Translations under genes and position numbers: made by a program
Assembly: GCF_003634315.1 (NCBI RefSeq)
Contig: NZ_RBXL01000001.1
Span: forward strand, 3,142,501 to 3,206,500
Reading direction: 5' to 3'
Source: Thiocapsa rosea
GTDB lineage: Bacteria; Pseudomonadota; Gammaproteobacteria; Chromatiales; Chromatiaceae
DNA: 64,000 bases
Part shown: piece by piece, positions 1 to 64,000 of the stretch
Layout: each line of letters begins with the position of its first letter
Numbering within the stretch: the stretch's first letter is position 1
Notes under the pieces: generated by a model
What the model saw: only the letters and a program-made list of their open reading frames with translations
The model's database searches: none
What the model was told of the DNA's origin: nothing

Positions 1-201
1 GGTGCATTCCTGGAACGACAGCCAGATGACCGACGGTCGCTTGGCCTTCTCCAGCGCCGCGGCGATCGCCGGCGCCATGCTCGGCGGCAGCGCCATCATC
101 GAGGCGGTCGCGGCACAGAACTTCAGGAAGCCACGGCGCGAGACGCCGCGTTCGCGAAGGCTCTCGCCGAGTGTTTTCTCAGTGGGTTTACGGGCAGCCA
201 T
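1..201 (-). CDS. hynS: [NiFe]-hydrogenase small subunit, N-terminal part (runs off the window)
   Basis: Only the first 67 codons are in the window. The product begins with a twin-arginine export signal (SRRGFLKF, residues about 24-31) followed by a hydrophobic stretch and an AxA-like site, then the start of the mature small subunit with RPSVIWLSFQECT, where the Cys would be the first ligand of the proximal Fe-S cluster. Small subunits of this kind carry electrons from the NiFe site and drag the large subunit through the Tat pathway. The wording of the signal and mature start resembles the Isp-type (group 1e) enzyme of purple sulfur bacteria; the symbol is by that resemblance. It lies 17 bases downstream of the HupH-like gene, so both are probably one operon. 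Confidence 0.85.
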   Translation of the reverse strand, partial: MAARKPTEKTLGESLRERGVSRRGFLKFCAATASMMALPPSMAPAIAAALEKAKRPSVIWLSFQECT

Positions 202-218
202 AGTCCCTCCTTCAGATG

Positions 219-677
219 TCAGGACGCGAGAGGCGGGTCGCTCTGGTCCGGGTTCAAGCGGGCGTCGAGCGCGGCGATCGCGTCGTTGAGATCCTGCGGC
301 TGCGGACACAGGATCTCGGGCACAGTCGCGATCTCGAGATGCAGGGCGAGGCGATGCGCCTCGGAATTCAGATAATCGACCAGCCAGACCCCGGGGATGG
401 CGGTCTCTTGCACGCGTGTCGGACCGAGCGCATCGATGCTGGCTTGGACCTCGCCGGTGCCCAGCACCGAGAGCAAGTGCTCCAAGTCGCCGGGGCCGAA
501 GGGCATCGCCTTCAGATCGATCTTGGTGGTCTCGCCGGTACTGATCAGACGCGCCAAGGCGTGGCGGACTTCATGCAGAACGGGTTCGGCATTGCCGTAT
601 CCTTGCGGATGCGGATCAGCCTCGGGCACGACCGAGCCGCTTTCGACGACGACGGGAATCTGATCCAGCAACGACAT
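219..677 (-). CDS. HupH/HyaF C-terminal-domain hydrogenase maturation protein
   Basis: A 152-residue protein that resembles the C-terminal domain of HupH/HyaF hydrogenase expression proteins, for example in the segments around ALARLISTGE and VWLVDYLNSE. HyaF/HupH act in the cytoplasm during maturation of the Tat-exported hydrogenase small subunit. Full-length HupH is about 280 residues with two copies of a related fold, so this is a one-domain version. It directly precedes the hydrogenase small subunit gene with a 17-base gap and reads in the same direction, which supports a role in that enzyme's assembly. The family call is from recognition, not from a search. Confidence 0.7.
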   Translation of the reverse strand: MSLLDQIPVVVESGSVVPEADPHPQGYGNAEPVLHEVRHALARLISTGETTKIDLKAMPFGPGDLEHLLSVLGTGEVQASIDALGPTRVQETAIPGVWLVDYLNSEAHRLALHLEIATVPEILCPQPQDLNDAIAALDARLNPDQSDPPLAS

Positions 678-771
678 ACAACATACCTCGCCTTATCCGC
701 CTGGAATTCTAGGCGCTTTGCCGCCTCCCGGATTTGATGCAGCGCAGCTAATTAGAAAGTTAGCAAACTCG

Positions 772-973
772 AATGATCCGAACCGCGTCACTGTGGTTCA
801 TCCGGGTGCTGGAGGGTGTTCGAACGCTAGCGGATTCCGAGACTCTCCGCTGTGACGCGGTTCGGATGATTTATTTTTTAATCTCTTAAACCGCGCTGGC
901 TCCAGCGGCCATCAAGTCTGCCGGGGCCAATCCCGTCCAAAAAACATCGCATGCCGCGCTGGGCGCGGTTTAA
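772..973. repeat. Composite palindromic repeat, copy 1
   Basis: Two palindromes around an AT-rich spacer. The left one (772-870) has 19-base inverted ends built on CCGAACCGCGTCAC. The spacer (871-887) is T/A rich. The right one (888-973) begins AAACCGCG and ends CGCGGTTTAA and is a type I unit shared with three other places in the window. The left palindrome of this copy differs in sequence from the type II unit found in the other copies. The unit fills the gap between the HupH-like gene and the end of the agmatine deiminase gene and could also terminate transcription of the latter. Confidence 0.85.
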
Positions 974-2004
974 GACAGCACGCCCTGCGTCAGCTGCATG
1001 CTGATGCAGTGCAGGCTGCCGCCTTGGCGGATCAGGGGACGGCAGTCGACGGGCAGGACGGCGCGCTCCGGGAAGAGCTGGCCGAGGGTGTCGAGCGCCT
1101 CGGCGTCGGCGAGGGTGTCGTAGGTCGGCACAAGCACGGCACCGTTGATGAGGAGAAAGTTCGCATAGCCTGCAGGGAGGCGCTCGCCGTCGTCGTCCAA
1201 AACGGGTGCGGGGGTCGGCAAGGGCACCAGACGGTAGGGATTGCCCTGTGGGTCGCGCAAAGCCCGAAGCTCGCGCTCCATCGCCTGAAGCGCGTCGAAA
1301 TCCGCATCGGTCGGGTCGCTGCAGCGGGCGTAGCAGAGTGTGTCGGGGGCGCAGAAGCGCACCAAGGTGTCGATGTGACCGTCGGTGTCGTCGCCGCTGA
1401 TGGCGCCGTGCTCGAGCCACAGGACATGATGGATGCCGAGACGCTCGGCGAGCATCTGCTCGATCGTCTCCCGCGTCAGGCCCGGGTTGCGGCGTGGGTC
1501 GACCAGCGTCCGGGTGACCGCGAGTAGGGTGCCCCGACCATCGGTCTCGACCGCACCGCCTTCGAGAACCAGGTCGACGGGCTCCAGCGGGGTTTCGCCG
1601 AAGAGGCCACCTTCGCTCAGCGTCTCGGTGATCCGGTCGTCGTGATCCGCGGCGAACTTTCCGCCCCAGCCATTGAAACGGAAATCGAGCAGGAGCGGCT
1701 CTCCCGCGTGTGTGCGGACGCCGATCGGCCCGTGATCGCGCGCCCAGGTGTCGTTGCTCGGGGCGAGACCGAAACGCTGGCGCTCCGGATCGGCGCCCGC
1801 CGCTGCGAGGCGTGCGCGCACGGCCGCGGCGTGCTCGGGGTGGCGACAGACGTTCAGCACCGGCTCGTAACGCCCGATCAGGGCGGCAAGATCGGCATAG
1901 AGGCGCTCGACCCGATCCAACTGATCGGCCCAGTCGGTGTCTTCGTGAGGCCAGGTGAGCATGACCCCGCTCTGGGGCTCCCACTCTGCGGGAAATCGGC
2001 GCAT
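970..2004 (-). CDS. aguA: Agmatine deiminase (peptidyl-arginine deiminase family)
   Basis: 344 residues, normal for the family. Converts agmatine to N-carbamoylputrescine and ammonia in the arginine-decarboxylase route to putrescine. Visible guanidine-modifying signatures: NDTWARDHGP at about 84-93, EGG at 148-150, the HID pair near 210-212 and the catalytic Cys333 in GGSLHC near the C terminus. The chosen ATG (2004) is preceded by AGAGG; an in-frame extension to 2079 would translate the neighbouring repeat and is not credible. No carbamoylputrescine amidase lies next to it. Its stop codon overlaps the terminal bases of the repeat at 888-973. Confidence 0.9.
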   Translation of the reverse strand: MRRFPAEWEPQSGVMLTWPHEDTDWADQLDRVERLYADLAALIGRYEPVLNVCRHPEHAAAVRARLAAAGADPERQRFGLAPSNDTWARDHGPIGVRTHAGEPLLLDFRFNGWGGKFAADHDDRITETLSEGGLFGETPLEPVDLVLEGGAVETDGRGTLLAVTRTLVDPRRNPGLTRETIEQMLAERLGIHHVLWLEHGAISGDDTDGHIDTLVRFCAPDTLCYARCSDPTDADFDALQAMERELRALRDPQGNPYRLVPLPTPAPVLDDDGERLPAGYANFLLINGAVLVPTYDTLADAEALDTLGQLFPERAVLPVDCRPLIRQGGSLHCISMQLTQGVLS

Positions 2005-2017
2005 GGCAGACCTCTTA

Positions 2018-2207
2018 TTAAACCGCGCCCAGTGCGGTATGCGATGTTGTTGGATGGGATCGGCCTCGGCAGACTTCACGACCGCTGGAGCCGGCGCGAT
2101 TTAAGCTATTCAAAATAGAGTATTTTAAACCGCGTCCCCGCTAAGGGCGGTGGATGCGCCAAACGTCGAGATCACTCGAAAATTTAGCATCTCGCTCTGG
2201 ACGCGGT
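2018..2207. repeat. Composite palindromic repeat, copy 2
   Basis: Type I palindrome in inverted orientation (2018-2104), AT-rich spacer (2105-2126) and type II palindrome (2127-2207, starting AAACCGCGTCCCCGCTAAGG and ending CTCGCTCTGGACGCGGT). It sits just upstream of the agmatine deiminase start codon, so it occupies the place where that gene's promoter would be expected. Confidence 0.85.
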
Positions 2208-2252
2208 GTCGTTGGCTTGTCGATGCGCCTATTGTAGCCCGAGAGCGCGCCG

Positions 2253-2546
2253 TCACCCCCAGTTGAGTGCTTGCGACCAGAAGCGGGTATCGGCCTCGAT
2301 CCCGACCCCTGCGTCATCGACACGAATGATCATGCCTTCGATGATACGCGGCGAGACGCCGTGCGGATGGATGTGCACCTGAACGAACTGATGGCGCGCG
2401 AGGGTCTGGGTGGTCTGGGCGGTCTCGAGAAAGAGTCCGCCCGCACTGAAGTTTCTGATTCTGCAAGGCGCCGGGAGATGCTTGCCGTTCACGGCGAGGG
2501 TTGCGGGGATATCGATCTCGGTTCGATGATGCCATCGGCGTTCCAT
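2253..2546 (-). CDS. PilZ domain protein (cyclic-di-GMP receptor)
   Basis: 97 residues, essentially one PilZ domain. The c-di-GMP binding signature is complete: RxxxR at residues 4-8 and NxSxxG (NFSAGG) at 32-37. PilZ proteins bind c-di-GMP and alter motility, polysaccharide or adhesion machinery; the partner here is unknown. There is no attached effector domain. It stands alone between two repeat elements, but two GGDEF proteins in the window (6710-8575 and 30476-31900) could supply the ligand. Confidence 0.85.
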   Translation of the reverse strand: MERRWHHRTEIDIPATLAVNGKHLPAPCRIRNFSAGGLFLETAQTTQTLARHQFVQVHIHPHGVSPRIIEGMIIRVDDAGVGIEADTRFWSQALNWG

Positions 2547-2599
2547 CCTCTCGAGTCCTCCTCTTCTCTATATCTTTTGGTTCGTAGCGGAGCGGTGCG

Positions 2600-2736
<137 letters not shown>

Positions 2737-2776
2737 GATTCGGTGCTCAACTGATTTCTAATGCGTTATTAACGAG

Positions 2777-3391
2777 TTACAGGCGCAGTCGGCATGCCAG
2801 CGTCAAGCGGACCAGATCCGCGGTCGAGTGGACCCCGAGCTTGCGCATCAGGTTGGCGCGATGTGTCTCGACCGTTCGGACACTGAGGTTGAGCGTGCCG
2901 GCAATCGCCTTGTTGGTGCTTCCGTTCACGATCGCCTCGAGCACCTCGCGCTCCTTGACGGTGAGCTGCTCGAGCCGCTCGGCGATGATCCGCGGGTCGC
3001 CGATCTCGGCCCGAAAGCGCTCGTCCGCGGCGAGTGCCCTGCGCACGCGTTGCAGGAGGTCCTGGTGATTGACCGGTTTTTGGATGAAATCGACGGCACC
3101 GGACTGCATCGCCTTCACCGCCATCGGCACGTCGGCGTGTCCGCTGATCATGATCACGGGCAGGCCGATGCGTTGCGTGCGCAGGACCTCGAGCAGCTCG
3201 AGCCCGTCCATCTCCGGCATGCGCACATCCAGGACCAGGCAGCCCGGACCCGCGCAGCCCGGATCGGCGAGAAATGCGGCCGCCGATCCGAAGACCTTGA
3301 CGGGTATGGATACCGACTCGAAGAGCCAGCACAGAGACTGGCGCACGTCCTCGTCGTCGTCGATCACGAATACCGTCGATTTGGGGCTCAT
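2777..3391 (-). CDS. FixJ/TtrR-type response regulator
   Basis: 204 residues: receiver domain (about 1-125) with acidic pocket DDDE at 11-14, phospho-acceptor Asp55 and the conserved Lys in QKP, followed by a LuxR-type helix-turn-helix (about 140-200) with the typical EREVLEAIVNGSTNKAIA and VETHRANLMRKL segments. Phosphorylation by the adjacent kinase should allow dimerisation and DNA binding. The start ATG overlaps the stop of the upstream histidine kinase gene by four bases (ATGA), so the two are translationally coupled partners. Target genes cannot be read from the sequence. Confidence 0.9.
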   Translation of the reverse strand: MSPKSTVFVIDDDEDVRQSLCWLFESVSIPVKVFGSAAAFLADPGCAGPGCLVLDVRMPEMDGLELLEVLRTQRIGLPVIMISGHADVPMAVKAMQSGAVDFIQKPVNHQDLLQRVRRALAADERFRAEIGDPRIIAERLEQLTVKEREVLEAIVNGSTNKAIAGTLNLSVRTVETHRANLMRKLGVHSTADLVRLTLACRLRL

Positions 3392-5700
3392 TTCGGTTCT
3401 CCGCTGGCTGTTCCTGGCGGGCCATCGAGCGAGCGATCGGCCACGCTTGCGGGCGACCGGTCGGTCGCATTGCCCGCGCGATGTCCGGGCAGCGTGAAGG
3501 CAAACACCGCGCCGCCCCCGGGATTCGGCTCGGCCCGGATGCGCCCCCCATAGGAGTCGATGATGGTTCGGCTCATCGAAAGCCCGAGCCCGGTACCGCC
3601 TTCCTTTGTCGTGAAGAAGGGATCGAACAGACGGGGCGAGTCGGTCCGGTCCAGACCGACTCCGCGATCGGCGACGGCGACCCGCACCCGATCCGGGTCG
3701 GCGCGCTCGATCGTGACACTCAAGCGGCGCTCGGCGGTTGGCGTGTTGCGCATCGCCTCGATGCCGTTCATCAGGAGGTTGATCAAGACTTGCTCGATCT
3801 CGACCGGGTCAGCGCTGGCGAAGGGCAGATCGGCACCGACCCGAATCTCGACCTTCACGGCGTTCGTCCTGATCTCGGGCTCGAGCATGCCGACGGCGGC
3901 TCGGCTGATGGCCGCAAGGTCGATCGGTCGGGTCGCGCTGGCATGCTGCCTGGAAAAATCCCGAATCCGCTCGATGATCCGGCCCGCACGCGCGGCGAGC
4001 CTGGAGATTTGGCGCAACGCAAGACGCAGCGGCTCGACCTCGGTCGGCGCGCTGTCGAGACGCTCGAGCGCCCCGCCGGCATAGGTGCTGATGGCCATGA
4101 GCGGCTGGGCGACCTCATGGGCAATGGCGCTGGACATCTCGCCCATGGTGCTGATGCGCCCGACCCTGAAGAGTGCGTGGCGGTGTCTGGACTCGCGCTC
4201 TTCGAGCTGCTTGCGCACGCTGATGTCCTCGATGACGCCGATGAAATAGCGCAGGGCTCCGCTCGAATCGCGCACGACGGCCATCGTCAGGTTGCACCAG
4301 ATGGCCTGGCCCGACTTGCCGATAAATCGCAGTTCGAGGCTTTGGCCGTCGTCCCGAACGCGGTCGCGGACGCGGTCGTATGGCGTGTCCCCGTCGATCC
4401 TTGCGACGTAGCGCATCAATTTATCGCGATCCTCCGGGTGGACGAGACCGCGGCAGGTCCGAGCGAGCAGCTCCTTTTGGGTGTAGCCGAGGATGTCGCA
4501 GAGCTTGCGGTTGACCCGGAGAAAAGAACTCTCCTGGTCGAGGTGACAGATGCCGACCGCCGCTTGCTCGAAGGTCGCGCGAAAACGCTCCTCGCTTTCG
4601 GTCAGCGCGCGCTGCACGGCGAGGATGTCGAGGATGTCTGCGAGCCGTCCGGCGAGCGCACGCGTCAGCGTCAGATCGTCCTCGCTCCAGGTGCGTTCGA
4701 CGCGACACAGATGCAGGCCGAGCAGGGAGGGCCGATCGCCCTCGGGGCGTACGGCGATGATCAAGCGCGAGCGCGGCGCGAAGCCGCTGCCGAGCATCGG
4801 AACCGCACTCGGATCGGGATCCTGCACCGGATCGGATGCGTTCAGGGCCGCGCGGATCAGGTGGCGCAGTGGGTCGTCTGTCGGGATGGTGCGGTCGGTC
4901 AGGGGTTCGCCGGGGCAGCCCGGAACGGCGGCCTCCGCCAGAATTCGGACCTCGGTCGCGTCGGGATCGCATGGATGCAGCAGCCAGGCGCGATCCACCC
5001 GCAGGAGGTCCTGCACGACCCGCAACAGGGCGTTCAAGACCGCATGCGGGTCGAACGCGGCCGTTGCCGCGGCCGACAGCCGCTCAAGCCCGCTCACCAG
5101 CCGATGGCGCGACTCGGCAGCCGCTGCCGCGATGTCGCGTTGACTGCGATCGCGTTCCGCGCGCTTGCGCTCGGTGATATCCGAGAGGATGACGCGGATC
5201 CGCGACGGGCTGCTCCCGGCCTCGAGCAGGCTTTCGAGCATCAGGGTTTGCGGATCCTCACAGATCGCCGCGCTGTCCGGCCGCAGTCGCAGCTCGCAGC
5301 TCCTGCGCGCCTGCGAGTGCAATGCGTCGGCGAGATGAGCCTTCAGGAGCATGTCGTCGTCCGGGACGATGTACGTGCTCAATGCCCGACCGATCAATTG
5401 GTCTCGCGATTGCCCGAGCAGCTTGGCGCCGGTTAGGTTGATGTCTTGGATCCTGCCTGCGACGTCGATCGAGAGGTAGCCGACGGGGGCAAAATCATAG
5501 AGGTCTGCATAGCGCTCGCGAGACTCTTCGAGCACCGCACGCACCGCGAGCAGCTCGCGGTTTTGCTGCTCGAGCTCGATCTGATGGACCTGCAGCTCAT
5601 GCACGAGGCGGGTCAGCTCGTCCGATCCCTTGCCTGCGCGCTCCATCTCAGCCAAAAGCCGCGTCAGTTGCGCATCGCTCGCTTGGTCGAATCTTGCCAT
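3388..5700 (-). CDS. PAS/GAF/PAS sensor histidine kinase
   Basis: 770 residues with no clear membrane segment, so probably cytoplasmic. Order: coiled N-terminal helix (about 30-60), PAS1 (60-180), GAF-like domain (205-360), PAS2 (370-500), HisKA with phospho-accepting His528 in AIAHEVAQPL, then the ATPase domain with N box (LINLLMNGIEAM), G1 (DRGVGL) and G2 (GTGLGLSMS). The HEVAQPL context is typical of FixL/DctB-like kinases, fitting the FixJ-type partner that overlaps its stop codon. The N-terminal helix plus PAS1 closely resembles that of the GGDEF-EAL protein at 6710-8575. The signal sensed is unknown; no heme-ligand argument can be made from the sequence alone. Confidence 0.9.
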   Translation of the reverse strand: MARFDQASDAQLTRLLAEMERAGKGSDELTRLVHELQVHQIELEQQNRELLAVRAVLEESRERYADLYDFAPVGYLSIDVAGRIQDINLTGAKLLGQSRDQLIGRALSTYIVPDDDMLLKAHLADALHSQARRSCELRLRPDSAAICEDPQTLMLESLLEAGSSPSRIRVILSDITERKRAERDRSQRDIAAAAAESRHRLVSGLERLSAAATAAFDPHAVLNALLRVVQDLLRVDRAWLLHPCDPDATEVRILAEAAVPGCPGEPLTDRTIPTDDPLRHLIRAALNASDPVQDPDPSAVPMLGSGFAPRSRLIIAVRPEGDRPSLLGLHLCRVERTWSEDDLTLTRALAGRLADILDILAVQRALTESEERFRATFEQAAVGICHLDQESSFLRVNRKLCDILGYTQKELLARTCRGLVHPEDRDKLMRYVARIDGDTPYDRVRDRVRDDGQSLELRFIGKSGQAIWCNLTMAVVRDSSGALRYFIGVIEDISVRKQLEERESRHRHALFRVGRISTMGEMSSAIAHEVAQPLMAISTYAGGALERLDSAPTEVEPLRLALRQISRLAARAGRIIERIRDFSRQHASATRPIDLAAISRAAVGMLEPEIRTNAVKVEIRVGADLPFASADPVEIEQVLINLLMNGIEAMRNTPTAERRLSVTIERADPDRVRVAVADRGVGLDRTDSPRLFDPFFTTKEGGTGLGLSMSRTIIDSYGGRIRAEPNPGGGAVFAFTLPGHRAGNATDRSPASVADRSLDGPPGTASGEPK

Positions 5701-5997
5701 TGGACCGGCACCTCCATTGTGCGGCCGGCGGTTTGGGTTACGATGCCGGCGTTCGGGTGTGCTGTGCTCGGCACCCGTCTCGGTGTCGCCGTTTCGGGGT
5801 CTGTCGTTGGGTTTCGGCCGCGTCGGCGCGCCATGTCCCGACGCATGCTGGACGTACCCTGTGTTGCGAAAACCCCGGGTGCGCTTGGTATATCCACCTC
5901 CATTTTAGAAGATCCTGGCCGATCCGCGACGCCGGCCGTGTCGATTCCGCTTCCGTGAAGTTGGACAAGCGCCCTCGCCCGTGAACAAGCGCCGTCG

Positions 5998-6023
5998 GGT
6001 GGACAAGCGCAGCGCAGTCCACC
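5998..6023. repeat. Single arm of the GTGGACAAGCGC repeat
   Basis: The sequence GGTGGACAAGCGCAGCGCAG and the following TCCACC match the arms of the 30-base inverted repeat at 23548-23625. Here only one arm is complete and it is itself a short palindrome (GGTGGACtgcgct-type). It lies in the 5701-6154 gap between the histidine kinase start and the STAS gene end, where no convincing gene was found on either strand. Confidence 0.6.
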
Positions 6024-6154
6024 AGCGCCGTCGCAAGGCTCCAGGGATCTCGCTTCCGCTCCTCCACCCGACCGACCGTTCTTACCGAGTGAAGCCGATC
6101 GGCCATGAGCCGAAGGGGTCGAGCAGCGTTCGATCAGGCGATATCCCGGGACGT

Positions 6155-6586
6155 TTACATCAAAAACGGTTGCAGGGTCGCGCTCTCGAGGTCGAGGCCG
6201 TGGATTCGAATCTGCTCCACGCCTTTCTCCTTCAGCGCCCGGGCGACCAAGACGAGTACCGCGATTCCGGAGTCGAAGATCCGGTCGACGCCGGTCAGGT
6301 CGAGCGTACAGGTATCGATGCTCTCGTCCACCGTTTGGCCGATCAGCAGCAAGGCAAAGGCGCAGCGCAGATCCAGCGAGCCGTCGATCCGAATGTGCAG
6401 GTGGCCGTCGTCGATCTCGTAGTCGAGATCCGCGGCAGGGGTTGCGAGTCTCGGGGTATGGTTGCCCGTTTGGTCGGAGCCGTAGCGCTCCGCTTCGTGG
6501 AATCCGAGGATTCTGATGGATTGATCGCCTTTGCTCTGCAAGGCCGATGACGCCGTCCGCACGCGCATCGAGTCGAGTCGAGTCAT
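6155..6586 (-). CDS. STAS domain protein (anti-anti-sigma-like)
   Basis: 143 residues from an ATG preceded by GGAGGAG at good spacing. The C-terminal ~95 residues look like a STAS domain: alternating strands with LDLTGVDRIFDSG, where Ser106 is at the usual phosphorylation position, then a helix (AVLVLVARALKEKG). Such proteins act in partner switching with anti-sigma kinases or as signalling adaptors. No anti-sigma kinase or phosphatase is adjacent. A longer in-frame reading to 6646 would translate a CGATAA/CGACAA-like repeat and is rejected. It lies between the histidine kinase and the GGDEF-EAL gene in the same direction. Confidence 0.75.
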   Translation of the reverse strand: MTRLDSMRVRTASSALQSKGDQSIRILGFHEAERYGSDQTGNHTPRLATPAADLDYEIDDGHLHIRIDGSLDLRCAFALLLIGQTVDESIDTCTLDLTGVDRIFDSGIAVLVLVARALKEKGVEQIRIHGLDLESATLQPFLM

Positions 6587-6709
6587 GGTGCTGCTCTCCT
6601 CCCGGTCATTGTCGTTATCGTTCGCGCCGCGCGTCTTCCGCGGCACCTTCCCGAACCGGGATGCGCCTGTGCTCCCCGGCGGAATTGCTCCGGTTTTCGC
6701 GTTGCTGCA

Positions 6710-8575
6710 TCAGGTCCAGGTCCTGACGAACCGCATCAGCTCGTTCTCACCGAGCGGTTGGGTGTAGAGAAACCCCTGAGCAAGTGTGCAGCCGGCCTCC
6801 TGAAGGAAATCGGCCTGGCTCTGCTTCTCGACGCCCTGCGCGACGACGCGCATGCCCAGGGTCTTGCCCAGTGCGAGGATCGCGCGGGCGACGGCCGCGT
6901 CGTCGCTGTCGTGCGGAAGCCCGTCGATCAAGGATTTGTCCATCTTCAGCTCCCCGATCGGCAGTCGCTTCAGATCCATGAGCGAGGAGGAGCCTGCGCC
7001 GAAATGGTCGATCGAGAGTTCGATCCCGAGCCCTTTCAACCGGCGAACCGTCTCCAGTGCCGAGACGGAGTCCGAAACGGGCCGCGTCTCTGTCAGCTCC
7101 AGGCTCACCAGGCGTGCATCGAGATCCAGCTCGTGGAGCAGGGCTTCGAGATCGTCGGCAAAATCCGGGCGCTCAAGTTCCTTCTTCGACAAATTAATCT
7201 TGATGTGTGTTCCCTCGTCGAGTCCCTCGGCCTGCCAACGCTTGCGCTGCGTGCAGGCAGTGCGCAACACCCAGGCATCGATTCCGCGGATCAGTCCGGT
7301 CTCCTCGGCCAGGGCCAGAAACCCAACGGGCGCCAGGCAGCCGAGCACCGGATGGTTCCATCGCACGAGCGCCTCGATGCCCGCAATGCGCCTTGTATCC
7401 AGGGCGAGTTGCGGTTGGTAGGCCAGTACCAGCTCGCCGCGTTCCACGGCGTTGGCCAGACCCGATCGGAGCAGGATTCGGTCGAAGGCTTGCGCGGTCA
7501 TATCCGCGGCGTAGAAGCGGAAGGTGTTCCGACCGCCCTGCTTGGCGATATACATCGCGGTGTCGGCTTGACGAACAAGGTTTTCCGCCGCTGTGCCGTC
7601 GTCGGGACAGAGGCTGATGCCGATGCTGACGGTCAGCGCGATCTCGCCTTGGGGACCCGTGTAGGGGTGGCGCAGCAGCTCGATCAGCTTGCGCGCGACC
7701 GCGGCAGCGGCGTCCGGAGAGTCCACCGGGGCGACGAGCATGAGGAACTCGTCCCCGCCGATGCGTGCGACCGTATCGTCCTTGCGGATCTGCGCTTTGA
7801 GTCGCGTGGCGACGTCCTTGAGGACCTTGTCGCCGAAGGAGTGACCGAAGCTGTCGTTGATCAACTTGAAGCGGTCCAGGTCGATGAACAGGACTGCAAG
7901 CCGCTCCCCGGTGCGCTGTGCGCGTGCGATCGACTGATCGAGCCGATCGGAGAAGAGGGCGCGATTCGCCAAGCCGGTGAGCGGATCGTGCAGGGCGAGC
8001 CGGGAGAGCGACTGCTCGCGCTCCTTGAGCTGCTCGAGCAGGTGTCGCTGCTCGGTGACATCGATCATCACGGTGAGACAGACCGCTTCGCCGTCGTCGC
8101 CGCGAGCGGGCTCGCTCTCGAGCCTCAGATCCACTGCGTGCCCGGTGTCGCGCGAGGTCAGTCGGACGCCAAGCGCGCGGCGCTCTGCGCTGTGCTGCAC
8201 CGCCTCGATGTGCGCGTGCAGCGCGCGTGATTGACCTGCATCGAGATGACTCCACAGCGGCGTGCCGATGAGGTGCCCGCGCTCCATCCCGAGCATCGAG
8301 GCACCGGTGAGGTTGATCTCGCGGATGATTCCGCCGCGATCCAGGGTGCAATAGCCGACGGGTGCCCGGTCGTAGAGTCGGGCATAGCGGTCGCGCGAGA
8401 TCTCAAGCGAGCGCTGGGCGTCGCGAAGCTCGTGGTTCTGCTGTGTCAGCTCGATTTGATGGGTCTTTAAATCGTGCATGAGGCGGTGCAGCTCGTCCTT
8501 GCTGCCCGCCTGTTCTCTTGAGGTTTCGCCCCGGGGGGTAACGTCCTCCTCTTCCCATCCGATCGGTTTCGCCAT
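6710..8575 (-). CDS. PAS-GGDEF-EAL cyclic-di-GMP protein
   Basis: 621 residues: N-terminal helix plus PAS (about 30-180), GGDEF (185-355) and EAL (365-621). The cyclase motif GGDEF (273-277) and the inhibitory I-site RxxD (264-267) are intact, so c-di-GMP synthesis is plausible. The EAL half keeps EALVRW (401-406) and the NLS segment, but the usual DDFG pair reads DH (523-524) and the usual AEGVE reads AQGVE (Gln580), positions tied to metal binding and catalysis in EAL phosphodiesterases. Hydrolysis may therefore be weak or lost. Its sensor half is homologous to that of the kinase at 3388-5700, suggesting the same or a similar signal feeds both. Confidence 0.9.
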   Translation of the reverse strand: MAKPIGWEEEDVTPRGETSREQAGSKDELHRLMHDLKTHQIELTQQNHELRDAQRSLEISRDRYARLYDRAPVGYCTLDRGGIIREINLTGASMLGMERGHLIGTPLWSHLDAGQSRALHAHIEAVQHSAERRALGVRLTSRDTGHAVDLRLESEPARGDDGEAVCLTVMIDVTEQRHLLEQLKEREQSLSRLALHDPLTGLANRALFSDRLDQSIARAQRTGERLAVLFIDLDRFKLINDSFGHSFGDKVLKDVATRLKAQIRKDDTVARIGGDEFLMLVAPVDSPDAAAAVARKLIELLRHPYTGPQGEIALTVSIGISLCPDDGTAAENLVRQADTAMYIAKQGGRNTFRFYAADMTAQAFDRILLRSGLANAVERGELVLAYQPQLALDTRRIAGIEALVRWNHPVLGCLAPVGFLALAEETGLIRGIDAWVLRTACTQRKRWQAEGLDEGTHIKINLSKKELERPDFADDLEALLHELDLDARLVSLELTETRPVSDSVSALETVRRLKGLGIELSIDHFGAGSSSLMDLKRLPIGELKMDKSLIDGLPHDSDDAAVARAILALGKTLGMRVVAQGVEKQSQADFLQEAGCTLAQGFLYTQPLGENELMRFVRTWT

Positions 8576-8654
8576 TCGGTGCGCTCCTGCGTGTTTGGCG
8601 CGACGTGGCCATTGATTGGGCCTTGCCGTCGTTTGTTGTCAGACGGTGTTCCTA

Positions 8655-8920
<266 letters not shown>

Positions 8921-8922
8921 CT

Positions 8923-9114
8923 AAACCGCGTCCAGAGCGAGACGCTCACGTTCGCGTGAGTTCGACGTTTGGTGTGTCTACGGCCCTTAGCGGGGACGCG
9001 GTTTAAAATCATATACTTTTTAATCCCTTAAACCGCGCCGTCTCCAGCGGTCGTCAAAACGACCGGGGCCGATCCCATCCAAAAACATCGCATACCGCAC
9101 CGGGCGCGGTTTAA
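8923..9114. repeat. Composite palindromic repeat, copy 3
   Basis: Type II palindrome (8923-9007), AT-rich spacer (9008-9029) and type I palindrome (9030-9114). The order is the reverse complement of copy 2, so the composite keeps a fixed internal arrangement. Each unit has AAACCGCG and CGCGGTTTAA ends. Together with the MITE-like element it fills most of the 700-base gap before the CheB/CheR gene. Confidence 0.9.
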
Positions 9115-9282
9115 GTCAAAGTATATGAGTAGAAACTGAAATCTTATATCGTGGCTTCACGCGAGTGTGCTAGGTAGTCTTACGGAACCGAAGGTATCTC
9201 GATGAAGCGCGGTCGCTCGCAGTGAGTTGACAGGTCACTTCGCGCGTGCATTGATCCCGCGAACGATTGCAAGGAGTCACCG

Positions 9283-12200
9283 ATGAACTCTGATCCACAA
9301 GCATCGAGACATGCCTCTCCAACGGAGTTTTCCTCCGAGCCCTCGCAACCGCCCTCGCATGCCGAGGAGAGCGATGCACCTGCCGAGCCCTCGGGCGGTG
9401 AGCACGAGAACCCCGCCGACCGGGATGCCGAGTCCGAGAACGAGGTCTTCCCGATTGTCGGGATCGGGGCCTCGGCCGGCGGACTCGATGCCTTTCGTCG
9501 CCTGCTGCACCATCTGCCGACGCGCACCGGCATGGCCTTCGTGCTCATTCAGCATCTGGATCCGGCACATCCCAGTCTCCTGGTCGATCTGCTGGTCGCG
9601 GCGACCCGGATGCCGGTGCGCGAGGCCGTGGACGGCGAGCCGGTCGAGCCCGATCATGTCTATGTCATCCCGCCGAATTGCTCGCTCGGGCTGCATCATC
9701 GGCGGCTGCTCGTCTTGGCGCGTCAAGAGGATCGGGGGCTGCACCTGCCCGTGGACGGCTTCCTGCAAACCCTGGCGGACGACTTGGGCCCGAAGGCCAT
9801 CGGTGTGGTCCTGTCCGGGACCGGCTCGGACGGGACGCACGGGCTGAAGGCGATCAAGGCGGCCGGCGGAATGACCTTCGCCCAGGACCGACAGAGCGCG
9901 GAGCACTACGGGATGCCGGGCAGCGCGATCGCCGCCGGCTGTGTCGACCTGGTGATGGCGCCGCCGGAGATGGCGTGCGAGCTTGCACGCATCGCGCGTC
10001 ACCCGTATCTGCGCCAGCCCACGCGCACGATTGCGGAGCTGCCGGGCGGCAACGAAGAGGATCTCGGCAAGATCTTCATGCTGTTGCGCATGCACACCGG
10101 AAACGACTTCAGCTTCTACAAGCGCGACACCATCCTACGGCGGATCAAGCGGCGCATGGCCGTGCATCGGATCAACCGGCTTGCCGAGTACGTGCGCTAT
10201 CTCCAATCCGAGCCCGAGGAGGTCGCGAAACTGTTCGACGACCTACTCATCAGCGTCACCGGGTTCTTTCGCGAGCCCGAGGCGTACGACGCCCTGCGCG
10301 AGAAGGTCTTTCCGGTCCTCTTCGCGGAGCTGCACGCCGAGCACCCGGTGCGCGTCTGGGTGCCCGGCTGCGCCACCGGCGAGGAGGCCTATTCGATCGC
10401 CATCGCCATGATCGACTATCTCGGCGACCGGGCGGTCGGGGCGCGCATCCAGATCTTCGGGACCGATATCGACGCGAAGGCGATCGACAAGGCCCGCGCC
10501 GGTCTCTTCGCCGATCAGCTCGTCGCGCACCTGGCACCCGAGCAGCTCAAGCGCTTCTTCGTCAAGGCCGCCGGCGGCTACGAGGTCGTCAAACAGGTGC
10601 GCGATCTGTGCATCTTCGCGGTGCAGAACCTGGTGAAGGATCCGCCCTTCTCCAGGTTGGATCTGGTGTCCTGCCGCAACCTCATGATCTACTTCGGGCC
10701 GCCTTTGCAGAAGCAGGCCCTGCAGATCTTCCACTATGCCTTGGAGCCGAATCGGTTTCTGATGTTGGGGTCCTCCGAGTCCATCGGGGCACGGGCCGAC
10801 CTCTTCGCGCTGCTCGACCAGAGGAGCAAGATCTATACAAAAAAATCCAACGTGCCCCGGCTCGACCTCGCCGGCCCCGTGCTGATGCCGCGACCCTTTC
10901 AAGCGCCGGGCGACGACCCCGTCGCCCCCGCTGCGCCGGGTCGGCTCGAGCCGATCGATCTCGCCGAAGCGACCGATCGGATGATCCTCAAACACTACGG
11001 GCCGCCGGGTGTGGTGGTGTCGAGCGACCTGGATATCCTGCTGTTCCGCGGCGAGACCGGCCGCTATCTGGATCCGATCCCGGGTGCGGCCACCCTGAAT
11101 CTGCTCAAGCTGGCGCGTCGCGAGCTTGTGGTCGAGCTGCGCGCGGCCATCCGGGAGGCGTGTACCAGCGGCGCGCCCGTGGGCAAGAGCCGCGTCTGGT
11201 ATCGGCGCAACGGCACCGATGCCTGGGTCGGTCTGCGGGTGCTGCCGATCGACGACGGCGGGCCACCCGATCGGTTGTTGGTGCTGTTCGACGAGACAGA
11301 GACTACCGAGCCGCGTGCCGGCGTGGTGCCCGGCGCGACGAGCGAGCCCCCGATGCCGGTGGACGAGCGCATCGTCGCGCTGGAGCGCGAGCTGACCTCC
11401 ACGCGGGACTATCTTCAATCGATCATCACGGAACAGGAGCGCAACAACGAGCAGCTCAGGTCCGCGAACGAGGAGATCCAGTCCGCCAACGAGGAGCTGC
11501 AGAGCACCGTCGAGGAGCTGGAGACGGCCAAGGAGGAGTTCCAATCGACCAACGAGGAGCTGGCGACGGTCAACTGCGAGCTGGAGAGTCGCAACCAAGA
11601 GCTGGCGAAGGCCAACAGCGATCTCGGTAATCTGCTCGTCAGCGTCCATCTCCCCGTGCTGATCCTGGGGCCGGACCTGCGCATCCGCCAGTTCACGCCG
11701 CAGGCCGAGCCGCTCTTGAATCTGATCTCCTCGGATCTCGGCCGGCCCATCGGCAACATCAAGCCGAATATCGATATTCCCGATCTCGAGCGCCGGGTAC
11801 AGGCGGTCATCGATCAGGTGACACCCCAGGCGCTGGAGCTTCAGGACAAGGACGGCCATTGGTACTCGGTGCGGATTCGTCCCTACAAGTCCGCGGAGAA
11901 CCGCATCGAGGGCGCGGTCGTCGTCTTCGTCGACGCCGACGAGGTGAAGACCTCCGAGGCTCGCCTGCGCAGTGCATTGGAGCAGGTGCAACGTCTCGCG
12001 GTCCTGGTGAAGGATGCCGACGATGCCATGACGGTGCAGGGCTTCGACGGGTCCATCCGCGCCTGGAATCCGGCGGCCGAGCGGATCTACGGTTATCCCG
12101 AGAGCGATGCCCTGGCGATGTCGATCGAGCGCCTCATCCCGCCCGAGGCGATGTCGCTCTATCGGACCATGATCGAGCGGCTGCGACGCGGCGAGCGCGT

Positions 12201-12342
12201 CGAGCCGTTCCAGAGCGAGCGTCTGCACGCGAACGGCAGTCGTATTCGCGTGCTGATTCATCCCATCGCACTGCTGGACGCCCGCGGGATCCCCTACGCG
12301 CTTGCGACCACCGAACGGCCCGTAGGCAAGATCGACAGCTAG
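9283..12342 (+). CDS. CheB/CheR fusion protein with coiled coil and PAS domains
   Basis: 1019 residues. CheB methylesterase domain (about 55-235) with the catalytic triad visible as Ser64 (GASAGG), His91 (QHLDP) and Asp183 (GSDGTHG). CheR methyltransferase domain follows (about 255-520), with DFSFYKRDTILRRIKRRM and the SAM-binding VWVPGCATGEEAYS. Then a long coiled coil (about 690-790) rich in the NEELQS-type repeat and two PAS domains to the end. There is no kinase domain, unlike longer relatives. Such fusions are cytosolic and are thought to couple receptor-style methylation chemistry to other signalling. No chemoreceptor or CheA is nearby. The start ATG follows AAGGAG. Confidence 0.9.
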   Translation: MNSDPQASRHASPTEFSSEPSQPPSHAEESDAPAEPSGGEHENPADRDAESENEVFPIVGIGASAGGLDAFRRLLHHLPTRTGMAFVLIQHLDPAHPSLLVDLLVAATRMPVREAVDGEPVEPDHVYVIPPNCSLGLHHRRLLVLARQEDRGLHLPVDGFLQTLADDLGPKAIGVVLSGTGSDGTHGLKAIKAAGGMTFAQDRQSAEHYGMPGSAIAAGCVDLVMAPPEMACELARIARHPYLRQPTRTIAELPGGNEEDLGKIFMLLRMHTGNDFSFYKRDTILRRIKRRMAVHRINRLAEYVRYLQSEPEEVAKLFDDLLISVTGFFREPEAYDALREKVFPVLFAELHAEHPVRVWVPGCATGEEAYSIAIAMIDYLGDRAVGARIQIFGTDIDAKAIDKARAGLFADQLVAHLAPEQLKRFFVKAAGGYEVVKQVRDLCIFAVQNLVKDPPFSRLDLVSCRNLMIYFGPPLQKQALQIFHYALEPNRFLMLGSSESIGARADLFALLDQRSKIYTKKSNVPRLDLAGPVLMPRPFQAPGDDPVAPAAPGRLEPIDLAEATDRMILKHYGPPGVVVSSDLDILLFRGETGRYLDPIPGAATLNLLKLARRELVVELRAAIREACTSGAPVGKSRVWYRRNGTDAWVGLRVLPIDDGGPPDRLLVLFDETETTEPRAGVVPGATSEPPMPVDERIVALERELTSTRDYLQSIITEQERNNEQLRSANEEIQSANEELQSTVEELETAKEEFQSTNEELATVNCELESRNQELAKANSDLGNLLVSVHLPVLILGPDLRIRQFTPQAEPLLNLISSDLGRPIGNIKPNIDIPDLERRVQAVIDQVTPQALELQDKDGHWYSVRIRPYKSAENRIEGAVVVFVDADEVKTSEARLRSALEQVQRLAVLVKDADDAMTVQGFDGSIRAWNPAAERIYGYPESDALAMSIERLIPPEAMSLYRTMIERLRRGERVEPFQSERLHANGSRIRVLIHPIALLDARGIPYALATTERPVGKIDS

Positions 12343-12355
12343 TTGGAGCAGTGCA

Positions 12356-12452
<97 letters not shown>

Positions 12453-12584
12453 ATAACGACAGCAAACGGTTTCGCTCGTCCACTCTACCGGCCGGTCGAA
12501 AGGACGGGGCCGGGACGCGGCATTCCGGTTTCCGTCCCACGGTTTTCGGGCGCTGCGGCGACCTTTGTGGTTAAATCCCGCGCC

Positions 12585-13835
12585 ATGTTCCATCCCATCG
12601 CCATCTACATCGGTCTTCGCTACACGCGCGCGAAACGCCGTAATCATTTCATCTCCTTCATCTCCGGCACCTCGATGGTGGGCATCACGCTCGGCATCGT
12701 GGCGCTGATCGTGGTGCTCTCGGTGATGAACGGTTTCCACAAAGAGATCCAGGCTCGGATTCTGAGCATGGCCTCGCATGCCACGCTCGCCGATCCCTAC
12801 GGGGGAGGTATCGAGGATTGGCGCGACGTCCTGGAGCGGGTACGCGCCCATCCGAACGTCGTCGGCGCCGCACCCTTCGTCGAGGTCCAAGGGATGCTGG
12901 TCAACGGCTCGCAGGTGAGCGGCGCCCTGATCCGCGGCATCGTTCCGACGGAGGAAGACCAGGTCGCGGAGCTGCGGCGGGATATGGTCGCGGGCTCGGT
13001 GGACGATCTCGTCGACGGCGAGTTTCGGATCATCCTCGGACAGGATCTGGCAAACTTCCTGGGCGTGGTTCCCGGCGACAAGGTCACGGTCGTCACGCCT
13101 CAGGTGAGCGCAACACCGGTCGGGATCATGCCGCGGCTCAAACGCTTCACCGTGAGCGGCGTCTTCTCGGTCGGCATGGCGGACTACGATCGCAATGCCG
13201 CCTTTATGCAGATGGACGACGCGGCCAAGCTGCTGAGCCTGGGCGATGCGGTCTCGGGCGTGCGCCTGAAGCTGACCGACATGTGGCTGGCGCCGCGACT
13301 CTCGCGCGATATCGCCTACGAGCTTGGCGGGGTCTACCGCGTCTTGGACTGGACCCAGGTCCACAGTAACTTCTTCAGCGCACTGGCGATGGAGAAGCGG
13401 ATGATGAGCATCATCCTTTTCCTGATCGTGGCCGTGGCCGCCTTCAACATCGTCTCGACCCTGGTGATGGTCGTCACCGACAAGCAGGCCGATATCGCGG
13501 TGCTGCGCACGCTCGGTGCTTCGCCCGCCCGCATCATGGGGATCTTCATGGTGCAGGGCACGGCGATCGGTCTGGTCGGGACCCTGATCGGGATGGTAGC
13601 GGGCGTGATCCTCGCACTGAATGTCGAGACCGTCGTCGCCGGGATCGAGGGGCTCTTCGGCGTTCATTTCCTGGATCCGACCATCTATTACATCAGCGCG
13701 CTACCCTCGGACGTGCATCTCGAAGACGTGCTCTTCGTCGGCGGTGCGGCCTTCCTGATGTCCGTGCTCGCGACCATCTATCCCGCTTGGCGCGCAGCCG
13801 CGACCCAACCGGCCGAGGCCCTGCGTTATGAGTGA
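12585..13835 (+). CDS. lolC: Lipoprotein-releasing ABC transporter permease LolC/LolE
   Basis: 416 residues with the LolC/LolE plan: one N-terminal membrane helix (about 25-48, after [10 protein letters not shown]), a large periplasmic domain (about 50-265) and three C-terminal helices (about 270-400). With LolD it extracts outer-membrane lipoproteins from the inner membrane and hands them to LolA. The ATG at 12585 starts the typical N terminus; the longer in-frame reading crosses the repeat and the end of the previous gene. It overlaps lolD by eight bases. Whether it is the LolC, LolE or combined LolF type cannot be settled here because no second permease gene is present in the window. Confidence 0.9.
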
Positions 13836-14526
13836 TCTCGTGCCCGTGCTGGAGGTTAAGGGCCTGTCGAAGACCTTCCGTCAGGGTCCGCTGGAGGTCG
13901 ATGTGTTGCGCGACGTGGATTTTCGCGTCGGCGCCGGCGAGCGGATCGCGATCGTCGGGGCCTCGGGCTCGGGCAAGAGCACCCTGCTGCATTGTGTCGG
14001 CGGACTGGAGCGCCCGAGCAGCGGGAGCCTGCGCTGGCTCGGTCAGGAGGTCAACCGACTCTCCGAAGCCAAGCGCGGCCTGCTGCGCAACCGCCATCTC
14101 GGCTTTGTCTATCAGTTCCATCATCTGCTCGCCGAGTTCACCGCGCTCGAGAACGTCGCCATGCCGCTGCTCATCGGCGGCAGCCGCCCGGCCGAGGCGC
14201 GCGATCGCGCGGCGGCCTTGCTCGATCGCGTGGGCCTCGGAAGCCGCGCCCGGCACAAGCCGGGCGAGATGTCGGGCGGCGAGCGTCAGCGTGCAGCCGT
14301 CGCGCGCGCCTTGGTCACCCATCCGGCCTGTCTTCTGGCGGACGAACCCACCGGAAACCTCGATCGGGTCACCGCCGGCCGTGTCTTCGACCTGATGCTG
14401 GAGCTCAATGTCGCGATCGGCACCAGTCTGGTCATCGTCACGCACGACCAAGAGTTGGCCGCGCGCATGGATCAGGTCTGGCGATTGGACGACGGGCAGT
14501 TGTCGCGCGACACTGACGCCCGGTAG
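13828..14526 (+). CDS. lolD: Lipoprotein-releasing ABC transporter ATPase LolD
   Basis: 232 residues, normal length. Walker [10 protein letters not shown], the ABC signature MSGGERQR, Walker [12 protein letters not shown] and the switch His in VTHD are all present. It powers lipoprotein release together with the permease encoded immediately upstream (overlap of eight bases, same operon). Its 3' end overlaps by about 55 bases the convergent DUF2062 gene. Confidence 0.95.
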
Positions 14527-15023
14527 CGTTCCCGTCGCTCGCGGATCCGGCGCATCAGGCGCCAGCGCCAGATCGTCTGGATGGTCAGATAACCGAGTCC
14601 GGAGCAGATGATCGCGCAGGCCAGACTGCCGAGCATCAACGGCCAAATCACCGCGATCCAGTGGCGCCAGTCCAGCCAGTACTTCAGCTCGAAATGACCG
14701 GGCTCGATGCCGAGCATCCAGCAGCCCAGGCGGTAGGCGAAATAGAACATCGGCGGAATGGTGATCGGATTGGAGATCCAGCACACCACCACCGAGATCG
14801 GCAGGTTCACACGCAGGACGATGGCTGCCCAAGCGGCGATCAGCGACTGGCCGAGCGGCGGCAAAAACATCACGAACAGACCGATTGCAGTGGCGCCCGA
14901 GACCGAGTGACGGTTCAGGTGCCAAAGGTTGGGGTCATGCAGGAGCTTGCCGAAGACGCCGAAATGGCGATTGGTCCGGAAGGTGCCGGCCGCAGGTAGG
15001 TTTCGCTTGAGCCATCGTTTCAC
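14472..15023 (-). CDS. DUF2062 membrane protein
   Basis: 183 residues from a GTG at 15023. The DUF2062 hallmarks are clear: [16 protein letters not shown], a helix with FLPPLGQS, the [11 protein letters not shown] segment and three or four hydrophobic helices. Function of the family is unknown; it is an inner-membrane protein often near envelope genes. The start is uncertain, since the reading frame stays open to 15206, but the family usually begins about here with a basic RWLKRNLP segment. It is convergent with lolD and divergent from comEC. Confidence 0.8.
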
Positions 15024-15172
15024 GCCGCAAGTCCGTTGGATCTTACGCCACAGGCGCCACAGGGACAGGCCGCGGAGTATAAACCAGTCATGGAAAGATG
15101 CTGTGATCCGTGGTGTCGGGTCCGGCGCAGGCCCTCGAACGGCGATGGCGAACCCCCTGCGGTGCTTCGACA

Positions 15173-17506
15173 ATGACCCGGAGCACGACCGCTGGCGGTC
15201 TCGCATTCGCCTCCGGCGTTGCCGTTGTTTACCTGCTGCCCGGGCTTCCGCCGCTTGCCCCGACAGGACTCGTCGTGGTCGCCCTCGGTCTCGCCGCGTG
15301 GCGTTGGCGCCCGCTTCGATGGCCCTTCTGGCTCCTGCTCGGTGCCTTCTGGGCGCACTGGAATGCCTGCCTGCTGCTTTGCTCGCCCTTTCCGGATGAC
15401 CTGGCCCGTGCGCCCCTGGTCTTGGAAGGGCGCATCGCCTCGATCCCGACCGATTCGGGTCTGGCCCGGCGATTCCTGTTCGAGGTGGAGCGCGCCCGGC
15501 ATGAGGGCGAGCGCATCCCCTTCACCGGCCTGGTCCGACTCTCCTGGTACGACGGTGCGCCGCCCTTGCGCGCCGGAGAGCAGTGGCGACTGCCCGTGAG
15601 GCTCAAGCCCCGGCACGGTCTGGCCAATCCGGGCACCTTCGACTTCGAGCGCTGGCTGTTCGAGCAGGGTGTGCAGGCCACGGGCAATCTGCGTCGGGGC
15701 GAGCCGCCGGAGCGGCTCGATGCGGGTGCAGGCCGCTATTGGCTCGACCGTCGGCGACAGGCGCTGTCCGAGCATCTCGCCCGGGTCTTGGACGGCGCAC
15801 CGGCCCTGCCGCTCTTACAGGCCCTGGTGATCGGCGATCGCTCGGGATTCGATCAGGACGACTGGGAGGTGCTGACGCGCACCGGGACCAACCATCTGGT
15901 GGCGATCTCGGGGTTGCATGTCGGCTTGATCGCCGGTGCGGTCTTCGTTCTGGTGCGCTGGCTTTGGTCGCGCAGTGCCGGTCTCACGGCCGCGTTTGCC
16001 GCACCGCGCGCGGCGGCGGTCGGCGGGATGATCGCCGCGCTCGGCTATGCGGGATTGGCGGGCTTCGCGGTCTCGACCCAACGCGCGCTCGTCATGATCG
16101 CCGTGGTCTTCGCGGCGCTCCTCTGGCAGCGGACGCTTCGACCCTACCATGCCCTCGTCATCGCTCTGGTCGGGGTGCTGCTGGTTGATCCGGGGGCTGT
16201 TTTGTCGCCCGGTTTCTGGCTGTCGTTCGGCGCCGTGGCGGTGCTCTTGTTCAGTCTCGGCCACCGTCTGCCGAGCCGCGATCTGTGGACGCGCTGGGGT
16301 CGCGCCCAGTGGGCCGTCGGGATCGGTCTCTTGCCGCTGCTGTTTCTGCTCTTCGGGCGGGCCTCGCTCATTGCGCCGCCGGTGAATCTGGTGGCCGTGC
16401 CGCTCTTCAGTCTGATCCTGCTACCGCTGGTTTTGGTCACCAGTCTGCTGAGCCTCGTTCCCGGACTCGGCGCGGTCTCCGGGTGGCCGTTGCAGTGGAC
16501 AGCGCATCTGCTCGGGTGGTGTCTGGACGGGCTTGCCTGGATCGCGGCCTTACCATGGGCCGCGATGATGCTGCCCGAGCGTTCGCTCTGGGTCTGGCTG
16601 GCCGCAGGCGCCGGTGCTGCGCTGATGCTCGCGCCGCGCGGACTTCCGGGGCGCTGGCTCGGTCTGCTGCTCGTGGTTCCGATGTTCGTCCTGCGCACAC
16701 CCCAGCCGAGCGACGGCGAGGCGTGGTTTACGCTGCTGGACGTCGGCCTTGGCCTGTCCGCCGTGGTGCGCACCCGCGAGGGCACGCTCGTCTACGATAC
16801 GGGTCCCGGGTTTCCGAGCGGCTTCGATACGGGCAGCGCGGTGATTGTGCCCTTTCTGGCGGCACAAGGGGTGCGCCGGATCGAGCGTCTGGTCGTCAGC
16901 CATGCCGACCGCGATCACGCCGGTGGTCTGGCCGGTTTGGCCAAACGGGTCCCGATCGATCGGATCGACAGCGGAGAGCCGGCGCGTCTGGGTGTGCCGG
17001 GTGTCGTGCCCTGCCGGACAGGGGAGGGCTGGGACTGGTCCGGTGTGACGTTTCGGTTCATCCACCCGCCCGATGCAGAGCTCCGCGGCAACGACGCCTC
17101 CTGCGTGCTGCGTATGGAGACCGGGGGGCGCTCGATCCTCCTCACCGGCGACATCCAGGCCAGGGTCGAGCGCCGCCTGGCCCGCGACTGGGGGGATGCG
17201 CTCGCCAGCGATGTGCTCGTCGCCGGTCACCACGGCAGCGCGACCTCGACGCATCCGGAGTTTTTGGACGCGGTCGCGCCCGGGCTTGTCCTCTACGCCG
17301 CGGGGTACGCCAACCATTTCGGCTTCCCCGTCGCCGAGGTGCGCGAGCGGGTCTCGGCGCGCGGCATCCCGGCACTCGACACGGGTCTCGTCGGCGCCAT
17401 CGAGCTGCGGCTCGGGCTGGACGGCACCATCGAAGGTCCCCGGACATGGCGCGAGCGCGCCGGCCGATTCTGGACCCATCGCGCGGACGGATACCCGAAC
17501 AACTGA
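15173..17506 (+). CDS. comEC: DNA internalization protein ComEC/Rec2
   Basis: About 777 residues: N-terminal membrane helices and DUF4131-like OB region (to about 200), the Competence transmembrane domain (about 205-490, with TGTNHLVAISGLHVGL), then a metallo-beta-lactamase domain (about 525-777) with SHADRDHAGG and a later GHHGS metal-binding motif. It forms the inner-membrane channel that takes up single-stranded DNA in natural transformation. The ATG at 15173 is preferred; an in-frame upstream ATG/GTG at 15110 is possible. No other competence gene is adjacent. Confidence 0.9.
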   Translation: MTRSTTAGGLAFASGVAVVYLLPGLPPLAPTGLVVVALGLAAWRWRPLRWPFWLLLGAFWAHWNACLLLCSPFPDDLARAPLVLEGRIASIPTDSGLARRFLFEVERARHEGERIPFTGLVRLSWYDGAPPLRAGEQWRLPVRLKPRHGLANPGTFDFERWLFEQGVQATGNLRRGEPPERLDAGAGRYWLDRRRQALSEHLARVLDGAPALPLLQALVIGDRSGFDQDDWEVLTRTGTNHLVAISGLHVGLIAGAVFVLVRWLWSRSAGLTAAFAAPRAAAVGGMIAALGYAGLAGFAVSTQRALVMIAVVFAALLWQRTLRPYHALVIALVGVLLVDPGAVLSPGFWLSFGAVAVLLFSLGHRLPSRDLWTRWGRAQWAVGIGLLPLLFLLFGRASLIAPPVNLVAVPLFSLILLPLVLVTSLLSLVPGLGAVSGWPLQWTAHLLGWCLDGLAWIAALPWAAMMLPERSLWVWLAAGAGAALMLAPRGLPGRWLGLLLVVPMFVLRTPQPSDGEAWFTLLDVGLGLSAVVRTREGTLVYDTGPGFPSGFDTGSAVIVPFLAAQGVRRIERLVVSHADRDHAGGLAGLAKRVPIDRIDSGEPARLGVPGVVPCRTGEGWDWSGVTFRFIHPPDAELRGNDASCVLRMETGGRSILLTGDIQARVERRLARDWGDALASDVLVAGHHGSATSTHPEFLDAVAPGLVLYAAGYANHFGFPVAEVRERVSARGIPALDTGLVGAIELRLGLDGTIEGPRTWRERAGRFWTHRADGYPNN

Positions 17507-17558
17507 GCCGCGTCGAGACCTGTGTTCGCGGATGCCGACGAAGCCGGTTTCCGAAACC

Positions 17559-17636
17559 TCTCACGGAGCCACGGAGACGCGGAGCGCACGAAGGACAGAT
17601 CTCGGATTCTCCGTGCCCTCCGCGTCTCCGTGAGAG
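17559..17636. repeat. Long inverted repeat after comEC
   Basis: CTCTCACGGAGCCACGGAGA near 17559 pairs with TCCGCGTCTCCGTGAGAG near 17619-17636 around a ~40-base loop. The CACGGAGnCACGGAG motif is a widespread intergenic repeat of proteobacteria. It could form a strong hairpin downstream of comEC and upstream of the sugar kinase gene, but lacks a T run. Confidence 0.6.
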
Positions 17637-17742
17637 TCATTTCGAGCTGGCCCCCGGGTGCCGAGGTTCACTGATTGGCAGCAAGCGATTCATCCGGATC
17701 GGTTATACACTGACGCCTTTTCGGCGAGGAGACGAGGGATAC

Positions 17743-18735
17743 ATGGCGAAATATCAGGTCTACGGCATCGGCAACGCGTTGGTGGATATGGAATACGAGG
17801 TGGACGCGACGGATCTCGGCATCCTGGGGATCGACAAGGGTGTCATGACCCTGGTCGACGAGGCGCAGCAATCGGCCATTATGTCGCATCTCAAGCATCA
17901 CCAACCGCGTCGCGGGTCGGGCGGATCGGCCGCGAACTCGGTCATTGCGCTCAGCCAGCTCGGCGGGAAAGCCTTCTACTCCTGCAAGGTGGCCGACGAC
18001 GAGCTGGGTCATTTCTACATGGACGATCTGGTCCGAGGCGGTGTCGACACCAACAACCACACCCGCAAGGACGAGGGACACACCGGGCGTTGCGTCGTCC
18101 TGGTCACGCCGGACAGCGATCGCACCATGTGCACCTTCCTGGGGGTCAGCGGCGCCCTGTCCGTCGGGGAGCTGGTCGAGGACGCGCTGCGCGATTCGGA
18201 GTGGTTCTACACGGAGGGCTATCTGGTGACCTCGGATGCTGCTCGGGAGGCGTCCATCATCGCGAAGGGGATCGCCGACGCGGCGGGGGTGAAGACCGCC
18301 ATCTCGTTGTCCGATCCGAACATGGTGAAGTTCTTCAAGTCCGGCCTACTCGAGATGATCGGCTCCGGGGTGGATCTGCTCTTCGCCAACGCGTTCGAGG
18401 CGATGGGCATGGCCGGCAGCGAGGACCTCGGTGTCGCGGTGGAGTATCTCAAGGGCATCAGCCGGACCTTCGCCATCACGCGCGGGCCGGACGGTGCTTT
18501 GGTCTGGGACGGCGAGCGCCTGATCGAGATCGCGCCGATCAAGGTCAAGGCCGTGGACACGGTCGGTGCGGGGGACATGTTCGCGGGCGCCTTCCTCTAC
18601 GGTCTCGGGCAAGGCTGGGATTACGCGCGGGCAGGCAATCTCGCTTCCGCGGCTTCGGCGAAGCTGGTGACGAGTCTCGGCCCGAGGATCTCCGCCGACG
18701 AGACGCAAGCGATCTTGAGACGGTTCGACAGCTGA
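17743..18735 (+). CDS. PfkB-family (adenosine) kinase
   Basis: 330 residues. PfkB/ribokinase signatures: N-terminal GIGNALVDMEYEV, GGSAANS at about 66-72, and the catalytic DTVGAGDMFAGAF near 272-284 with the general-base Asp. The closest family by wording is the bacterial adenosine kinase/sugar kinase group; the substrate could be adenosine or another nucleoside or sugar. ATG at 17743 is preceded by a strong GAGGAGACGAGG ribosome-binding region. It appears monocistronic. Confidence 0.85.
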   Translation: MAKYQVYGIGNALVDMEYEVDATDLGILGIDKGVMTLVDEAQQSAIMSHLKHHQPRRGSGGSAANSVIALSQLGGKAFYSCKVADDELGHFYMDDLVRGGVDTNNHTRKDEGHTGRCVVLVTPDSDRTMCTFLGVSGALSVGELVEDALRDSEWFYTEGYLVTSDAAREASIIAKGIADAAGVKTAISLSDPNMVKFFKSGLLEMIGSGVDLLFANAFEAMGMAGSEDLGVAVEYLKGISRTFAITRGPDGALVWDGERLIEIAPIKVKAVDTVGAGDMFAGAFLYGLGQGWDYARAGNLASAASAKLVTSLGPRISADETQAILRRFDS

Positions 18736-18905
18736 TCGGTCCTTTTTGAATCTGCGGAGCGGTCGGCAGTTCGAGTCGGTCGGTCGGGGCTAGCATTCGG
18801 CTAAAGGATCCTGCTCAGCGTACGAACTTGCTCCAGGGGAGGGTTATCCGCGGACCTGTCGATCGAGAGATCCGCGGCGGTTCGTCATCGACCCGCGGAT
18901 TTGGA

Positions 18906-19838
18906 ATGATGACCTTGAAGACCGCTGCTCGACCCGCGCCCGGTTTGCCGTCGGGGATGACCCTGTCTATCGCGGTCGGCGAGCCTGTCTCGTCGGGTCA
19001 TCTCGAGTCTGCGAGCAGCGTGCTGGCGACCCTGCCGTCGGTCGGGGCGCGGATCTCACCCGCGAAGCTGACCGAGATGCTGGAAGCCTTGCTGGCGTGC
19101 GATTTGGACGCCGCCGCACGACTGCGAATCCTGCATGCCTGGAAGACACCCTTGCTGGATGCCTGCGAGCACCTCGGCGAGGAGACGGGCGCGCGAACCG
19201 GCGGACCCGGATCGCTATTCGAGGGGCGTCTCTATCGGCTGATGTTCCGCAACCTTGCGGCGGCCATCGAGCAGGCCGCAGATCGCCAACGCGCTCCGGA
19301 CGCCGATTTGAACGCCTGGGCGGTCCGTAACCTGTTCCATTTCTTTCAGCATCAGATCCGACATGCCGCGCGCCTGCAGATCCCGCTTCCCGCCGGATCT
19401 TGGCGCGATCTTCATGCCCTGTCGGTGCGGCTCGTCGTGAGCACCAGGTATCTGCGAGCGCCCGAGGGTTCGAGGGAGGCCGGTCTCGACGTCGCACATC
19501 AGGGTGTGAAGTCGATCGAGCTGAGATACAAAGAGGTCCTTTTGCTCGGACTCATCGCGCAAGTTTTCGTGACCGCGATCCGGGATCACCTGCAGGGGCT
19601 GCGCACTTGGGCGGTCGAAACCCGCTTGGAAAACCCATTCGGTCTGACCGGTCAGCGCGGACTATGGCTGGTGGATCTCGCCGACGACGCCCCGCCATGC
19701 GAGTGCACCGGGCCATTGAGCCCTGATTTTCGCGGTTGGGTCTTGTTCCCGCCCGAGGATTTTGTGCGCATGCTCGACTCCGCCCGCCTGTCGGAAGCCT
19801 TCGCTCGCGACCGGGGTGTTTGCCCGTCTACCTGTTAA
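18906..19838 (+). CDS. Protein of unknown function, ending inside a repeat
   Basis: 310 residues, mostly predicted helices with no signal peptide or membrane segment. I do not recognise the family with confidence; the layout (helical repeats such as LTEMLEALLACDLDAAARLR) recalls the N-terminal helical part of some PilZ-linked regulators in gammaproteobacteria, which is a guess. The stop codon TAA at 19836-19838 is formed by the first bases of the composite repeat (TTAAACCGCG), so the protein may have lost a C-terminal part when the repeat arrived. The start is uncertain: TTG at 18828 or ATG at 18906 are both possible and neither has a strong ribosome-binding site. Confidence 0.6.
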   Translation: MMTLKTAARPAPGLPSGMTLSIAVGEPVSSGHLESASSVLATLPSVGARISPAKLTEMLEALLACDLDAAARLRILHAWKTPLLDACEHLGEETGARTGGPGSLFEGRLYRLMFRNLAAAIEQAADRQRAPDADLNAWAVRNLFHFFQHQIRHAARLQIPLPAGSWRDLHALSVRLVVSTRYLRAPEGSREAGLDVAHQGVKSIELRYKEVLLLGLIAQVFVTAIRDHLQGLRTWAVETRLENPFGLTGQRGLWLVDLADDAPPCECTGPLSPDFRGWVLFPPEDFVRMLDSARLSEAFARDRGVCPSTC

Positions 19839-20029
19839 ACCGCGCCCAGAGCGACATGCGTCATTTTCATGTTGCGTTTGGCTTCGGAGATGTCCTCGAT
19901 CTCGGTGAGACGCGGTTTAAACATTCAATATTTTTCAATATTTTAAACCGCGCCCACGCCGACGCTCGTCGGAGCCGGCGCGGCCACGCCAATCCAACAA
20001 ACGACGCATACTGCACCGGGCGCGGTTTA
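19837..20029. repeat. Composite palindromic repeat, copy 4
   Basis: Degenerate type II palindrome (19837-19921), AT-rich spacer with CAATATTTTTCAATATTTT (19926-19944) and type I palindrome (19945-20029). Same internal order as copy 3. Its first bases overlap the stop codon of the preceding gene. Confidence 0.85.
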
Positions 20030-20089
20030 GGAAGGGTTCGAAAACACGTCAAACACCTCGACAAAAGAGTACCGTTCCCACGCTTGTCG

Positions 20090-20258
20090 ATGTTCTCGTT
20101 GTCGTTGTCGTAATCGTAATCGTAATCGGATTCCGCACGACAACGACAACGACAACGACAACGAAAAACTCTGCGACGGTTTGTTCAAGACGGACGGCAT
20201 CAGGGACTCGATGCCTTCCAGGCACTCGCAGTCGGGATGACTATTCCCGGAAATCACC
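20090..20258. repeat. CGACAA hexanucleotide hairpin repeat, copy D
   Basis: GTTGTC arm with TAATCG variants (20096-20128), a loop, CGACAA arm (20138-20165), then a ~95-base tail that matches the right end of the MITE-like element at 8810-8920, including the terminal CCGGAAATCACC (20247-20258). The matching left terminal repeat was not found, so this copy looks truncated. It ends about 105 bases before tsaB. Confidence 0.8.
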
Positions 20259-20364
20259 GTATTTCGAGCACCGCGGGTCGATCGGATATCCGCAGCTCGG
20301 CGCCGACTCCGTATAGAATCGCAACCAAGCATTCCTTAGGTTGAAGCGATTCCCTTCCTGACCC

Positions 20365-21045
20365 ATGACGACTCTCCTCGCGATCGATACCTCGGGCGAC
20401 GCCTGCTCGGCGGCCCTGCTCTCGGGCGAGCGCATCGAGCAGGTGCTCGAAACCGCTCCGCGTCGACACGGCGAACTGATCCTGGGCATGATGCAGCAGG
20501 TGCTGGAGACTGCCGGGACGCGTCTCGACGCACTGGACGCGATCGCCTTCGCACGCGGCCCCGGTTCCTTCACGGGGGTGCGGATCGCGGTCGCCGTCGC
20601 GCAGGGGGCCGCGTTCGGCGCCGGGTTGCCGCTCGTGCCGGTCTCGACCTTGGCGGCGATCGCGCAGGGGGCGTTTCGCCGCAGCGGTGAACGGCGTCTC
20701 CTGGTGGCACTGGATGCGCGGATGGGCGAGGTCTACTGGGGATGTTTCCAGATCGACGACCGCGGCTTGGCCGTGGCCCGCTGCGAGGAGCGGGTGTGCC
20801 CGCCGGAGGCGGTCGAGGCACCGGACGGCGAGGGATGGTTCGGTGTCGGGCCGGGCTGGTCCGTTTACGGTGCCGAGCTTGCCGCGCGAACCGGTGTGGC
20901 CCCGAATGCCGCTGCCGGCGAGGCGATCTGCGAGGCTCGGGATCTCGCCGTGCTCGGCGCCGCTGCCCTTGCCGCGGGACATGCGGTGCCGCCCGAGTTG
21001 GCGGCACCTGTCTATCTGCGGGATCGCGTTACGCGGGACGGCTGA
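20365..21045 (+). CDS. tsaB: tRNA threonylcarbamoyladenosine biosynthesis protein TsaB
   Basis: 226 residues, normal length. N-terminal ASKHA fold start LLAIDTSGDACSAAL, then RHGELILGMMQQVL and ARGPGSFTGVRI, the signature of TsaB/YeaZ. TsaB is the non-catalytic partner of TsaD in the complex with TsaE that makes t6A at position 37 of ANN-decoding tRNAs. It overlaps the convergent zinc-ribbon membrane protein gene by about 17 bases. Confidence 0.92.
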   Translation: MTTLLAIDTSGDACSAALLSGERIEQVLETAPRRHGELILGMMQQVLETAGTRLDALDAIAFARGPGSFTGVRIAVAVAQGAAFGAGLPLVPVSTLAAIAQGAFRRSGERRLLVALDARMGEVYWGCFQIDDRGLAVARCEERVCPPEAVEAPDGEGWFGVGPGWSVYGAELAARTGVAPNAAAGEAICEARDLAVLGAAALAAGHAVPPELAAPVYLRDRVTRDG

Positions 21046-21292
21046 AGGTCTGGCCGTGGACCCGTTGACGTTCCTGATCGTGCCGACAGTGGCGCTTGAG
21101 ACAACTAAGGACATAGTGCAGCAGCGTTGCGCCGACGGCGAGGAAGACCGCCGCGCCGGCGGCTAGCCTGAGCGTCGGCTCGACCTGGGAGAGCCCCAGC
21201 ACGAGCCAGGTGATAAAGGCCAGAACGCTGGAAATCAGCATGACCATGACGAAGGGCAACGGGGAGCGACTGCATTTCGGGCACAGCTTCAT
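21029..21292 (-). CDS. Small membrane protein with N-terminal zinc-ribbon-like CxxC
   Basis: 87 residues: KLCPKCSRS at the N terminus gives one CxxC pair, followed by two hydrophobic helices (about 12-34 and 40-63) and a basic tail containing Cys and His residues (CLKRHCRHD) that could complete a metal site. Family and role not recognised. It converges with tsaB, overlapping its last codons, and its own promoter would lie in the 21293-21488 gap, which holds no other gene. Confidence 0.6.
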   Translation of the reverse strand: MKLCPKCSRSPLPFVMVMLISSVLAFITWLVLGLSQVEPTLRLAAGAAVFLAVGATLLHYVLSCLKRHCRHDQERQRVHGQTFSRPA

Positions 21293-21488
21293 GGGTTGGA
21301 CTCGTTCGAATAGGGTTCAGTGGGGTGTCCTTGTTGTTCTCGGTCTTCGGCCGTCTACATCCCTTTTCTTCCTGGCGGATTCTTTTCTTGCTGCCACTTA
21401 GACATGTCTTTTCGCTCGATCGCATTGAGGTTTGTCAATTTGAAGGCTTGGCTTGCCGTTTTCCAGGCTGCCTCACGGGTCGGTTTCG

Positions 21489-22727
21489 ATGACTGACGTC
21501 GCCTCTGCGCGTCGACTGTTGCTCGATGTCCTTGCCGCGGCCCTGCGCGCGGTGGACGGGCGTACGGTCGTCGAGCAGGCGCTCGCCGCGCGACCCTTGG
21601 ACGGTCCGGTGTGGATCTGTGCGATCGGCAAGGCCGCGCAGTCCATGGCGCTGGGTGCCTGCGATGCACTGGGTCCGCGAATTGCCGGCGGCCTGCTGAT
21701 CACCAAGCCGGGTCATCTGGATCCCGCGGTCTTCGCCGGGGTCGAGATCGAATGCCTGCTCGGCGGTCATCCCGTGCCGGATGCGGGAAGTCTGGCGGCC
21801 GGCCGGCGTTTGCTCTGCGCGCTTGGCGAGATGTCGCCGCAGACCGAGGTACTCGTCCTCCTCTCCGGCGGGGCCTCGAGTCTGGTCGAGGTCCCGACCG
21901 CCGGGTTGGATCTGGCCGATCTGCGGTGCATGAACCAATGGCTGCTCGGCAGCGGCCTGCCGATCGACGCGGTGAATCGGGTGCGCAAGTCGGTCTCTCG
22001 GATCAAGGGCGGTGGGCTGCTGGGCGCCCTCGGCGACCGGCCGTCCCGTGTGTTGGCGATCTCGGATGTGCCGGGGGATGATCCGGGCGTGATCGGCTCC
22101 GGGTTGCTGGTTCCCGAGGTCGGTTTGGCCGAGGCAATTGCGGCGCTTGATCTGCCGAAATGGCTCTCGGCTTGGGTCGAGCGCGGGCTGGCGGAGCGGG
22201 GTCCGCTGCCGGCGCGCAGTCCGCGCATTGAGCTGGTCGCGACGCTGGACACCGCCAAGTCCGCTGCGGCCGACGCCGGGCGTCGTGCGGGTGTCGCGGT
22301 CCGGCTCGATCCGCAGCCGGTCGACGGCGATGCCGGGCTTGCCGGTCGACGACTTGCGCGTGCCTTGCTGGACGGCCCGCCGGGCCTCTCGATTGCGGGC
22401 GGGGAGACGACGCTGCGTCTGCCGGATTCGCCCGGGCGGGGCGGTCGCAATCAACATCTTGCGCTAGCCGCGGCGATCGAGCTTGCCGGTCAATCCGATG
22501 CCGCCTTGTTGAGCGCGGGGACCGACGGAACCGATGGCCCGACCGACGACGCCGGGGCCTTGGTCGACGGCGCTACACTGGAGCGCATCCGGGACGCCGG
22601 CCTCGACGCCGCGGACGGGCTGCAACGCGCGGATTCAGGCACCCTGCTCGAAGCGAGCGGCGACCTGATCCGCACCGGACCGACGGGGACCAACGTGATG
22701 GATCTGATTTTGGGGTGGCGCGGATGA
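21489..22727 (+). CDS. Glycerate 2-kinase (DUF4147/MOFRL family)
   Basis: 412 residues. The N-terminal DUF4147 domain shows AIGKAAQSMALGA, GGHPVPDAGSLAAG and VLLSGGASSL; the C-terminal MOFRL domain has the GGRNQHLALAAA segment (about 315-330) and SAGTDGTDGPTDDAGA. These are the hallmarks of the GckA/TtuD type that phosphorylates D-glycerate to 2-phosphoglycerate, used in glycolate or tartronate salvage and plausible in an autotroph with photorespiration. The next gene starts within its stop codon (ATGA), so they are co-translated. Confidence 0.9.
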   Translation: MTDVASARRLLLDVLAAALRAVDGRTVVEQALAARPLDGPVWICAIGKAAQSMALGACDALGPRIAGGLLITKPGHLDPAVFAGVEIECLLGGHPVPDAGSLAAGRRLLCALGEMSPQTEVLVLLSGGASSLVEVPTAGLDLADLRCMNQWLLGSGLPIDAVNRVRKSVSRIKGGGLLGALGDRPSRVLAISDVPGDDPGVIGSGLLVPEVGLAEAIAALDLPKWLSAWVERGLAERGPLPARSPRIELVATLDTAKSAAADAGRRAGVAVRLDPQPVDGDAGLAGRRLARALLDGPPGLSIAGGETTLRLPDSPGRGGRNQHLALAAAIELAGQSDAALLSAGTDGTDGPTDDAGALVDGATLERIRDAGLDAADGLQRADSGTLLEASGDLIRTGPTGTNVMDLILGWRG

Positions 22728-23551
22728 CGCATGTGCACGGCAATCTCTTCGATGCGGCAGCCGCCTGTCTCGGCGAGCCGGATCCGGCCCGCAAGCAGGC
22801 CGCGACACAGATGGCGGCCGAGCACTGGCGGTCCGGGTGTCTACGTGCGGATGCCGTCGACGCGGCCCCCGTCCGGGATCTGCCCGGGCGTCCGGAGCGG
22901 CCCGAGCTGGTTCCGCCGCGTGCGCTCAAGGCACGCAAGCTCACGAGCCGCGAGGGCCGTGCGGCCATGATCCACGCCGTCGCGCATATCGAGTTCAACG
23001 CCATCAACCTCGCCTGGGATGCGGTACAGCGTTTCCGCGCGATGCCGACGGAGTTTTATGACGACTGGATCCAGGTCGCGGCCGAAGAGGCCGAGCACTT
23101 CGGCCTGATGCGCAGCCGACTTCGGGATCTCGGATACGACTACGGCGATTTCCCCGCCCATGACGGTCTCTGGGAGATGGCGCGCGCGACCGCCCACGAC
23201 CCCTTGGTGCGCATGGCCTTGGTTCCGCGCGTCCTGGAAGCGCGCGGTCTGGATGTGACGCCCGGGATGATCGCGCGCTTCGAGGCGGCGGGAGACCCGG
23301 AAACGGCGGCCTGTCTGGGGGTCATCCTGCGCGAGGAGGTCGGCCATGTGGCTGTCGGCTCGTGTTGGTTCAAACGGCTGTGCGAGGAGCGCGGACTCGA
23401 CCCCGGTCCGCTCTATTTCGATCTTCTGGGAGAGTACATGCGCGCCGAGGTCCGCTGTCCGCTCAACCTCCCGGCCCGTCGCGAGGCCGGCTTCGACGAG
23501 GTCGAGCTCGATCGTCTGCAGGCGCTGTGTCGGGCGGGAGACAAGCCGTAG
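22724..23551 (+). CDS. DUF455 ferritin-like protein
   Basis: 275 residues. A four-helix ferritin-like metal site is suggested by HIEFNAINLAWDAV, AAEEAEHFGLM and REEVGHV, with Glu and His at the usual spacing. DUF455 proteins are related to tRNA hydroxylase MiaE-like and ferritin-like oxidases but have no established reaction. Its ATG overlaps the stop of the glycerate kinase gene. Its stop codon TAG is part of the left arm of a 30-base inverted repeat (23548-23577). Confidence 0.85.
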   Translation: MTHVHGNLFDAAAACLGEPDPARKQAATQMAAEHWRSGCLRADAVDAAPVRDLPGRPERPELVPPRALKARKLTSREGRAAMIHAVAHIEFNAINLAWDAVQRFRAMPTEFYDDWIQVAAEEAEHFGLMRSRLRDLGYDYGDFPAHDGLWEMARATAHDPLVRMALVPRVLEARGLDVTPGMIARFEAAGDPETAACLGVILREEVGHVAVGSCWFKRLCEERGLDPGPLYFDLLGEYMRAEVRCPLNLPARREAGFDEVELDRLQALCRAGDKP

Positions 23552-23625
23552 GGTGGACAAGCGCAGCGCAGTCCACCGAACCCCGCGCCGGCGCTGGTGG
23601 ACTGCGCTGCGCTTGTCCACCCTAC
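23548..23625. repeat. Perfect 30-base inverted repeat (GTAGGGTGGACAAGCGC family)
   Basis: Arms 23548-23577 and 23596-23625 are perfect reverse complements separated by 18 bases; each arm itself contains a GGTGGAC...GTCCACC palindrome. A further half-arm follows at about 23626-23640 and another copy is at 5998-6023. It can form a very stable hairpin right at the end of the DUF455 gene. This type of intergenic repeat is common in purple sulfur bacteria and could be a REP-like element. Confidence 0.85.
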
Positions 23626-23767
23626 CGCGCTTGTCCACCCGATCGGGTCTGGAATCGTCCGGCCCGCCACAACGCTATCCATTTGATGAACAAAAAAAGC
23701 TGGCGGCCGGCGGCTGGAAGCTGGAGGCTTTCCCCGGACTGACGGATCTCCAACGAGAGGAACTGGC

Positions 23768-25042
23768 ATGGCACGTATCAAGCTCGAATTTCCCAATCCC
23801 GAGGGGCACACGCTGGTCGGCCTGCTCGAGACCCCTCCGGATCGCGTGCCGACGGCCCGTTACGCCCTCTTCGCGCACTGCTTTACCTGCAGCAAAGACA
23901 TCGCCGCCGCAACCCGCATCAGTCGGGCCTTGGCCGCGCGCGGGATCGCCGTGCTGCGCTTCGACTTCACCGGGCTCGGCAACAGCGACGGCGATTTCGC
24001 CAACACCAATTTTTCATCGAACGTCGCCGACCTGCTCGCCGCGGCGCGCAAGCTGGAGGAGGAGTACGAGGCCCCGGCGCTGCTGATCGGACACAGTTTG
24101 GGCGGTGCGGCGGTGCTGGCGGCGGTGCATGCGCTTCCGTCCGTCGAGGCAGTGGTGACGATCGCATCCCCGGCGACCGCCTCGCATGTCCAGCACCTCC
24201 TCAGCGGGGCGCGCGGCCAGTTGGAGGAGACGGGCGAGGCCGAGGTGCAGATCGGGCAGCGGCGCTTCCGCATCCGCAAGCAGCTGCTCGACGACCTGGA
24301 TCAATACGCCTCGGCGGACCACATCCGCCACCTCAACCGCGCCCTTCTGGTCTTCCATTCGCCGCTCGACACCATCGTCTCCATCGGGGAGGCCGGCAAG
24401 ATCTTCCAGGCGGCGCGGCATCCCAAGAGCTTCATCTCGCTCGACAAGGCCGACCATATGCTCGCCAATCGCGAAGATGCCGAGTATGTCGCCGAAACCC
24501 TGGTTGCTTGGGCGAGCCGCTATCTTGGGCTCGGCAAGCACGGCTTCGAGCAGAGCATCGGGACCGCTCCTCGCGTGGCCGAGAAAGAGGTCCTGGTCAC
24601 CGAACTCGATACCCGTTTCCAGCGCGGGCTCTACACCCATCGCCATCAATGGCTAGCCGACGAGCCCAAGTCGGTCGGCGGCTCGGATCTGGGTCCTACA
24701 CCCTACGATCTGCTCTTGATGTCGCTCGGCGCCTGCATCTCCATGACGGTGCGGACCTACGCCAGGCACCAGGGGCTTGCGTTGGACGACGTCGAGGTCC
24801 GTCTGAGCCAAGAGCGGGTTCACGGCACGGACTGCCGCAGCTGTGAGCACGAGGGCGACCACGCGGCCGATCACGCGAGCAGGCTCGAGCGCGTCGAGGT
24901 GCATCTGAACATCCTCGGCGCCTTGACGGCCGAGGAGCGCACTCGCCTGCTCGAGATCGCCGCACGAAGCCCGGTCTATCGCACGCTTGCCGCTTGTACG
25001 CAGGTGCGGATCGGGTTCGAGGAGGAGCCGCCGGCCCCCTGA
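23768..25042 (+). CDS. Alpha/beta hydrolase-OsmC fusion protein
   Basis: 424 residues in two halves. Residues about 1-255 are an alpha/beta hydrolase with the nucleophile elbow GHSLGG, oxyanion region and C-terminal acid/His (SPLDT, KADHML). Residues about 275-424 are an OsmC/Ohr-like domain with SLGACISMTVR holding a candidate peroxidatic Cys and a second Cys near the end (AACTQV). The fused architecture is known in many bacteria and is thought to protect against hydroperoxides or to process acylated substrates, but its reaction is not established. ATG follows GAGAGGAA. Confidence 0.9.
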   Translation: MARIKLEFPNPEGHTLVGLLETPPDRVPTARYALFAHCFTCSKDIAAATRISRALAARGIAVLRFDFTGLGNSDGDFANTNFSSNVADLLAAARKLEEEYEAPALLIGHSLGGAAVLAAVHALPSVEAVVTIASPATASHVQHLLSGARGQLEETGEAEVQIGQRRFRIRKQLLDDLDQYASADHIRHLNRALLVFHSPLDTIVSIGEAGKIFQAARHPKSFISLDKADHMLANREDAEYVAETLVAWASRYLGLGKHGFEQSIGTAPRVAEKEVLVTELDTRFQRGLYTHRHQWLADEPKSVGGSDLGPTPYDLLLMSLGACISMTVRTYARHQGLALDDVEVRLSQERVHGTDCRSCEHEGDHAADHASRLERVEVHLNILGALTAEERTRLLEIAARSPVYRTLAACTQVRIGFEEEPPAP

Positions 25043-25197
25043 GCGGAGGCTCAAGCCGAGGCACGAGGTTCGACCGAACGAACGCCGTTGAAGAGGCGGC
25101 CGCGCCCGCGTAGCATCCCGCCCGCTCCGTCGCTCGCCTTTGGCTCGCAAGCGCCGGACTCAACCTCAGCGGCTCGAAGGCAAACCGGAACCTCGAC

Positions 25198-25722
25198 ATG
25201 AAACAGATCGAACGATTTCTGGAATTGGTGATCTTCAGCAGCCGTTGGCTGCTTGCGCCCTTCTATCTGGGGCTGGTCTTGGCCATCGCGCTCCTGCTGG
25301 TCAAGTTCGTCAAGGAGTTCATCCATTTCGTCCCGCTCGTCTTCACCGCCGAGGCCGGCGAGGTGATTATCGGGCTGCTCTCCCTGATCGACGTCGTGAT
25401 GATCGCCAACCTCGTGCTCATTATCGTGCTCGCCGGCTACGAGAACTTCGTCTCCCGAATCGATACCGGGAATCATGAGGATCGTCCCAACTGGATGGGG
25501 CATGTCGGCTTCGCCGAGCTGAAGATGAAGCTCATCGGCTCCATCGTCGCCATCTCCGGCATCGAGCTCCTCAAGGCATTCATGTACGTTGATCGCCTGA
25601 CGAACGAGGAGCTGGCCTGGAAGGTCGGCATCCACATGACCTTCGTCGTCTCCGGGCTTTTGTTTGCGATGATGGACCGGATCTCGGCCGATAAGGCGAG
25701 CAATCGCGGAGACGATCATTGA
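25198..25722 (+). CDS. YqhA-family (UPF0114) inner-membrane protein
   Basis: 174 residues, family-typical length. Four hydrophobic segments, with signatures RFLELVIFSSRWLLAPFYLGL at the N terminus, YENFVSRID in the middle and GIELLKAFM in the third helix. The family has no established function. A single gene; the 150-base gap upstream shows nothing recognisable. Confidence 0.88.
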   Translation: MKQIERFLELVIFSSRWLLAPFYLGLVLAIALLLVKFVKEFIHFVPLVFTAEAGEVIIGLLSLIDVVMIANLVLIIVLAGYENFVSRIDTGNHEDRPNWMGHVGFAELKMKLIGSIVAISGIELLKAFMYVDRLTNEELAWKVGIHMTFVVSGLLFAMMDRISADKASNRGDDH

Positions 25723-25842
25723 TCGATCTAAACCGCTTCGATCACCCAACCTGTCGGATGCGGTAAGCCCGCGAACCGCATTGCGCTCCGGCGGGCTAGA
25801 AGGTCCGATGTGAACGCGTTCGGCGGGGAACGAAAGACGTCG

Positions 25843-26523
25843 ATGGCAACTCGCAAACCCTTTACCCGAGATGAAATCGTGCTTTGCATTTACGCGGCGC
25901 GATATGGTATCGCCGAGATCGGAGGTATCGAGACTATTCATGCGCTGCAGTCACGCAGTCGCTCGTCGATCAGCATGAAGATTCAGAACATCGCCGCGAT
26001 GTGCGACGACGCAGGGATCAGTCGAAATCCTACGCAACGCAGGCTGACGGGACGCCCGACCGGCGAGACCGGCAGGCGGACCAACTGGGCCGAACTGTCG
26101 CAATATGCCGGCGTTGATCGGCAAAGCCATCTGCTTGAGTGTCAGGCCATTATCGCAAAAGCATTTTCTTGGCCGGGGGAATTGACCGATAGCTCGACAT
26201 TTTTCGAGGGTGCCAAACGCCGCGTGACGGTCAACGCCTACGAACGTGATCCTGCCGCTCGCCAATGTTGCATCGAACACTATGGGTGTTCTTGCGTCAT
26301 TTGTCGGTTCGATTTCCTGGCGTCGTTCGGCCCGGTCGCGGAGGGCTTTATCCAAGTGCACCATCTCACACCCTTATCCGAGATAGGTGCCCGATATGCC
26401 GTGGACCCCATTACCGACCTTCGGCCTGTCTGCCCGAACTGTCATGCAATCATCCATCTCGGAGGATGTACACGCTCGATCGACGAGGTCCGTGAAATGC
26501 TGCAGTCGCGTGCTTCGGGTTAG
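25843..26523 (+). CDS. HNH endonuclease domain protein
   Basis: 226 residues. The C-terminal third carries a McrA-like HNH motif: CSCVICRFDF (zinc Cys pair), VHHLTPLSE (catalytic His) and DLRPVCPNCHAIIH (second Cys pair and last His). The N-terminal part (KPFTRDEIVLCIYAAR and SRSSISMKIQN) looks like the DNA-binding front half seen in HNH proteins near restriction systems. GC content and codon use are slightly lower than in neighbours, hinting at acquisition. No methylase or helicase partner is adjacent, so it is either a solitary type IV-like nuclease or a remnant of a defence locus. The start at 25843 is preferred over GTG at 25810. Confidence 0.8.
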   Translation: MATRKPFTRDEIVLCIYAARYGIAEIGGIETIHALQSRSRSSISMKIQNIAAMCDDAGISRNPTQRRLTGRPTGETGRRTNWAELSQYAGVDRQSHLLECQAIIAKAFSWPGELTDSSTFFEGAKRRVTVNAYERDPAARQCCIEHYGCSCVICRFDFLASFGPVAEGFIQVHHLTPLSEIGARYAVDPITDLRPVCPNCHAIIHLGGCTRSIDEVREMLQSRASG

Positions 26524-26573
26524 ATGCTCGAGGCCGGCTCTTGGAACTGGCCACCCGCTCTCCCGAGATACTC

Positions 26574-26597
26574 GTGACACCGCTCCGGCGGTGTCAC
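26574..26597. terminator. Probable bidirectional terminator hairpin
   Basis: GTGACACCGC and GCGGTGTCAC form a perfect 10-base-pair stem around a TCCG loop. It lies between the convergent HNH gene (ends 26523) and the GT39 gene (ends 26686), the expected place for a shared terminator. No T run follows on either strand, so termination is inferred from position. Confidence 0.5.
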
Positions 26598-26685
26598 GCC
26601 TCCCTTGGCGCTCCGCGCCACGTTGGCCGGAGTACGAACAACGCCGGCGCGAAGGTCCGTCGTGCGCCTCTCCCGACCGCTTTCC

Positions 26686-28254
26686 TCACCCCTCCGGCAG
26701 ATAGCGGTAAAGATTCCAAGTGTGCAACGGGCGCGGGCAGGGCGCTTCCGCGCCTTCGCTCAGCGGCTGCCCGGCGCAATCGAAGAGCCTGCGGTGGAAA
26801 TCGGCGCGAAATCCGGCGATGGCCGGCGGCGCGCCGAATCCGGAGACCAGCCAGAAGGGTGCGTCGACGGATTCCGGATCCAATCGCGGTGCGATCCGTC
26901 CCCGCAGGTACTCGGAAGGTCGGGTGAGGCCGGGCCATTGGGTCGTGATGCCTGCCGAGTCTGGCGCGTAAAAGCGCAGCATCGCCGTCGTCTGATACCG
27001 GTCGGCATAGACAGGCTCTTCGAGCGTACCGACAATCCCGGCCAACTCCCGAAACCCATGGGTCTCGCGCAGGACGCGATTCTGACTGTCGCCGAGCGGC
27101 AGTGCCGCAGTCGCCGCATGGATCGCATAGAGACTCAGAAGCAGCAGATTGGCCAGTGCGGCGGCGATGGCCCAGGGACGCAGATTGCGCAGCAGCAACG
27201 CCGCCAAGGGCGCTGCCGAGATCAAATAGACGGCGGGCCAATTCGGTTCCACCTCGCTGCCGGTCGCGACCAGGGCGAAGAAGCCCAAGGGGAAGAGTGT
27301 CGCTGCCCACAGCAGCGGCTTGGCGTGACGGGCGAGTGTCGCGGCTATCTCATGGCTCGGCCTGTTGACTCGTGCCCGGTTGATGAAAGGCGCAAGGAGT
27401 AGGGGGATCGCGATCAGTCCCCAAAACGCGAGCTGGGTCCCGAGATATCCCACGAGGCTGCCGAGGCGTTCACCGACCGATTGGGGGCCGAGGTGCTCGA
27501 TGGCACCGGGCGCGCCGACCGGCAGCGCACCGACCTCGGTCGAGAATCCGTGGCCGAACTGAAAGCGCATGGTCAGCCACTCGTTCTGTTGATTCCAGAG
27601 GATGTTCGGCGCGAAGATCAGGAGGGCGACCAGTCCGCCGAGGTAAGGCCAGCGCGTGCGCAGTGCGCGCGGGTCGCTGAAGAGGATGGCCAAGAGCAGC
27701 ACAGGCCCGATCAGGACCATGGTGTATTTCCCCAGCAGACCGAGACCGACGGCTGCTCCGGCGGTGAGCCAGCGTCGACGCTGGCCGGCAAGCGCGCGCT
27801 CGCTCTCGTGCAGGGCCAATGCCCATGCCAGACCCAACACCGTGTCGGGCGTGGTGATGACGCCGCCGGCGAATCCGGGAATGGTCGCGAAGACCAGTAC
27901 CAGGGCCAAAGCCAGATCGCGCGGCGCCGTGAGGCCGCAGTTGCGGAAGAAGCGTGCAAGGATGAGCAGCGTCACTGCGCTTGCGATCAGTGTCCCCGCG
28001 CGTGCCGCGAATGCGGACCCCGGGGCGAACCAGGTGCCGATCCCGAGCAGCGCCACACCCGGCGGATGATCGAAATACCCCCAGGCGAGGCTATGTGCCC
28101 AGTCGAAGTAATACGCCTCGTCCTGCGTGACCGGCAGGATCGCGGCGACGCCCAGTCGCCAAGCGGTCATAGCCGCGATCAAGGCCAGCAACAGGCCCCA
28201 CGCCTGACGGGGTGTATCGATGCCTCGGGTCGTTTCCATGGTCTCGTGACTCAC
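26686..28254 (-). CDS. GT39/ArnT-like membrane glycosyltransferase
   Basis: 522 residues with about ten to twelve hydrophobic helices. The N-terminal periplasmic loop has the family DE/acidic motif (TQDEAYYFDWAHSLAWGYFDHPP split over two segments), which in PMT/ArnT enzymes holds the catalytic Asp. These enzymes use polyprenyl-phosphate sugars to glycosylate lipid A, proteins or other acceptors. The divergent neighbour at 28469 encodes a dolichol-phosphate-mannose-synthase-like enzyme with GtrA domain that could make the polyprenyl-phosphate sugar donor, so the two probably act in one pathway. The gap between them (28255-28468) should contain both promoters. Confidence 0.85.
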   Translation of the reverse strand: MSHETMETTRGIDTPRQAWGLLLALIAAMTAWRLGVAAILPVTQDEAYYFDWAHSLAWGYFDHPPGVALLGIGTWFAPGSAFAARAGTLIASAVTLLILARFFRNCGLTAPRDLALALVLVFATIPGFAGGVITTPDTVLGLAWALALHESERALAGQRRRWLTAGAAVGLGLLGKYTMVLIGPVLLLAILFSDPRALRTRWPYLGGLVALLIFAPNILWNQQNEWLTMRFQFGHGFSTEVGALPVGAPGAIEHLGPQSVGERLGSLVGYLGTQLAFWGLIAIPLLLAPFINRARVNRPSHEIAATLARHAKPLLWAATLFPLGFFALVATGSEVEPNWPAVYLISAAPLAALLLRNLRPWAIAAALANLLLLSLYAIHAATAALPLGDSQNRVLRETHGFRELAGIVGTLEEPVYADRYQTTAMLRFYAPDSAGITTQWPGLTRPSEYLRGRIAPRLDPESVDAPFWLVSGFGAPPAIAGFRADFHRRLFDCAGQPLSEGAEAPCPRPLHTWNLYRYLPEG

Positions 28255-28468
28255 TACGTTGTCTGACTCGGCGGATTCGGCGGCTCTGAATCCGGGCCGC
28301 GATCGGTCGAGGTGGCGGGGACGTGATCGCGTTAGAATAAGCGCTCTTCGGAGCCTGGGTCTGCCGTCTCGTCACCGTTAGGGCGTCCGCGTCCGCAGCC
28401 GCGGGCGGCAGTCTACTTCAAAGCCTTGCCCCGCACGTTCCTTCCCTCGACGAACCGAACCTCCGCCC

Positions 28469-29614
28469 ATGGCCAACAGCATCTCGGATCAGCCGATGCC
28501 TCAACACCACTGCCGCCCGCCCGAGTTGGCCGTCATCGTCCCGACCTATCAAGAGGCGGACATGGTGGACGAGGTCGTCCGGCGGGTCGACGCGGTGCTG
28601 CAGGGGATCGCCTGGGAGCTGGTTTTCGTCGATGACGATTCGCCCGACGGGACCTCCGATCGGATCCGCGCGATTGCACGACAGGATCCGCGTGTCAGGC
28701 TGGTTCAGCGTATCGGCCGACGTGGGCTCTCGTCGGCCTGTATCGAAGGCATGATGTCGAGCGCCGCGCCCTTTCTGGCGGTGATGGACGGCGACCTCCA
28801 GCACGACGAGACCCTCTTGCCCAAGATGCTCGAGGTGATCAAGGCCGAGAACCTGGACATCGTGGTCGGCAGCCGCTACGTCTCCGGCGGGGGCATGGGA
28901 GACTGGAATGCCCGGCGCCAGTCCATGAGCCGGTTCGCGACCCGGATCGGCCAATACCTGATCCATGCAGACCTTCAGGACCCGATGAGCGGATTCTTTC
29001 TGGTGCGTGCATCGGTCGTCCAGGGGTGCGTGCGGCGTCTCAGCGGCGTCGGCTTCAAGATCCTGCTCGACATCTTCGCCGAAGCCGAGCAACCCCTGCG
29101 GTTTCGCGAGCTGCCCTTCACCTTTCGCGCGCGCGAGTCCGGCAGCAGCAAGCTCGACAACGCGGTTCTCTGGGAATACCTACTGATGCTCACCCAGAAG
29201 CTGATCGGCCCGGTCATCCCGGTGCGCTTCATCGCCTTCTCGGCGATCGGCGGCCTCGGTGTCTTCGTGCACATGGCCGTGCTCTGGCCCATGCTGACGC
29301 TTCTCGGCACTGGCGCCTTCCTGATCAGTCAGACCGCCGCGACGCTGGTCGCCATGACCAGCAACTTCTTCCTGAACAATATCCTGACTTACCGCGACAT
29401 GCGCCTGCGCGGCCGGCAGTTGATCTGGGGCTGGCTCTCCTTCGTGGCCGCCTGCAGCGTCGGTGCGCTGGCCAATGTCGGCATCGCCAACTATCTCTTC
29501 CAAGGCGGGCACTCGGGCTGGTTCCTCTCGGCGCTCGCCGGGATCCTGGTCGGTGCGGTTTGGAACTATGCGGTGACCGCCGTTTATACCTGGAAGAGGC
29601 CGCGGGCGACCTAA
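28469..29614 (+). CDS. Polyprenyl-phosphate glycosyltransferase with GtrA domain
   Basis: 381 residues. N-terminal GT2 domain (about 15-235) with AVIVPTYQEADMV, the DDDSPDGT metal/sugar site and VMDGDLQHDE, as in dolichyl-phosphate mannose synthase. C-terminal GtrA-like region (about 245-380) has four hydrophobic helices, beginning RFIAFSAIGGLGVFVHM. It likely loads a sugar on undecaprenyl phosphate and helps flip it for the GT39 enzyme encoded divergently. The stop codon TAA is the start of a partial composite repeat (TAAACCGCG). Confidence 0.9.
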   Translation: MANSISDQPMPQHHCRPPELAVIVPTYQEADMVDEVVRRVDAVLQGIAWELVFVDDDSPDGTSDRIRAIARQDPRVRLVQRIGRRGLSSACIEGMMSSAAPFLAVMDGDLQHDETLLPKMLEVIKAENLDIVVGSRYVSGGGMGDWNARRQSMSRFATRIGQYLIHADLQDPMSGFFLVRASVVQGCVRRLSGVGFKILLDIFAEAEQPLRFRELPFTFRARESGSSKLDNAVLWEYLLMLTQKLIGPVIPVRFIAFSAIGGLGVFVHMAVLWPMLTLLGTGAFLISQTAATLVAMTSNFFLNNILTYRDMRLRGRQLIWGWLSFVAACSVGALANVGIANYLFQGGHSGWFLSALAGILVGAVWNYAVTAVYTWKRPRAT

Positions 29615-29636
29615 ACCGCGTCCAGAGCGAGATGCA
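29612..29636. repeat. Half of a type II palindromic repeat (left half)
   Basis: AAACCGCGTCCAGAGCGAGA matches the first ~24 bases of the type II unit at 8923, then similarity stops. The other half of a type II unit occurs in inverted orientation at 30413-30470, on the other side of the lipocalin gene. Confidence 0.75.
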
Positions 29637-29661
29637 GCCAGCCGTTGTCCGGCACCGCTCC

Positions 29662-30222
29662 TCATCCGGGGCTGGCAGTCATGGCTGGCGCGACGCTCGG
29701 CGGGGGAAAGATCAACGCGTCGGTCTCGAAGCCGGCCGCCCGGGCCTTGGCGATCAGATCCCTCAGGAGCTCGGCGGGCAGTTGCGGTTGCCGGGCCAGG
29801 ATCCAGAAATACGCCCGCGTCGGCCCCGAGATCATCGCCCAGCGGTACTCCGGATCCAGCGCGAAGACGTGGTAACCGCCGTAGAAGGGGCCGAAGAAAC
29901 TGACCTTGAGGCTGGCGATGTCCGGTGTGGACCGGAAGTAGGCGCGCCCCTCGGCGCTCTTCCAGACCTCCTTGGCGGGGTCGTAACCCCGGTTGAGCAC
30001 GGCAAGACCCCCGTCTTCGCGCCGGCTGTAGGTGGCGGTCACCTGTTCCAGTCCGCGCTCGAAGCGGTGGTCCAGACGGGCGATCTCGTGCCAGGTGCCG
30101 AGGTAGCGCTCGGCGTCGAAGCCCCGCACCGGCGCGATGCCCTCCGGCACGCCGGTGCAGCCCCCCGTCAGCAGGATCGGGAGCAGGAGGAGAAGCGCGA
30201 GCAGTGACGGTCGAGGGTTCAT
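29662..30222 (-). CDS. blc: Outer-membrane lipocalin Blc
   Basis: 186 residues. Type II lipoprotein signal with lipobox LTGGC (Cys about 22), then the lipocalin core: GTWHEIARLDHRFERGL (GxW motif), YDPAKEVWKSAEGRAYF and a C-terminal WILARQPQLP segment. Blc binds fatty acids and lysophospholipids at the inner face of the outer membrane. Only the ATG at 30222 gives the signal peptide; the upstream extension is noncoding. The gene is flanked on both sides by half-copies of a repeat. Confidence 0.92.
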   Translation of the reverse strand: MNPRPSLLALLLLLPILLTGGCTGVPEGIAPVRGFDAERYLGTWHEIARLDHRFERGLEQVTATYSRREDGGLAVLNRGYDPAKEVWKSAEGRAYFRSTPDIASLKVSFFGPFYGGYHVFALDPEYRWAMISGPTRAYFWILARQPQLPAELLRDLIAKARAAGFETDALIFPPPSVAPAMTASPG

Positions 30223-30412
30223 CGCGGGTACCGGGTCGGGTGGATGTCGGCGTGGTTCGCTCGTTCGTCGAGGCATCATGGCCCGCTCGGACGCGCCTCT
30301 TTTGGCGAGACGGGCAGCGCCGGACCGCAGGGGGTGCCCGGCGCGGCGGACGCGCTCAGGGCATCGCGCGCTACCGATCCCGCATCGCGCCGAGGATATA
30401 CGAGACGCCAGG

Positions 30413-30470
30413 CGAAACCGCGTCCCTGCCAAGGGCTGCGGATGCTCCAAAGGTCGAACTCACTCGAATC
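30413..30470. repeat. Half of a type II palindromic repeat (inverted right half)
   Basis: AAACCGCGTCCCTGCCAAGG followed by GCTCCAAAGGTCGAACTCAC matches one half of the type II unit (as in copies 2 and 3), but the partner half is missing here and found at 29612-29636. It lies just downstream of the diguanylate cyclase stop codon. Confidence 0.75.
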
Positions 30471-30475
30471 GGCGC

Positions 30476-31900
30476 TCATCCCATCTCCCGATCGGCAAGA
30501 CAAACGCGGTTTCTGCCACCGGCCTTGGCCGCGTAGAGTGCATCGTCGGCGCGCTTGATCCAGGCATCGTCGCTTTCGTGAAGCCGGTATTCGGCCACGC
30601 CGACACTCACGGTGACCGTGCCGACCTCGGGGAAGACTCGGTCCGCCACCAATGACCGGAGCTTCTCCGCCGCATGCACCGCCTCGCGCGCCCCGCAGTG
30701 CGGCATCAGGATCACGAACTCCTCCCCGCCCCAACGGGCCAGGACGTCGACCTCGCGCAGATGGCCGCCGATCAGACGGGTCAATTCAATCAAGACCCGG
30801 TCGCCGACGAGATGGCCGTGGGTGTCGTTGATCGCCTTGAAGCAATCGAGATCGAGCAACAGCAGCGAGACCGGCACGTCGTAACGTGCAGCGCGTGCAA
30901 TCTGCGCCGCGACCGCCTCCTCGAAATAGGCCCGGTTCCGGATGCCGGTGAGGCGGTCCGTGACGGCGACGCGTTGAAGCTCCGCATTGGCCTTGCGCAG
31001 CGCGCGATTCGCCGTTTCAGCCGCATCCCGCGCCTGGACCAGCTCCGCCTCAAAGCGTTTGCGCTCGCTCACGTCGGCGAAGGAGCAGATCAGTCGGTCG
31101 TCGAGAACCGTGCCGCCGATGACGACATCCTTGACCCGCCCGTCACGGCTCGTCACGCGAAACTCGTGCGGCGTCACCTGCCCCTGCTGCTCGGCCGCCA
31201 GGGCGATCGCCGCATTCCATCGGTCGAGCACGGCGCGGCGATACGCCTCCTCGGGATAGGCCCGCACGAACCAATCCGCGTGGGTGGGGATCTCCTGCGG
31301 CGTCCAGCCGAACAGCCGATCGAATGCGGTATTGCGGTAGAGAATCCGTTGGTCCGGCTCCAAGCTCGCCACCGCGATAGCGACCGGCAGATCCTGCAGC
31401 ATCGTGCGGATGCGCTCCTCGCTACGCTTTGCCGCGCTCTCGCCCCGTTTCACGGCGGTGATGTCCCGCGACACCCCGAGCAACTCCACCGGGATCCCGT
31501 CCGCGCTGTACACCGGCAAGACGTGGACATCGCACCAGATGGTCGAGCCGTCCTTGCAGCGATATTCCAGCTCGTTGCGCGCCCGCTCCGGAGGGCGTCC
31601 GGTTTGAAGCAAACCCTCCAAGCGCGAGAAGTAGTCCAACGTGATCGCCGCGGACGGCGGCGTCAGGATCTCCTCGAGCGGCTGCTGCATGGCCTCTTCC
31701 GGTGTGAAGCCGCGCAGTCGCTCCACCGACGGACTGACGTAGGTGATCCGACCGTCCAACGACATGGTCCAGATGACATCCGATGCGTTCTCCGCCAGCA
31801 GACGACAGCGTGACTCGCTGGCCTGCAGGCGCTCCTCGGCCTGTTGCCGCGCCTGCTCGCTCACGCTCGGCGTGTCGTGGGTCTCGTCCGGCGCATCCAT
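30476..31900 (-). CDS. PAS-PAS-GGDEF diguanylate cyclase
   Basis: 474 residues. PAS1 about 30-150, PAS2 about 160-285, short coiled linker, GGDEF domain about 305-474. GGEEF (391-395) and the I-site RxxD (382-385) are intact, so this should make c-di-GMP and be feedback-inhibited. No membrane segment. The ATG at 31900 follows a GGGGGGAGA ribosome-binding site; the longer open frame to 32380 is noncoding in character. The 31901-32205 gap upstream shows no recognisable gene. Confidence 0.9.
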   Translation of the reverse strand: MDAPDETHDTPSVSEQARQQAEERLQASESRCRLLAENASDVIWTMSLDGRITYVSPSVERLRGFTPEEAMQQPLEEILTPPSAAITLDYFSRLEGLLQTGRPPERARNELEYRCKDGSTIWCDVHVLPVYSADGIPVELLGVSRDITAVKRGESAAKRSEERIRTMLQDLPVAIAVASLEPDQRILYRNTAFDRLFGWTPQEIPTHADWFVRAYPEEAYRRAVLDRWNAAIALAAEQQGQVTPHEFRVTSRDGRVKDVVIGGTVLDDRLICSFADVSERKRFEAELVQARDAAETANRALRKANAELQRVAVTDRLTGIRNRAYFEEAVAAQIARAARYDVPVSLLLLDLDCFKAINDTHGHLVGDRVLIELTRLIGGHLREVDVLARWGGEEFVILMPHCGAREAVHAAEKLRSLVADRVFPEVGTVTVSVGVAEYRLHESDDAWIKRADDALYAAKAGGRNRVCLADREMG

Positions 31901-32205
31901 CACAGTCTCCCCCCCCGCCATCTCCCGGGTCCGGGGAATCCGACACGAAGTCCCCTCCGCCCTCATGATTGTACCCGCGGTGCCGTCGGCTCCGGCACCC
32001 GGCAGGTCGCGACCGACGCCGTCGCCGCGCTCTCCGGCTGCGGCCGTCACGCCGCGTCCGGCGTAGTCCGCTCCGCCGATCGCAGCGGTCCGACAGGATC
32101 TGCTGGAGCCCGGCGAGCGGCGGACCGTGTGTCCTAAGAAAGGCGACCTCGTGTCCTCGCCGCAATGAGATGAAGAGGCCCGCGCGAGCCCATGACCGCG
32201 CGTCC

Positions 32206-32877
32206 TCACAGCCCCATGATCTCCCGCAGCTCCACGCTGCCGAGCACCTGACAGTAGATCATGTTGATGATCTCCAGCTCGCGCCGGTGCAGCTCGTCGG
32301 TGCCGGCCGCGCAGCCGTCCTCGACCACGATGACGTTGAAGCTCTCGTCGGCGAGACTGCGCACCGTGGAGGAAACGCATTGATCGGTGAAGATCCCGGT
32401 CAGCACGACGTTGCGGATACCCAGGTTCGCGAGGATCAGACGCAGGTTGGTCCCGGTCAAGGCACTGTCGGTGGTCTTGGTCACCACGATCTCACCGGGG
32501 TGCGGCGCCAGCTCCGGGACCAGTTGACTCGCCGCGCTGTCCTTGGGCAAGAGCAGGGCGTTCCAGCCCGGCTTCTTCTGGCTGAGCGAGCGGTCCCGCC
32601 CGTCCTCGAGTTGGCAGGCGATGCGCGCGTGGATCACGTCCATGCCCTTCGCGCGGAAGGCGTCCTGCAGGGCGCGGGTGGTCGGGATGACGATCTCGCG
32701 CATGCGCCGATGGAAGGGGAACCAGCGTGCGGCCTCGTCCGGGTCCGCCGGGATCTCCAGGTAGAGGTTCTGCACGTCGATGCACAGCAGCGCCGTCTCG
32801 GCGGGATCCAGCACCAGGTCCGCGGGCTCGGGCGCCTGCGCGTAGTAGAAGGAGCGGTAAGCGGTCTTCCAGCGCAT
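32206..32877 (-). CDS. Cysteine hydrolase (isochorismatase family)
   Basis: 223 residues. Isochorismatase-like fold with LCIDVQNLYLE (catalytic Asp), the Lys of VVTKTTDSAL, and TGIFTDQCVSSTVR with the nucleophilic Cys after a cis-peptide-like region. Members hydrolyse isochorismate, N-carbamoylsarcosine, ureidoacrylate or nicotinamide; the substrate here is not determined. ATG at 32877 is preceded by GGAGAA. No neighbour suggests a pathway. The 32878-33288 gap holds no gene I can support. Confidence 0.88.
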   Translation of the reverse strand: MRWKTAYRSFYYAQAPEPADLVLDPAETALLCIDVQNLYLEIPADPDEAARWFPFHRRMREIVIPTTRALQDAFRAKGMDVIHARIACQLEDGRDRSLSQKKPGWNALLLPKDSAASQLVPELAPHPGEIVVTKTTDSALTGTNLRLILANLGIRNVVLTGIFTDQCVSSTVRSLADESFNVIVVEDGCAAGTDELHRRELEIINMIYCQVLGSVELREIMGL

Positions 32878-33288
32878 CGGGGTTCTCCGGGTGACGGGAT
32901 CGGCGGGCGGATCGCGCGGCAGAGCCGAGCACGGGCCGGCGGTCCGGCGGGCGGGCGGAGCCGATGATCCACGCACGCGTTGCTCCCGTCGAGAGCCCGA
33001 TCGGCTCCACCGGCCACCGTCCCGGCATCGTCGCGCGCGTCGACGACGGCGAGGCGCGGAACCCGGCATGCGCCGAGAGCGCGACCACAACACATCAGGA
33101 GCAGCCAGCACATGTGGAATGCGGCATTTCACAGGAATCCAATGCACGCGCCACTCACCGAAGCCGCGAGCATCGTCTGAAGTTCCGGACGAGAACCCGG
33201 CACTGCCGCGCCGTCATCCGACAGCACTCTTCCGCGGCGCTCGATCTGCGACCATACCCCTCGAGCCCGTATCGCCGACGTCGCGCCA

Positions 33289-33437
33289 TGCCCATCCGCC
33301 GCCCCCATCCGTTGCGCTTCCTCCTCGTGCCGCTCCTGCTCTCGGCCGCCCTGCTCGGCACCGGGTGCGAGGAGTCCCCCACGGGCCGAAAGCAGATCGC
33401 GCTGGTGCCGGATGCGCAGCGGTCAGCTTGCGGATGA
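33289..33437 (+). pseudogene. N-terminal fragment of an M48 metalloprotease lipoprotein
   Basis: The first ~43 codons encode a lipoprotein signal ending LLGTGC and the mature start TGRKQIALVPDAQ, which is the conserved beginning of LoiP/YcaL-like M48 zinc metalloproteases of the outer membrane. Similarity ends at about 33418 and the frame stops at 33437; the HExxH catalytic part is absent from the window. A deletion or rearrangement has removed the rest. Confidence 0.7.
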
Positions 33438-33610
33438 TCTCGCTTACGGCGTCTCGTGCCGTTTCGACCATGACCGTTGCTGTGCTGTCCATCTGGCGGC
33501 GGGCGGTCACCCTGGCCAGCACCCGCAAGGCTCCGAAGACCTCCGCCAAATCATGTACCATTGGGTCGTCGTGGCACTCGCGGCAGGTCGCCGCAGCAAC
33601 CTCTAGGCAT
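33420..33610 (-). pseudogene. Fragment with a CxxCH heme-like motif
   Basis: Directly after the M48 fragment, the minus strand reads a coherent stretch containing ATCRECHDD (a CxxCH heme c motif), then HDLAEVFGALRVLARV and a C-terminal helix ending EIIRKLTA. No start codon with ribosome-binding site and no clear C terminus fit. It may be the remains of an exported cytochrome-like protein. The call rests only on the motif and the natural-looking amino-acid composition. Confidence 0.3.
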
Positions 33611-33675
33611 TCCGATCCCGCACCGCGCCCGGCCGGTGTCCGCGCGCCGTTGCTCACCCGAACCCGGATCTCCCG

Positions 33676-34488
33676 ATGCCACCGCTTCTTCTCTTGCTCG
33701 CGGCGCTCTTCATCGCCACGCCCGGTCACGCCGAGGACGCCGACCTCGCCTCGCTGTTCGCCGCAGCCGGCGTCGACGGTACCCTCGTCATCGCCGACCT
33801 CGACGGCGATCCGGTGCATGTGCACAACGCCCCGCGTGCCGCGCAACGGTTCCCGACGGCCTCGACCTTCAAGATCCTCAACACCCTGATCGCCCTGGAG
33901 GAGGACGTCATCGCGGGACCCGATGCCCTGATTCCATGGAACGGGCGTCTGCACGACATGCCCGACTGGAATCGCGATCACACCCTCGCCAGTGCCTTTG
34001 CTGCGTCGTGCGTCTGGTGCTATCAGAGCCTGGCCCGACAGATCGGCGCCGAGCGCTACCGCAGCCACCTCGCGCGCGTGGGCTACGGCGAGCTGGCGGA
34101 GCCGATCGACGCCGTTGCCTTCTGGCTCGACGGCACCCTCACCATCAGTGCCTTGGAGCAGGTCGAATTCCTGCGTCGGGTGATTCTGCGCACCTTGCCG
34201 TATCGGGACTCCAGCCACGAGGGCCTGCGTCGGGTCATGCTCGCCGAGACGACCGAGCAGCACCGTCTGTTCGCGAAGACCGGTTGGGCCGCGCGTGCCA
34301 CGCCGCAGATCGGCTGGTACGTCGGGTATGTCGAGACGCCCAAGGACACCTGGATCTTCGCCCTGAACATGGACACCCGCGGTGCTGCCGATCTGCCCTT
34401 GCGTCAGGCACTCGTCCGCGTAGGATTGCAGGCGAAGGGGATCACTGCATCGCCCGAGGCCGCGTCCGCCATCCAACGCATCGACTGA
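33676..34488 (+). CDS. Class D beta-lactamase (OXA-like)
   Basis: 270 residues with a signal peptide (cleavage near GHA-ED, 18-20). Class D motifs: STFK at 63-66 with the acylated Ser63 and the Lys66 that is carboxylated in the family, SxV as SCV at 111-113, YGE at 137-139 in place of YGN, and KTGW at 201-204. All catalytic residues are present, so a periplasmic penicillin-hydrolysing enzyme is expected. It stands in a stretch of gene debris with no LysR-type or BlaR-type regulator next to it. Substrate range cannot be read from the sequence. Confidence 0.9.
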   Translation: MPPLLLLLAALFIATPGHAEDADLASLFAAAGVDGTLVIADLDGDPVHVHNAPRAAQRFPTASTFKILNTLIALEEDVIAGPDALIPWNGRLHDMPDWNRDHTLASAFAASCVWCYQSLARQIGAERYRSHLARVGYGELAEPIDAVAFWLDGTLTISALEQVEFLRRVILRTLPYRDSSHEGLRRVMLAETTEQHRLFAKTGWAARATPQIGWYVGYVETPKDTWIFALNMDTRGAADLPLRQALVRVGLQAKGITASPEAASAIQRID

Positions 34489-34603
34489 TGCGCTGCTCGG
34501 GATTCGGCGCGTGAAGGAGAGCTGAACGTCCGGCGACGACCGGCGCCGTTTGCGGGATGATGGATGCTCCCGATCCTGCCCCGAGCCCTGCGCCCAACCG
34601 CCG

Positions 34604-34981
34604 ATGTCGGACGACGATCTTGCAACCGGCTTCCCCGATGTCGATGCGAGCACCCGCTCGGCGGTCTATCAACACATCGGCCAACCGGAACGGGTGATCC
34701 GCGAGATCGCACGCGTTCTGCGCACCGGCGGCCGCCTGCTGGCCTACGACAACGACTGGGGTAGCATTGCCCTGAGCAGCACCCTGCGCGAGGTGACGGG
34801 CATCATTCAAGCACGCTGGGCGCGAGCCTTCACCAACCCCTGGATCGGTCGGAACCTGCCGCGCGACCTGCTCGATGCCGGCTTTCTCGATACAGGTCGA
34901 GACGACCCGAGACAGCCGCCTTCTCGCCACCTGCCGGACGAGGCGCCGGGGATATCCCCGCGATCGCCTGTGGGCGTTATA
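34604..34981 (+). pseudogene. Remnant of a SAM-dependent methyltransferase
   Basis: The segment HIGQPERVIREIARVLRTGG and the following GRLLAYDNDWG is the post-motif II region of class I methyltransferases (UbiE-like), followed by a helix up to LLDAGF. The SAM-binding glycine-rich motif I that should precede it and the C-terminal strands are missing, so it cannot be active. The open frame continues into unrelated sequence to 35074. Confidence 0.6.
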
Positions 34982-35204
34982 AACCGATCATCTCCGCATG
35001 CAGCCCCCGGGCTCGAACGGAGTCGACGATCCGACTCGGCCGCACTTGCATCGCGTCGAAGTCCACGACCATGAGATGGCGTCTCTTCTCGTGCATGCAG
35101 GCACTGTAGACCCCGTGCTCGGCTGCGATCTGCCGCTCCAGCTCGTAGATGCGGTCGTTGTCGAGCTCCTCGTCGATGTGAATCACGATGTCGCCGGTAT
35201 ACAT
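34977..35204 (-). CDS. Small HMA-like ferredoxin-fold protein
   Basis: 75 residues with a beta-alpha-beta-beta-alpha-beta pattern like heavy-metal-associated domains (DIVIHIDEELDNDRIYELE, RRHLMVVDFDAM, IVDSVRARGLHAEMI), but without the CxxC metal motif. Similar small proteins occur widely in gammaproteobacteria without known function. The start ATG at 35204 has a GAGGAACAAG ribosome-binding region. It overlaps the end of the methyltransferase remnant by a few bases on the other strand. Confidence 0.7.
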   Translation of the reverse strand: MYTGDIVIHIDEELDNDRIYELERQIAAEHGVYSACMHEKRRHLMVVDFDAMQVRPSRIVDSVRARGLHAEMIGL

Positions 35205-35493
35205 GTCTTGTTCCTCGTCGGGTCTTTCGCTTTTCGTGGTCCGCTAGGCCACCATATTGAAGGTAGTCGATGTTCCCGGAATTCTCCCAGTAAGATTCTA
35301 CGGTTTTTCCGGAGCCGACCGCGACCATTCGCCACGCACCGCCGCAGCACGCCCATCGGCCGTTCTGGAGGTCGGCGTGCCAGCGGTGCCGGTCCGTCCA
35401 CCTCGGCCGCGAGCAGCCTCCGCCGTCGCGGCCCGGGTGGTTGAGACGTCTCCTCGATCAGTCTGGGCGGTTGCATCGCGCATTCTTCGTCCG

Positions 35494-35665
35494 TCAGCGG
35501 CGGGTGATCACGGCCTCGAGGTATTCCCCGGGAATCACCAGCGAGCCCGGCCCGGCGATGTTGCGGGATTCGAGCAGTCCCGTCAGATCGGCGTGGAGCC
35601 GCGCCTGTCCTTCGCCGTCCAGGGCCGCGAATGCCTTGTGCGTCGGACCGTAGGCGGAACGGGGA
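35494..35665 (-). pseudogene. C-terminal fragment of a methyltransferase-like protein
   Basis: Minus-strand frame encoding AYGPTHKAFAALDGEGQARL, then HADLTGLLESRN and a final SLVIPGEYLEAVITRR before a stop at 35494. This ending is typical of class I SAM-dependent methyltransferases. Upstream of about 35716 the frame is closed by a stop and no motif I is present. It is a different remnant from the one at 34604 (opposite strand). Confidence 0.5.
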
Positions 35666-35923
35666 TGGACCGGGCGGTGGATTGGATGGACGGGGAAAGC
35701 GCAAAGGGTGCGTTCATGATCGATCTCCGGTGGACGGGGACGTTCGGCTGCTGTCGGCCCGGCTCCGCGTGGCGATCACCGGGTTCCGACGAGGCCATTC
35801 TTTCGCCGACCGCCTGTTGCGGCTTCACTGAAAGTCCTACAATTTTGCTCGTGCGTCCGCCGTTGGGCGGCCCGATCCGAGGTCGCCAACTGCTGGCTGC
35901 GCCTTTCCGACCGGAGCAGAGCA

Positions 35924-36569
35924 ATGAGTCGAGATACCCTCTCCGACCTGCTGCGTGCCGTTCGTCTGCGCGGCGCGGTCTTCTACTACGTGAGCAACTG
36001 GGACGATTGGGCGGCCGAAGCGCCCCCCGCTCGGGAGATTGCCGCGCCTGCTGCACCTGCCGGCGGCCCGCACCGGTGGCTGGGTCGCGCGCGTCATCGA
36101 CCAGGCCGCCCAAGAGTCGACCGAGCATCGCCCCGGCGCGGATGCCGTGCTCGAACGGCTGGCGGAGATGATGTTCGTCGATACCGCGCGGCGCTATCTG
36201 GACGGCCTGCCGGAGGACGCCACCGGGTGGTTGGCCGGCCTGCGGGACCGCTATGTCGGACGCGCCCTTGCCCTGTTGCACGAGCAGCCCGAACGCCCCT
36301 GGGCGATCGATGAGCTCGGGCGCGCGGTCGGCCTGTCGCGCTCGGCGCTGCATGAGCGGTTCATGCAGTTCCTGGCCCAGCCGCCGATGCATTACCTGGC
36401 CAACTGGCGGATCCAGGTCGCGTCGCGCCTCCTGCGGGAGACCAATGGCTCCGTCGCATCCATCGCCGTGGACGTGGGCTATGAGTCGGAAGCCGCCTTC
36501 TCGCGCGCCTTCAAACGCTTGGTCGGCCTGCCTCCGGGGACTTGGCGCCGAACGACCTCCCGGAGGTGA
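35924..36569 (+). pseudogene. AraC-family regulator with internal deletion and frameshift
   Basis: The 5' end encodes a normal start, MSRDTLSDLLRAVRLRGAVF, of the cupin-type AraC regulators. At about 36037 the frame changes and most of the cupin domain is missing; the reading then continues in a second frame through a linker (RLLHLPAARTGGWVARVIDQ) and a complete C-terminal HTH domain (residues with DELGRAVGLSRSALHERF and VGYESEAAFSRAFKR) to the stop at 36569. The HTH part alone could be made from a TTG at 36039 (176 residues), but without the sensor domain. Confidence 0.75.
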
Positions 36570-36762
36570 ATGCCGGCCCCATGCGGAGAGAACACCGCCT
36601 CGCAGTCCATACGAAACGATGAGGCATCGACGCCGAACCATCCGTTGAGATTGATGCCGCAGGACCATTTCGCTCTTCGATACGGGTTGCACTCCGACCG
36701 AACATAGGCGCTGGCGGCGCCCCCAAGTTCGACCTGCGCCGCACCACGTGAGCACACGACAC

Positions 36763-36927
36763 CTACCGCGGGACCCCGCGATAGAGCCGATCCACCCAGT
36801 TCAGGAACCAGGGGGGACGCGCGAGTAGAACGTACGCGAGCAGCAGTGCTGCAAGCGGGACTGCGAAGGCCGCGGTGTCCACGACGACGATCAGCAGGGC
36901 CAGAACCAGACGGTGGGCGAGACGCAT
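36763..36927 (-). CDS. Very small membrane protein
   Basis: 54 residues, missed by length cut-offs. The ATG at 36927 has a GAGG ribosome-binding site about nine bases upstream. MRLAHRLVLALLIVVVDTA and the following AALLLAYVLLARPPWFLNWV form one long or two short hydrophobic helices, and the tail is DRLYRGVPR. Codon use looks normal. No function known. The surrounding 36570-36762 and 36928-37446 stretches show no other gene; 37147-37230 carries a degenerate repeat also seen near 56770. Confidence 0.5.
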   Translation of the reverse strand: MRLAHRLVLALLIVVVDTAAFAVPLAALLLAYVLLARPPWFLNWVDRLYRGVPR

Positions 36928-37446
36928 GACGACCTCGGGGTTGGCAATGTCCGCGACGCGGGCGGGATCCGTGTCACTCCTGCGCCGGGCGCGGTTATCG
37001 GGTTGTCGGTCGGTGATGGCATCCTTTGCGGCTCATGCTCGTCTGCACCACTGCACCACCGTGATTCTGTAGATTGGCGGGGCGCGGGCCGCCCGGCCGC
37101 CGGCACTCGCCATTGCGGCAAGGTCGATCGGGGCCGGAACGGCTGAGCTGATCGCGGGAGCGATTGGTCGAGGAGAGGAGCCGTCTCCCATCAACCGGAA
37201 GCGAGTGACTCATCGATCCTGATACCGGACAGTCGCTCGCGGTTCAACGCGTGACAAGTCGCGACCCGGATCTGGCATTCGCGCACGCGCGCGAGCGCCC
37301 GCTGTGGCGAGTTTAGCAGACGGCCGTTTCGATTCGTCTGGCCCTACGGGAACAGGAAAGACCCGACGCTGTCACCGACTCTGTCGCGCTCGAACCTCTT
37401 GCGCCTTGAGTGCCGAGAATGGTCTCGGGATTTCTCAAGCCCAGCC

Positions 37447-38044
37447 CTAGCTCGCCGGGTTAGCCGGTACTGGTCGATGCAACGCCTCCAGCGCGCTGGC
37501 GATGTCTTGACTCATGGTCGCCAGCGCCCGGCCGTGAGCGGCGGCGAGATCGTCGTATCCGGGCCCGTCCGCGGGTTTCCGCACGCGGGTGCGCCCGGTC
37601 GCGTTCCGTCCGTCCTCGGCCCGGCGCACCGTCCACACCGCCCCCGGGGTGGCGGCTTCGCCGAGGGCGGAGTCGAACTGCTGTACCTCGATAGTGACAC
37701 GGTAGACGGAATCCCCAGCCGTTCGATCGGGGAACAAGGTCACCCTCGGGGTGCCGAGTCGGGTCGCCAGGTTCTCCGCGACCGCCGCGGCAATGGCGTC
37801 CGCCAGGGGCGAGGCACAGCGGTTGTACTCCTCCAGGCGGACCCGGTTGGGGGCCTCGGCGATCACCATCTGCGGCCGATCCACCTGGGCCGGGATGGCG
37901 ACGGGTCCCACGACCACGGCGATGCTGGGGGCCCTGGGCGCCCGGTGGCAGGTTGGCGCCGAGGGTGTAGAAGCGGGCCGGCGTCGAGGCGCACCCGATC
38001 AGCGAGGCGCAGATGAGTGCTACACAAGCGAGGCGGTTAATCAT
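37447..38044 (-). pseudogene. pqiC: PqiC-type lipoprotein, frameshifted
   Basis: The 5' part (38044 to about 37935) encodes a lipoprotein signal with lipobox LIGC and CASTPARFYTLGANLPPG, typical of PqiC/ABC-type transport auxiliary lipoproteins. The remainder continues in another frame as SIAVVVGPVAIPAQVDRPQM to the end at 37447 (GRALATMSQDIASAL). The shift falls in a G/C-rich run near 37930-37945. A single base change would restore a ~198-residue protein, so this is either a recent mutation or a sequencing error. PqiC anchors the PqiB tube to the outer membrane. Its start overlaps the pqiB stop by four bases. Confidence 0.8.
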
Positions 38045-39711
38045 TGGTTCCCCTTCCCCTTACCGCGAATCAGCGCCTGCGGGTTGCGTTCCAGATAGTC
38101 GCTCAAGACCCGCACCGCCCGCGCCGCTCGGGTGATCTCGATCAGGGCGGCGCTGAGCTCTTGCTGGGCTGCGCTGTTTCTGCTCAGCAGACTCTCGTCG
38201 GTGTCCTCGAGGACCCGCTCCGCGACCACTACGGCGCCCCGCAGCGCGGCCATGGTCTTATTGAGCTCGGGCAGGGTTTCGGTGTCGGCGTTCGCGAGCA
38301 GCCGGTCCAGGTTCTCGAGCGAGCTGTCGAGCTTCCGGCCGATGGGTTCGAGCGGCAACTCCTCGACCTTGGCGAGGATGTCGTGCAGCTGGTCCAGGAT
38401 GCCGCTAGCCTTGGACTCGAGGTCCGCGAGCCCGCCGGGGGTCACCGGTAACTCCAGGGGATCCCGGGTCCAGTCCATGTCCGCCTTGGGCGCCTTGGGC
38501 TGGTAGTCCAGGGCGACATAGCGCTCGCCGGTGAGCAGATTGCCGGTCCGCAGCTGCACCCGCAGCCCCAGGTCTTCGATCTGGTGCCGAATCAGCTTGA
38601 TCCGCTCGTCCTCCCCGGCATTCACCAGCGCCCGGCCCAGCTCCTGTTGCCCCGGCGTGAGCTGGGTGACCAACCGCTCGGGGAAGAAGGTGATGAGCAG
38701 GCGGGGGCGGAAGGCGCGGGTCTCGGGATCCACCGCCAGGCCGATCTCGGCGACCTCGCCGGCCCTGATCCCTAGGAGCTTCACCGGCGCGCCGACCTGG
38801 AGCCCGTCGAGCGTGTCGGTGTAGATGACGTAGCGGCGCGCGACCGGATCGGGTTGCTTCAGGGCGTTCGTCTGGCTGCCGAAGAGCGTGAACACGCTGC
38901 CCTCCCCCGCCGGCCCGGTCGCCGTGACGAAGCTCGGCACGTCGAAGGCCACCCCGCCGGCGAGCAGCGACACCAAGGACTGGGTGCGCACATCGAATCC
39001 TTCCGCGCTGAGCGAGACATCGATGCCGCTCGCATCCCAGAACCGAGTCTCGGGCGTCACATATTGCTCGTACGGGGTAAAGACGAACACGCTGATGTCG
39101 ACCCCGGAGCCGTCCGCCGCCAGCGCGTAGGCGACCACTTCGCCCACCTTGAGACGGCGAAAGTACAGCGGGGAGCCGAGCCCGATGGAGCCCAGGTCGG
39201 ACGCCTTCAGGACGAAGCGCCGGCCGGGCTGATCGGTGATCGCCGGGGCGGCATCGAGCCCGACGAAGCGACGCTGCTCCTTGGTCGAGTTACCCGGCTG
39301 GAGCCCGATATAGTTGCCCGAGATCAGCGTGCCGAGCCCCGACACCCCGCTCAGGGTGACCCGCGGCTCCACGATCCAGAAGCGGGTGTCCTCCACCAGG
39401 AGACCGGCCGCGCTGCGATCCATCTTGACCGTCAGCTCGACCTTGGAGAATCGGTCGGCGAGCCGAACCGCAGTGACATGACCGATGTCCACGTCCTTGA
39501 ACTTGACCACGGTCTTGCCCGCTTGAACCCCCGCGGCCGTTTGGAACAGGAGGGTGATGGTGGGCCCCTCGGTCAGGATGCGCTGGACCGCGATCCCGAT
39601 GGCCACCGCGGCGGCGAGGAGCGGGATGATCCAGACGACCGAGGCCCGGCTTCGACGCGGCGGCTCGAGGCTGGCCAGGGGCAGATCGTCGGTCGTCGTC
39701 GGCTCAGACAT
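38041..39711 (-). CDS. pqiB: PqiB, MCE-domain intermembrane transport protein
   Basis: 556 residues: one N-terminal membrane helix (about 24-44), then three MCE/MlaD repeats (near 52-140, 165-230 and 290-370, each with a pattern such as VVKFKDVDIGHVTAVRL) and a long C-terminal helical region. PqiB forms a syringe-like hexamer across the periplasm for lipid movement between membranes. It overlaps the upstream pqiA gene by eight bases and the downstream pqiC by four, so the four genes form one tight operon. Confidence 0.92.
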   Translation of the reverse strand: MSEPTTTDDLPLASLEPPRRSRASVVWIIPLLAAAVAIGIAVQRILTEGPTITLLFQTAAGVQAGKTVVKFKDVDIGHVTAVRLADRFSKVELTVKMDRSAAGLLVEDTRFWIVEPRVTLSGVSGLGTLISGNYIGLQPGNSTKEQRRFVGLDAAPAITDQPGRRFVLKASDLGSIGLGSPLYFRRLKVGEVVAYALAADGSGVDISVFVFTPYEQYVTPETRFWDASGIDVSLSAEGFDVRTQSLVSLLAGGVAFDVPSFVTATGPAGEGSVFTLFGSQTNALKQPDPVARRYVIYTDTLDGLQVGAPVKLLGIRAGEVAEIGLAVDPETRAFRPRLLITFFPERLVTQLTPGQQELGRALVNAGEDERIKLIRHQIEDLGLRVQLRTGNLLTGERYVALDYQPKAPKADMDWTRDPLELPVTPGGLADLESKASGILDQLHDILAKVEELPLEPIGRKLDSSLENLDRLLANADTETLPELNKTMAALRGAVVVAERVLEDTDESLLSRNSAAQQELSAALIEITRAARAVRVLSDYLERNPQALIRGKGKGNQ

Positions 39712-40342
39712 GACAGGGCTCGATCTCGTTGCGATCCCAGAGAAGTCGGGGATCCAGGGAGTCCGCAGCGAGCATGGTCAGCACCACGACCGCGGCAAAG
39801 AACAAGACCCCAAGCCCGGGCTCGACGGACATGAGTGGATCGAGCTGGACCAAGGCAACCGTAAAGGTCGCGACGAAGACGTCCAGCATCGACCAGGGAC
39901 CGACCGCCCTGACGATCCGATGCAGCCGCATACGCTGTCGCTCCCCGCCGCGGATACCGCGCCGGATTGCGATCAGCAGCCAGCCCAGGGAGAGCAGCTT
40001 GCCCAGCGGGATCATGAAGCTCGCGACCAGCACGATCAGGGCCAGCGGCCAGGAGCCCGAGCCATAAAGGAACACGACACCGCCCAGGATGGTGTCGGGC
40101 TTGGAGGAGCCGAACGCGTCGGTGACCATCACGGGGAGAACATTGGCCGGGACGAAACAGACGGCGGCGGCGACCCCTAACGCCCAACTCCGCTGGATGG
40201 AATCCGGGTGTCGCCGGTGGAGCCGGGCGCCGCAGCGCGGGCAGAAACCCGCCTCGGCAGGAGCATCCATCCGCACCAAAAGTCCGCATGCACTGCATGA
40301 GATCAACCCTCGGCGAGCGGCGGTGAATAACGCCCCTGTCAT
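39704..40342 (-). CDS. pqiA: PqiA domain protein (second half)
   Basis: 212 residues: an N-terminal zinc-ribbon CSACGLL...CPRCGARL, then four hydrophobic helices. In E. coli a single PqiA chain carries two such units; here each unit is its own gene and this is the second. The start overlaps the stop of the first by four bases. The proteins are inner-membrane partners of the PqiB tube. ATG at 40342 is internal to a longer open frame whose upstream part is in the shadow of the neighbouring gene. Confidence 0.88.
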   Translation of the reverse strand: MTGALFTAARRGLISCSACGLLVRMDAPAEAGFCPRCGARLHRRHPDSIQRSWALGVAAAVCFVPANVLPVMVTDAFGSSKPDTILGGVVFLYGSGSWPLALIVLVASFMIPLGKLLSLGWLLIAIRRGIRGGERQRMRLHRIVRAVGPWSMLDVFVATFTVALVQLDPLMSVEPGLGVLFFAAVVVLTMLAADSLDPRLLWDRNEIEPCHV

Positions 40343-41022
40343 CGGGCAGTCGTTCCGCCGGTTCCGTTCGCAGCTGATGCGCCGGAACCGCGAGGCGTGT
40401 CCTGCGTGGACCAAGCGACGCGATCCCAAATGGTCCGCGGGTCGAAGCTGGTGGCCAGGCCAGCCAGCAACGCGAGCAAGGCACCTGTCGCGAAGAGCCC
40501 GACCCCGGGGTCCACGGTGGCCAGATCGGCGATCTTCACCAGCGCGACCAGGATGCCGAGCAGCATGACCTCGGGCAAAGACCAAGCGCGCGCGTGGCCC
40601 GCAAGACGCAAGAGGGCACCGGCCCACGAAGGCGCGGGCGGTCGGCGCACGGCCAGCAAGAGGGTGCAGACCAGGGTGAGATAGGCCGCCGGGGCGAGCG
40701 TCGTACAGATCAACACGAGCGTCGCCGTGATCGGCTGACCCTGGGTCCACATTTCCAGCGCACCGCCGATGATGGTGGTCTGCGCGGACCGTCCGACGGC
40801 CGAAAGACTCATCAGCGGGGTCGCCTGAGCGACCGCGAAGGTGATCGTCGCCGCAACGGCGAGGGCCAGAGGCCGCTCGATGGGATCCATCGGCGGAGCG
40901 GCCAGAACCTCGCCGCAGCGCGGGCAGCGCGCCCGGGCACCCGGCGGGACGGGCGGCAGCCTTTGAAGCAGGTCGCAACCCGGGCAGGCAACGATGTCGG
41001 CGGTCGGGTGTATTCGGGCCAT
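40339..41022 (-). CDS. pqiA: PqiA domain protein (first half)
   Basis: 227 residues: zinc-ribbon CPGCDLL...CPRCGEVL at about 13-39, then four hydrophobic helices (about 50-190) with MSLSAVGRSAQTTI in the loop, and a hydrophilic Gly/Thr-rich tail. First gene of the pqiAABC operon by position, with 38 bases to the upstream membrane-protein gene. Splitting PqiA into two chains occurs in other gammaproteobacteria. Confidence 0.88.
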   Translation of the reverse strand: MARIHPTADIVACPGCDLLQRLPPVPPGARARCPRCGEVLAAPPMDPIERPLALAVAATITFAVAQATPLMSLSAVGRSAQTTIIGGALEMWTQGQPITATLVLICTTLAPAAYLTLVCTLLLAVRRPPAPSWAGALLRLAGHARAWSLPEVMLLGILVALVKIADLATVDPGVGLFATGALLALLAGLATSFDPRTIWDRVAWSTQDTPRGSGASAANGTGGTTAR

Positions 41023-41060
41023 GGGTGGAGTGCTGCCCTATCGGATCTCAAACTCGGATC

Positions 41061-41573
41061 TCAATGAGGAGGGCTCGGCAAGGGCCCGAAGAACAGCTGC
41101 TTGGCCTTGTCCTTGCCGATCAGGCGCACCAGTTCGTGCAGGGTGCAGTACATCAGAATCAGCAGGAAAAGCAGGATCTGAATGGCCCAGAAATGCGGCC
41201 AGACGATCTCGGCGAGCAGTTTCTCGTTGCCTGCGACCACACCGCCTGCTTGCCGAGCGAAGTCGACGAGACGCTCCGCATAGTGCACCGCCGCGGCAAC
41301 CATCTGATACAGCAGCGTCTTCCAGAGCACGTTGTAGACCAGCGGCTTGTCGGGAAAGCGATTGATGATGGGCAGCAAGTCGGCGATCAGCACCGCCTTG
41401 CCGAGGATCAGGGCCGCAAGCGCGATCGAGACCGAGGTCGTGACCTTGATGCCGGTCCCCTCGAGCATCAAGACGCGGATCACCAGCACCAGGTGCAGGG
41501 CGACGAAGAAATAGAGCGTCGGCGGCAGGATCGCCAAGAGCTCTTCTTTAACCTTGGTGACAACGTTGTTCAT
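41061..41573 (-). CDS. Four-helix membrane protein of unknown function
   Basis: 170 residues. Hydrophobic helices at about 15-38, 45-68, 85-105 and 130-152. The first is preceded by a charged amphipathic stretch (VVTKVKEELLAILPP). Family not recognised. It sits between pqiA and the LysM-HdeA gene in the same direction. ATG at 41573 has no obvious strong ribosome-binding site (GGACACC), but the longer frame upstream is not protein-like. Confidence 0.7.
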   Translation of the reverse strand: MNNVVTKVKEELLAILPPTLYFFVALHLVLVIRVLMLEGTGIKVTTSVSIALAALILGKAVLIADLLPIINRFPDKPLVYNVLWKTLLYQMVAAAVHYAERLVDFARQAGGVVAGNEKLLAEIVWPHFWAIQILLFLLILMYCTLHELVRLIGKDKAKQLFFGPLPSPPH

Positions 41574-41668
41574 GGTGTCCGGGGGTCCTGCCGGGCGGGC
41601 GTCCCGGCGTTGTTCAGGTCGCCCGCTCCGCGCGTGCGGAGCGGGCATCAACCGGATCGACCTGGAGC

Positions 41669-42235
41669 TTAGTCGAGCTTCTTCATCTCCGCCTTGGCCT
41701 TCTGCCAGAAGGTCTCCTTGGGTGCCTTCTTGCATTCCTCGACGACGAAGGGGACGACCGTCTCGATGCCCTCTACATCCACGGCCTCCGCCTCGGGTTC
41801 GCCCTTCGCGTTGTAGGCGACTGCCCAAGACACCGCTTCGGGCTGGAAGCTCTCCTCCAGAACGAGAAACTCCTCGCAGGTCGTCTTGGAGTCGACCTTG
41901 TGGGACGACGCATGCGCGCCGGCGGATTTCCCCGCATGCGCACCGCCGGATGCAATCACCAGCTTCTCGCCGGTCTTGACCACGTCGGAGGTCAGCTTAT
42001 TCGCTGCCTTGAGTGCATCGACCGAGACCTTGAAACGCTGGCTGATCGCGAACAGGTCATCGCCCTCGACCACCCGATAGGTCGCGGTGGCGGCGTCGTA
42101 CTTGCCTTCGGCGTGGGTGCGCGGACCCGTGTCCGCCGCTTGGACGCTGCCGAACGCCAGACAGGCGGTCAACGCCAGGACCGAGCAGACCCCTTTCAGG
42201 GCGGATTGACGGGAGGGAGTTTGCTGCTGTTGCAT
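41669..42235 (-). CDS. LysM-HdeA fusion, exported
   Basis: 188 residues. Signal peptide (cleavage near VQA-AD, 31-33). A LysM domain (about 48-96) starts with the leader HAEGKYDAATATYRVVEGDD shared with the arylsulfatase at 47937. The C-terminal part (about 115-180) resembles HdeA/HdeB acid chaperones: TCEEFLVLEESFQPEAVSWA and VVPFVVEECKKAPKETFWQK, with Cys120 and Cys168 in the positions that form the family disulfide. A peptidoglycan-tethered HdeA-like chaperone is the natural inference. The ATG has AAGGTGAAC upstream. The fusion itself is unusual. Confidence 0.85.
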   Translation of the reverse strand: MQQQQTPSRQSALKGVCSVLALTACLAFGSVQAADTGPRTHAEGKYDAATATYRVVEGDDLFAISQRFKVSVDALKAANKLTSDVVKTGEKLVIASGGAHAGKSAGAHASSHKVDSKTTCEEFLVLEESFQPEAVSWAVAYNAKGEPEAEAVDVEGIETVVPFVVEECKKAPKETFWQKAKAEMKKLD

Positions 42236-42318
42236 CGCTTTGTTCACCTTGGGTTGGGTTGACTGGTTATGGGTCTTGATCCAGACCGGTGATCTCGACC
42301 GATTCTGATGGCTGTGCC

Positions 42319-42870
42319 TCAATAGATCACGGCACGGCGGAAGCTGCGGCGGCCCACGCCGGCGAAGGACACCGGGCTCAGGGGCATGCCGATGATGTCG
42401 ATGAAGAGCGACGCCGGTCCCGCTTCGGCGGGAAGCGTCCCCTCGAGCACCCGAACCTGGTAGCTCAGATCATCCCCGACGAGCTCCGGCTCCTGGAGCA
42501 CCAGCACCACGTCATCCATCTCCCGATTCTCGAGGAACGACAGGGTCGCGTTGGGAGGATCGAGCAGGAAGCTCTCCTCGCCTTCACTCCAGAAGGGAAC
42601 GAAGCGCGCGGTGGACATGTGGCCGGCGATGCGCTCCGGGCGGTCGGAGAACATCACCGTGGCTGGACTGATGCCTTTGAGGGTGAGGCGGCCGTCCGCA
42701 TGGACGATGGATCGAGCATTCTGAACGAACAGGAAATCCGCCTTATCGCCGGACGCATGGCCCGTTTTCTTGTGCTCGCTCGCACCCGTGTCGGCCATCG
42801 CAGACTTCGAGGCCAAGGCCAGGGGCGCCAGCGTGGCGGCTGCGGCAAGCAGGTGTCTTCTCGTGGTCAT
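42319..42870 (-). CDS. Exported protein of unknown function
   Basis: 183 residues. The N terminus TTRRHLLAAAATLAPLALAS is a twin-arginine-like or Sec signal. The mature part begins with a His-rich segment (SEHKKTGHASGDK) and contains FLFVQNARSIVHADGRLTLK and DRPERIAGHMSTARFVPFW. I do not recognise a named domain, although the latter segments look like a conserved family of exported proteins. The gene lies between the LysM-HdeA gene (84 bases downstream) and the beta-barrel gene. Confidence 0.75.
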   Translation of the reverse strand: MTTRRHLLAAAATLAPLALASKSAMADTGASEHKKTGHASGDKADFLFVQNARSIVHADGRLTLKGISPATVMFSDRPERIAGHMSTARFVPFWSEGEESFLLDPPNATLSFLENREMDDVVLVLQEPELVGDDLSYQVRVLEGTLPAEAGPASLFIDIIGMPLSPVSFAGVGRRSFRRAVIY

Positions 42871-42948
42871 CGTCGTCTCACAGTTAGGGGTTCAGTGGGT
42901 GGTCGGGTCAGGTGTCGGTGTCAATCAGGGCGCTGTCTTGTCGCGTCC

Positions 42949-43764
42949 CTACCAACGGAAGGTTGCCCCAAGCACGGGGCCGGTAAAACGGATGTCCGTA
43001 TTGTCCTCGTCGAACTCATAGGACAGGGAACGCAGGGCGAGCGTGATGTCGCCCCAATCGAAGCGATAACCGGCCCCCAGGGCGGCCTGCCAGGTCCAGT
43101 TCGACGAGCCGGTGCCCACATCCAGGTAGTAGGGCATGAACCAACGGGTGTCCCCGAACAGGACCTGGCCTTTGACCCCCAGGATGCCGTCCCACTGCTC
43201 CCTGTTCGAGGAGACCTTGCCGGTGCGATCGAGCCGGCCGTCGCTGCCCGCGAGTTGCCACGTCAACTCGGTATCCAGGCCGAGGTAGCGGAAACCGGCC
43301 AGCAGATCGACATTGCCCCAGTCGCCATGGGACAGGGTGTAGCCGCCGGCCAGCGTCCATACCGTCGCACTCAGACTCGTCTCGGCCTGCTGATTCAGGG
43401 AGATGGGCAAGGGTTCGCCGCGGGCTCCGCTGACGGGGCGAATCCGCGAGTCCTGGTTGCCCAGGTCCAGGTAGATGATGTCGGTGACGACCGACCAGGG
43501 CCCCTTGCGCGCTTCCCCGCTCAACATCAAGGCAAATTGCAGATTCGACAGATAGTCGTTGGGTCCGATCTCAGTGCTCAGGCCGCGGCTGGCATAATCC
43601 AAGTTGCCGTTGACATTCGGCAGCCAGAGATAGGGAGTGACGCTGAAGCGCCAATTCCCGTCAAAGGAGTCAACCTCGGCCACGGCGGGGATGGCGATCA
43701 GCGATCCGACGCACAGGGCCGTCGCCTGAGCCAGTGCCGAAAGGGCGGGTGTCGTCTGTATCAT
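42949..43764 (-). CDS. Outer-membrane beta-barrel protein
   Basis: 271 residues. Signal peptide (AIPAVAEV, cleavage near residue 29), then strands of alternating hydrophobic and polar residues: WRFSVTPYLWLPNVNGNLDY, SLSATVWTLAGGYTL, AALGAGYRFDWGDITLAL, and a terminal aromatic RW suited to BAM recognition. Family resembles uncharacterised outer-membrane porin-like or OmpW-like proteins. Gene spacing to the exported protein gene downstream is 79 bases, so it may start the next transcript. Confidence 0.8.
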   Translation of the reverse strand: MIQTTPALSALAQATALCVGSLIAIPAVAEVDSFDGNWRFSVTPYLWLPNVNGNLDYASRGLSTEIGPNDYLSNLQFALMLSGEARKGPWSVVTDIIYLDLGNQDSRIRPVSGARGEPLPISLNQQAETSLSATVWTLAGGYTLSHGDWGNVDLLAGFRYLGLDTELTWQLAGSDGRLDRTGKVSSNREQWDGILGVKGQVLFGDTRWFMPYYLDVGTGSSNWTWQAALGAGYRFDWGDITLALRSLSYEFDEDNTDIRFTGPVLGATFRW

Positions 43765-43986
43765 GTGTCGATTGAAACTCCGTTCGGTATGAGAACGTCC
43801 AAGCGTCGCGTCCCGACTTCGGAAACGCCACTTGGGGTTGGGGCCGCGAGAGGCGTCGTTGGTGCGCGGCCGGCAAAACGGTGCAGGCCAGGGTGAGAGG
43901 GCCATGCCCAGGACGACTTGCGCCGATCGGGGCAAGTCGCCTGGCGTACGAACGGATGACGTCAGGTCACGGCGCGAGCCTTGACG

Positions 43987-44817
43987 TTATTTCGGAAACA
44001 TCAATTGAATCTGAGCGCGGATCTGCCAGTCGGCGCCTTCGTCCGGCGTGACCGCGTTGTAGTAGGCCGAGAGCTGTGTATTCACCGGGAGCTTGCCCAG
44101 GTGGAAGATCTTACCCACGCCGCCGCCGACCGGAATGGTCCAGCGATCATCGCTGTCGGCCGTCCAATTGACCGTGAGGATCGGCGCTGACGTCAAATAG
44201 AACCCGCCCTTGAAGTTGTAATTGAGGAAGGGCTGGATCAGGCCGTTGTTGTAGTAGCCCCCGTGCTTATCGTTGGTCAGGGCCCAGATATTATTCACCA
44301 GTGCGCCATAGACCCAGGGACTGCCGTGATCCAGATGCAGCATCACGAACGAAGGTCCCAAGCCCCAGTTCCCGTTTCCCAACTCCTCTTCCGTGTTGGT
44401 GGGCAACTGCACGACCGGACCCGCGCCCCAGATCCATTTGCCGGGGTTGGCGGGCGACAGGAAGGCTGTGAATACGGTATCGCCGATGCCCGTCGTGCTC
44501 TCGATATCGGGTCCGAGGTCCGGCATCGAAATGACCGGGACGATGGTCCGGGTGATGATATTCCAGTCCTGATTGATCGAGATGGGGATCACCGGCTGGA
44601 TGTTGAGGATGTTCTGGGTGCCCCGCTCCGGCCCGAAGTTGAGATTGGTGTTGTTCTGGAACGGTAAGCTGATCAGGTTGCCGACCGGGTTTTGGGCGAG
44701 CTTGGCAAGCTCCTCGGCGCTCATCGTCGCCATGGCGGACCCGGATGCCAGCAGCGCGGTCCCGCAGGCACCGCCGATCAACCACTTTGCCCATCTTGCA
44801 TTGCTTCGATTCGTCAT
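43987..44817 (-). CDS. Outer-membrane beta-barrel transporter-like protein
   Basis: 276 residues. Signal peptide from the ATG at 44817, then SAEELAKLAQNPVGNLISLP and NNTNLNFGPERGTQNILNIQ, which are characteristic of the 'neuromedin U-like' outer-membrane protein family (name is historical). Continues in about ten amphipathic strands and ends QLMFPK. The family is thought to be a porin or channel of unknown substrate. It lies between another barrel gene and the small membrane-protein gene. Confidence 0.8.
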   Translation of the reverse strand: MTNRSNARWAKWLIGGACGTALLASGSAMATMSAEELAKLAQNPVGNLISLPFQNNTNLNFGPERGTQNILNIQPVIPISINQDWNIITRTIVPVISMPDLGPDIESTTGIGDTVFTAFLSPANPGKWIWGAGPVVQLPTNTEEELGNGNWGLGPSFVMLHLDHGSPWVYGALVNNIWALTNDKHGGYYNNGLIQPFLNYNFKGGFYLTSAPILTVNWTADSDDRWTIPVGGGVGKIFHLGKLPVNTQLSAYYNAVTPDEGADWQIRAQIQLMFPK

Positions 44818-44888
44818 CTGTCGATCCCTATCCATTCTTTTGTTTGTGCCCCGGCGGGATGGGACTCCAGGGTCGGCCGTGGTCGGAA

Positions 44889-45242
44889 TCAAGTGGCACC
44901 GGGGCGATCACGGAACCAAAGCAAAGCCAGCAAACCCGTCAGGATCGCGTGCAGGACGACCGCGGGCCATAGCAACGGGCCGGTCAAACCGTGCGCGACT
45001 CCGACATAGGCGAGATACAGCGCGACGGTCGCGCTGTAGATCAACATGCCGATCCGCGGAGGGCCCGGCCAGCAGGCTATCCCCAATGCGATCAGGGCGA
45101 TGCCCGCCACCCGGGCGACCGGTATGGCGATGCCGGTCGGTTCCTCGCCCAGCAACAACCGCCCGACGAGCGAGGGAACGATCAGCAACGCCAAGCCCGT
45201 TGCGACTTCCCCGACCGCGGCGAAGATCAGCGCTCCTTTCAT
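44889..45242 (-). CDS. Small four-helix membrane protein
   Basis: 117 residues with hydrophobic segments at about 4-26, 40-58, 63-83 and 88-110, rich in Ala, Leu and Gly. No charged catalytic motif. Family resembles the small DUF4345-like membrane proteins but I cannot confirm it. It starts seven bases after the stop of the arylsulfatase gene (45250), so it belongs to that transcript. Confidence 0.65.
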   Translation of the reverse strand: MKGALIFAAVGEVATGLALLIVPSLVGRLLLGEEPTGIAIPVARVAGIALIALGIACWPGPPRIGMLIYSATVALYLAYVGVAHGLTGPLLWPAVVLHAILTGLLALLWFRDRPGAT

Positions 45243-45249
45243 TCTTCGA

Positions 45250-47748
45250 TCAATGCCGATGAGGCGAGCCTACCGGGTGCGCAAGCGGAGGCGGTGGAAA
45301 GGGTTCGAGTTTGAAGGTGAGCCTGTCGATCGTTCCGGTGAAATTGAACGGGGAGTCGTAGCGATACTCGACCATCGCGACGCCGGTGCGCGTGTCGAGA
45401 CCGACGTCGAAGGTTTCGTCCTCAGCGAAGGTGATCGGGGTCGAGTTCTCCATCGAGTTCCTCGCCACTTCCTTGCCGTCCACGTACAGCACACCGGTCC
45501 CGCCCTTGCCCAGACCCGGCTCGGCGGACTTGAAGTCGAAGACGATCGTGTGCTTGCCCGGGCTCAGTTCAGGCCCTTCCCAGATGGTGCGCTTCAGGTC
45601 GAGCAAGTTGTAAAGGAAGACCACCTTGCCCCGCCCGATCCCGAGTTCGCCCTTACTCAGGAACAGGCCATAGCCACCGAAACGGCCCCCCTGGGTGACG
45701 ATCATGCCCTCGGCACCGCCTTCGGGGATATTGACCTCGGCAGTGATCGTATAGGACTTGTTCAGGATGTGCGGCGCCGTGCTGCCCGGCACGTTGGCCA
45801 GTGTGCCCGAGTAGGTGAACTCGGTGCGTCCCGCCGTCAGGCTGGGCTTCGGCGCGTTCCAGCGCTCCAGCGTCGTGTTGTCCAGCGGGAGCACGTTGTA
45901 CTTCGCCGCCTCCAGATAGAAGATGTTCTGCAGTTGCTTTAGCTTTTCCGGCATCTTCGCGGCCAGGTCGTTGTTCTGCGTCGGATCGTCCATCACGTTG
46001 TACAGCTCCCACTTGTACCCGTCGATCACGTCCGGTGGCGGCTTAGTGCTCAGTTCCCAGGGAAGTGTCACCGGCGTCGTCGCCGCGACCCAGCCGTCGT
46101 GGTAGAGGGCGCGGTTGCCGAGCATCTCGAAGTACTGCGTGGTGTGCTTGGTCGGCGCGTCGGCATGGTCTTTGTCCCATGTGTAGGCGAGGCTCGTGCC
46201 TTCGATCGGCAACTGCTTGATGCCGTCGATGGTGTCGGGCGCCGGGATGCCGGTGGCCTCGAGGATGGTCGGCACGATGTCGATCACGTGGTGGAACTGG
46301 CGGCGCGTACCGCCCGCATCACCGATGCGGGCGGGCCATGAGATCGCCATACCTTGGGCTGTGCCCCCGAAGTGCGACGGCACCTGCTTCATCCACTTGA
46401 AGGGCGTCGCAAAAGCCCAGGCCCAGCCTGCCGAAAAGTGCGGGAAGGTGCGGTCGGAACCCCAGAACTCGTACCACAGGAACTGGTCCTTGACCGGCAC
46501 GGGGACGCCATTGAAGGTGGTGAACTCGTTGGGCGTGCCGTTGATCATGCCTTCGGCGCTCGGCCCGTTGTCGCCGCTGATATAGATGATCAGCGTATTG
46601 TTCCACTCGCCCAGATCCTCCACGGCCTGGATGACGCGGCCGATCTCATAATCGGCGTAAGCCTGGTAGGCCGCATAGACATCCGCCTGTTTGATGAACA
46701 GCTTCTTCTCTTCAAAGCTCAGCGAGTCCCAGCGTGGCAACTTGGCGCCGTTGTAGATGTCCTGCCCATCCGGCCAGGGTGTCAGTTCGGCATTTTCCGG
46801 CATGATGCCCAGACGTTTCTGATTGGCGAAGATGGTCTCTCGCAGCTTCTCCCAACCGTCGTCGAACAGTTTCATGTCACTGATCTTGTCGATCCATTCC
46901 GGCGTCGGATGATGCGGGGCATGGGTGGCGCCGGGCACGTAGTAAACAAAGAAGGGCTTTTCCGGCGCCAATGCTTTGAGCTGCTTCATGTACTGGATGG
47001 CCTCGTCGGCCATGGCCGTCTGCATGTTCCAGCCGGGGTTGTCCTGGAACGGGAAGATCGGCGTGGTATTGCGGAACAGGTTCGGCTGCCACTGGCTGGC
47101 ATCGCCGCCGACGAAGCCCCAGAAGTACTCGAAGCCCATGCCGTTGGGCCATTGCTCGAAGGGGCCCGCCTGGCTGTTGGCGAAGAAGGGCGTGTTGTGG
47201 TCCTTGCCGAACCACGACGTGGCATAGCCGTTGTGCTTGAGGATGGTGCCGATGGTGCCCTTCTCGATCGGGATGATCGAGTCGTAGCCCGGAAAGCCGG
47301 TGGCGATCTCGCCGACCACGCCGAAGCCCACCGAATGGTGGTTGCGCCCGGTGACGAGCGCCGCGCGCGTCGGTGAGCACAGCGAAGTGGAATGGAAATT
47401 CGTATAGCGCAGCCCGTTGTTCGCGATGCGGTCCAGCGCCGGGGTCGGGATCACGCCGCCGAAGGTGCTGGGAGAGCCGAAGCCGTCGTCGTCGGTCATG
47501 ATCAGCAGCACGTTGGGCGCCTTCTTCGGCGGCACCACGCGCGGCGGCCACCAGGGCGTCGAGTCCGAGGCCTTTTGCTTGATCGACCCGCCGAACTTCG
47601 GGTCGGGCGGCGGAAGCTGTTGTCCGCTGATCGTGGTGGTGGCGCTGGCCGAACCCGGCACCCCGGTGGTTTCAATCTCCGCTGCGAGGCACGAGGCGGC
47701 TGTGGCTACGAGCACGGCTCCTCCGAGTGCCGACATGATTGCTTTCAT
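45250..47748 (-). CDS. Arylsulfatase (Cys-type), exported
   Basis: 832 residues with a signal peptide (ASCLAAE). The sulfatase domain begins PNVLLIMTDDDGFG (metal Asp residues) and has the active-site motif LCSPTR, where Cys124 would become formylglycine. It also has GRNHHS, GKDHNTP and a second metal site DNGPS. A C-terminal LamG-like beta-sandwich (about 640-800) may bind polysaccharide. Substrates of this family are sulfate esters, but which one is unknown. It is a paralogue of the enzyme encoded upstream at 47937 and needs a formylglycine-generating enzyme, which is not in this window. Confidence 0.92.
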   Translation of the reverse strand: MKAIMSALGGAVLVATAASCLAAEIETTGVPGSASATTTISGQQLPPPDPKFGGSIKQKASDSTPWWPPRVVPPKKAPNVLLIMTDDDGFGSPSTFGGVIPTPALDRIANNGLRYTNFHSTSLCSPTRAALVTGRNHHSVGFGVVGEIATGFPGYDSIIPIEKGTIGTILKHNGYATSWFGKDHNTPFFANSQAGPFEQWPNGMGFEYFWGFVGGDASQWQPNLFRNTTPIFPFQDNPGWNMQTAMADEAIQYMKQLKALAPEKPFFVYYVPGATHAPHHPTPEWIDKISDMKLFDDGWEKLRETIFANQKRLGIMPENAELTPWPDGQDIYNGAKLPRWDSLSFEEKKLFIKQADVYAAYQAYADYEIGRVIQAVEDLGEWNNTLIIYISGDNGPSAEGMINGTPNEFTTFNGVPVPVKDQFLWYEFWGSDRTFPHFSAGWAWAFATPFKWMKQVPSHFGGTAQGMAISWPARIGDAGGTRRQFHHVIDIVPTILEATGIPAPDTIDGIKQLPIEGTSLAYTWDKDHADAPTKHTTQYFEMLGNRALYHDGWVAATTPVTLPWELSTKPPPDVIDGYKWELYNVMDDPTQNNDLAAKMPEKLKQLQNIFYLEAAKYNVLPLDNTTLERWNAPKPSLTAGRTEFTYSGTLANVPGSTAPHILNKSYTITAEVNIPEGGAEGMIVTQGGRFGGYGLFLSKGELGIGRGKVVFLYNLLDLKRTIWEGPELSPGKHTIVFDFKSAEPGLGKGGTGVLYVDGKEVARNSMENSTPITFAEDETFDVGLDTRTGVAMVEYRYDSPFNFTGTIDRLTFKLEPFPPPPLAHPVGSPHRH

Positions 47749-47936
47749 CGGGTGATCCTTTAGGTTCGTTGACGAGTGCAGAGGCTTAGCCCCTTCTATC
47801 GCTTGGAGAAATCGCAGAGCGAGTCTTCCGTGAGTCTTGGGAGTTTCAACGAAGAGGGGCGTGCGGGCATATCGACCCGCGCGTGCCACCCGTTGCCGAA
47901 CGATCCGCGGGGCTTGCCGATGAGCCGGTGGCCGGA

Positions 47937-50693
47937 CTATTCCCTGCCTGCCTCCACCTTCGCCTCACCCTCCTTCAGCGTCTTGATATCCTCGGGCGAG
48001 AGCTCGGGCTGATCGACCCTAATGGTCAGCTTTTCGAGCTTGGCGGTCAGCGGGAACGGCGGCTTGTAGTCGGCGTCGTTCACGCCGGTGAGCGTGTCGG
48101 AGCCGATGTCGAAGCTCTCGTCCCACTGCAATATGATCGGCAATGTCTTCTCCATGCGCTTGGTATCGACGACCTTGCCGTCGACCTTGAGCGTGCCGGT
48201 GCCGGGCCGACCGAGTCCGCTGAAGCTGTTGTACACGAGTGTGCCGACGCCGAGGCCCTCGTACTGGAAGTCGAACTCCACCGTATGCCGTCCCGGCGAC
48301 AGTACCTCGGTTCCCTCCCACTTCAGACGTTCGAGATCGATCAGATTCCACAGGAACACGGGCTTGCCCTTGAGCAGGTAGAAGCCGTAACCGGCGAAGC
48401 GCCCGCCCGAGGTCAGCATCATCCCTTCGGCGCCGCCTTCCGGCACGTCGATGTCGGCAGTGATGGTGTAGGAGGTGTTCAGCAACAACGGCGAGTCACC
48501 CTGCGGCAGGCCGACCATCGGGCGCGTATAGACAAACTCGGTGCGCCCGGCGGTAATGTTTGGGCGCGGTGCGATGACACGCGCTGCCACCGTTCCGTCG
48601 AGCGGGAGGACCTGGTGCTTCTTGGCCTCGGCAAGGAACTGTGCGCGCATCGCCTTGACCTTCTCCGGGTGCTTGGCGGCGATGTCGTCAGACTGCGTGA
48701 AGTCCTTGCTCAGATCGTAAAGCTGGAACACCTGGTTGTTCAGCGGGTCGGCGTTGGCCGCGCCGAAGGCCTCCCAGGGTGCGCGATCGACCTTGGTGCT
48801 GAGCAGCCAGCCATCCTCGTACAGGGCCCACTGACCCATCATCTCGAAGTACTGGGTCTTGTGGCGCGACGGGGCCTTGGCGTTCTCCGCGTCGAAGGTG
48901 TACAGGAAGCTGGTGCCCTCGATCGGCTTCTGCTTGATGCCGTCAACCAGCTCGGGCGCGTGAATACCCGCCGCGTCGAGGATAGTCGGCACCACGTCGA
49001 TCACATGCACGAACTGCTCGCGCAGGGCGCCCTTGTCCTTGATGCGAGCCGGCCAGGACACGACCATGTTCTGGTTGATGCCGCCCAGGCGCGAGGCGTT
49101 CTGTTTGAACCAGTCGAACGGCGTGTTGAAGGCCCAGGACCAGCCGGCGGACATGTGGTTGTAGGTCTGCTCGGTGCCCCAGACGTCGTACCACTTCATC
49201 TGCACGTCCACCGGCACGGTGACGCCGTTGAAGAAGGCCACTTCGTTCGGAGTCCCGATCGGCCCCCCCTCGGCGCTTGTGCCGTTGTCGCCGTTGATGT
49301 AGATGACCAGCGTGTTGTCGAGTTTGCCCAGATCCTCGAAGGCCTGGATCACACGGCCGATCTCGTGATCGGTGTAGGCGGCGTAGGCGGCAAAGACCTC
49401 GACCTGGCGGATGAATAGCTTCTTCTCCTCCGCGGTGAGCTGATCCCACGGCTTCAGGACGTCACTGGGCCAGGGCGTGAGCTTCGCATCCTGGGGGATG
49501 ACGCCGAGCCGCTTCTGGTTCTCGAAGATGCGCTCGCGCAGCTTCTCGTAGCCGTCGTCGAAGAGATGCATGGCGCTGACTTTATCCACCCATTCCCGGG
49601 TCGGGTGGTGCGGGGCGTGCGTGGCGCCTGGCGCGTATTTGATGAAGATCGGTTTGCTCGGATCGGTCTGGTGCATCCGCGTCGCCCAGTCGATGGCCTC
49701 GTCGGCCATCCCGGTGATCAGGTTCCAGGTGCCCGGCTCCTTGCCCTGGAAGGGGAAGATCTGGGTGGTGTTGCGGAACAGGTTGGGCTCCCACTGGTTG
49801 GCGTCGCCGCCGACGAAGCCGTAGAAGTACTCGAAGCCCATGCCGGTGGGCCACTGGGTGAAGGGACCCGTTTGGCTGGCCTGGAAGGCGGGCGTGTTGT
49901 GGTCCTTGCCGAACCAAGAGGTGTTGTAGCCGTTGTCGAGCAGGATACGGCCAATGGTGGCGTTGTCAGCGCCGATGATGCTGTTGTAGCCGGGGAAACC
50001 GGTCGACTGCTCGGCAATCACGCCGAAACCGACGGAGTGGTGGTTGCGCCCGGTGATCAGGGCGGCGCGCGTCGGCGAGCACAGCGACGTGGAGAACATC
50101 CGGTTGTAGCGCAGGCCCTCGTTGGCGATGCGGTCCATCGACGGTGTCGGGATGACGCCGCCGAAGGTGCTCGGCACGCCGAAGCCGGCGTCGTCGGTGA
50201 TGATGAGCAGCACGTTCGGCGCGCCCTTGGGCGGCACGACGCTCGGCGGCCACCAGGGCGTCGATTGCAGTGCGCCGTCCTTGATGACGCCGCCGAAAGC
50301 CGGTTGGGGCGGCGGCAGTTGCTGGCCACTGATGGTGGTGGTGGCGCTCGGCGAGCCCGGGACGCCGGTGACCTGTGTGGCGCCTGCCGCGGCGCCGTCG
50401 GGGGTGCCGGCGGCCACCAGGAGCCTCTGACCGATATCGATGGTGTCTGAGCCGAGCCGGTTGGCCGCCTTCAGCTCCGCCACCGTGGTGCCGAAGCGCT
50501 CGGCGATGGCGGCCAGATCGTCACCCGCGACCACGGCATAGGTGGCGGTGGCGGCATCGTAGTGACCGTCAGCATGGTGGCGCGGCCCGGCGTCGCCCGC
50601 CTGGGCGCCGCCGCCCAGGGCGAGGAAGAGCACTAAAGCTGAGGCTGCGAGCCTTGCCCTCCACTGGTTCGGCCCAAGTCCCGGGATCTTCAT
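47937..50693 (-). CDS. LysM-arylsulfatase fusion, exported
   Basis: 918 residues. Signal peptide (GGGAQAG), then a LysM domain (about 48-96) with the leader HADGHYDAATATYAVVAGDD, nearly the same as in the LysM-HdeA protein. The sulfatase domain follows, with TDDAGFG, LCSPTR (Cys205), GRNHHS and GKDHNTP, and a C-terminal LamG-like region. The linker GVPGSPSATTTISGQQLPPP occurs also in the paralogue at 45250, so the pair looks like a duplication in which one copy gained a LysM module. LysM should hold it on peptidoglycan. The 47749-47936 gap between the two genes shows no other gene. Confidence 0.92.
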   Translation of the reverse strand: MKIPGLGPNQWRARLAASALVLFLALGGGAQAGDAGPRHHADGHYDAATATYAVVAGDDLAAIAERFGTTVAELKAANRLGSDTIDIGQRLLVAAGTPDGAAAGATQVTGVPGSPSATTTISGQQLPPPQPAFGGVIKDGALQSTPWWPPSVVPPKGAPNVLLIITDDAGFGVPSTFGGVIPTPSMDRIANEGLRYNRMFSTSLCSPTRAALITGRNHHSVGFGVIAEQSTGFPGYNSIIGADNATIGRILLDNGYNTSWFGKDHNTPAFQASQTGPFTQWPTGMGFEYFYGFVGGDANQWEPNLFRNTTQIFPFQGKEPGTWNLITGMADEAIDWATRMHQTDPSKPIFIKYAPGATHAPHHPTREWVDKVSAMHLFDDGYEKLRERIFENQKRLGVIPQDAKLTPWPSDVLKPWDQLTAEEKKLFIRQVEVFAAYAAYTDHEIGRVIQAFEDLGKLDNTLVIYINGDNGTSAEGGPIGTPNEVAFFNGVTVPVDVQMKWYDVWGTEQTYNHMSAGWSWAFNTPFDWFKQNASRLGGINQNMVVSWPARIKDKGALREQFVHVIDVVPTILDAAGIHAPELVDGIKQKPIEGTSFLYTFDAENAKAPSRHKTQYFEMMGQWALYEDGWLLSTKVDRAPWEAFGAANADPLNNQVFQLYDLSKDFTQSDDIAAKHPEKVKAMRAQFLAEAKKHQVLPLDGTVAARVIAPRPNITAGRTEFVYTRPMVGLPQGDSPLLLNTSYTITADIDVPEGGAEGMMLTSGGRFAGYGFYLLKGKPVFLWNLIDLERLKWEGTEVLSPGRHTVEFDFQYEGLGVGTLVYNSFSGLGRPGTGTLKVDGKVVDTKRMEKTLPIILQWDESFDIGSDTLTGVNDADYKPPFPLTAKLEKLTIRVDQPELSPEDIKTLKEGEAKVEAGRE

Positions 50694-50734
50694 CGCTCAT
50701 CTCCACCCAAACGCTGTTTGAAGAGTCAATATGC

Positions 50735-50810
50735 CTGTGGGTCGGGCTTCCGCCCCACAGCGGCGCCTCGGGCAATCCCGGAGGTCGAAGTCGGGCTGAA
50801 GCCCGACCGA
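50735..50810. repeat. Pair of REP-like hairpins
   Basis: GTCGGGCTGAAGCCCGAC (50790-50807) is a perfect 7-base-pair hairpin around a GAA-like loop. About 40 bases before it a related hairpin (CTGTGG...CCACAG around GGCTTCCGCC, 50735-50760) lies in the opposite sense. Such paired GTCGGGCT hairpins are REP-type elements. The rest of 50694-51419 shows no supportable gene. Confidence 0.6.
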
Positions 50811-51419
50811 CCGTTCTGCAAGGTCGCCGCTGCTCTCGGTGCGATCCTCGCCTGCCCCGAAACGCGTTGCCTTTTGGTGAATTTTCAACCTGGATCAGGC
50901 AGTTGACCGCTTTGTGCTGCATGCAAAATTCTGACTTCTTTGACCATCTTGGTCATCTGACGCCTCACCCGCCGGGTGATTGCCGCTACGACCCCCGGGC
51001 ACGCCCCGCGCGGCGCCCGACTGCGTTGCAACTCGTTGTCGTAGAACCACTACGACGCCTCGTTGCGCCTTGCCGGACACCGCGCGGGACGCACTCCAGG
51101 GGCCGTTCAACTGCCGGATCCAGGTTCAATCGTTCGTTCGGCTTCGCGGTCGCCCACGTCGACCAACCGGGTGTACAGCAGGCGCGCGGCCAACTCAGCG
51201 ACGCCTTTGAACCCCTCGACCCAGCACGTGCTCTCGAGGGGGGCCGGGCGCGTGCCGTCCGCGTCCTTGCTCATCGGAGGGTCCGTGGACTCAGTGGCCG
51301 AATGGGCATGGAATACGCGCATGGCCAAGTTGATCCGCATGTGGCTGGACTCTGCCCTGCGGAATGATCCGGCGGGCGGAGTCGCGGGACCGAGCTCGGT
51401 CCCGCGGCGTCGTCTGCGC

Positions 51420-51671
51420 CTACTTCTTCTCATCCATGGCTTTCAGGTCTTTTTCGGCCTTTTCATGGGCCGCATCGAGCTTCTTCTCTTCCTTCGCATC
51501 CATCGTTTTGAGATCGGTTTCCGCCTTCGCGTGCGCGGGGTCGAGTGTCAGGTCCGATTCAGCCTTCTCGTGCGCCTTTTCGAGATCTTTCGCACTCTCG
51601 GCAGCGACAGCGGTCGACAGGATCAAGGCCAAGGCCGAAGCAGCAACGGTGATCGTCTCTTTCATTTTCAT
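51420..51671 (-). CDS. Small exported Lys/Glu-rich repeat protein
   Basis: 83 residues: signal peptide (cleavage near TAVAAES, 20-24), then three imperfect copies of the unit AHxKAExDL (AHEKAESDL, AHAKAETDL, AHEKAEKDL) separated by acidic linkers. Helical and strongly charged. Function unknown; similar proteins are not named. The start ATG (51671) is followed two codons later by another ATG. It lies between the LysM-sulfatase and double-LysM genes. Confidence 0.65.
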   Translation of the reverse strand: MKMKETITVAASALALILSTAVAAESAKDLEKAHEKAESDLTLDPAHAKAETDLKTMDAKEEKKLDAAHEKAEKDLKAMDEKK

Positions 51672-51855
51672 CTCAGATAGCTCCGATTGGTTTCTTATTG
51701 AAATCAAACGTTGTTTAGCGCGTTTTCGGGTCTCCTGTGTTCGCGAGTTAAGGATGCGAATGCTCAAGCCACCCAGCGTTTCCCGCCGGGAAGGATGCCC
51801 GGCTATTTCCAGGCGCGGAAGCACCGAAAGAAGCGAGCCGGTGCCGGCCGGGCCG

Positions 51856-52242
51856 CTAGGGGATCACAAGTGTCGCGCCGGCCGTGATCCTGCTGTTCTC
51901 CAGGCCGTTCGTCGACTCGATCGCTTCCACCGTCGTGCCGAAGCGCCGGCTGATCTCCAGCAGGTCGTCCCCTTTGGCGATCGTATAGACGCCGGTCTCC
52001 GGGTCGAAATAGCCCGTCGCGTGCTTTGGCGGGATGTAGATGACGGTTCCAACAGCGATCTCCTCGGTCTCCAGACCATTGGTCACCAGGATGTCTTCAA
52101 CCGAGACGTCATAGGTACCGGCAATCGTCTGGATGTCCTCGCCCTCGGCGATGGTGTAAGCGACAACACTGTCGGTTGCAGCTCCGGCCGAGCCTAGAAC
52201 GAACAGCAGAGCGAAGGGGATGATGCGTGTTTTTGTGTTCAT
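51856..52242 (-). CDS. Exported double-LysM protein
   Basis: 128 residues. Signal peptide (GSAGAATD), then LysM 1 (VVAYTIAEGEDIQTIAGTYD) and LysM 2 (ATGYFDPETGVYTIAKGDD, then LLEISRRFGTTVEAIESTNGL). The second copy carries the same leader type (xGYFDPETGVY) seen in the LysM-HdeA and LysM-sulfatase proteins. Probably binds peptidoglycan; no enzymatic domain. ATG at 52242 has GGAGGG upstream. Confidence 0.85.
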   Translation of the reverse strand: MNTKTRIIPFALLFVLGSAGAATDSVVAYTIAEGEDIQTIAGTYDVSVEDILVTNGLETEEIAVGTVIYIPPKHATGYFDPETGVYTIAKGDDLLEISRRFGTTVEAIESTNGLENSRITAGATLVIP

Positions 52243-52419
52243 GCTGCCCTCCAAATTGATTGCAACGGTGGTTGACAGTGAAGCTTGCGGGACCGCTTCT
52301 GAACGGCCCATCGCGACGCCGTCCGCGTGGACGACGGAGCGGGCATTGCGCCCCCAGGGGCTGGTCCTGTCGACATGGGGATTCGGGTGGCCCGCGGCGC
52401 TGCTGACCCGGAAGCGTGC

Positions 52420-52800
52420 TCAGGGGTCGCTTGGCACGTAGACCCAGACCTTGGGGACGTCCATGCCCTCGATCGCGAAGGCTGTGCTGTTGAACACCTG
52501 ACCCAGATTGGCGGTCTGTCCGGCCGGATAGGTGCCCCAGGTGACCTCGTTGCCGGTCACGACAACGCCGCCGCTGCCGGCCGGGATGTTGAACATGACC
52601 TGACACGGATTGCTATCGCACTGGGCCGTATCGCCCGGCGAGACCGTGACCTGCATAAAACCACTGACCTCCGCGGCCCGACCGATCGGGACGGCCAGCA
52701 GCAGCGCGGCGGGCAGGCACAGCGCGACCGTCCGGCGGCACCGGGTGCCGCGATGGGTCGGGACCAAGGACTCGGTCCAGCTCTGTCGTTTGAGCGCCAT
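52420..52800 (-). CDS. Exported protein of unknown function
   Basis: 126 residues with a long positive N-region, signal core (ALCLPAALLLAVPIG) and mature part beginning AAEVSGFMQVTV. Two Cys in QCDSNPCQV could form a disulfide. No family recognised. The ATG is preceded by GGAGGAATCAAA, a strong ribosome-binding site. It lies in the same direction as the LysM genes, downstream of the two-component system. Confidence 0.65.
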   Translation of the reverse strand: MALKRQSWTESLVPTHRGTRCRRTVALCLPAALLLAVPIGRAAEVSGFMQVTVSPGDTAQCDSNPCQVMFNIPAGSGGVVVTGNEVTWGTYPAGQTANLGQVFNSTAFAIEGMDVPKVWVYVPSDP

Positions 52801-52916
52801 TTTGATTCCTCCGCTGTCGTGTTGGTTGGCTGTTGGTAGGGACCGTCGTTGTGCCTTCAAGCAACTGAACCAACGGACGACCAGCGGGCAGTGATCAAAA
52901 GAGTCCAACAGTTGGG

Positions 52917-52997
52917 TCAGCGCCCACGCGAACCGTTGAAAGCAGGTTCTCCAGCGACGGCGAATGCGAATGCGCTCAGAGCGGTCAGGCGTGTCAT
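52917..52997 (-). CDS. Possible micro-ORF with strong ribosome-binding site
   Basis: 26-codon frame MTRLTALSAFAFAVAGEPAF followed by six residues and a stop, preceded by GAGGAGAATTGACGG. It looks like the beginning of an exported protein whose body is missing. Either a truncated gene or a leader peptide ahead of the 52420 gene. Nothing else is recognised in 52801-53222. Confidence 0.3.
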   Translation of the reverse strand: MTRLTALSAFAFAVAGEPAFNGSRGR

Positions 52998-53222
52998 CCG
53001 TCAATTCTCCTCGGATCAATCCGGAAAGGTTTTTCCGAAAGCGAGCTGGAGTGATGAGCGATTGGGGACAAATCGCCGGTTCCGGTCAACTCCACACTAA
53101 CAGCGCCGACTCCGCGCGGGTATCGGCCCTAAGGACATCGACTCTGCCCCTTGGGGCAATCTCGTGTCGATCCAGAGCCGCTCCGGCGTAGCCGTGGCCG
53201 AGTAGGCGCGGGTCCGATCCAG

Positions 53223-53858
53223 CTAGTCTTCGGAAGAGTGGTGAGAGGAGAGGCCCTTCAAGCGCTCGGCCAGGGCGCCCAGCTCGGCCGCCGAGCCGGC
53301 ACCGAGCTTGCGCATCATCTGCGCACGCTGCAGCTTGACGGTGCGCTCGGCGATACCCAGGCCTTCGGCGATCTGTTTGTTGAGCTTGCCGGCAACCACG
53401 CCCTCGAAGACCTCGCGCTCGCGCGGAGTGAGGGCGGCGAAGCGCGAACGCAGGTCAGCCGCCTCCCGACCGGCGGCACGCAGCGCCCGGTCGCGAGCCA
53501 AGGCCCGGCCGATCGCGTCCAGCAACGCGTCCCGCTCGATCGGCTTGGACAGAAAGTCCACCGCGCCCGCCTTCATCGCCCGCACGCTGGAGGCCACGTC
53601 GCCGTAGCCGGTCAGGAACACGACCGGCAGGCCGCTGCCCTGGCGCTGCAGGGCCGCCTGTAGCTCAAGCCCGGAAGGCCCCGGCAGGTGCATGTCCAGC
53701 AGTAGGCAACCTGGTTGGTCGGGCAGCGGTTGCAGTAGAAACTCACCGGTGGAGCCATAGCCGCGGGTCTCGAAACCGGCCGCGCCGAGCAGGCGCAGCA
53801 GGGCGACGCGCTGGGACTCGTCGTCGTCGACGACGTGGATCAGAGCGACATCACTCAT
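53223..53858 (-). CDS. FixJ-type response regulator
   Basis: 211 residues: receiver (about 1-125) with DDDE at 11-14, phospho-acceptor Asp55 (LLLDMHLPG) and Lys in SKP, and a LuxR-type HTH (about 140-205) with LTPREREVFEGVVAGKLNKQIAEGLG. Overlaps the stop of the histidine kinase gene by eight bases, so it is the cognate partner. As the first regulator upstream of the LysM/sulfatase genes, all in one direction, it is a candidate for their control (inference only). Confidence 0.9.
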   Translation of the reverse strand: MSDVALIHVVDDDESQRVALLRLLGAAGFETRGYGSTGEFLLQPLPDQPGCLLLDMHLPGPSGLELQAALQRQGSGLPVVFLTGYGDVASSVRAMKAGAVDFLSKPIERDALLDAIGRALARDRALRAAGREAADLRSRFAALTPREREVFEGVVAGKLNKQIAEGLGIAERTVKLQRAQMMRKLGAGSAAELGALAERLKGLSSHHSSED

Positions 53859-55782
53859 GCCGATGCCTCGTGTTTATCGATACCTTCCGGTTTCGCTTCG
53901 TGCGGCCGAGCGCGGGCAACTCAACCTGGAAACGGGCGCCGCCTGCGGCCACGTTCTCGGCCCAGATTCGCCCATGGTGTGCATTCACCAGCGTCCGGGC
54001 GATGGCCAGCCCGAGCCCCATCCCGTCCTGCTTGGTGCTGAAGAACGACTCGAACACCTGCTCGAGGTGCTCCGGAGCAATGCCGGTGCCGTGATCGGTG
54101 ACGCTGATCCGAACGTGTCTCGCGCGTTCCTCGATGGCCAGGACAGCGATGCGACGGTCTGTCGCGACATTGGCCATGGCATCCATGGCGTTGATCGTCA
54201 GGATGATCATGATCTGTTGGACCTGGACGCGATCGCCCAGGATCATCGCCCGCGGCACCGCCGGGCTCAGGGACAGCGTCACCGCTCGGCGCCGGGCCTC
54301 GACGCGCAGCAAGGCAAAGACCTCCCCGGCCACCTCGACCAGATCCAGTGGTTTCGACTCCGTGCGTTGTTTGCCGAGCAGCGCCCTCAACCGTCGGATC
54401 ACTTCGCTCGCGCGCAGATCGTCCCGGCGGATATCGGCGAGAATGGCGCGCAGCTCCCGATGTCGAGCCGGGTCGGGCCAAGACTCTGCTTCCGTGTCCG
54501 TCGCAGCTCCCGGACCAGCTCCGGCACCGAGGATCAACTCGGCGGCGTCGGTATTGCTGAGGATGGCCCCCAGGGGCTGGTTGATCTCATGCGCGATCGA
54601 GCCGGTGAGCTCTCCGGCCACCGATACCCTGGATGCATGGATCAGCGCGAACCGCTGTTTCTGTTCGGCCTGTTCGGCGACTCGCCGCCGCCGGCGCTCG
54701 ACCAGCAGCCAGACGATCAGGCCGCTCTGCAGCAACATGACGACGGTGAGGAGGATCGCCTCGCGACGGTGCGCCTCGAGAAAGCCCGGCTCCCGAAAAT
54801 GAATGACGGCGTGATCCGGAATCTGATCTTGATCGAGCCGCCAGCGGCGGACCTGATTCCAGTCGAGGTTCAAGGTCGTCGGCAACACCGCGGGCAGCTC
54901 AAGCGCCTCGGCGGCCACGCCGTCGAGCAGCGCGTTGACGGCCCGACCGACCTCGCGTCCCATAGCGACGTAGCTCGGACAATACCCACCGACGATACCG
55001 GTGCCCATGGTCGTATCCGAAGGCGCGAAGACCGGCACGCTGGCGGACTGCGCCATCGCGGCCCCGGCCGCCAGGGGGATGAAGGACTCACCGTTGCCGT
55101 CGCGGAAGTAGCCGGGCGTAAAGACGATGCTGTCCCGATCCAGCGCGCGCAGTCGCTCGAGCAGCTCATCCGTCGGCAGGCCGGCAAGAAACTCGGGCGT
55201 CACCCGTGCCGCGAAGCGCGGCACTTCCGCGCGCAACCGCGCCTCCCACGCACGATCCCAGGGCGCTGCGCCGGTGACCAACACCAGGCGCTTGGCGCGC
55301 GGGCTCAGGCGTAAGGCCAGATCGATGGTGCGCATGGCATCGAACTCGATCGGGATCCCCACCACATCGGCCGGAAACGGGGCGAGGGACGCCAGCACGC
55401 TCGGCCTGATTCCCAGGTGGATGATCGGCGCGTGCGGAAACAGCCCCTCGCGATGGGCCAGCAGGAAGGTCAGCGCGTCTTCCCCGCCGGCGACGATCAC
55501 CTGCGGTGACCGGCGCGAATACTTCTCGCTCAGAAAACGTGTCACCGAACGGACATAGGACTCGCCGGAGAAGCGCGCAGAGTCGAGAAACTCGACGCTC
55601 ACCTCGGTGCCGGCAGCGATGGTCTCGTCCAACCCCTGCTCGACCTTGATGGTGGCAGGCAGCGCTCGCTGATAGCCAAAGAGGACGAGGACGTGAGGTT
55701 CCTCCGCTGCCGTTGCCGGGCTTGCGCTCGGCAGCAGCAGCGCGCAACCGAGCAGGCCGAGCAGCGCTCGTGCACACCGCAA
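53851..55782 (-). CDS. Sensor histidine kinase with ABC-substrate-binding-like periplasmic domain
   Basis: About 643 residues from a TTG at 55782, which places the signal peptide (ALLGLLGCALLLPSASPATA) at the N terminus. A periplasmic domain (about 30-330) has the layout of ABC-type substrate-binding proteins of the COG2984 kind (VLVLFGYQRALPATIKVEQG, IHLGIRPS). A membrane helix follows (about 350-372), then HisKA with SIAHEINQPLGAI and the ATPase domain with NAMDAMANVA and GMGLGLAIARTLV. The frame stays open to 56169 and an ATG exists at 56007, but those extra codons look noncoding. It senses a small periplasmic ligand and signals to the overlapping regulator. Confidence 0.85.
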   Translation of the reverse strand: MRCARALLGLLGCALLLPSASPATAAEEPHVLVLFGYQRALPATIKVEQGLDETIAAGTEVSVEFLDSARFSGESYVRSVTRFLSEKYSRRSPQVIVAGGEDALTFLLAHREGLFPHAPIIHLGIRPSVLASLAPFPADVVGIPIEFDAMRTIDLALRLSPRAKRLVLVTGAAPWDRAWEARLRAEVPRFAARVTPEFLAGLPTDELLERLRALDRDSIVFTPGYFRDGNGESFIPLAAGAAMAQSASVPVFAPSDTTMGTGIVGGYCPSYVAMGREVGRAVNALLDGVAAEALELPAVLPTTLNLDWNQVRRWRLDQDQIPDHAVIHFREPGFLEAHRREAILLTVVMLLQSGLIVWLLVERRRRRVAEQAEQKQRFALIHASRVSVAGELTGSIAHEINQPLGAILSNTDAAELILGAGAGPGAATDTEAESWPDPARHRELRAILADIRRDDLRASEVIRRLRALLGKQRTESKPLDLVEVAGEVFALLRVEARRRAVTLSLSPAVPRAMILGDRVQVQQIMIILTINAMDAMANVATDRRIAVLAIEERARHVRISVTDHGTGIAPEHLEQVFESFFSTKQDGMGLGLAIARTLVNAHHGRIWAENVAAGGARFQVELPALGRTKRNRKVSINTRHRHE

Positions 55783-56169
55783 CGACCGGGCCGCCCGCGA
55801 GATCAGGGCTGCACCCTTTGCCGAAGGAGCGAGGACATCCCATGCGAAACGTACTACGGCGGACGCCGGTCGAGAACCCGAGGCGAGGGCCTCAAGCGGG
55901 CTGGCCGAGTCGGCGTGGCGCGCCCCGAGCCGCGACGGATCCACGGTCGAACGCGACCGCACGAGCAGAAACATTGCAGACCCATCTGTAGCCAAACCTT
56001 CGGACATCATAGGACGCTTCCGGTCAACCAGGTCAGCAGATGACGCAACGAACGCGAGAGACGGACGAACCGCGGCGATCAGGATCTGCAACATCGTGGA
56101 TTCGTCCACCGGGACGACGCGCGTCCTTCGGAGCGCATCGAGGGTCGCATTGAGGCAGGAGGCGGCCAC

Positions 56170-57149
56170 CGGATGAACGTCGGGTTGCCGCCCACCGCTG
56201 TGGCCCGCGTCGTTTGCACTCTTCCGATGTCCTCCAGCTTCAGTTGACGCCGATCCACCCTCGTCCTCGGCCTATTGAGTTTGGGGCCAGCGCGAAGGGC
56301 GGCTGGTCGTCCGGATCGGTCTCGGCGTTGACACCGATGCGCCTCGGACCAGTGTCGACTGGTCCGCCGAGACGCGAATCAACACTCGGAGGATGGCGCA
56401 GTCAGAATTCAGCGCCTATTGGATCAAGAGGCACCTCGTTTGCCCGAAGGTGCAAACCTCAGGCCCCTGGCGGTCCATGCGGTGAGGGCAATGCGAAGCC
56501 GGCCGCGCTCGATCGGTATCGAGACCCACTGTGGTCAGCAGCACCCGTCGGAGTCTCGCCTCGGTCGAACGGCAGCTCGACGAGCCGTTTTGGATCGGGT
56601 TCCATGCTCTGAACAGGTATGCAATTCAGACGACAGCGGCCGGCGCAGTCCGTTTGCGACGTCTGGTCGTGAGCGGCTTGACCCGTCTTCTACTTCCGAT
56701 GTGTGACCGACTGCTTGTGGCAAGCCGAACACTCTTCCCAAACGGCCGAGGGCCTGCGACGGTCGTGACTTGTCAACGTTGAAGCGCAGTCGACTTTCCG
56801 CTGTCGGGCTTCATTGAGTCATTCGCTTGCGGCCGATGGGAAAGGGGTGATGTCCGCAACCACCTTTCGTGGCCGCAAGCCTGAGCGGCCGCGACTGACC
56901 GCTGATGGGGCACGGCCGTCGCCCAAACCGGCGACTCGACTGACAGCTGTCCTGGGTCGACATCCGGTCTTTTCGGGGGCCGATCCATTGCGGCTGGCCC
57001 CGACACATCGGCTCTTCACGGGAAACCAAGGCACGCGCTGCTCCTCGACGCCACGAGCGTGAGTGAAGTCCGTGCCTCGAGGCGTGCGCCGGAGTTTACG
57101 CCGCCGTGAGGCGGGTGAATCCCGATCCGCTGCAGCGCTGTCGGTTGTT
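56170..57149. other. 980-base region without a supportable gene
   Basis: No frame here shows protein-like sequence, signal peptide or conserved motif. A segment around 56785-56850 (GAGTCATTCGCTTGCGGCCG...) resembles an inverted copy near 37160-37220, so part of the stretch is dispersed repeat. The leftmost part could contain the promoter of the kinase-regulator operon; no sigma-54 or other clear promoter box was found. Confidence 0.5.
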
Positions 57150-57419
57150 CTACCGCGAGGACACACCGTCCATGCTGTCTCTCTCGAGCCCAGCCTGCGC
57201 CCGACGAAACCAGCCCAAGATCTGGTCCAGGTGAGCGCGGCCGTAGGTCCGCGCAAAGCGTTGCGTCTCCTCTTGACCCGGGTCGGCGAGGACGCGGATG
57301 CGCTCCTCGACATACTCGGGGGTCAGCGCAATGCCGCACCTGACCTCGATGCAGAAGCGCCAGCTTGCATAGCCGGTCGGGATGAGCTCGGCGGCGAAAC
57401 CCGCGGTGTCATCGGTCAT
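57150..57419 (-). CDS. Small unknown protein in the probable zinc operon
   Basis: 89 residues, no signal peptide, no CxxC metal site; helices such as GRAHLDQILGWFRRAQ. Starts four bases after the stop of the COG0523 GTPase gene, so it is co-transcribed with it. Family not recognised. The position suggests a role in zinc-poor growth. Confidence 0.65.
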   Translation of the reverse strand: MTDDTAGFAAELIPTGYASWRFCIEVRCGIALTPEYVEERIRVLADPGQEETQRFARTYGRAHLDQILGWFRRAQAGLERDSMDGVSSR

Positions 57420-57422
57420 CGC

Positions 57423-58643
57423 TCACTCCTCCGCGCCGCGGGTCCAGGCCGGAAACGGGTCCGGGAGCCATCGCCAACCGTCCGGCCCCAACGCCATCTC
57501 GGCATCGTCGAGGAGGCAGGCATCGAGCCGGGCGCGCATCTGCGGCGCGTCCAGGTGCTGGCCGATGAAGACGATCTCCTGGCGACGGTCGCCGAAAGGG
57601 CCGTCGAAGTCCGCCTCGATGCGAGCACGCTGCGCCGGATCCTCGGGCCAATGCTCGCGCGGGGCCGCGTCCCACCATAGACCCGCGGGTCCATGACGCA
57701 CCAGACCGCCGGCTTGGGACCATTCGCCGGCCCAATCGAGGCGCGAGGCGAGCCAGAAGAAGCCCTTGGAGCGCAGCAGGTTGCCGGGCCAGTCCTCCTG
57801 CATGGCGGCATGGAAGCGCCCGGGGTGAAACGGCCGGCGGGCGCGATAGACCAAGCTGCCGACGCCGTATTCCTCCGTCTCCGGGGTGTGGGTGCCGCGC
57901 AGCTCCGCGAGCCAACCGGGCGCGTCGGCGGCGCGCGCGAAGTCGAAGCGGCCGGTGTCGATGACCTCCTCGAGCGGGACCTGCCCGAGGACGGCCGGGA
58001 GGATGCGGGCGTGGCGATTGAGCTGGCGCAGGGCATGGATCAGGCGCTCGCGCTCGGCGCTGCCGATCAGGTCGATCTTGTTCACGATGATGACGTCGGC
58101 GAACTCCACCTGGTCGATCAGCAGCTCCGACAGAGCACGGACATCGTCGGCACCGAGGGACTCGCCTCGATCGGCGAGGTCGTCGGCGCTCTCCAGATCG
58201 GCGGGAAAGGCGACCGCATCCACCACCGTGACCAAGGTATCGAGCCGCGCCAGATCGCTCAGACTCTCCCCGGTCGCGTCGCGAAAGGTGAAGGTCTCGG
58301 CCACCGGCAGCGGCTCGGAGATGCCGGTGGATTCGATCACCAGCACATCGAAGCGCCCGGCCCGCGCCAAGGACGCGACCTCCTCCAGCAGGTCCTCGCG
58401 CAGCGTGCAGCAGATGCAGCCGTTGGTCATTTCCACCAGCCGCTCCTCGCCGCGGCTCAAGGTCACCTCGCGGTCGACCAGCGCCGCGTCGATGTTGACC
58501 TCGGACATGTCGTTGACGATCACCGCGACCCGTCGGCCTTCGCGGTTGTTCAGGATGTGGTTGAGCAGCGTCGTCTTGCCGGCACCCAGGAAGCCGGACA
58601 GGACCGTGACGGGCAGACGGGCATCGCTGTTGGATGGGGTCAT
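57423..58643 (-). CDS. COG0523 (CobW/ZigA/YeiR-type) metal GTPase
   Basis: 406 residues. Walker [10 protein letters not shown] at 17-25, the metal-binding GCICC at 75-79, Walker B/ESTG region near 104-108, and NKID at 188-191. The C-terminal CobW_C domain begins around 260 ([13 protein letters not shown]). COG0523 proteins are GTPase metallochaperones; the Zur-regulated ones deliver zinc to target proteins in zinc limitation. It lies in a probable operon with DUF1826 and the 89-residue protein behind a Zur-like operator. Confidence 0.92.
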
Positions 58644-58703
58644 GGATGGATCGCTCGTTGTGGATGACGGGAGAGCAGAGAACGCCGGTTGCCGCGTCCG
58701 GGT

Positions 58704-59372
58704 TTAGTCCCAGAGGGCATCCAGGGCCACGAGGATGCGCGGACCCGAGTTCGGGGCGACCTGCGGGGAGCGGTGGATCGCCCCGCCGGCCGCGTTGCCC
58801 TGCCAGGCGCTGCCCTTGAGCAGCAGGATGTCGAAGGGCCGGGCTTGGCCGGTTGCCGGGGCGCCCGCGGCGCTGCCGGGCAGACCCAGAGGGTCGATCC
58901 GGGGATCGTCGAGCCACTCCGTGCCCGGACCGCACCAAGTGCAGAGCAGCCGGATGCCGGTGCGGTCGACATGCCAGCGGGGACACATGGCGCGCTCCAG
59001 ACGCTCGATGCGCAGGCCGATCGCCTCGCAGCCGAGCAGGTCGGCGTAGAGTTCCAGCAGGAAGGTAAGCTCGCGCCGAAGCGCCGGATGCGCGCACGGC
59101 GGCGGCAGCGGCAGGGCATCGATGTCGGGTACGCCATCGGCGTCGAGCCGGACGACCGCCCGCAGTCCGGACCATCCGCTCGCGTGGAGGCTCTCGAGTG
59201 CGCCGAGCCTGTTCGGGCTGCCGTGTGGCGAGTGGACACAGACTTGGGTCTCCGGCACGAAGATCCGGGTCAGATCGGCGACGGTATCCGCCCGATGCAC
59301 CGCGTCGGCGAAACCCGGAAGGCCGGATGGCGCGAGCAGCGAGTCAGTCAGGATGGCAGGCTGCAGTCTCAT
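58704..59372 (-). CDS. DUF1826 protein (zinc-starvation associated)
   Basis: 222 residues. Matches DUF1826 in overall layout: FVPETQVCVHSPHG near the N terminus, then CPRWHVDRTGIRLLCTWCGPGTEWLD with His/Asp/Cys residues that could bind metal, and a C-terminal IHRSPQVAP segment. Function not established, but the family is often next to COG0523 GTPases in Zur regulons, as here. A Zur-like palindrome lies 37-59 bases upstream of the start codon. Confidence 0.82.
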   Translation of the reverse strand: MRLQPAILTDSLLAPSGLPGFADAVHRADTVADLTRIFVPETQVCVHSPHGSPNRLGALESLHASGWSGLRAVVRLDADGVPDIDALPLPPPCAHPALRRELTFLLELYADLLGCEAIGLRIERLERAMCPRWHVDRTGIRLLCTWCGPGTEWLDDPRIDPLGLPGSAAGAPATGQARPFDILLLKGSAWQGNAAGGAIHRSPQVAPNSGPRILVALDALWD

Positions 59373-59408
59373 GGCTCAGGCATCCAATCAGAAGAGGAGG
59401 AGGAGGGC

Positions 59409-59431
59409 GAAATGTTATGTTATGACATCGC
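59409..59431. promoter_or_regulatory. Zur-like operator
   Basis: The 23-base partial palindrome GAAATGTTATG/TTATGACATCGC matches the known Zur box layout (AATGTTATA-TATAACATT) with some mismatches on the right arm. It is centred about 48 bases before the DUF1826 start codon, the expected place for repression of a zinc-uptake or zinc-sparing operon. No zur gene is in the window. Confidence 0.7.
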
Positions 59432-59708
59432 AGAGCGTAAACCCTGCGAGAGTTCGGGTAACCGCAGCCGGTTTGGTCTCGTCGAACACTTGCCGACCGC
59501 AGACCATCGATGCCGGAAGGAACGGTACAGTTCACGCCGAGCCCGCCTCGCTCCGTGAAACCCCAAGCACGACGACCTGTCTGAGCGTGCTGCGATCCTG
59601 GCCGTCCAACGCGTCGGTGTGACGCGATCGCGGCGTCGCGCCGGGATGCCAAGTTCTACCTTGACACCTCCCACGACACCTCCCACGACACCTCGGAGAA
59701 GGCTCCCG

Positions 59709-60443
59709 ATGAAACACTGGAATCCGCTTCTGCCGATCGCCTGCTGTTGTCTGCTCGCGGCGCTGCCAGTGCTTGCGCAGCCTGAGCCCGCGGCCGACAG
59801 TCTCTACACCTTTCACGCACCGAGCCGAGACGGGATCGGCAAGACCTATTTCGGTCGCGAGATCTCCCAAGTCATGGGCCACCAAGGCGCCGCCTGGCTG
59901 GAGCGTAGAACCCGTGTCGTCGAGGAGACGCCCGACCGTGTGGTGGAGGGCATGGGTCTCGCCCCCGATGCGCAGATCGCGGACATCGGCGCCGGTACCG
60001 GGTACTTCACCTTCCGCATTGCCGAGGCCGTCCCGGAGGGTCGCGTCTTCGCGGTCGACGTGCAACCGGAGATGCTCGAGGTCCTGGGCAAGCGCATCGA
60101 GCGACGCGCGATCACCAACGTGATTCCGGTCCTCGGCGCCGAGGACGATCCTAAGTTGCCGTCGGAGAGCCTCGATGCCGTGCTGCTCGTGGATGCCTAC
60201 CACGAGTTCGCCCATCCCTTCGAGATGATGCAGGGCATCCGCCGTGCGCTGCGACCGGGCGGACGGGTCTTTCTGATCGAGTACCGCGGCGAGGACCCGC
60301 GGGTCCCCATCAAGCCGCTGCACAAGATGACTCAAAAGCAGGCGATCACCGAGCTCGAAGCCGTCGGACTGCGCTGGGTCGAGACCCTCGACATCCTGCC
60401 CACACAGCATTTCATGGTGTTCGAGAAACCCGCCGAGGGCTGA
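59709..60443 (+). CDS. Exported class I SAM-dependent methyltransferase
   Basis: 244 residues: signal peptide from the ATG at 59709 (CCCLLAALPVLAQ), then a class I methyltransferase with motif I IADIGAGTGYFTFRIAEAV, an acidic motif II region (VFAVDVQPEML) and post-I segments (VLLVDAYHEFAHP). Periplasmic methyltransferases of this kind are known but their substrates are not. Its stop is five bases before the GTG of the SRPBCC gene, so both are one transcript. Confidence 0.88.
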   Translation: MKHWNPLLPIACCCLLAALPVLAQPEPAADSLYTFHAPSRDGIGKTYFGREISQVMGHQGAAWLERRTRVVEETPDRVVEGMGLAPDAQIADIGAGTGYFTFRIAEAVPEGRVFAVDVQPEMLEVLGKRIERRAITNVIPVLGAEDDPKLPSESLDAVLLVDAYHEFAHPFEMMQGIRRALRPGGRVFLIEYRGEDPRVPIKPLHKMTQKQAITELEAVGLRWVETLDILPTQHFMVFEKPAEG

Positions 60444-60447
60444 TCCC

Positions 60448-60819
60448 GTGCAACAGGTCGACCGCATCATCGAAGCTCCCGCAGGCGTCGCCTGGCGGAT
60501 CCTGATCGACACGCGTGAATGGCCGCGCTGGGGGCCGAGCGTGCGCGCGGTCGAGGCATCGGAGCCTCTGATCGGCCCCGGCATGCGCGGGCGGATCCAG
60601 ACACCGGTCGGCCTTTGGCTCCCCTTCGAGATCACCCGCTGGGAGCCCGAGCACGTCTGGGCATGGCGGGTCGGCGGCGTCGACGCAACCGGACATCGTG
60701 TCGATCCGCTCGGACCCGGACGGTGTCGCGTCACCTTCGAAATCCCGCGCTGGGCACCCTTCTATCGCTTGGTTTGCGATGCGGCCTTGCGCCGGATCGA
60801 GGAGCGAGCAGCGGCTTGA
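60448..60819 (+). CDS. SRPBCC (START-like) family protein
   Basis: 123 residues from a GTG start four bases after the methyltransferase stop. Helix-grip fold pattern: VDRIIEAPAGVAWRILIDTR, WPRWGPSVRAVE, FEITRWEPEHVWAWRV and a C-terminal helix. SRPBCC proteins bind hydrophobic ligands or act as small enzymes or chaperones. Pairing with the exported methyltransferase is suggestive but no shared substrate is known. Confidence 0.82.
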   Translation: MQQVDRIIEAPAGVAWRILIDTREWPRWGPSVRAVEASEPLIGPGMRGRIQTPVGLWLPFEITRWEPEHVWAWRVGGVDATGHRVDPLGPGRCRVTFEIPRWAPFYRLVCDAALRRIEERAAA

Positions 60820-61022
60820 GCCTCCTTGCGGGCCTGTTTGATCGAGCGTAGCATCTTGGCTGCCAAATCCTGGACCGCCGATGCGGTCGACAGACAGCGA
60901 CCACCTTGCTTCGAGTCATCCACGTGCGCCAACCATGCCTCATCGCCAAGTCTCCGCGGAGCGCATTCAGCGTTTCGCCGTCGGCGTGCGCGTCCGTCGG
61001 CGGCTGCCTGTTCCGCATACAC
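60762..61022 (-). pseudogene. Possible frameshifted small gene
   Basis: The minus strand reads AWLAHVDDSKQGGRCLSTAS and AVQDLAAKMLRSIKQARKEA in one frame. Just upstream (about 60945-61010) the more protein-like frame is a different one (TDAHADGETLNALRGDLAM), which suggests a frameshift near 60940. No family recognised. It overlaps the end of the SRPBCC gene on the other strand by about 58 bases. Nothing else was recognised in 61023-61265. Confidence 0.3.
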
Positions 61023-61265
61023 CGCAAACCCGATCCAATACGCGCGTCATATCGACCCTTCGACAACGGTCATCGCCGTTTCGGATCGCCGACAACGCGC
61101 AGATCCTGATCGCCTGACCGGTCTTACCCCCGTCAGTCGATCCGGCGGGGAGCAGCAAGACCGGACACCAAACGTCCCTTTCCAGCGCATCCTCCCCGCC
61201 ATTATTCGGCATGGCCGCCGTCGGCCGTGCCATCGTGCGCCGCCGAACGCGCGGCAGGAGGAGCC

Positions 61266-62462
<1,197 letters not shown>

Positions 62463-62639
62463 GGGGCAGGGAAAGGGCCGACTGTTCTGGCACACCGGCG
62501 GACAGCCCGCGTTGATGGGGGACCCGACCAAGGCGGTGACGGCTTCGACCGGGAGCATGGCAGGTGCGATCGGGAGGCGCCCCAGCGCCTCGCCGAACCG
62601 ACGCAGCGAGGCGCTGAACGGCACCTGATTGCCCGCGAT

Positions 62640-62868
62640 CGTCAGCGTCCGGAGGGTGTGTCGGAATCGGTGCGATACGCAGTACTGGCCGGCTCCCCGT
62701 AGCGGCACAACCGGTCGACCCCGCGGGTCGCGGCCCGCACCAGCGCCGGCAGCTTCTCCCCGGTCCGCTTCGCGCGCGTCTTGGTCGGGGCGATCCCGAC
62801 CGCTACCGGGATGTCGGTCCACCGTCGCACGGTGCGGGCGATCTCCAGTCCCAGGGCGAACATGCCGG
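62640..62868 (-). pseudogene. Fragment of umuC (DNA polymerase V catalytic subunit)
   Basis: The minus strand encodes LGLEIARTVRRWTDIPVAVG and IAPTKTRAK, the typical UmuC sequence around the palm (GIAPTKTLAK). Flanking parts of UmuC are missing and the frame then runs into unrelated sequence. It lies five bases downstream of the HD-protein end, suggesting a past deletion joined the two. Confidence 0.6.
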
Positions 62869-62873
62869 GCGCC

Positions 62874-63364
62874 TCACTGGCCCTCCTCGTCGGCCAGGGT
62901 CTCCACCGCCGCCCACTCGCGCCGCAGCGCCTGTTCGAGCGCCGCCGGCAGACGCCCCGAGAAGGTCTCGACCAATTCCTCGTAGTACCAGAGCGTGCCC
63001 GCGCGCCCGGCGCTGAAGCGCGACCAGACCACCGCGCCACACTCCAGCCGATCCAGGTGGATCGCCTGCAGGTTGGCGAGCTTGTCGCAGGCCGACACCA
63101 GCAGCCCCGGCCCCGTGGCCCGCGCCAGATGCGCCTCCTTGCGCACCCGCCAAGGGGCCTTGTGCCCCGCCGCATCCGGCACCCCGTCGGTGCAGAAGCG
63201 CACCAGCGCCAGCACCTCGGGGCCGAACCCCGCCGCGATCGGCTCCGCCCAGTGCGCGCCGCCATCCTCCAGCACATCGTGCAGCAGGGCGGCGATGATC
63301 TGCTCGGCATCCCCGTCGTGACGCTGCACCAGCGTCGCTACCGCCTGCGTGCGGTATGTTGTCT
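62874..63364 (-). pseudogene. HD-domain phosphohydrolase, probably N-terminally truncated
   Basis: The C-terminal ~160 residues contain AEQIIAALLHDVLEDGG (the HD metal residues), KEAHLARA and a final helical region as in RelA/SpoT-like HD hydrolases. The family usually starts about 45 residues earlier with a first metal His in HxxQ; here the upstream sequence is unrelated and no start codon with ribosome-binding site is evident. A frame extends to 63593 but overlaps the next gene's start on the other strand. Confidence 0.6.
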
Positions 63365-63404
63365 GTTCAGTGACTCCAACCGCGACGTTTCGCCTGAAGG
63401 GATC

Positions 63405-63767
63405 ATGAAAACACCACAGCTGCCCGGGCTCGCCTACCTTGCGGCGATTCACCTCCTCGTTGCCGCCGGCACCGCCCAAGCCCAATCGTGCGAGCCTATT
63501 CAGTTCAAGCGGGGGCATTCCTCGGGCACCGTTCGCGGGATCGCTCCCCCGGATGACGTTGTTTGCTATGAACTCAGAACCGGCGCGGGCCAACGTGCGG
63601 ACGTCTCGCTAGAGGGAAGCAATGTCCTGTTCTCGGTGTCCGGCCTTGTCGATGCGCGAGACCAATACAGCTTCACGACCGAGAAGAAAACCTATCGGAT
63701 TGACGTCGGCCAACTCATGCGCTCCATCAGCGATGAGCCATTCGCGTTGACGGTCTCTGTACGCTGA
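63405..63767 (+). CDS. Small exported protein of unknown function
   Basis: 120 residues: signal peptide (VAAGTAQAQ) and a beta-rich mature domain (RGHSSGTVRGIAPPDDVVCY, FALTVSV). The layout recalls PPC-like (pre-peptidase C-terminal) beta-sandwich domains, with two Cys (QSCEP, VVCYE) that may form a disulfide. Function not recognised. ATG has GAAGGGATC upstream. Confidence 0.7.
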   Translation: MKTPQLPGLAYLAAIHLLVAAGTAQAQSCEPIQFKRGHSSGTVRGIAPPDDVVCYELRTGAGQRADVSLEGSNVLFSVSGLVDARDQYSFTTEKKTYRIDVGQLMRSISDEPFALTVSVR

Positions 63768-63896
63768 GCGCGGAGCAGCACCCTGTCGACGCGCATTCGG
63801 TCGGCATCCTCACCCGTTTCGGCGGGGTTACGCGAAAGCATTCCCGACGCTCTTGCCAACCGACATGATCGAGAACCCGGATCACTCCCGTCGCCC

Positions 63897-64000
63897 ATGA
63901 GCCGAATCACCGTACCTCGCCACGTCCATCAGATCGGCCGCATTCTGCATGCAGCCCTGGATACCCGGCCGGTTCCGGCAACGCCGCCGATGGCCGCCTT
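63897..64000 (+). CDS. Possible start of a gene running off the window
   Basis: From ATG 63897 an open frame (MSRITVPRHVHQIGRILHAA and on) continues to the window end. About 34 codons are visible, too few for a family call, and the ribosome-binding site is weak. It may instead be part of a longer gene. Confidence 0.3.
   Translation, partial: MSRITVPRHVHQIGRILHAALDTRPVPATPPMAA

Follow-up and report, generated by a model that had tools for sequence, protein, structure and literature searches.

We report a 17-gene envelope island in the genome of Thiocapsa rosea, comprising a sensor kinase and regulator, a LysM-sulfatase, a second sulfatase, a tandem LysM protein, a LysM-HdeA fusion, the predicted barrel Bar43, further exported proteins, and a Pqi system. 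Sequence comparisons indicate that its LysM leader is a portable front end on unrelated exported proteins of one recurring neighborhood. They also indicate that its Pqi copy belongs to a separate paralogue clade, with a split PqiA, that is tied to this neighborhood, whereas the other Pqi copies examined are not.

The window (the whole 64,000-nucleotide stretch analyzed, from contig NZ_RBXL01000001.1) was evaluated from gene calls and translations. The one-directional island placed at 36763-55782 by the initial annotation was upheld, with bounds corrected to 37447-56169 and all 17 genes on the minus strand (Table 1). Position 36763 marks where a 54-aa membrane open reading frame (ORF) downstream of PqiC ends. 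Export or membrane location of nearly every product, also proposed there, was found in 16 of 17, which have a signal peptide, lipobox, or membrane segment (translations read and hydropathy script; PqiC lipobox taken from reading of the translation; Hyp42 and Bar44 with zero segments from the script and Tat/Sec-like N termini assigned by eye); the response regulator is the sole exception. Intergenic gaps include 425 and 726 bp, so a single operon is not required. DUF1254 and DUF2092 genes are absent from the block itself.

Table 1. Features of the Thiocapsa rosea island, in window positions (L numbers, loci in relatives; L007, Thiocapsa sp. KS1; L008, T. roseopersicina)
Feature	Position	Strand	Description
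Sensor histidine kinase	53851..56169	-	HATPase_c; start codon uncertain; no domain assigned to N-terminal sensor region; segments 52% and 60% identical in L007 and L013
FixJ-type response regulator	53223..53858	-	Receiver and GerE; 64% in L007, 77% in L013
Hyp52	52420..52800	-	Small, exported, without Pfam match; adjoins sulfatase/Bar43 in some relatives
LysM2	51856..52242	-	Exported tandem LysM protein; repeat 2 scores 60 bits against leader profile
Chg51	51420..51671	-	Small, exported, charged, with repeats; placed after PqiC in L007 and L008
LysM-sulfatase	47937..50693	-	918 aa; signal peptide, leader, and type I sulfatase domain; CSPTR
LysM-sulfatase leader	50406..50597 (genome 3192906-3193097)	-	64 residues including LysM
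Second large sulfatase	45250..47748	-	832 aa; leaderless; CSPTR; weak C-terminal LamG-like match (22.2 bits, below the 27.6 cut-off)
DUF44b (analysis label)	44889..45242	-	117 aa; four membrane segments; with this sulfatase subtype in L007, L036, L041, L056
Bar44	43987..44817	-	Exported; barrel-like by reading only; without Pfam match
Bar43	42949..43764	-	Predicted outer-membrane beta barrel
Hyp42	42319..42870	-	Exported (Tat-like by reading) beta protein
LysM-HdeA fusion	41669..42235	-	Leader and HdeA domain
LysM-HdeA leader	41945..42136 (genome 3184445-3184636)	-	64 residues including LysM
Mem41	41061..41573	-	Three-segment membrane protein; 90% in L007, 92% in L008
PqiA1	40339..41022	-	First half of split PqiA; one PF04403 match
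PqiA2	39704..40342	-	Second half of split PqiA; one PF04403 match
PqiB	38041..39711	-	Island-type MCE protein; PF02470; three MCE stretches
PqiC lipoprotein	37447..38044	-	PF03886; single frame break near 37,910, giving a pair of overlapping ORFs

That several products share one LysM leader was confirmed: its 64 residues are 59% identical between LysM-sulfatase and LysM-HdeA, with the third LysM protein at 40%, and PF01476 matched all three above its cut-off (43.3, 44.4, and 68.6 bits versus 20.9). A leader profile run over 146 family genomes gave 42 matches (at least 55 bits), spread over 17 of them. Partners across relatives were two sulfatase kinds, HdeA, DUF1254/1214, HAD phosphatase-like, DUF2092, and an ~900-aa protein of unassigned kind, adding five further kinds to those in the window. 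Of 39 leader genes scored, one of them twice, 36 had a core family within 10 kb, and a core family was seen in none of six neighborhoods around the other LysM genes of the Thiocapsa rosea genome itself; three ~900-aa leader proteins (L166, L173, L174) are without a core neighbor. Strong leaders (at least 85 bits) occurred in 3 of 369 genomes drawn from the class, and in the two foreign genomes among these the leader again sat on a sulfatase and on an adjacent DUF1254 protein. Leader state changes at least eight times on a quick sulfatase tree, where sulfatases of all named loci outside Chromatiaceae and Competibacteraceae are without it. The nearest kin of the window LysM-sulfatase, Lamprocystis enzymes (92%), are likewise leaderless, and the sulfatase family thus does not need the leader. 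Leader likeness follows the partner (mean identity, 0.66 for the same partner in different genomes and 0.56 for other partners in the same genome), so that recent copying around one genome is not seen.

Membership of the Pqi genes in the island, as initially annotated, is borne out by clade, linkage, and the split PqiA. Both PqiA halves matched PF04403 (143.3 and 178.7 bits; cut-off, 23.8). PqiA is one two-domain protein in Escherichia coli; it is encoded by two genes in all eight readable island-type loci and by one gene in all five other copies, and a second Pqi system with a one-piece PqiA is found elsewhere in the Thiocapsa rosea genome. The window PqiB falls in a separate paralogue clade on its own side of the PqiB tree. 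In 9 of 12 family genomes, island-type PqiB has an island marker no more than 11 kb away, compared with 0 of 24 other PqiB copies with a marker within 15 kb (18 of these 24 sit on marker-free contigs). The frame shift leaves the window without a single intact PqiC ORF; PF03886 nonetheless scored 125.3 bits, and PqiC is whole in L007 (192-aa ORF) and L008 (191-aa ORF). Among the 80 best sulfatase loci, Pqi genes cluster in only five (L007, L008, L059, L072, L077), so that most sulfatase relatives are without adjacent Pqi, although many of these loci are short contigs. At L009, a PqiA match lies at the locus edge. PqiABC has been termed a putative phospholipid transport system (PMC10897342).

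The combined locus proposed by the initial annotation proved to be recurring, as seen in the linkage of leader genes and island PqiB and in gene order. Its proposal of a system importing or remodeling sulfated lipids or polysaccharides is supported in part, through the recurring locus, the shared leader, and the Pqi copy tied to it, sulfated lipids and polysaccharides being candidate substrates. In L007 and L008, the order is LysM-sulfatase, Bar43, Hyp42, LysM-HdeA, Mem41, PqiA, PqiA, PqiB, PqiC, and Chg51; in L007 a DUF1254 gene lies between LysM-sulfatase and Bar43. Five other genomes of the genus were sampled, and the block varies among them: the gene order is conserved in G071 and G102, the island parts are dispersed over several places in G023, G123 lacks a sulfatase (E ≤ 1e-100) but carries leader-HdeA together with Hyp42, and both sulfatase and leader are missing from G139. 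Linkage of the neighbors, whose scattering in relatives would have counted against the initial annotation, stood in most genomes with these genes and failed in some. Sulfatase relatives numbered 472 (confirmed), and neighbor families in the best 80 loci were Bar43 (26), DUF1254/1214 (23), DUF2092 (17), Hyp42 (14), Bar44 (8), AraC-like regulators (26, by reading), and the OmpA family (8). Neighbors in relatives also included an EipA-like family (19 bits, under the 30.8 cut-off) and a Ysc84-like family (27.6 bits; cut-off, 25.1). A relation of DUF2092 to LolA has been described (PMC4520260).

The HdeA domain of the fusion matched PF06411 (67 bits; cut-off, 22) and HdeA of PDB 1bg8 (58.7 bits, both cysteines aligned). 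Bar43 is predicted to be an outer-membrane beta barrel from its modeled structure (pLDDT, 83.3; Foldseek best E, 3.7e-8; TM, 0.58/0.61; then Pla/OmpT barrels); at E ≤ 1e-15, homologues are present in 45 of the 146 genomes, among them genomes without the sulfatase. Hyp42, for which a PDB match was sought and none found, is held by 14 of 146 genomes, all within the 27 having sulfatase or leader. Mem41 adjoins LysM-HdeA in G023 (L161) and is near leader genes in G133 (L154). The kinase core and receiver/GerE pair are present, with HisKA below the Pfam cut-off (16.6 versus 26.9 bits). The kinase sensor had been read as periplasmic binding-protein-type; Pfam matches are confined to the kinase core, and the best PDB sequence match (E, 0.017) does not bear the name of a binding protein.

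With slightly less than even confidence, we favor a modular envelope island in which a peptidoglycan-anchored periplasmic processing layer is coupled to its own MCE conduit. The leader would export its partner proteins and anchor them to peptidoglycan. One fixed processing line would thereby be formed by outer-membrane barrels, the hydrolases and chaperone tethered to the wall, and a trans-periplasmic Pqi conduit. Its substrate would be amphiphilic, probably sulfate-ester-bearing, with the head group trimmed beside the wall by sulfatase and partner enzymes, and Pqi may carry a lipid-like substrate or product between membranes. LysM-HdeA might protect the layer, perhaps from acid freed by ester hydrolysis, and the kinase/regulator pair would turn the system on. 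It is rather doubtful that the leader is a sorting tag by which unrelated enzymes, each having gained this wall-binding front end, are recruited into a peptidoglycan-anchored multienzyme layer coupled to its own split-PqiA MCE conduit, making a fixed intermembrane processing line of a previously undescribed kind. If true, a common wall-binding leader would be a simple way to build a periplasmic assembly line. Pqi cargo is uncertain, and the island-tied paralogue opens a way to test what an MCE system carries; the neighborhood likewise offers one for the function of DUF1254/1214, DUF2092, and several exported families without a shown role.

Somewhat unlikely, in our estimate, is envelope maintenance, in which the targets of the hydrolases and of Pqi under stress belong to the cell's own surface (sulfated exopolysaccharide, lipopolysaccharide, or membrane lipid), with no import. 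The HdeA fusion, the kinase/regulator pair, and the OmpA family counts are consistent with it, the HdeA, OmpA-like, EipA-like, and SYLF-like neighbors in relatives would fit a stress regulon, and Pqi is an envelope system (PMC10897342). However, the co-occurrence of several hydrolase families with barrels is more suggestive of substrate processing, for which the frequent AraC-like regulators also argue. Such regulators are common beside catabolic genes.

The two large sulfatases matched PF00884 (175 and 174.7 bits) and both carry CSPTR (C-x-P-x-R); in the second, residues align with what we take to be the active-site residues of a Pseudomonas arylsulfatase. A maturase, be it the formylglycine-generating enzyme (FGE) that the initial annotation proposed to locate or an anaerobic radical-SAM enzyme, was not recognized in the genome with TIGR03942, PF03781, or a true-FGE-like query. 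TIGR03942 had zero matches at E ≤ 0.001. PF03781 had nine, and the FGE-type catalytic Cys pair was in none of six loci inspected (five with the motif region lacking the pair, one without such a motif); the best match of the true-FGE-like query (105 bits) fell on one of the PF03781 loci. These results, and the HAD phosphatase-like partners of the same leader, would suit large "sulfatases" of other chemistry (e.g., phosphate/phosphonate ester hydrolysis or an unmodified-Cys enzyme) in a real island whose sulfated-substrate theme is wrong. We consider this quite unlikely, given CSPTR in both enzymes, the aligned active-site residues of the second, the presence (by reading) of FGE-like genes at 5 of the 80 related loci and of maturase-like genes at 3, and a further maturation route, itself uncharacterized, in other bacteria.

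Plain scavenging, in which the sulfatases free sulfate from its organic esters when sulfur is limiting and the other genes hitchhike, would account for two intact-looking type I sulfatases and is improbable: the companions recur with the sulfatase across several phyla, the Pfam matches of the block include no sulfate transporter, and purple sulfur bacteria produce sulfate from sulfide. Coincidental adjacency of envelope genes in a large genome, to which the commonness of such genes, the long gaps, and two same-genus genomes without the sulfatase might point, is scarcely credible against the Pqi linkage, the clustered leader genes, and the order kept in two genomes.

Gene clusters degrading sulfated polysaccharides bring sulfatases, outer-membrane proteins, and regulators together, as does the island, which differs in its Pqi conduit and wall tethers and in that its Pfam matches include neither a glycoside hydrolase nor a SusCD-like pair (several block proteins match no Pfam family). 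Type I sulfatases (arylsulfatases PDB 1hdh/4cxk and 7all) share the sulfatase domain, CSPTR, and the aligned active-site residues of the second enzyme; the island enzymes are distinguished by their size (832 to 918 aa, with a long C-terminal part), the LysM leader on one of them, and a genome in which no maturase was recognized. The fusion resembles the HdeA acid chaperone in PF06411 and both cysteines, and its HdeA is carried behind a LysM wall-binding leader. The PqiABC/MCE systems of E. coli are alike in the PqiA domains, a PqiB of three MCE stretches, a PqiC-type lipoprotein (frame-broken in the window), and an overlapping gene run, whereas the island has a split PqiA, a PqiB of a separate clade, and a tie to the sulfatase/LysM neighborhood.

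All 17 convincing genes of the envelope island lie on the minus strand, in the transcription order sensor kinase, FixJ-type regulator, Hyp52 (small, exported), tandem LysM protein, Chg51 (small, charged, exported), LysM-sulfatase, second sulfatase, four-segment membrane protein, Bar44, Bar43, Hyp42, LysM-HdeA, Mem41, PqiA1, PqiA2, PqiB, and PqiC. Two or three transcription units are suggested by intergenic gaps of 425 bp 3′ of the regulator and 726 bp 5′ of the LysM-sulfatase; between the second sulfatase and PqiC, no gap exceeds 222 bp and several genes overlap. A promoter and terminator scan was uninformative (promoter-like, 1 versus 2.2 expected; terminator-like, 14 versus 12.0 expected). 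PqiC is divided over two reading frames near 37,910. The AraC-type regulator downstream of the island (Cupin_6 tail plus HTH) was read as apparently split over two frames as well; taken together with the broken PqiC at a distance of 1.3 kb, it may reflect indel errors in the assembly. A 54-residue open reading frame between them, with one long hydrophobic stretch, accounts for the lower island boundary of the initial annotation. The binding-protein-type sensor assigned there to the sensor kinase was sought and not confirmed, and a PHROGs comparison of four proteins gave nothing informative. LysM-HdeA matched HdeA of PDB 1bg8 (58.7 bits), and Bar43 is predicted to be a barrel resembling small outer-membrane barrels. 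The predicted structure of Hyp42 had a confident beta core, with no match in a fold search of the PDB at E ≤ 0.001 (best E, 2.6e-3).

Coordinates of the island and of related features in the window and in fetched loci (L) or genome contigs (G:C)
Feature	Location	Strand
Window	G000:C1:3142501-3206500	
Island, 17 genes	window 37447-56169	-
Chg51	window 51420-51671	-
Chg51 counterparts	L007:21404-21682; L008:19386-19664	
AraC-type regulator	window 35924-36569	+
54-residue open reading frame	window 36763-36927	-
PqiA-PqiA-PqiB-PqiC, Candidatus Binatia MAG	L072:8721-12200	
Short island-kind PqiB fragment	G133:C237:11439-11723	
Leader plus two DUF1254-like parts	L024:10823-13921; L034:15793-18879	
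Leader family of ~900 aa	L163:3419-6187; L166:10570-13365; L173:3871-6534; L174:9308-12145	
Second sulfatase family with leader	L162:9173-11170; L169:8847-10787	
Maturase-like radical-SAM gene	L172 (G028:C1:1742028-1743116)	

PqiB relatives in the 146 family genomes formed two sets: the window-kind copy, present in 12 genomes including our own (51 to 68% identity in the eleven besides it), and further full-length copies at 29 to 44% identity. This island-type PqiB had a leader, sulfatase, or Hyp42 gene within 11 kb on the same contig in 9 of 12 genomes, a count that includes the window and whose associated probability takes genomes as independent (5 of 8 when the window and its genus are excluded). 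The exceptions were G035 and G070, with markers on other contigs, and G014, without a marker. None of the 24 other PqiB copies examined, taken from marker-bearing genomes plus G139 and G014 (many assemblies being fragmented), had a marker within 15 kb; 6 were on a marker-bearing contig (nearest marker, 55 kb) and 18 on contigs without one. The linkage count leaves out two short fragments, on G142:C193 and G133:C237; the latter is 61% identical over 95 residues, and its contig also carries leader genes. Judged from sequence comparison, the case for a real combined locus, as the initial annotation had proposed, rests most strongly on this difference between the two kinds of Pqi copy within the same genomes, and the linked island is very probably real.

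All eight island-type loci with the PqiA end inside the fetched stretch had PqiA as two genes, like the window, and all five other loci had it as one. Island copies fell on one side of a starred branch in a PqiB tree that was small and long-branched. The copy from a Candidatus Binatia MAG was placed, unsurely, on the island side of that tree; since the Pqi genes of this MAG lie ~5 kb 3′ of a sulfatase relative, the sulfatase-Pqi link may reach beyond Pseudomonadota. Bar43 was within two genes of island-type Pqi in G028, G070, G076, and G142; 45 of the 146 genomes had a homologue, and of the 19 best-scoring homologues, the only ones sampled for linkage, 17 had an island marker within 15 kb.

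The leader was defined as the 64 residues that follow the signal peptide (consensus, ADxGPRHHAxGQYDAATATYxVVxGDDLxAIAERF...), combining a LysM domain with a conserved front part. A profile built from 12 leaders gave 42 matches of at least 55 bits in 17 of the 146 family genomes, followed by one match of 51 bits and then LysM-only matches below 49 bits; this score gap rules out generic LysM similarity as the origin of the shared leader. In a class sample of 369 genomes the gap was less clean, with two matches of 56 and 54 bits (the former spanning the LysM half alone) besides strong leaders in our own genome and in two genomes of other families, both of which carried it on a sulfatase and on the adjoining DUF1254 protein. 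Recent copying of one leader within a genome was rejected on comparison, as the leaders do not look like fresh copies. Of 39 leader genes that were scored beyond the window (one of them twice), 36 had another core family within 10 kb, in a test that is partly circular for sulfatase-holding loci because core families were derived from sulfatase neighbourhoods; the other three genes encode ~900-aa proteins. The 19-kb neighbourhoods of our own genome's six other LysM genes held no core family. On these leader-neighbour counts and the PqiB linkage, chance clustering of envelope genes was rejected.

Partners were classified for 40 leader matches, including the window's two fusions: DUF1254/1214 (11), large sulfatase (9), HdeA (6), tandem LysM (5), a ~900-aa protein of unknown kind (4), a second sulfatase family (2), HAD phosphatase-like (2), and DUF2092 (1). 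The remaining two of the 42 matches were the window's tandem LysM protein and a G015 match (L171, internal stop); labels of L156, L157:11802, the two second-type sulfatases, and the four ~900-aa proteins were assigned by reading. One DUF1254/1214 partner matches solved VPA0735, a structure without a functional name, and two Competibacteraceae proteins of ~1,030 aa join the leader to two DUF1254-like parts (by reading). Three of the four ~900-aa proteins had no core neighbour, and two scanned members (L163 and L173) had no Pfam domain besides LysM. The second sulfatase family has CTxGR in place of CSPTR in its active-site stretch; its genes adjoin a HAD phosphatase-like gene, and kinase/regulator genes lie upstream.

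A sulfatase tree (95 rows, leader excluded, five repeat loci [L157, L164, L176, L177, and L178] omitted) was built with a quick LG+G4 run, so that starred branches are less trustworthy than in a careful tree. The leader was on 19 of 95 rows. Because starred branches force at least eight changes and the window's LysM-sulfatase clusters with leaderless relatives, the leader appears to have been repeatedly gained or lost on the sulfatase, which fits a portable tether.

Scanning genome contigs with the LysM-sulfatase gave 472 confirmed relatives, of which the best 80 were retained (many on short contigs; genes called with a home-made caller). These spanned Pseudomonadota, Planctomycetota, Cyanobacteriota, Thermodesulfobacteriota, and others, including many MAGs. 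Clustering of called genes placed the Bar43 family in 26 of these 80 loci, an AraC-like regulator (by reading) in 26, DUF1254/1214 in 23, DUF2092 in 17, the Hyp42 family in 14, a small exported family in 10, Bar44 and OmpA in 8 each, and, by reading, FGE-like genes in 5 and maturase-like radical-SAM genes in 3; the names DUF1254/1214, DUF2092, and OmpA are based on representatives. F11, a small two-Cys family suspected to be HdeA-like (8 of 80), had no Pfam match. The best loci for the window's sulfatase, and the block order, were in Thiocapsa records: L007 (Thiocapsa sp. KS1) and L008 (T. roseopersicina) both read LysM-sulfatase, (DUF1254 in L007), Bar43, Hyp42, LysM-HdeA, Mem41, PqiA, PqiA, PqiB, PqiC, Chg51, and L007 additionally has a kinase, regulator, second sulfatase, and membrane protein upstream. 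Chg51, 5′ of the sulfatase in the window versus 3′ of PqiC in both records, occupies a different position within the same island. Among five other genomes of the genus, block order was present in G071 and G102, parts were dispersed over several places in G023, G123 had only leader-HdeA and Hyp42, and G139 had neither sulfatase nor leader.

Both window sulfatases keep CSPTR, and the second aligns with a Pseudomonas arylsulfatase at positions whose roles we take to be those of metal, formylglycine, Lys/His, and Asp-Asn residues. Despite six PF00884 matches, our own genome (rated 100% complete) held no recognised formylglycine maturase: a profile search found no TIGR03942, and among the six fetched of nine PF03781 matches, the motif region lacked the Cys pair of FGE-like neighbours of related loci in five, and no such motif was found in one. 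TIGR03942 exceeded its cut-off in 1 of 19 genomes. The maturase-like gene of L172 scored 137 bits, under that cut-off, ~1 kb from a leader gene.

Sequence comparison directly demonstrates the anatomy of the island, its linkage, and the sharing of the leader. The processing line that we propose is tentative, at slightly less than an even chance. By family membership, leader proteins would be exported and their LysM would bind peptidoglycan, Pqi would serve as a lipid conduit (PMC10897342), and DUF2092 would be LolA-like (PMC4520260). The substrate might be an amphiphilic sulfate ester, HdeA might protect against local acid, and the kinase might control the island.

All Pfam domains named in the island are already known. 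No printed account was found of the association, of the portable leader, or of an island-specific Pqi with split PqiA, in a search with most subscription papers outside its scope. No report was found of DUF1254-sulfatase or PqiB-sulfatase (matched by word start, "arylsulfatase" not covered), of DUF1254 together with DUF1214 and a structure, or of arylsulfatase with LysM and Chromatiaceae. Titles and abstract beginnings on DUF1254, VPA0735, DUF1214, and DUF2092 named no sulfatase neighbourhood. In the text portions available, HdeA with a LysM domain gave incidental co-mentions only, paraquat-inducible protein with arylsulfatase a sole co-mention concerning E. coli amine oxidase, and LysM with arylsulfatase and peptidoglycan no relevant report. 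Compared with Pqi systems, the island has both PqiA and PqiB but departs in its split PqiA architecture, and the window PqiC is broken; compared with processing loci, it would work like one with a lipid conduit added.
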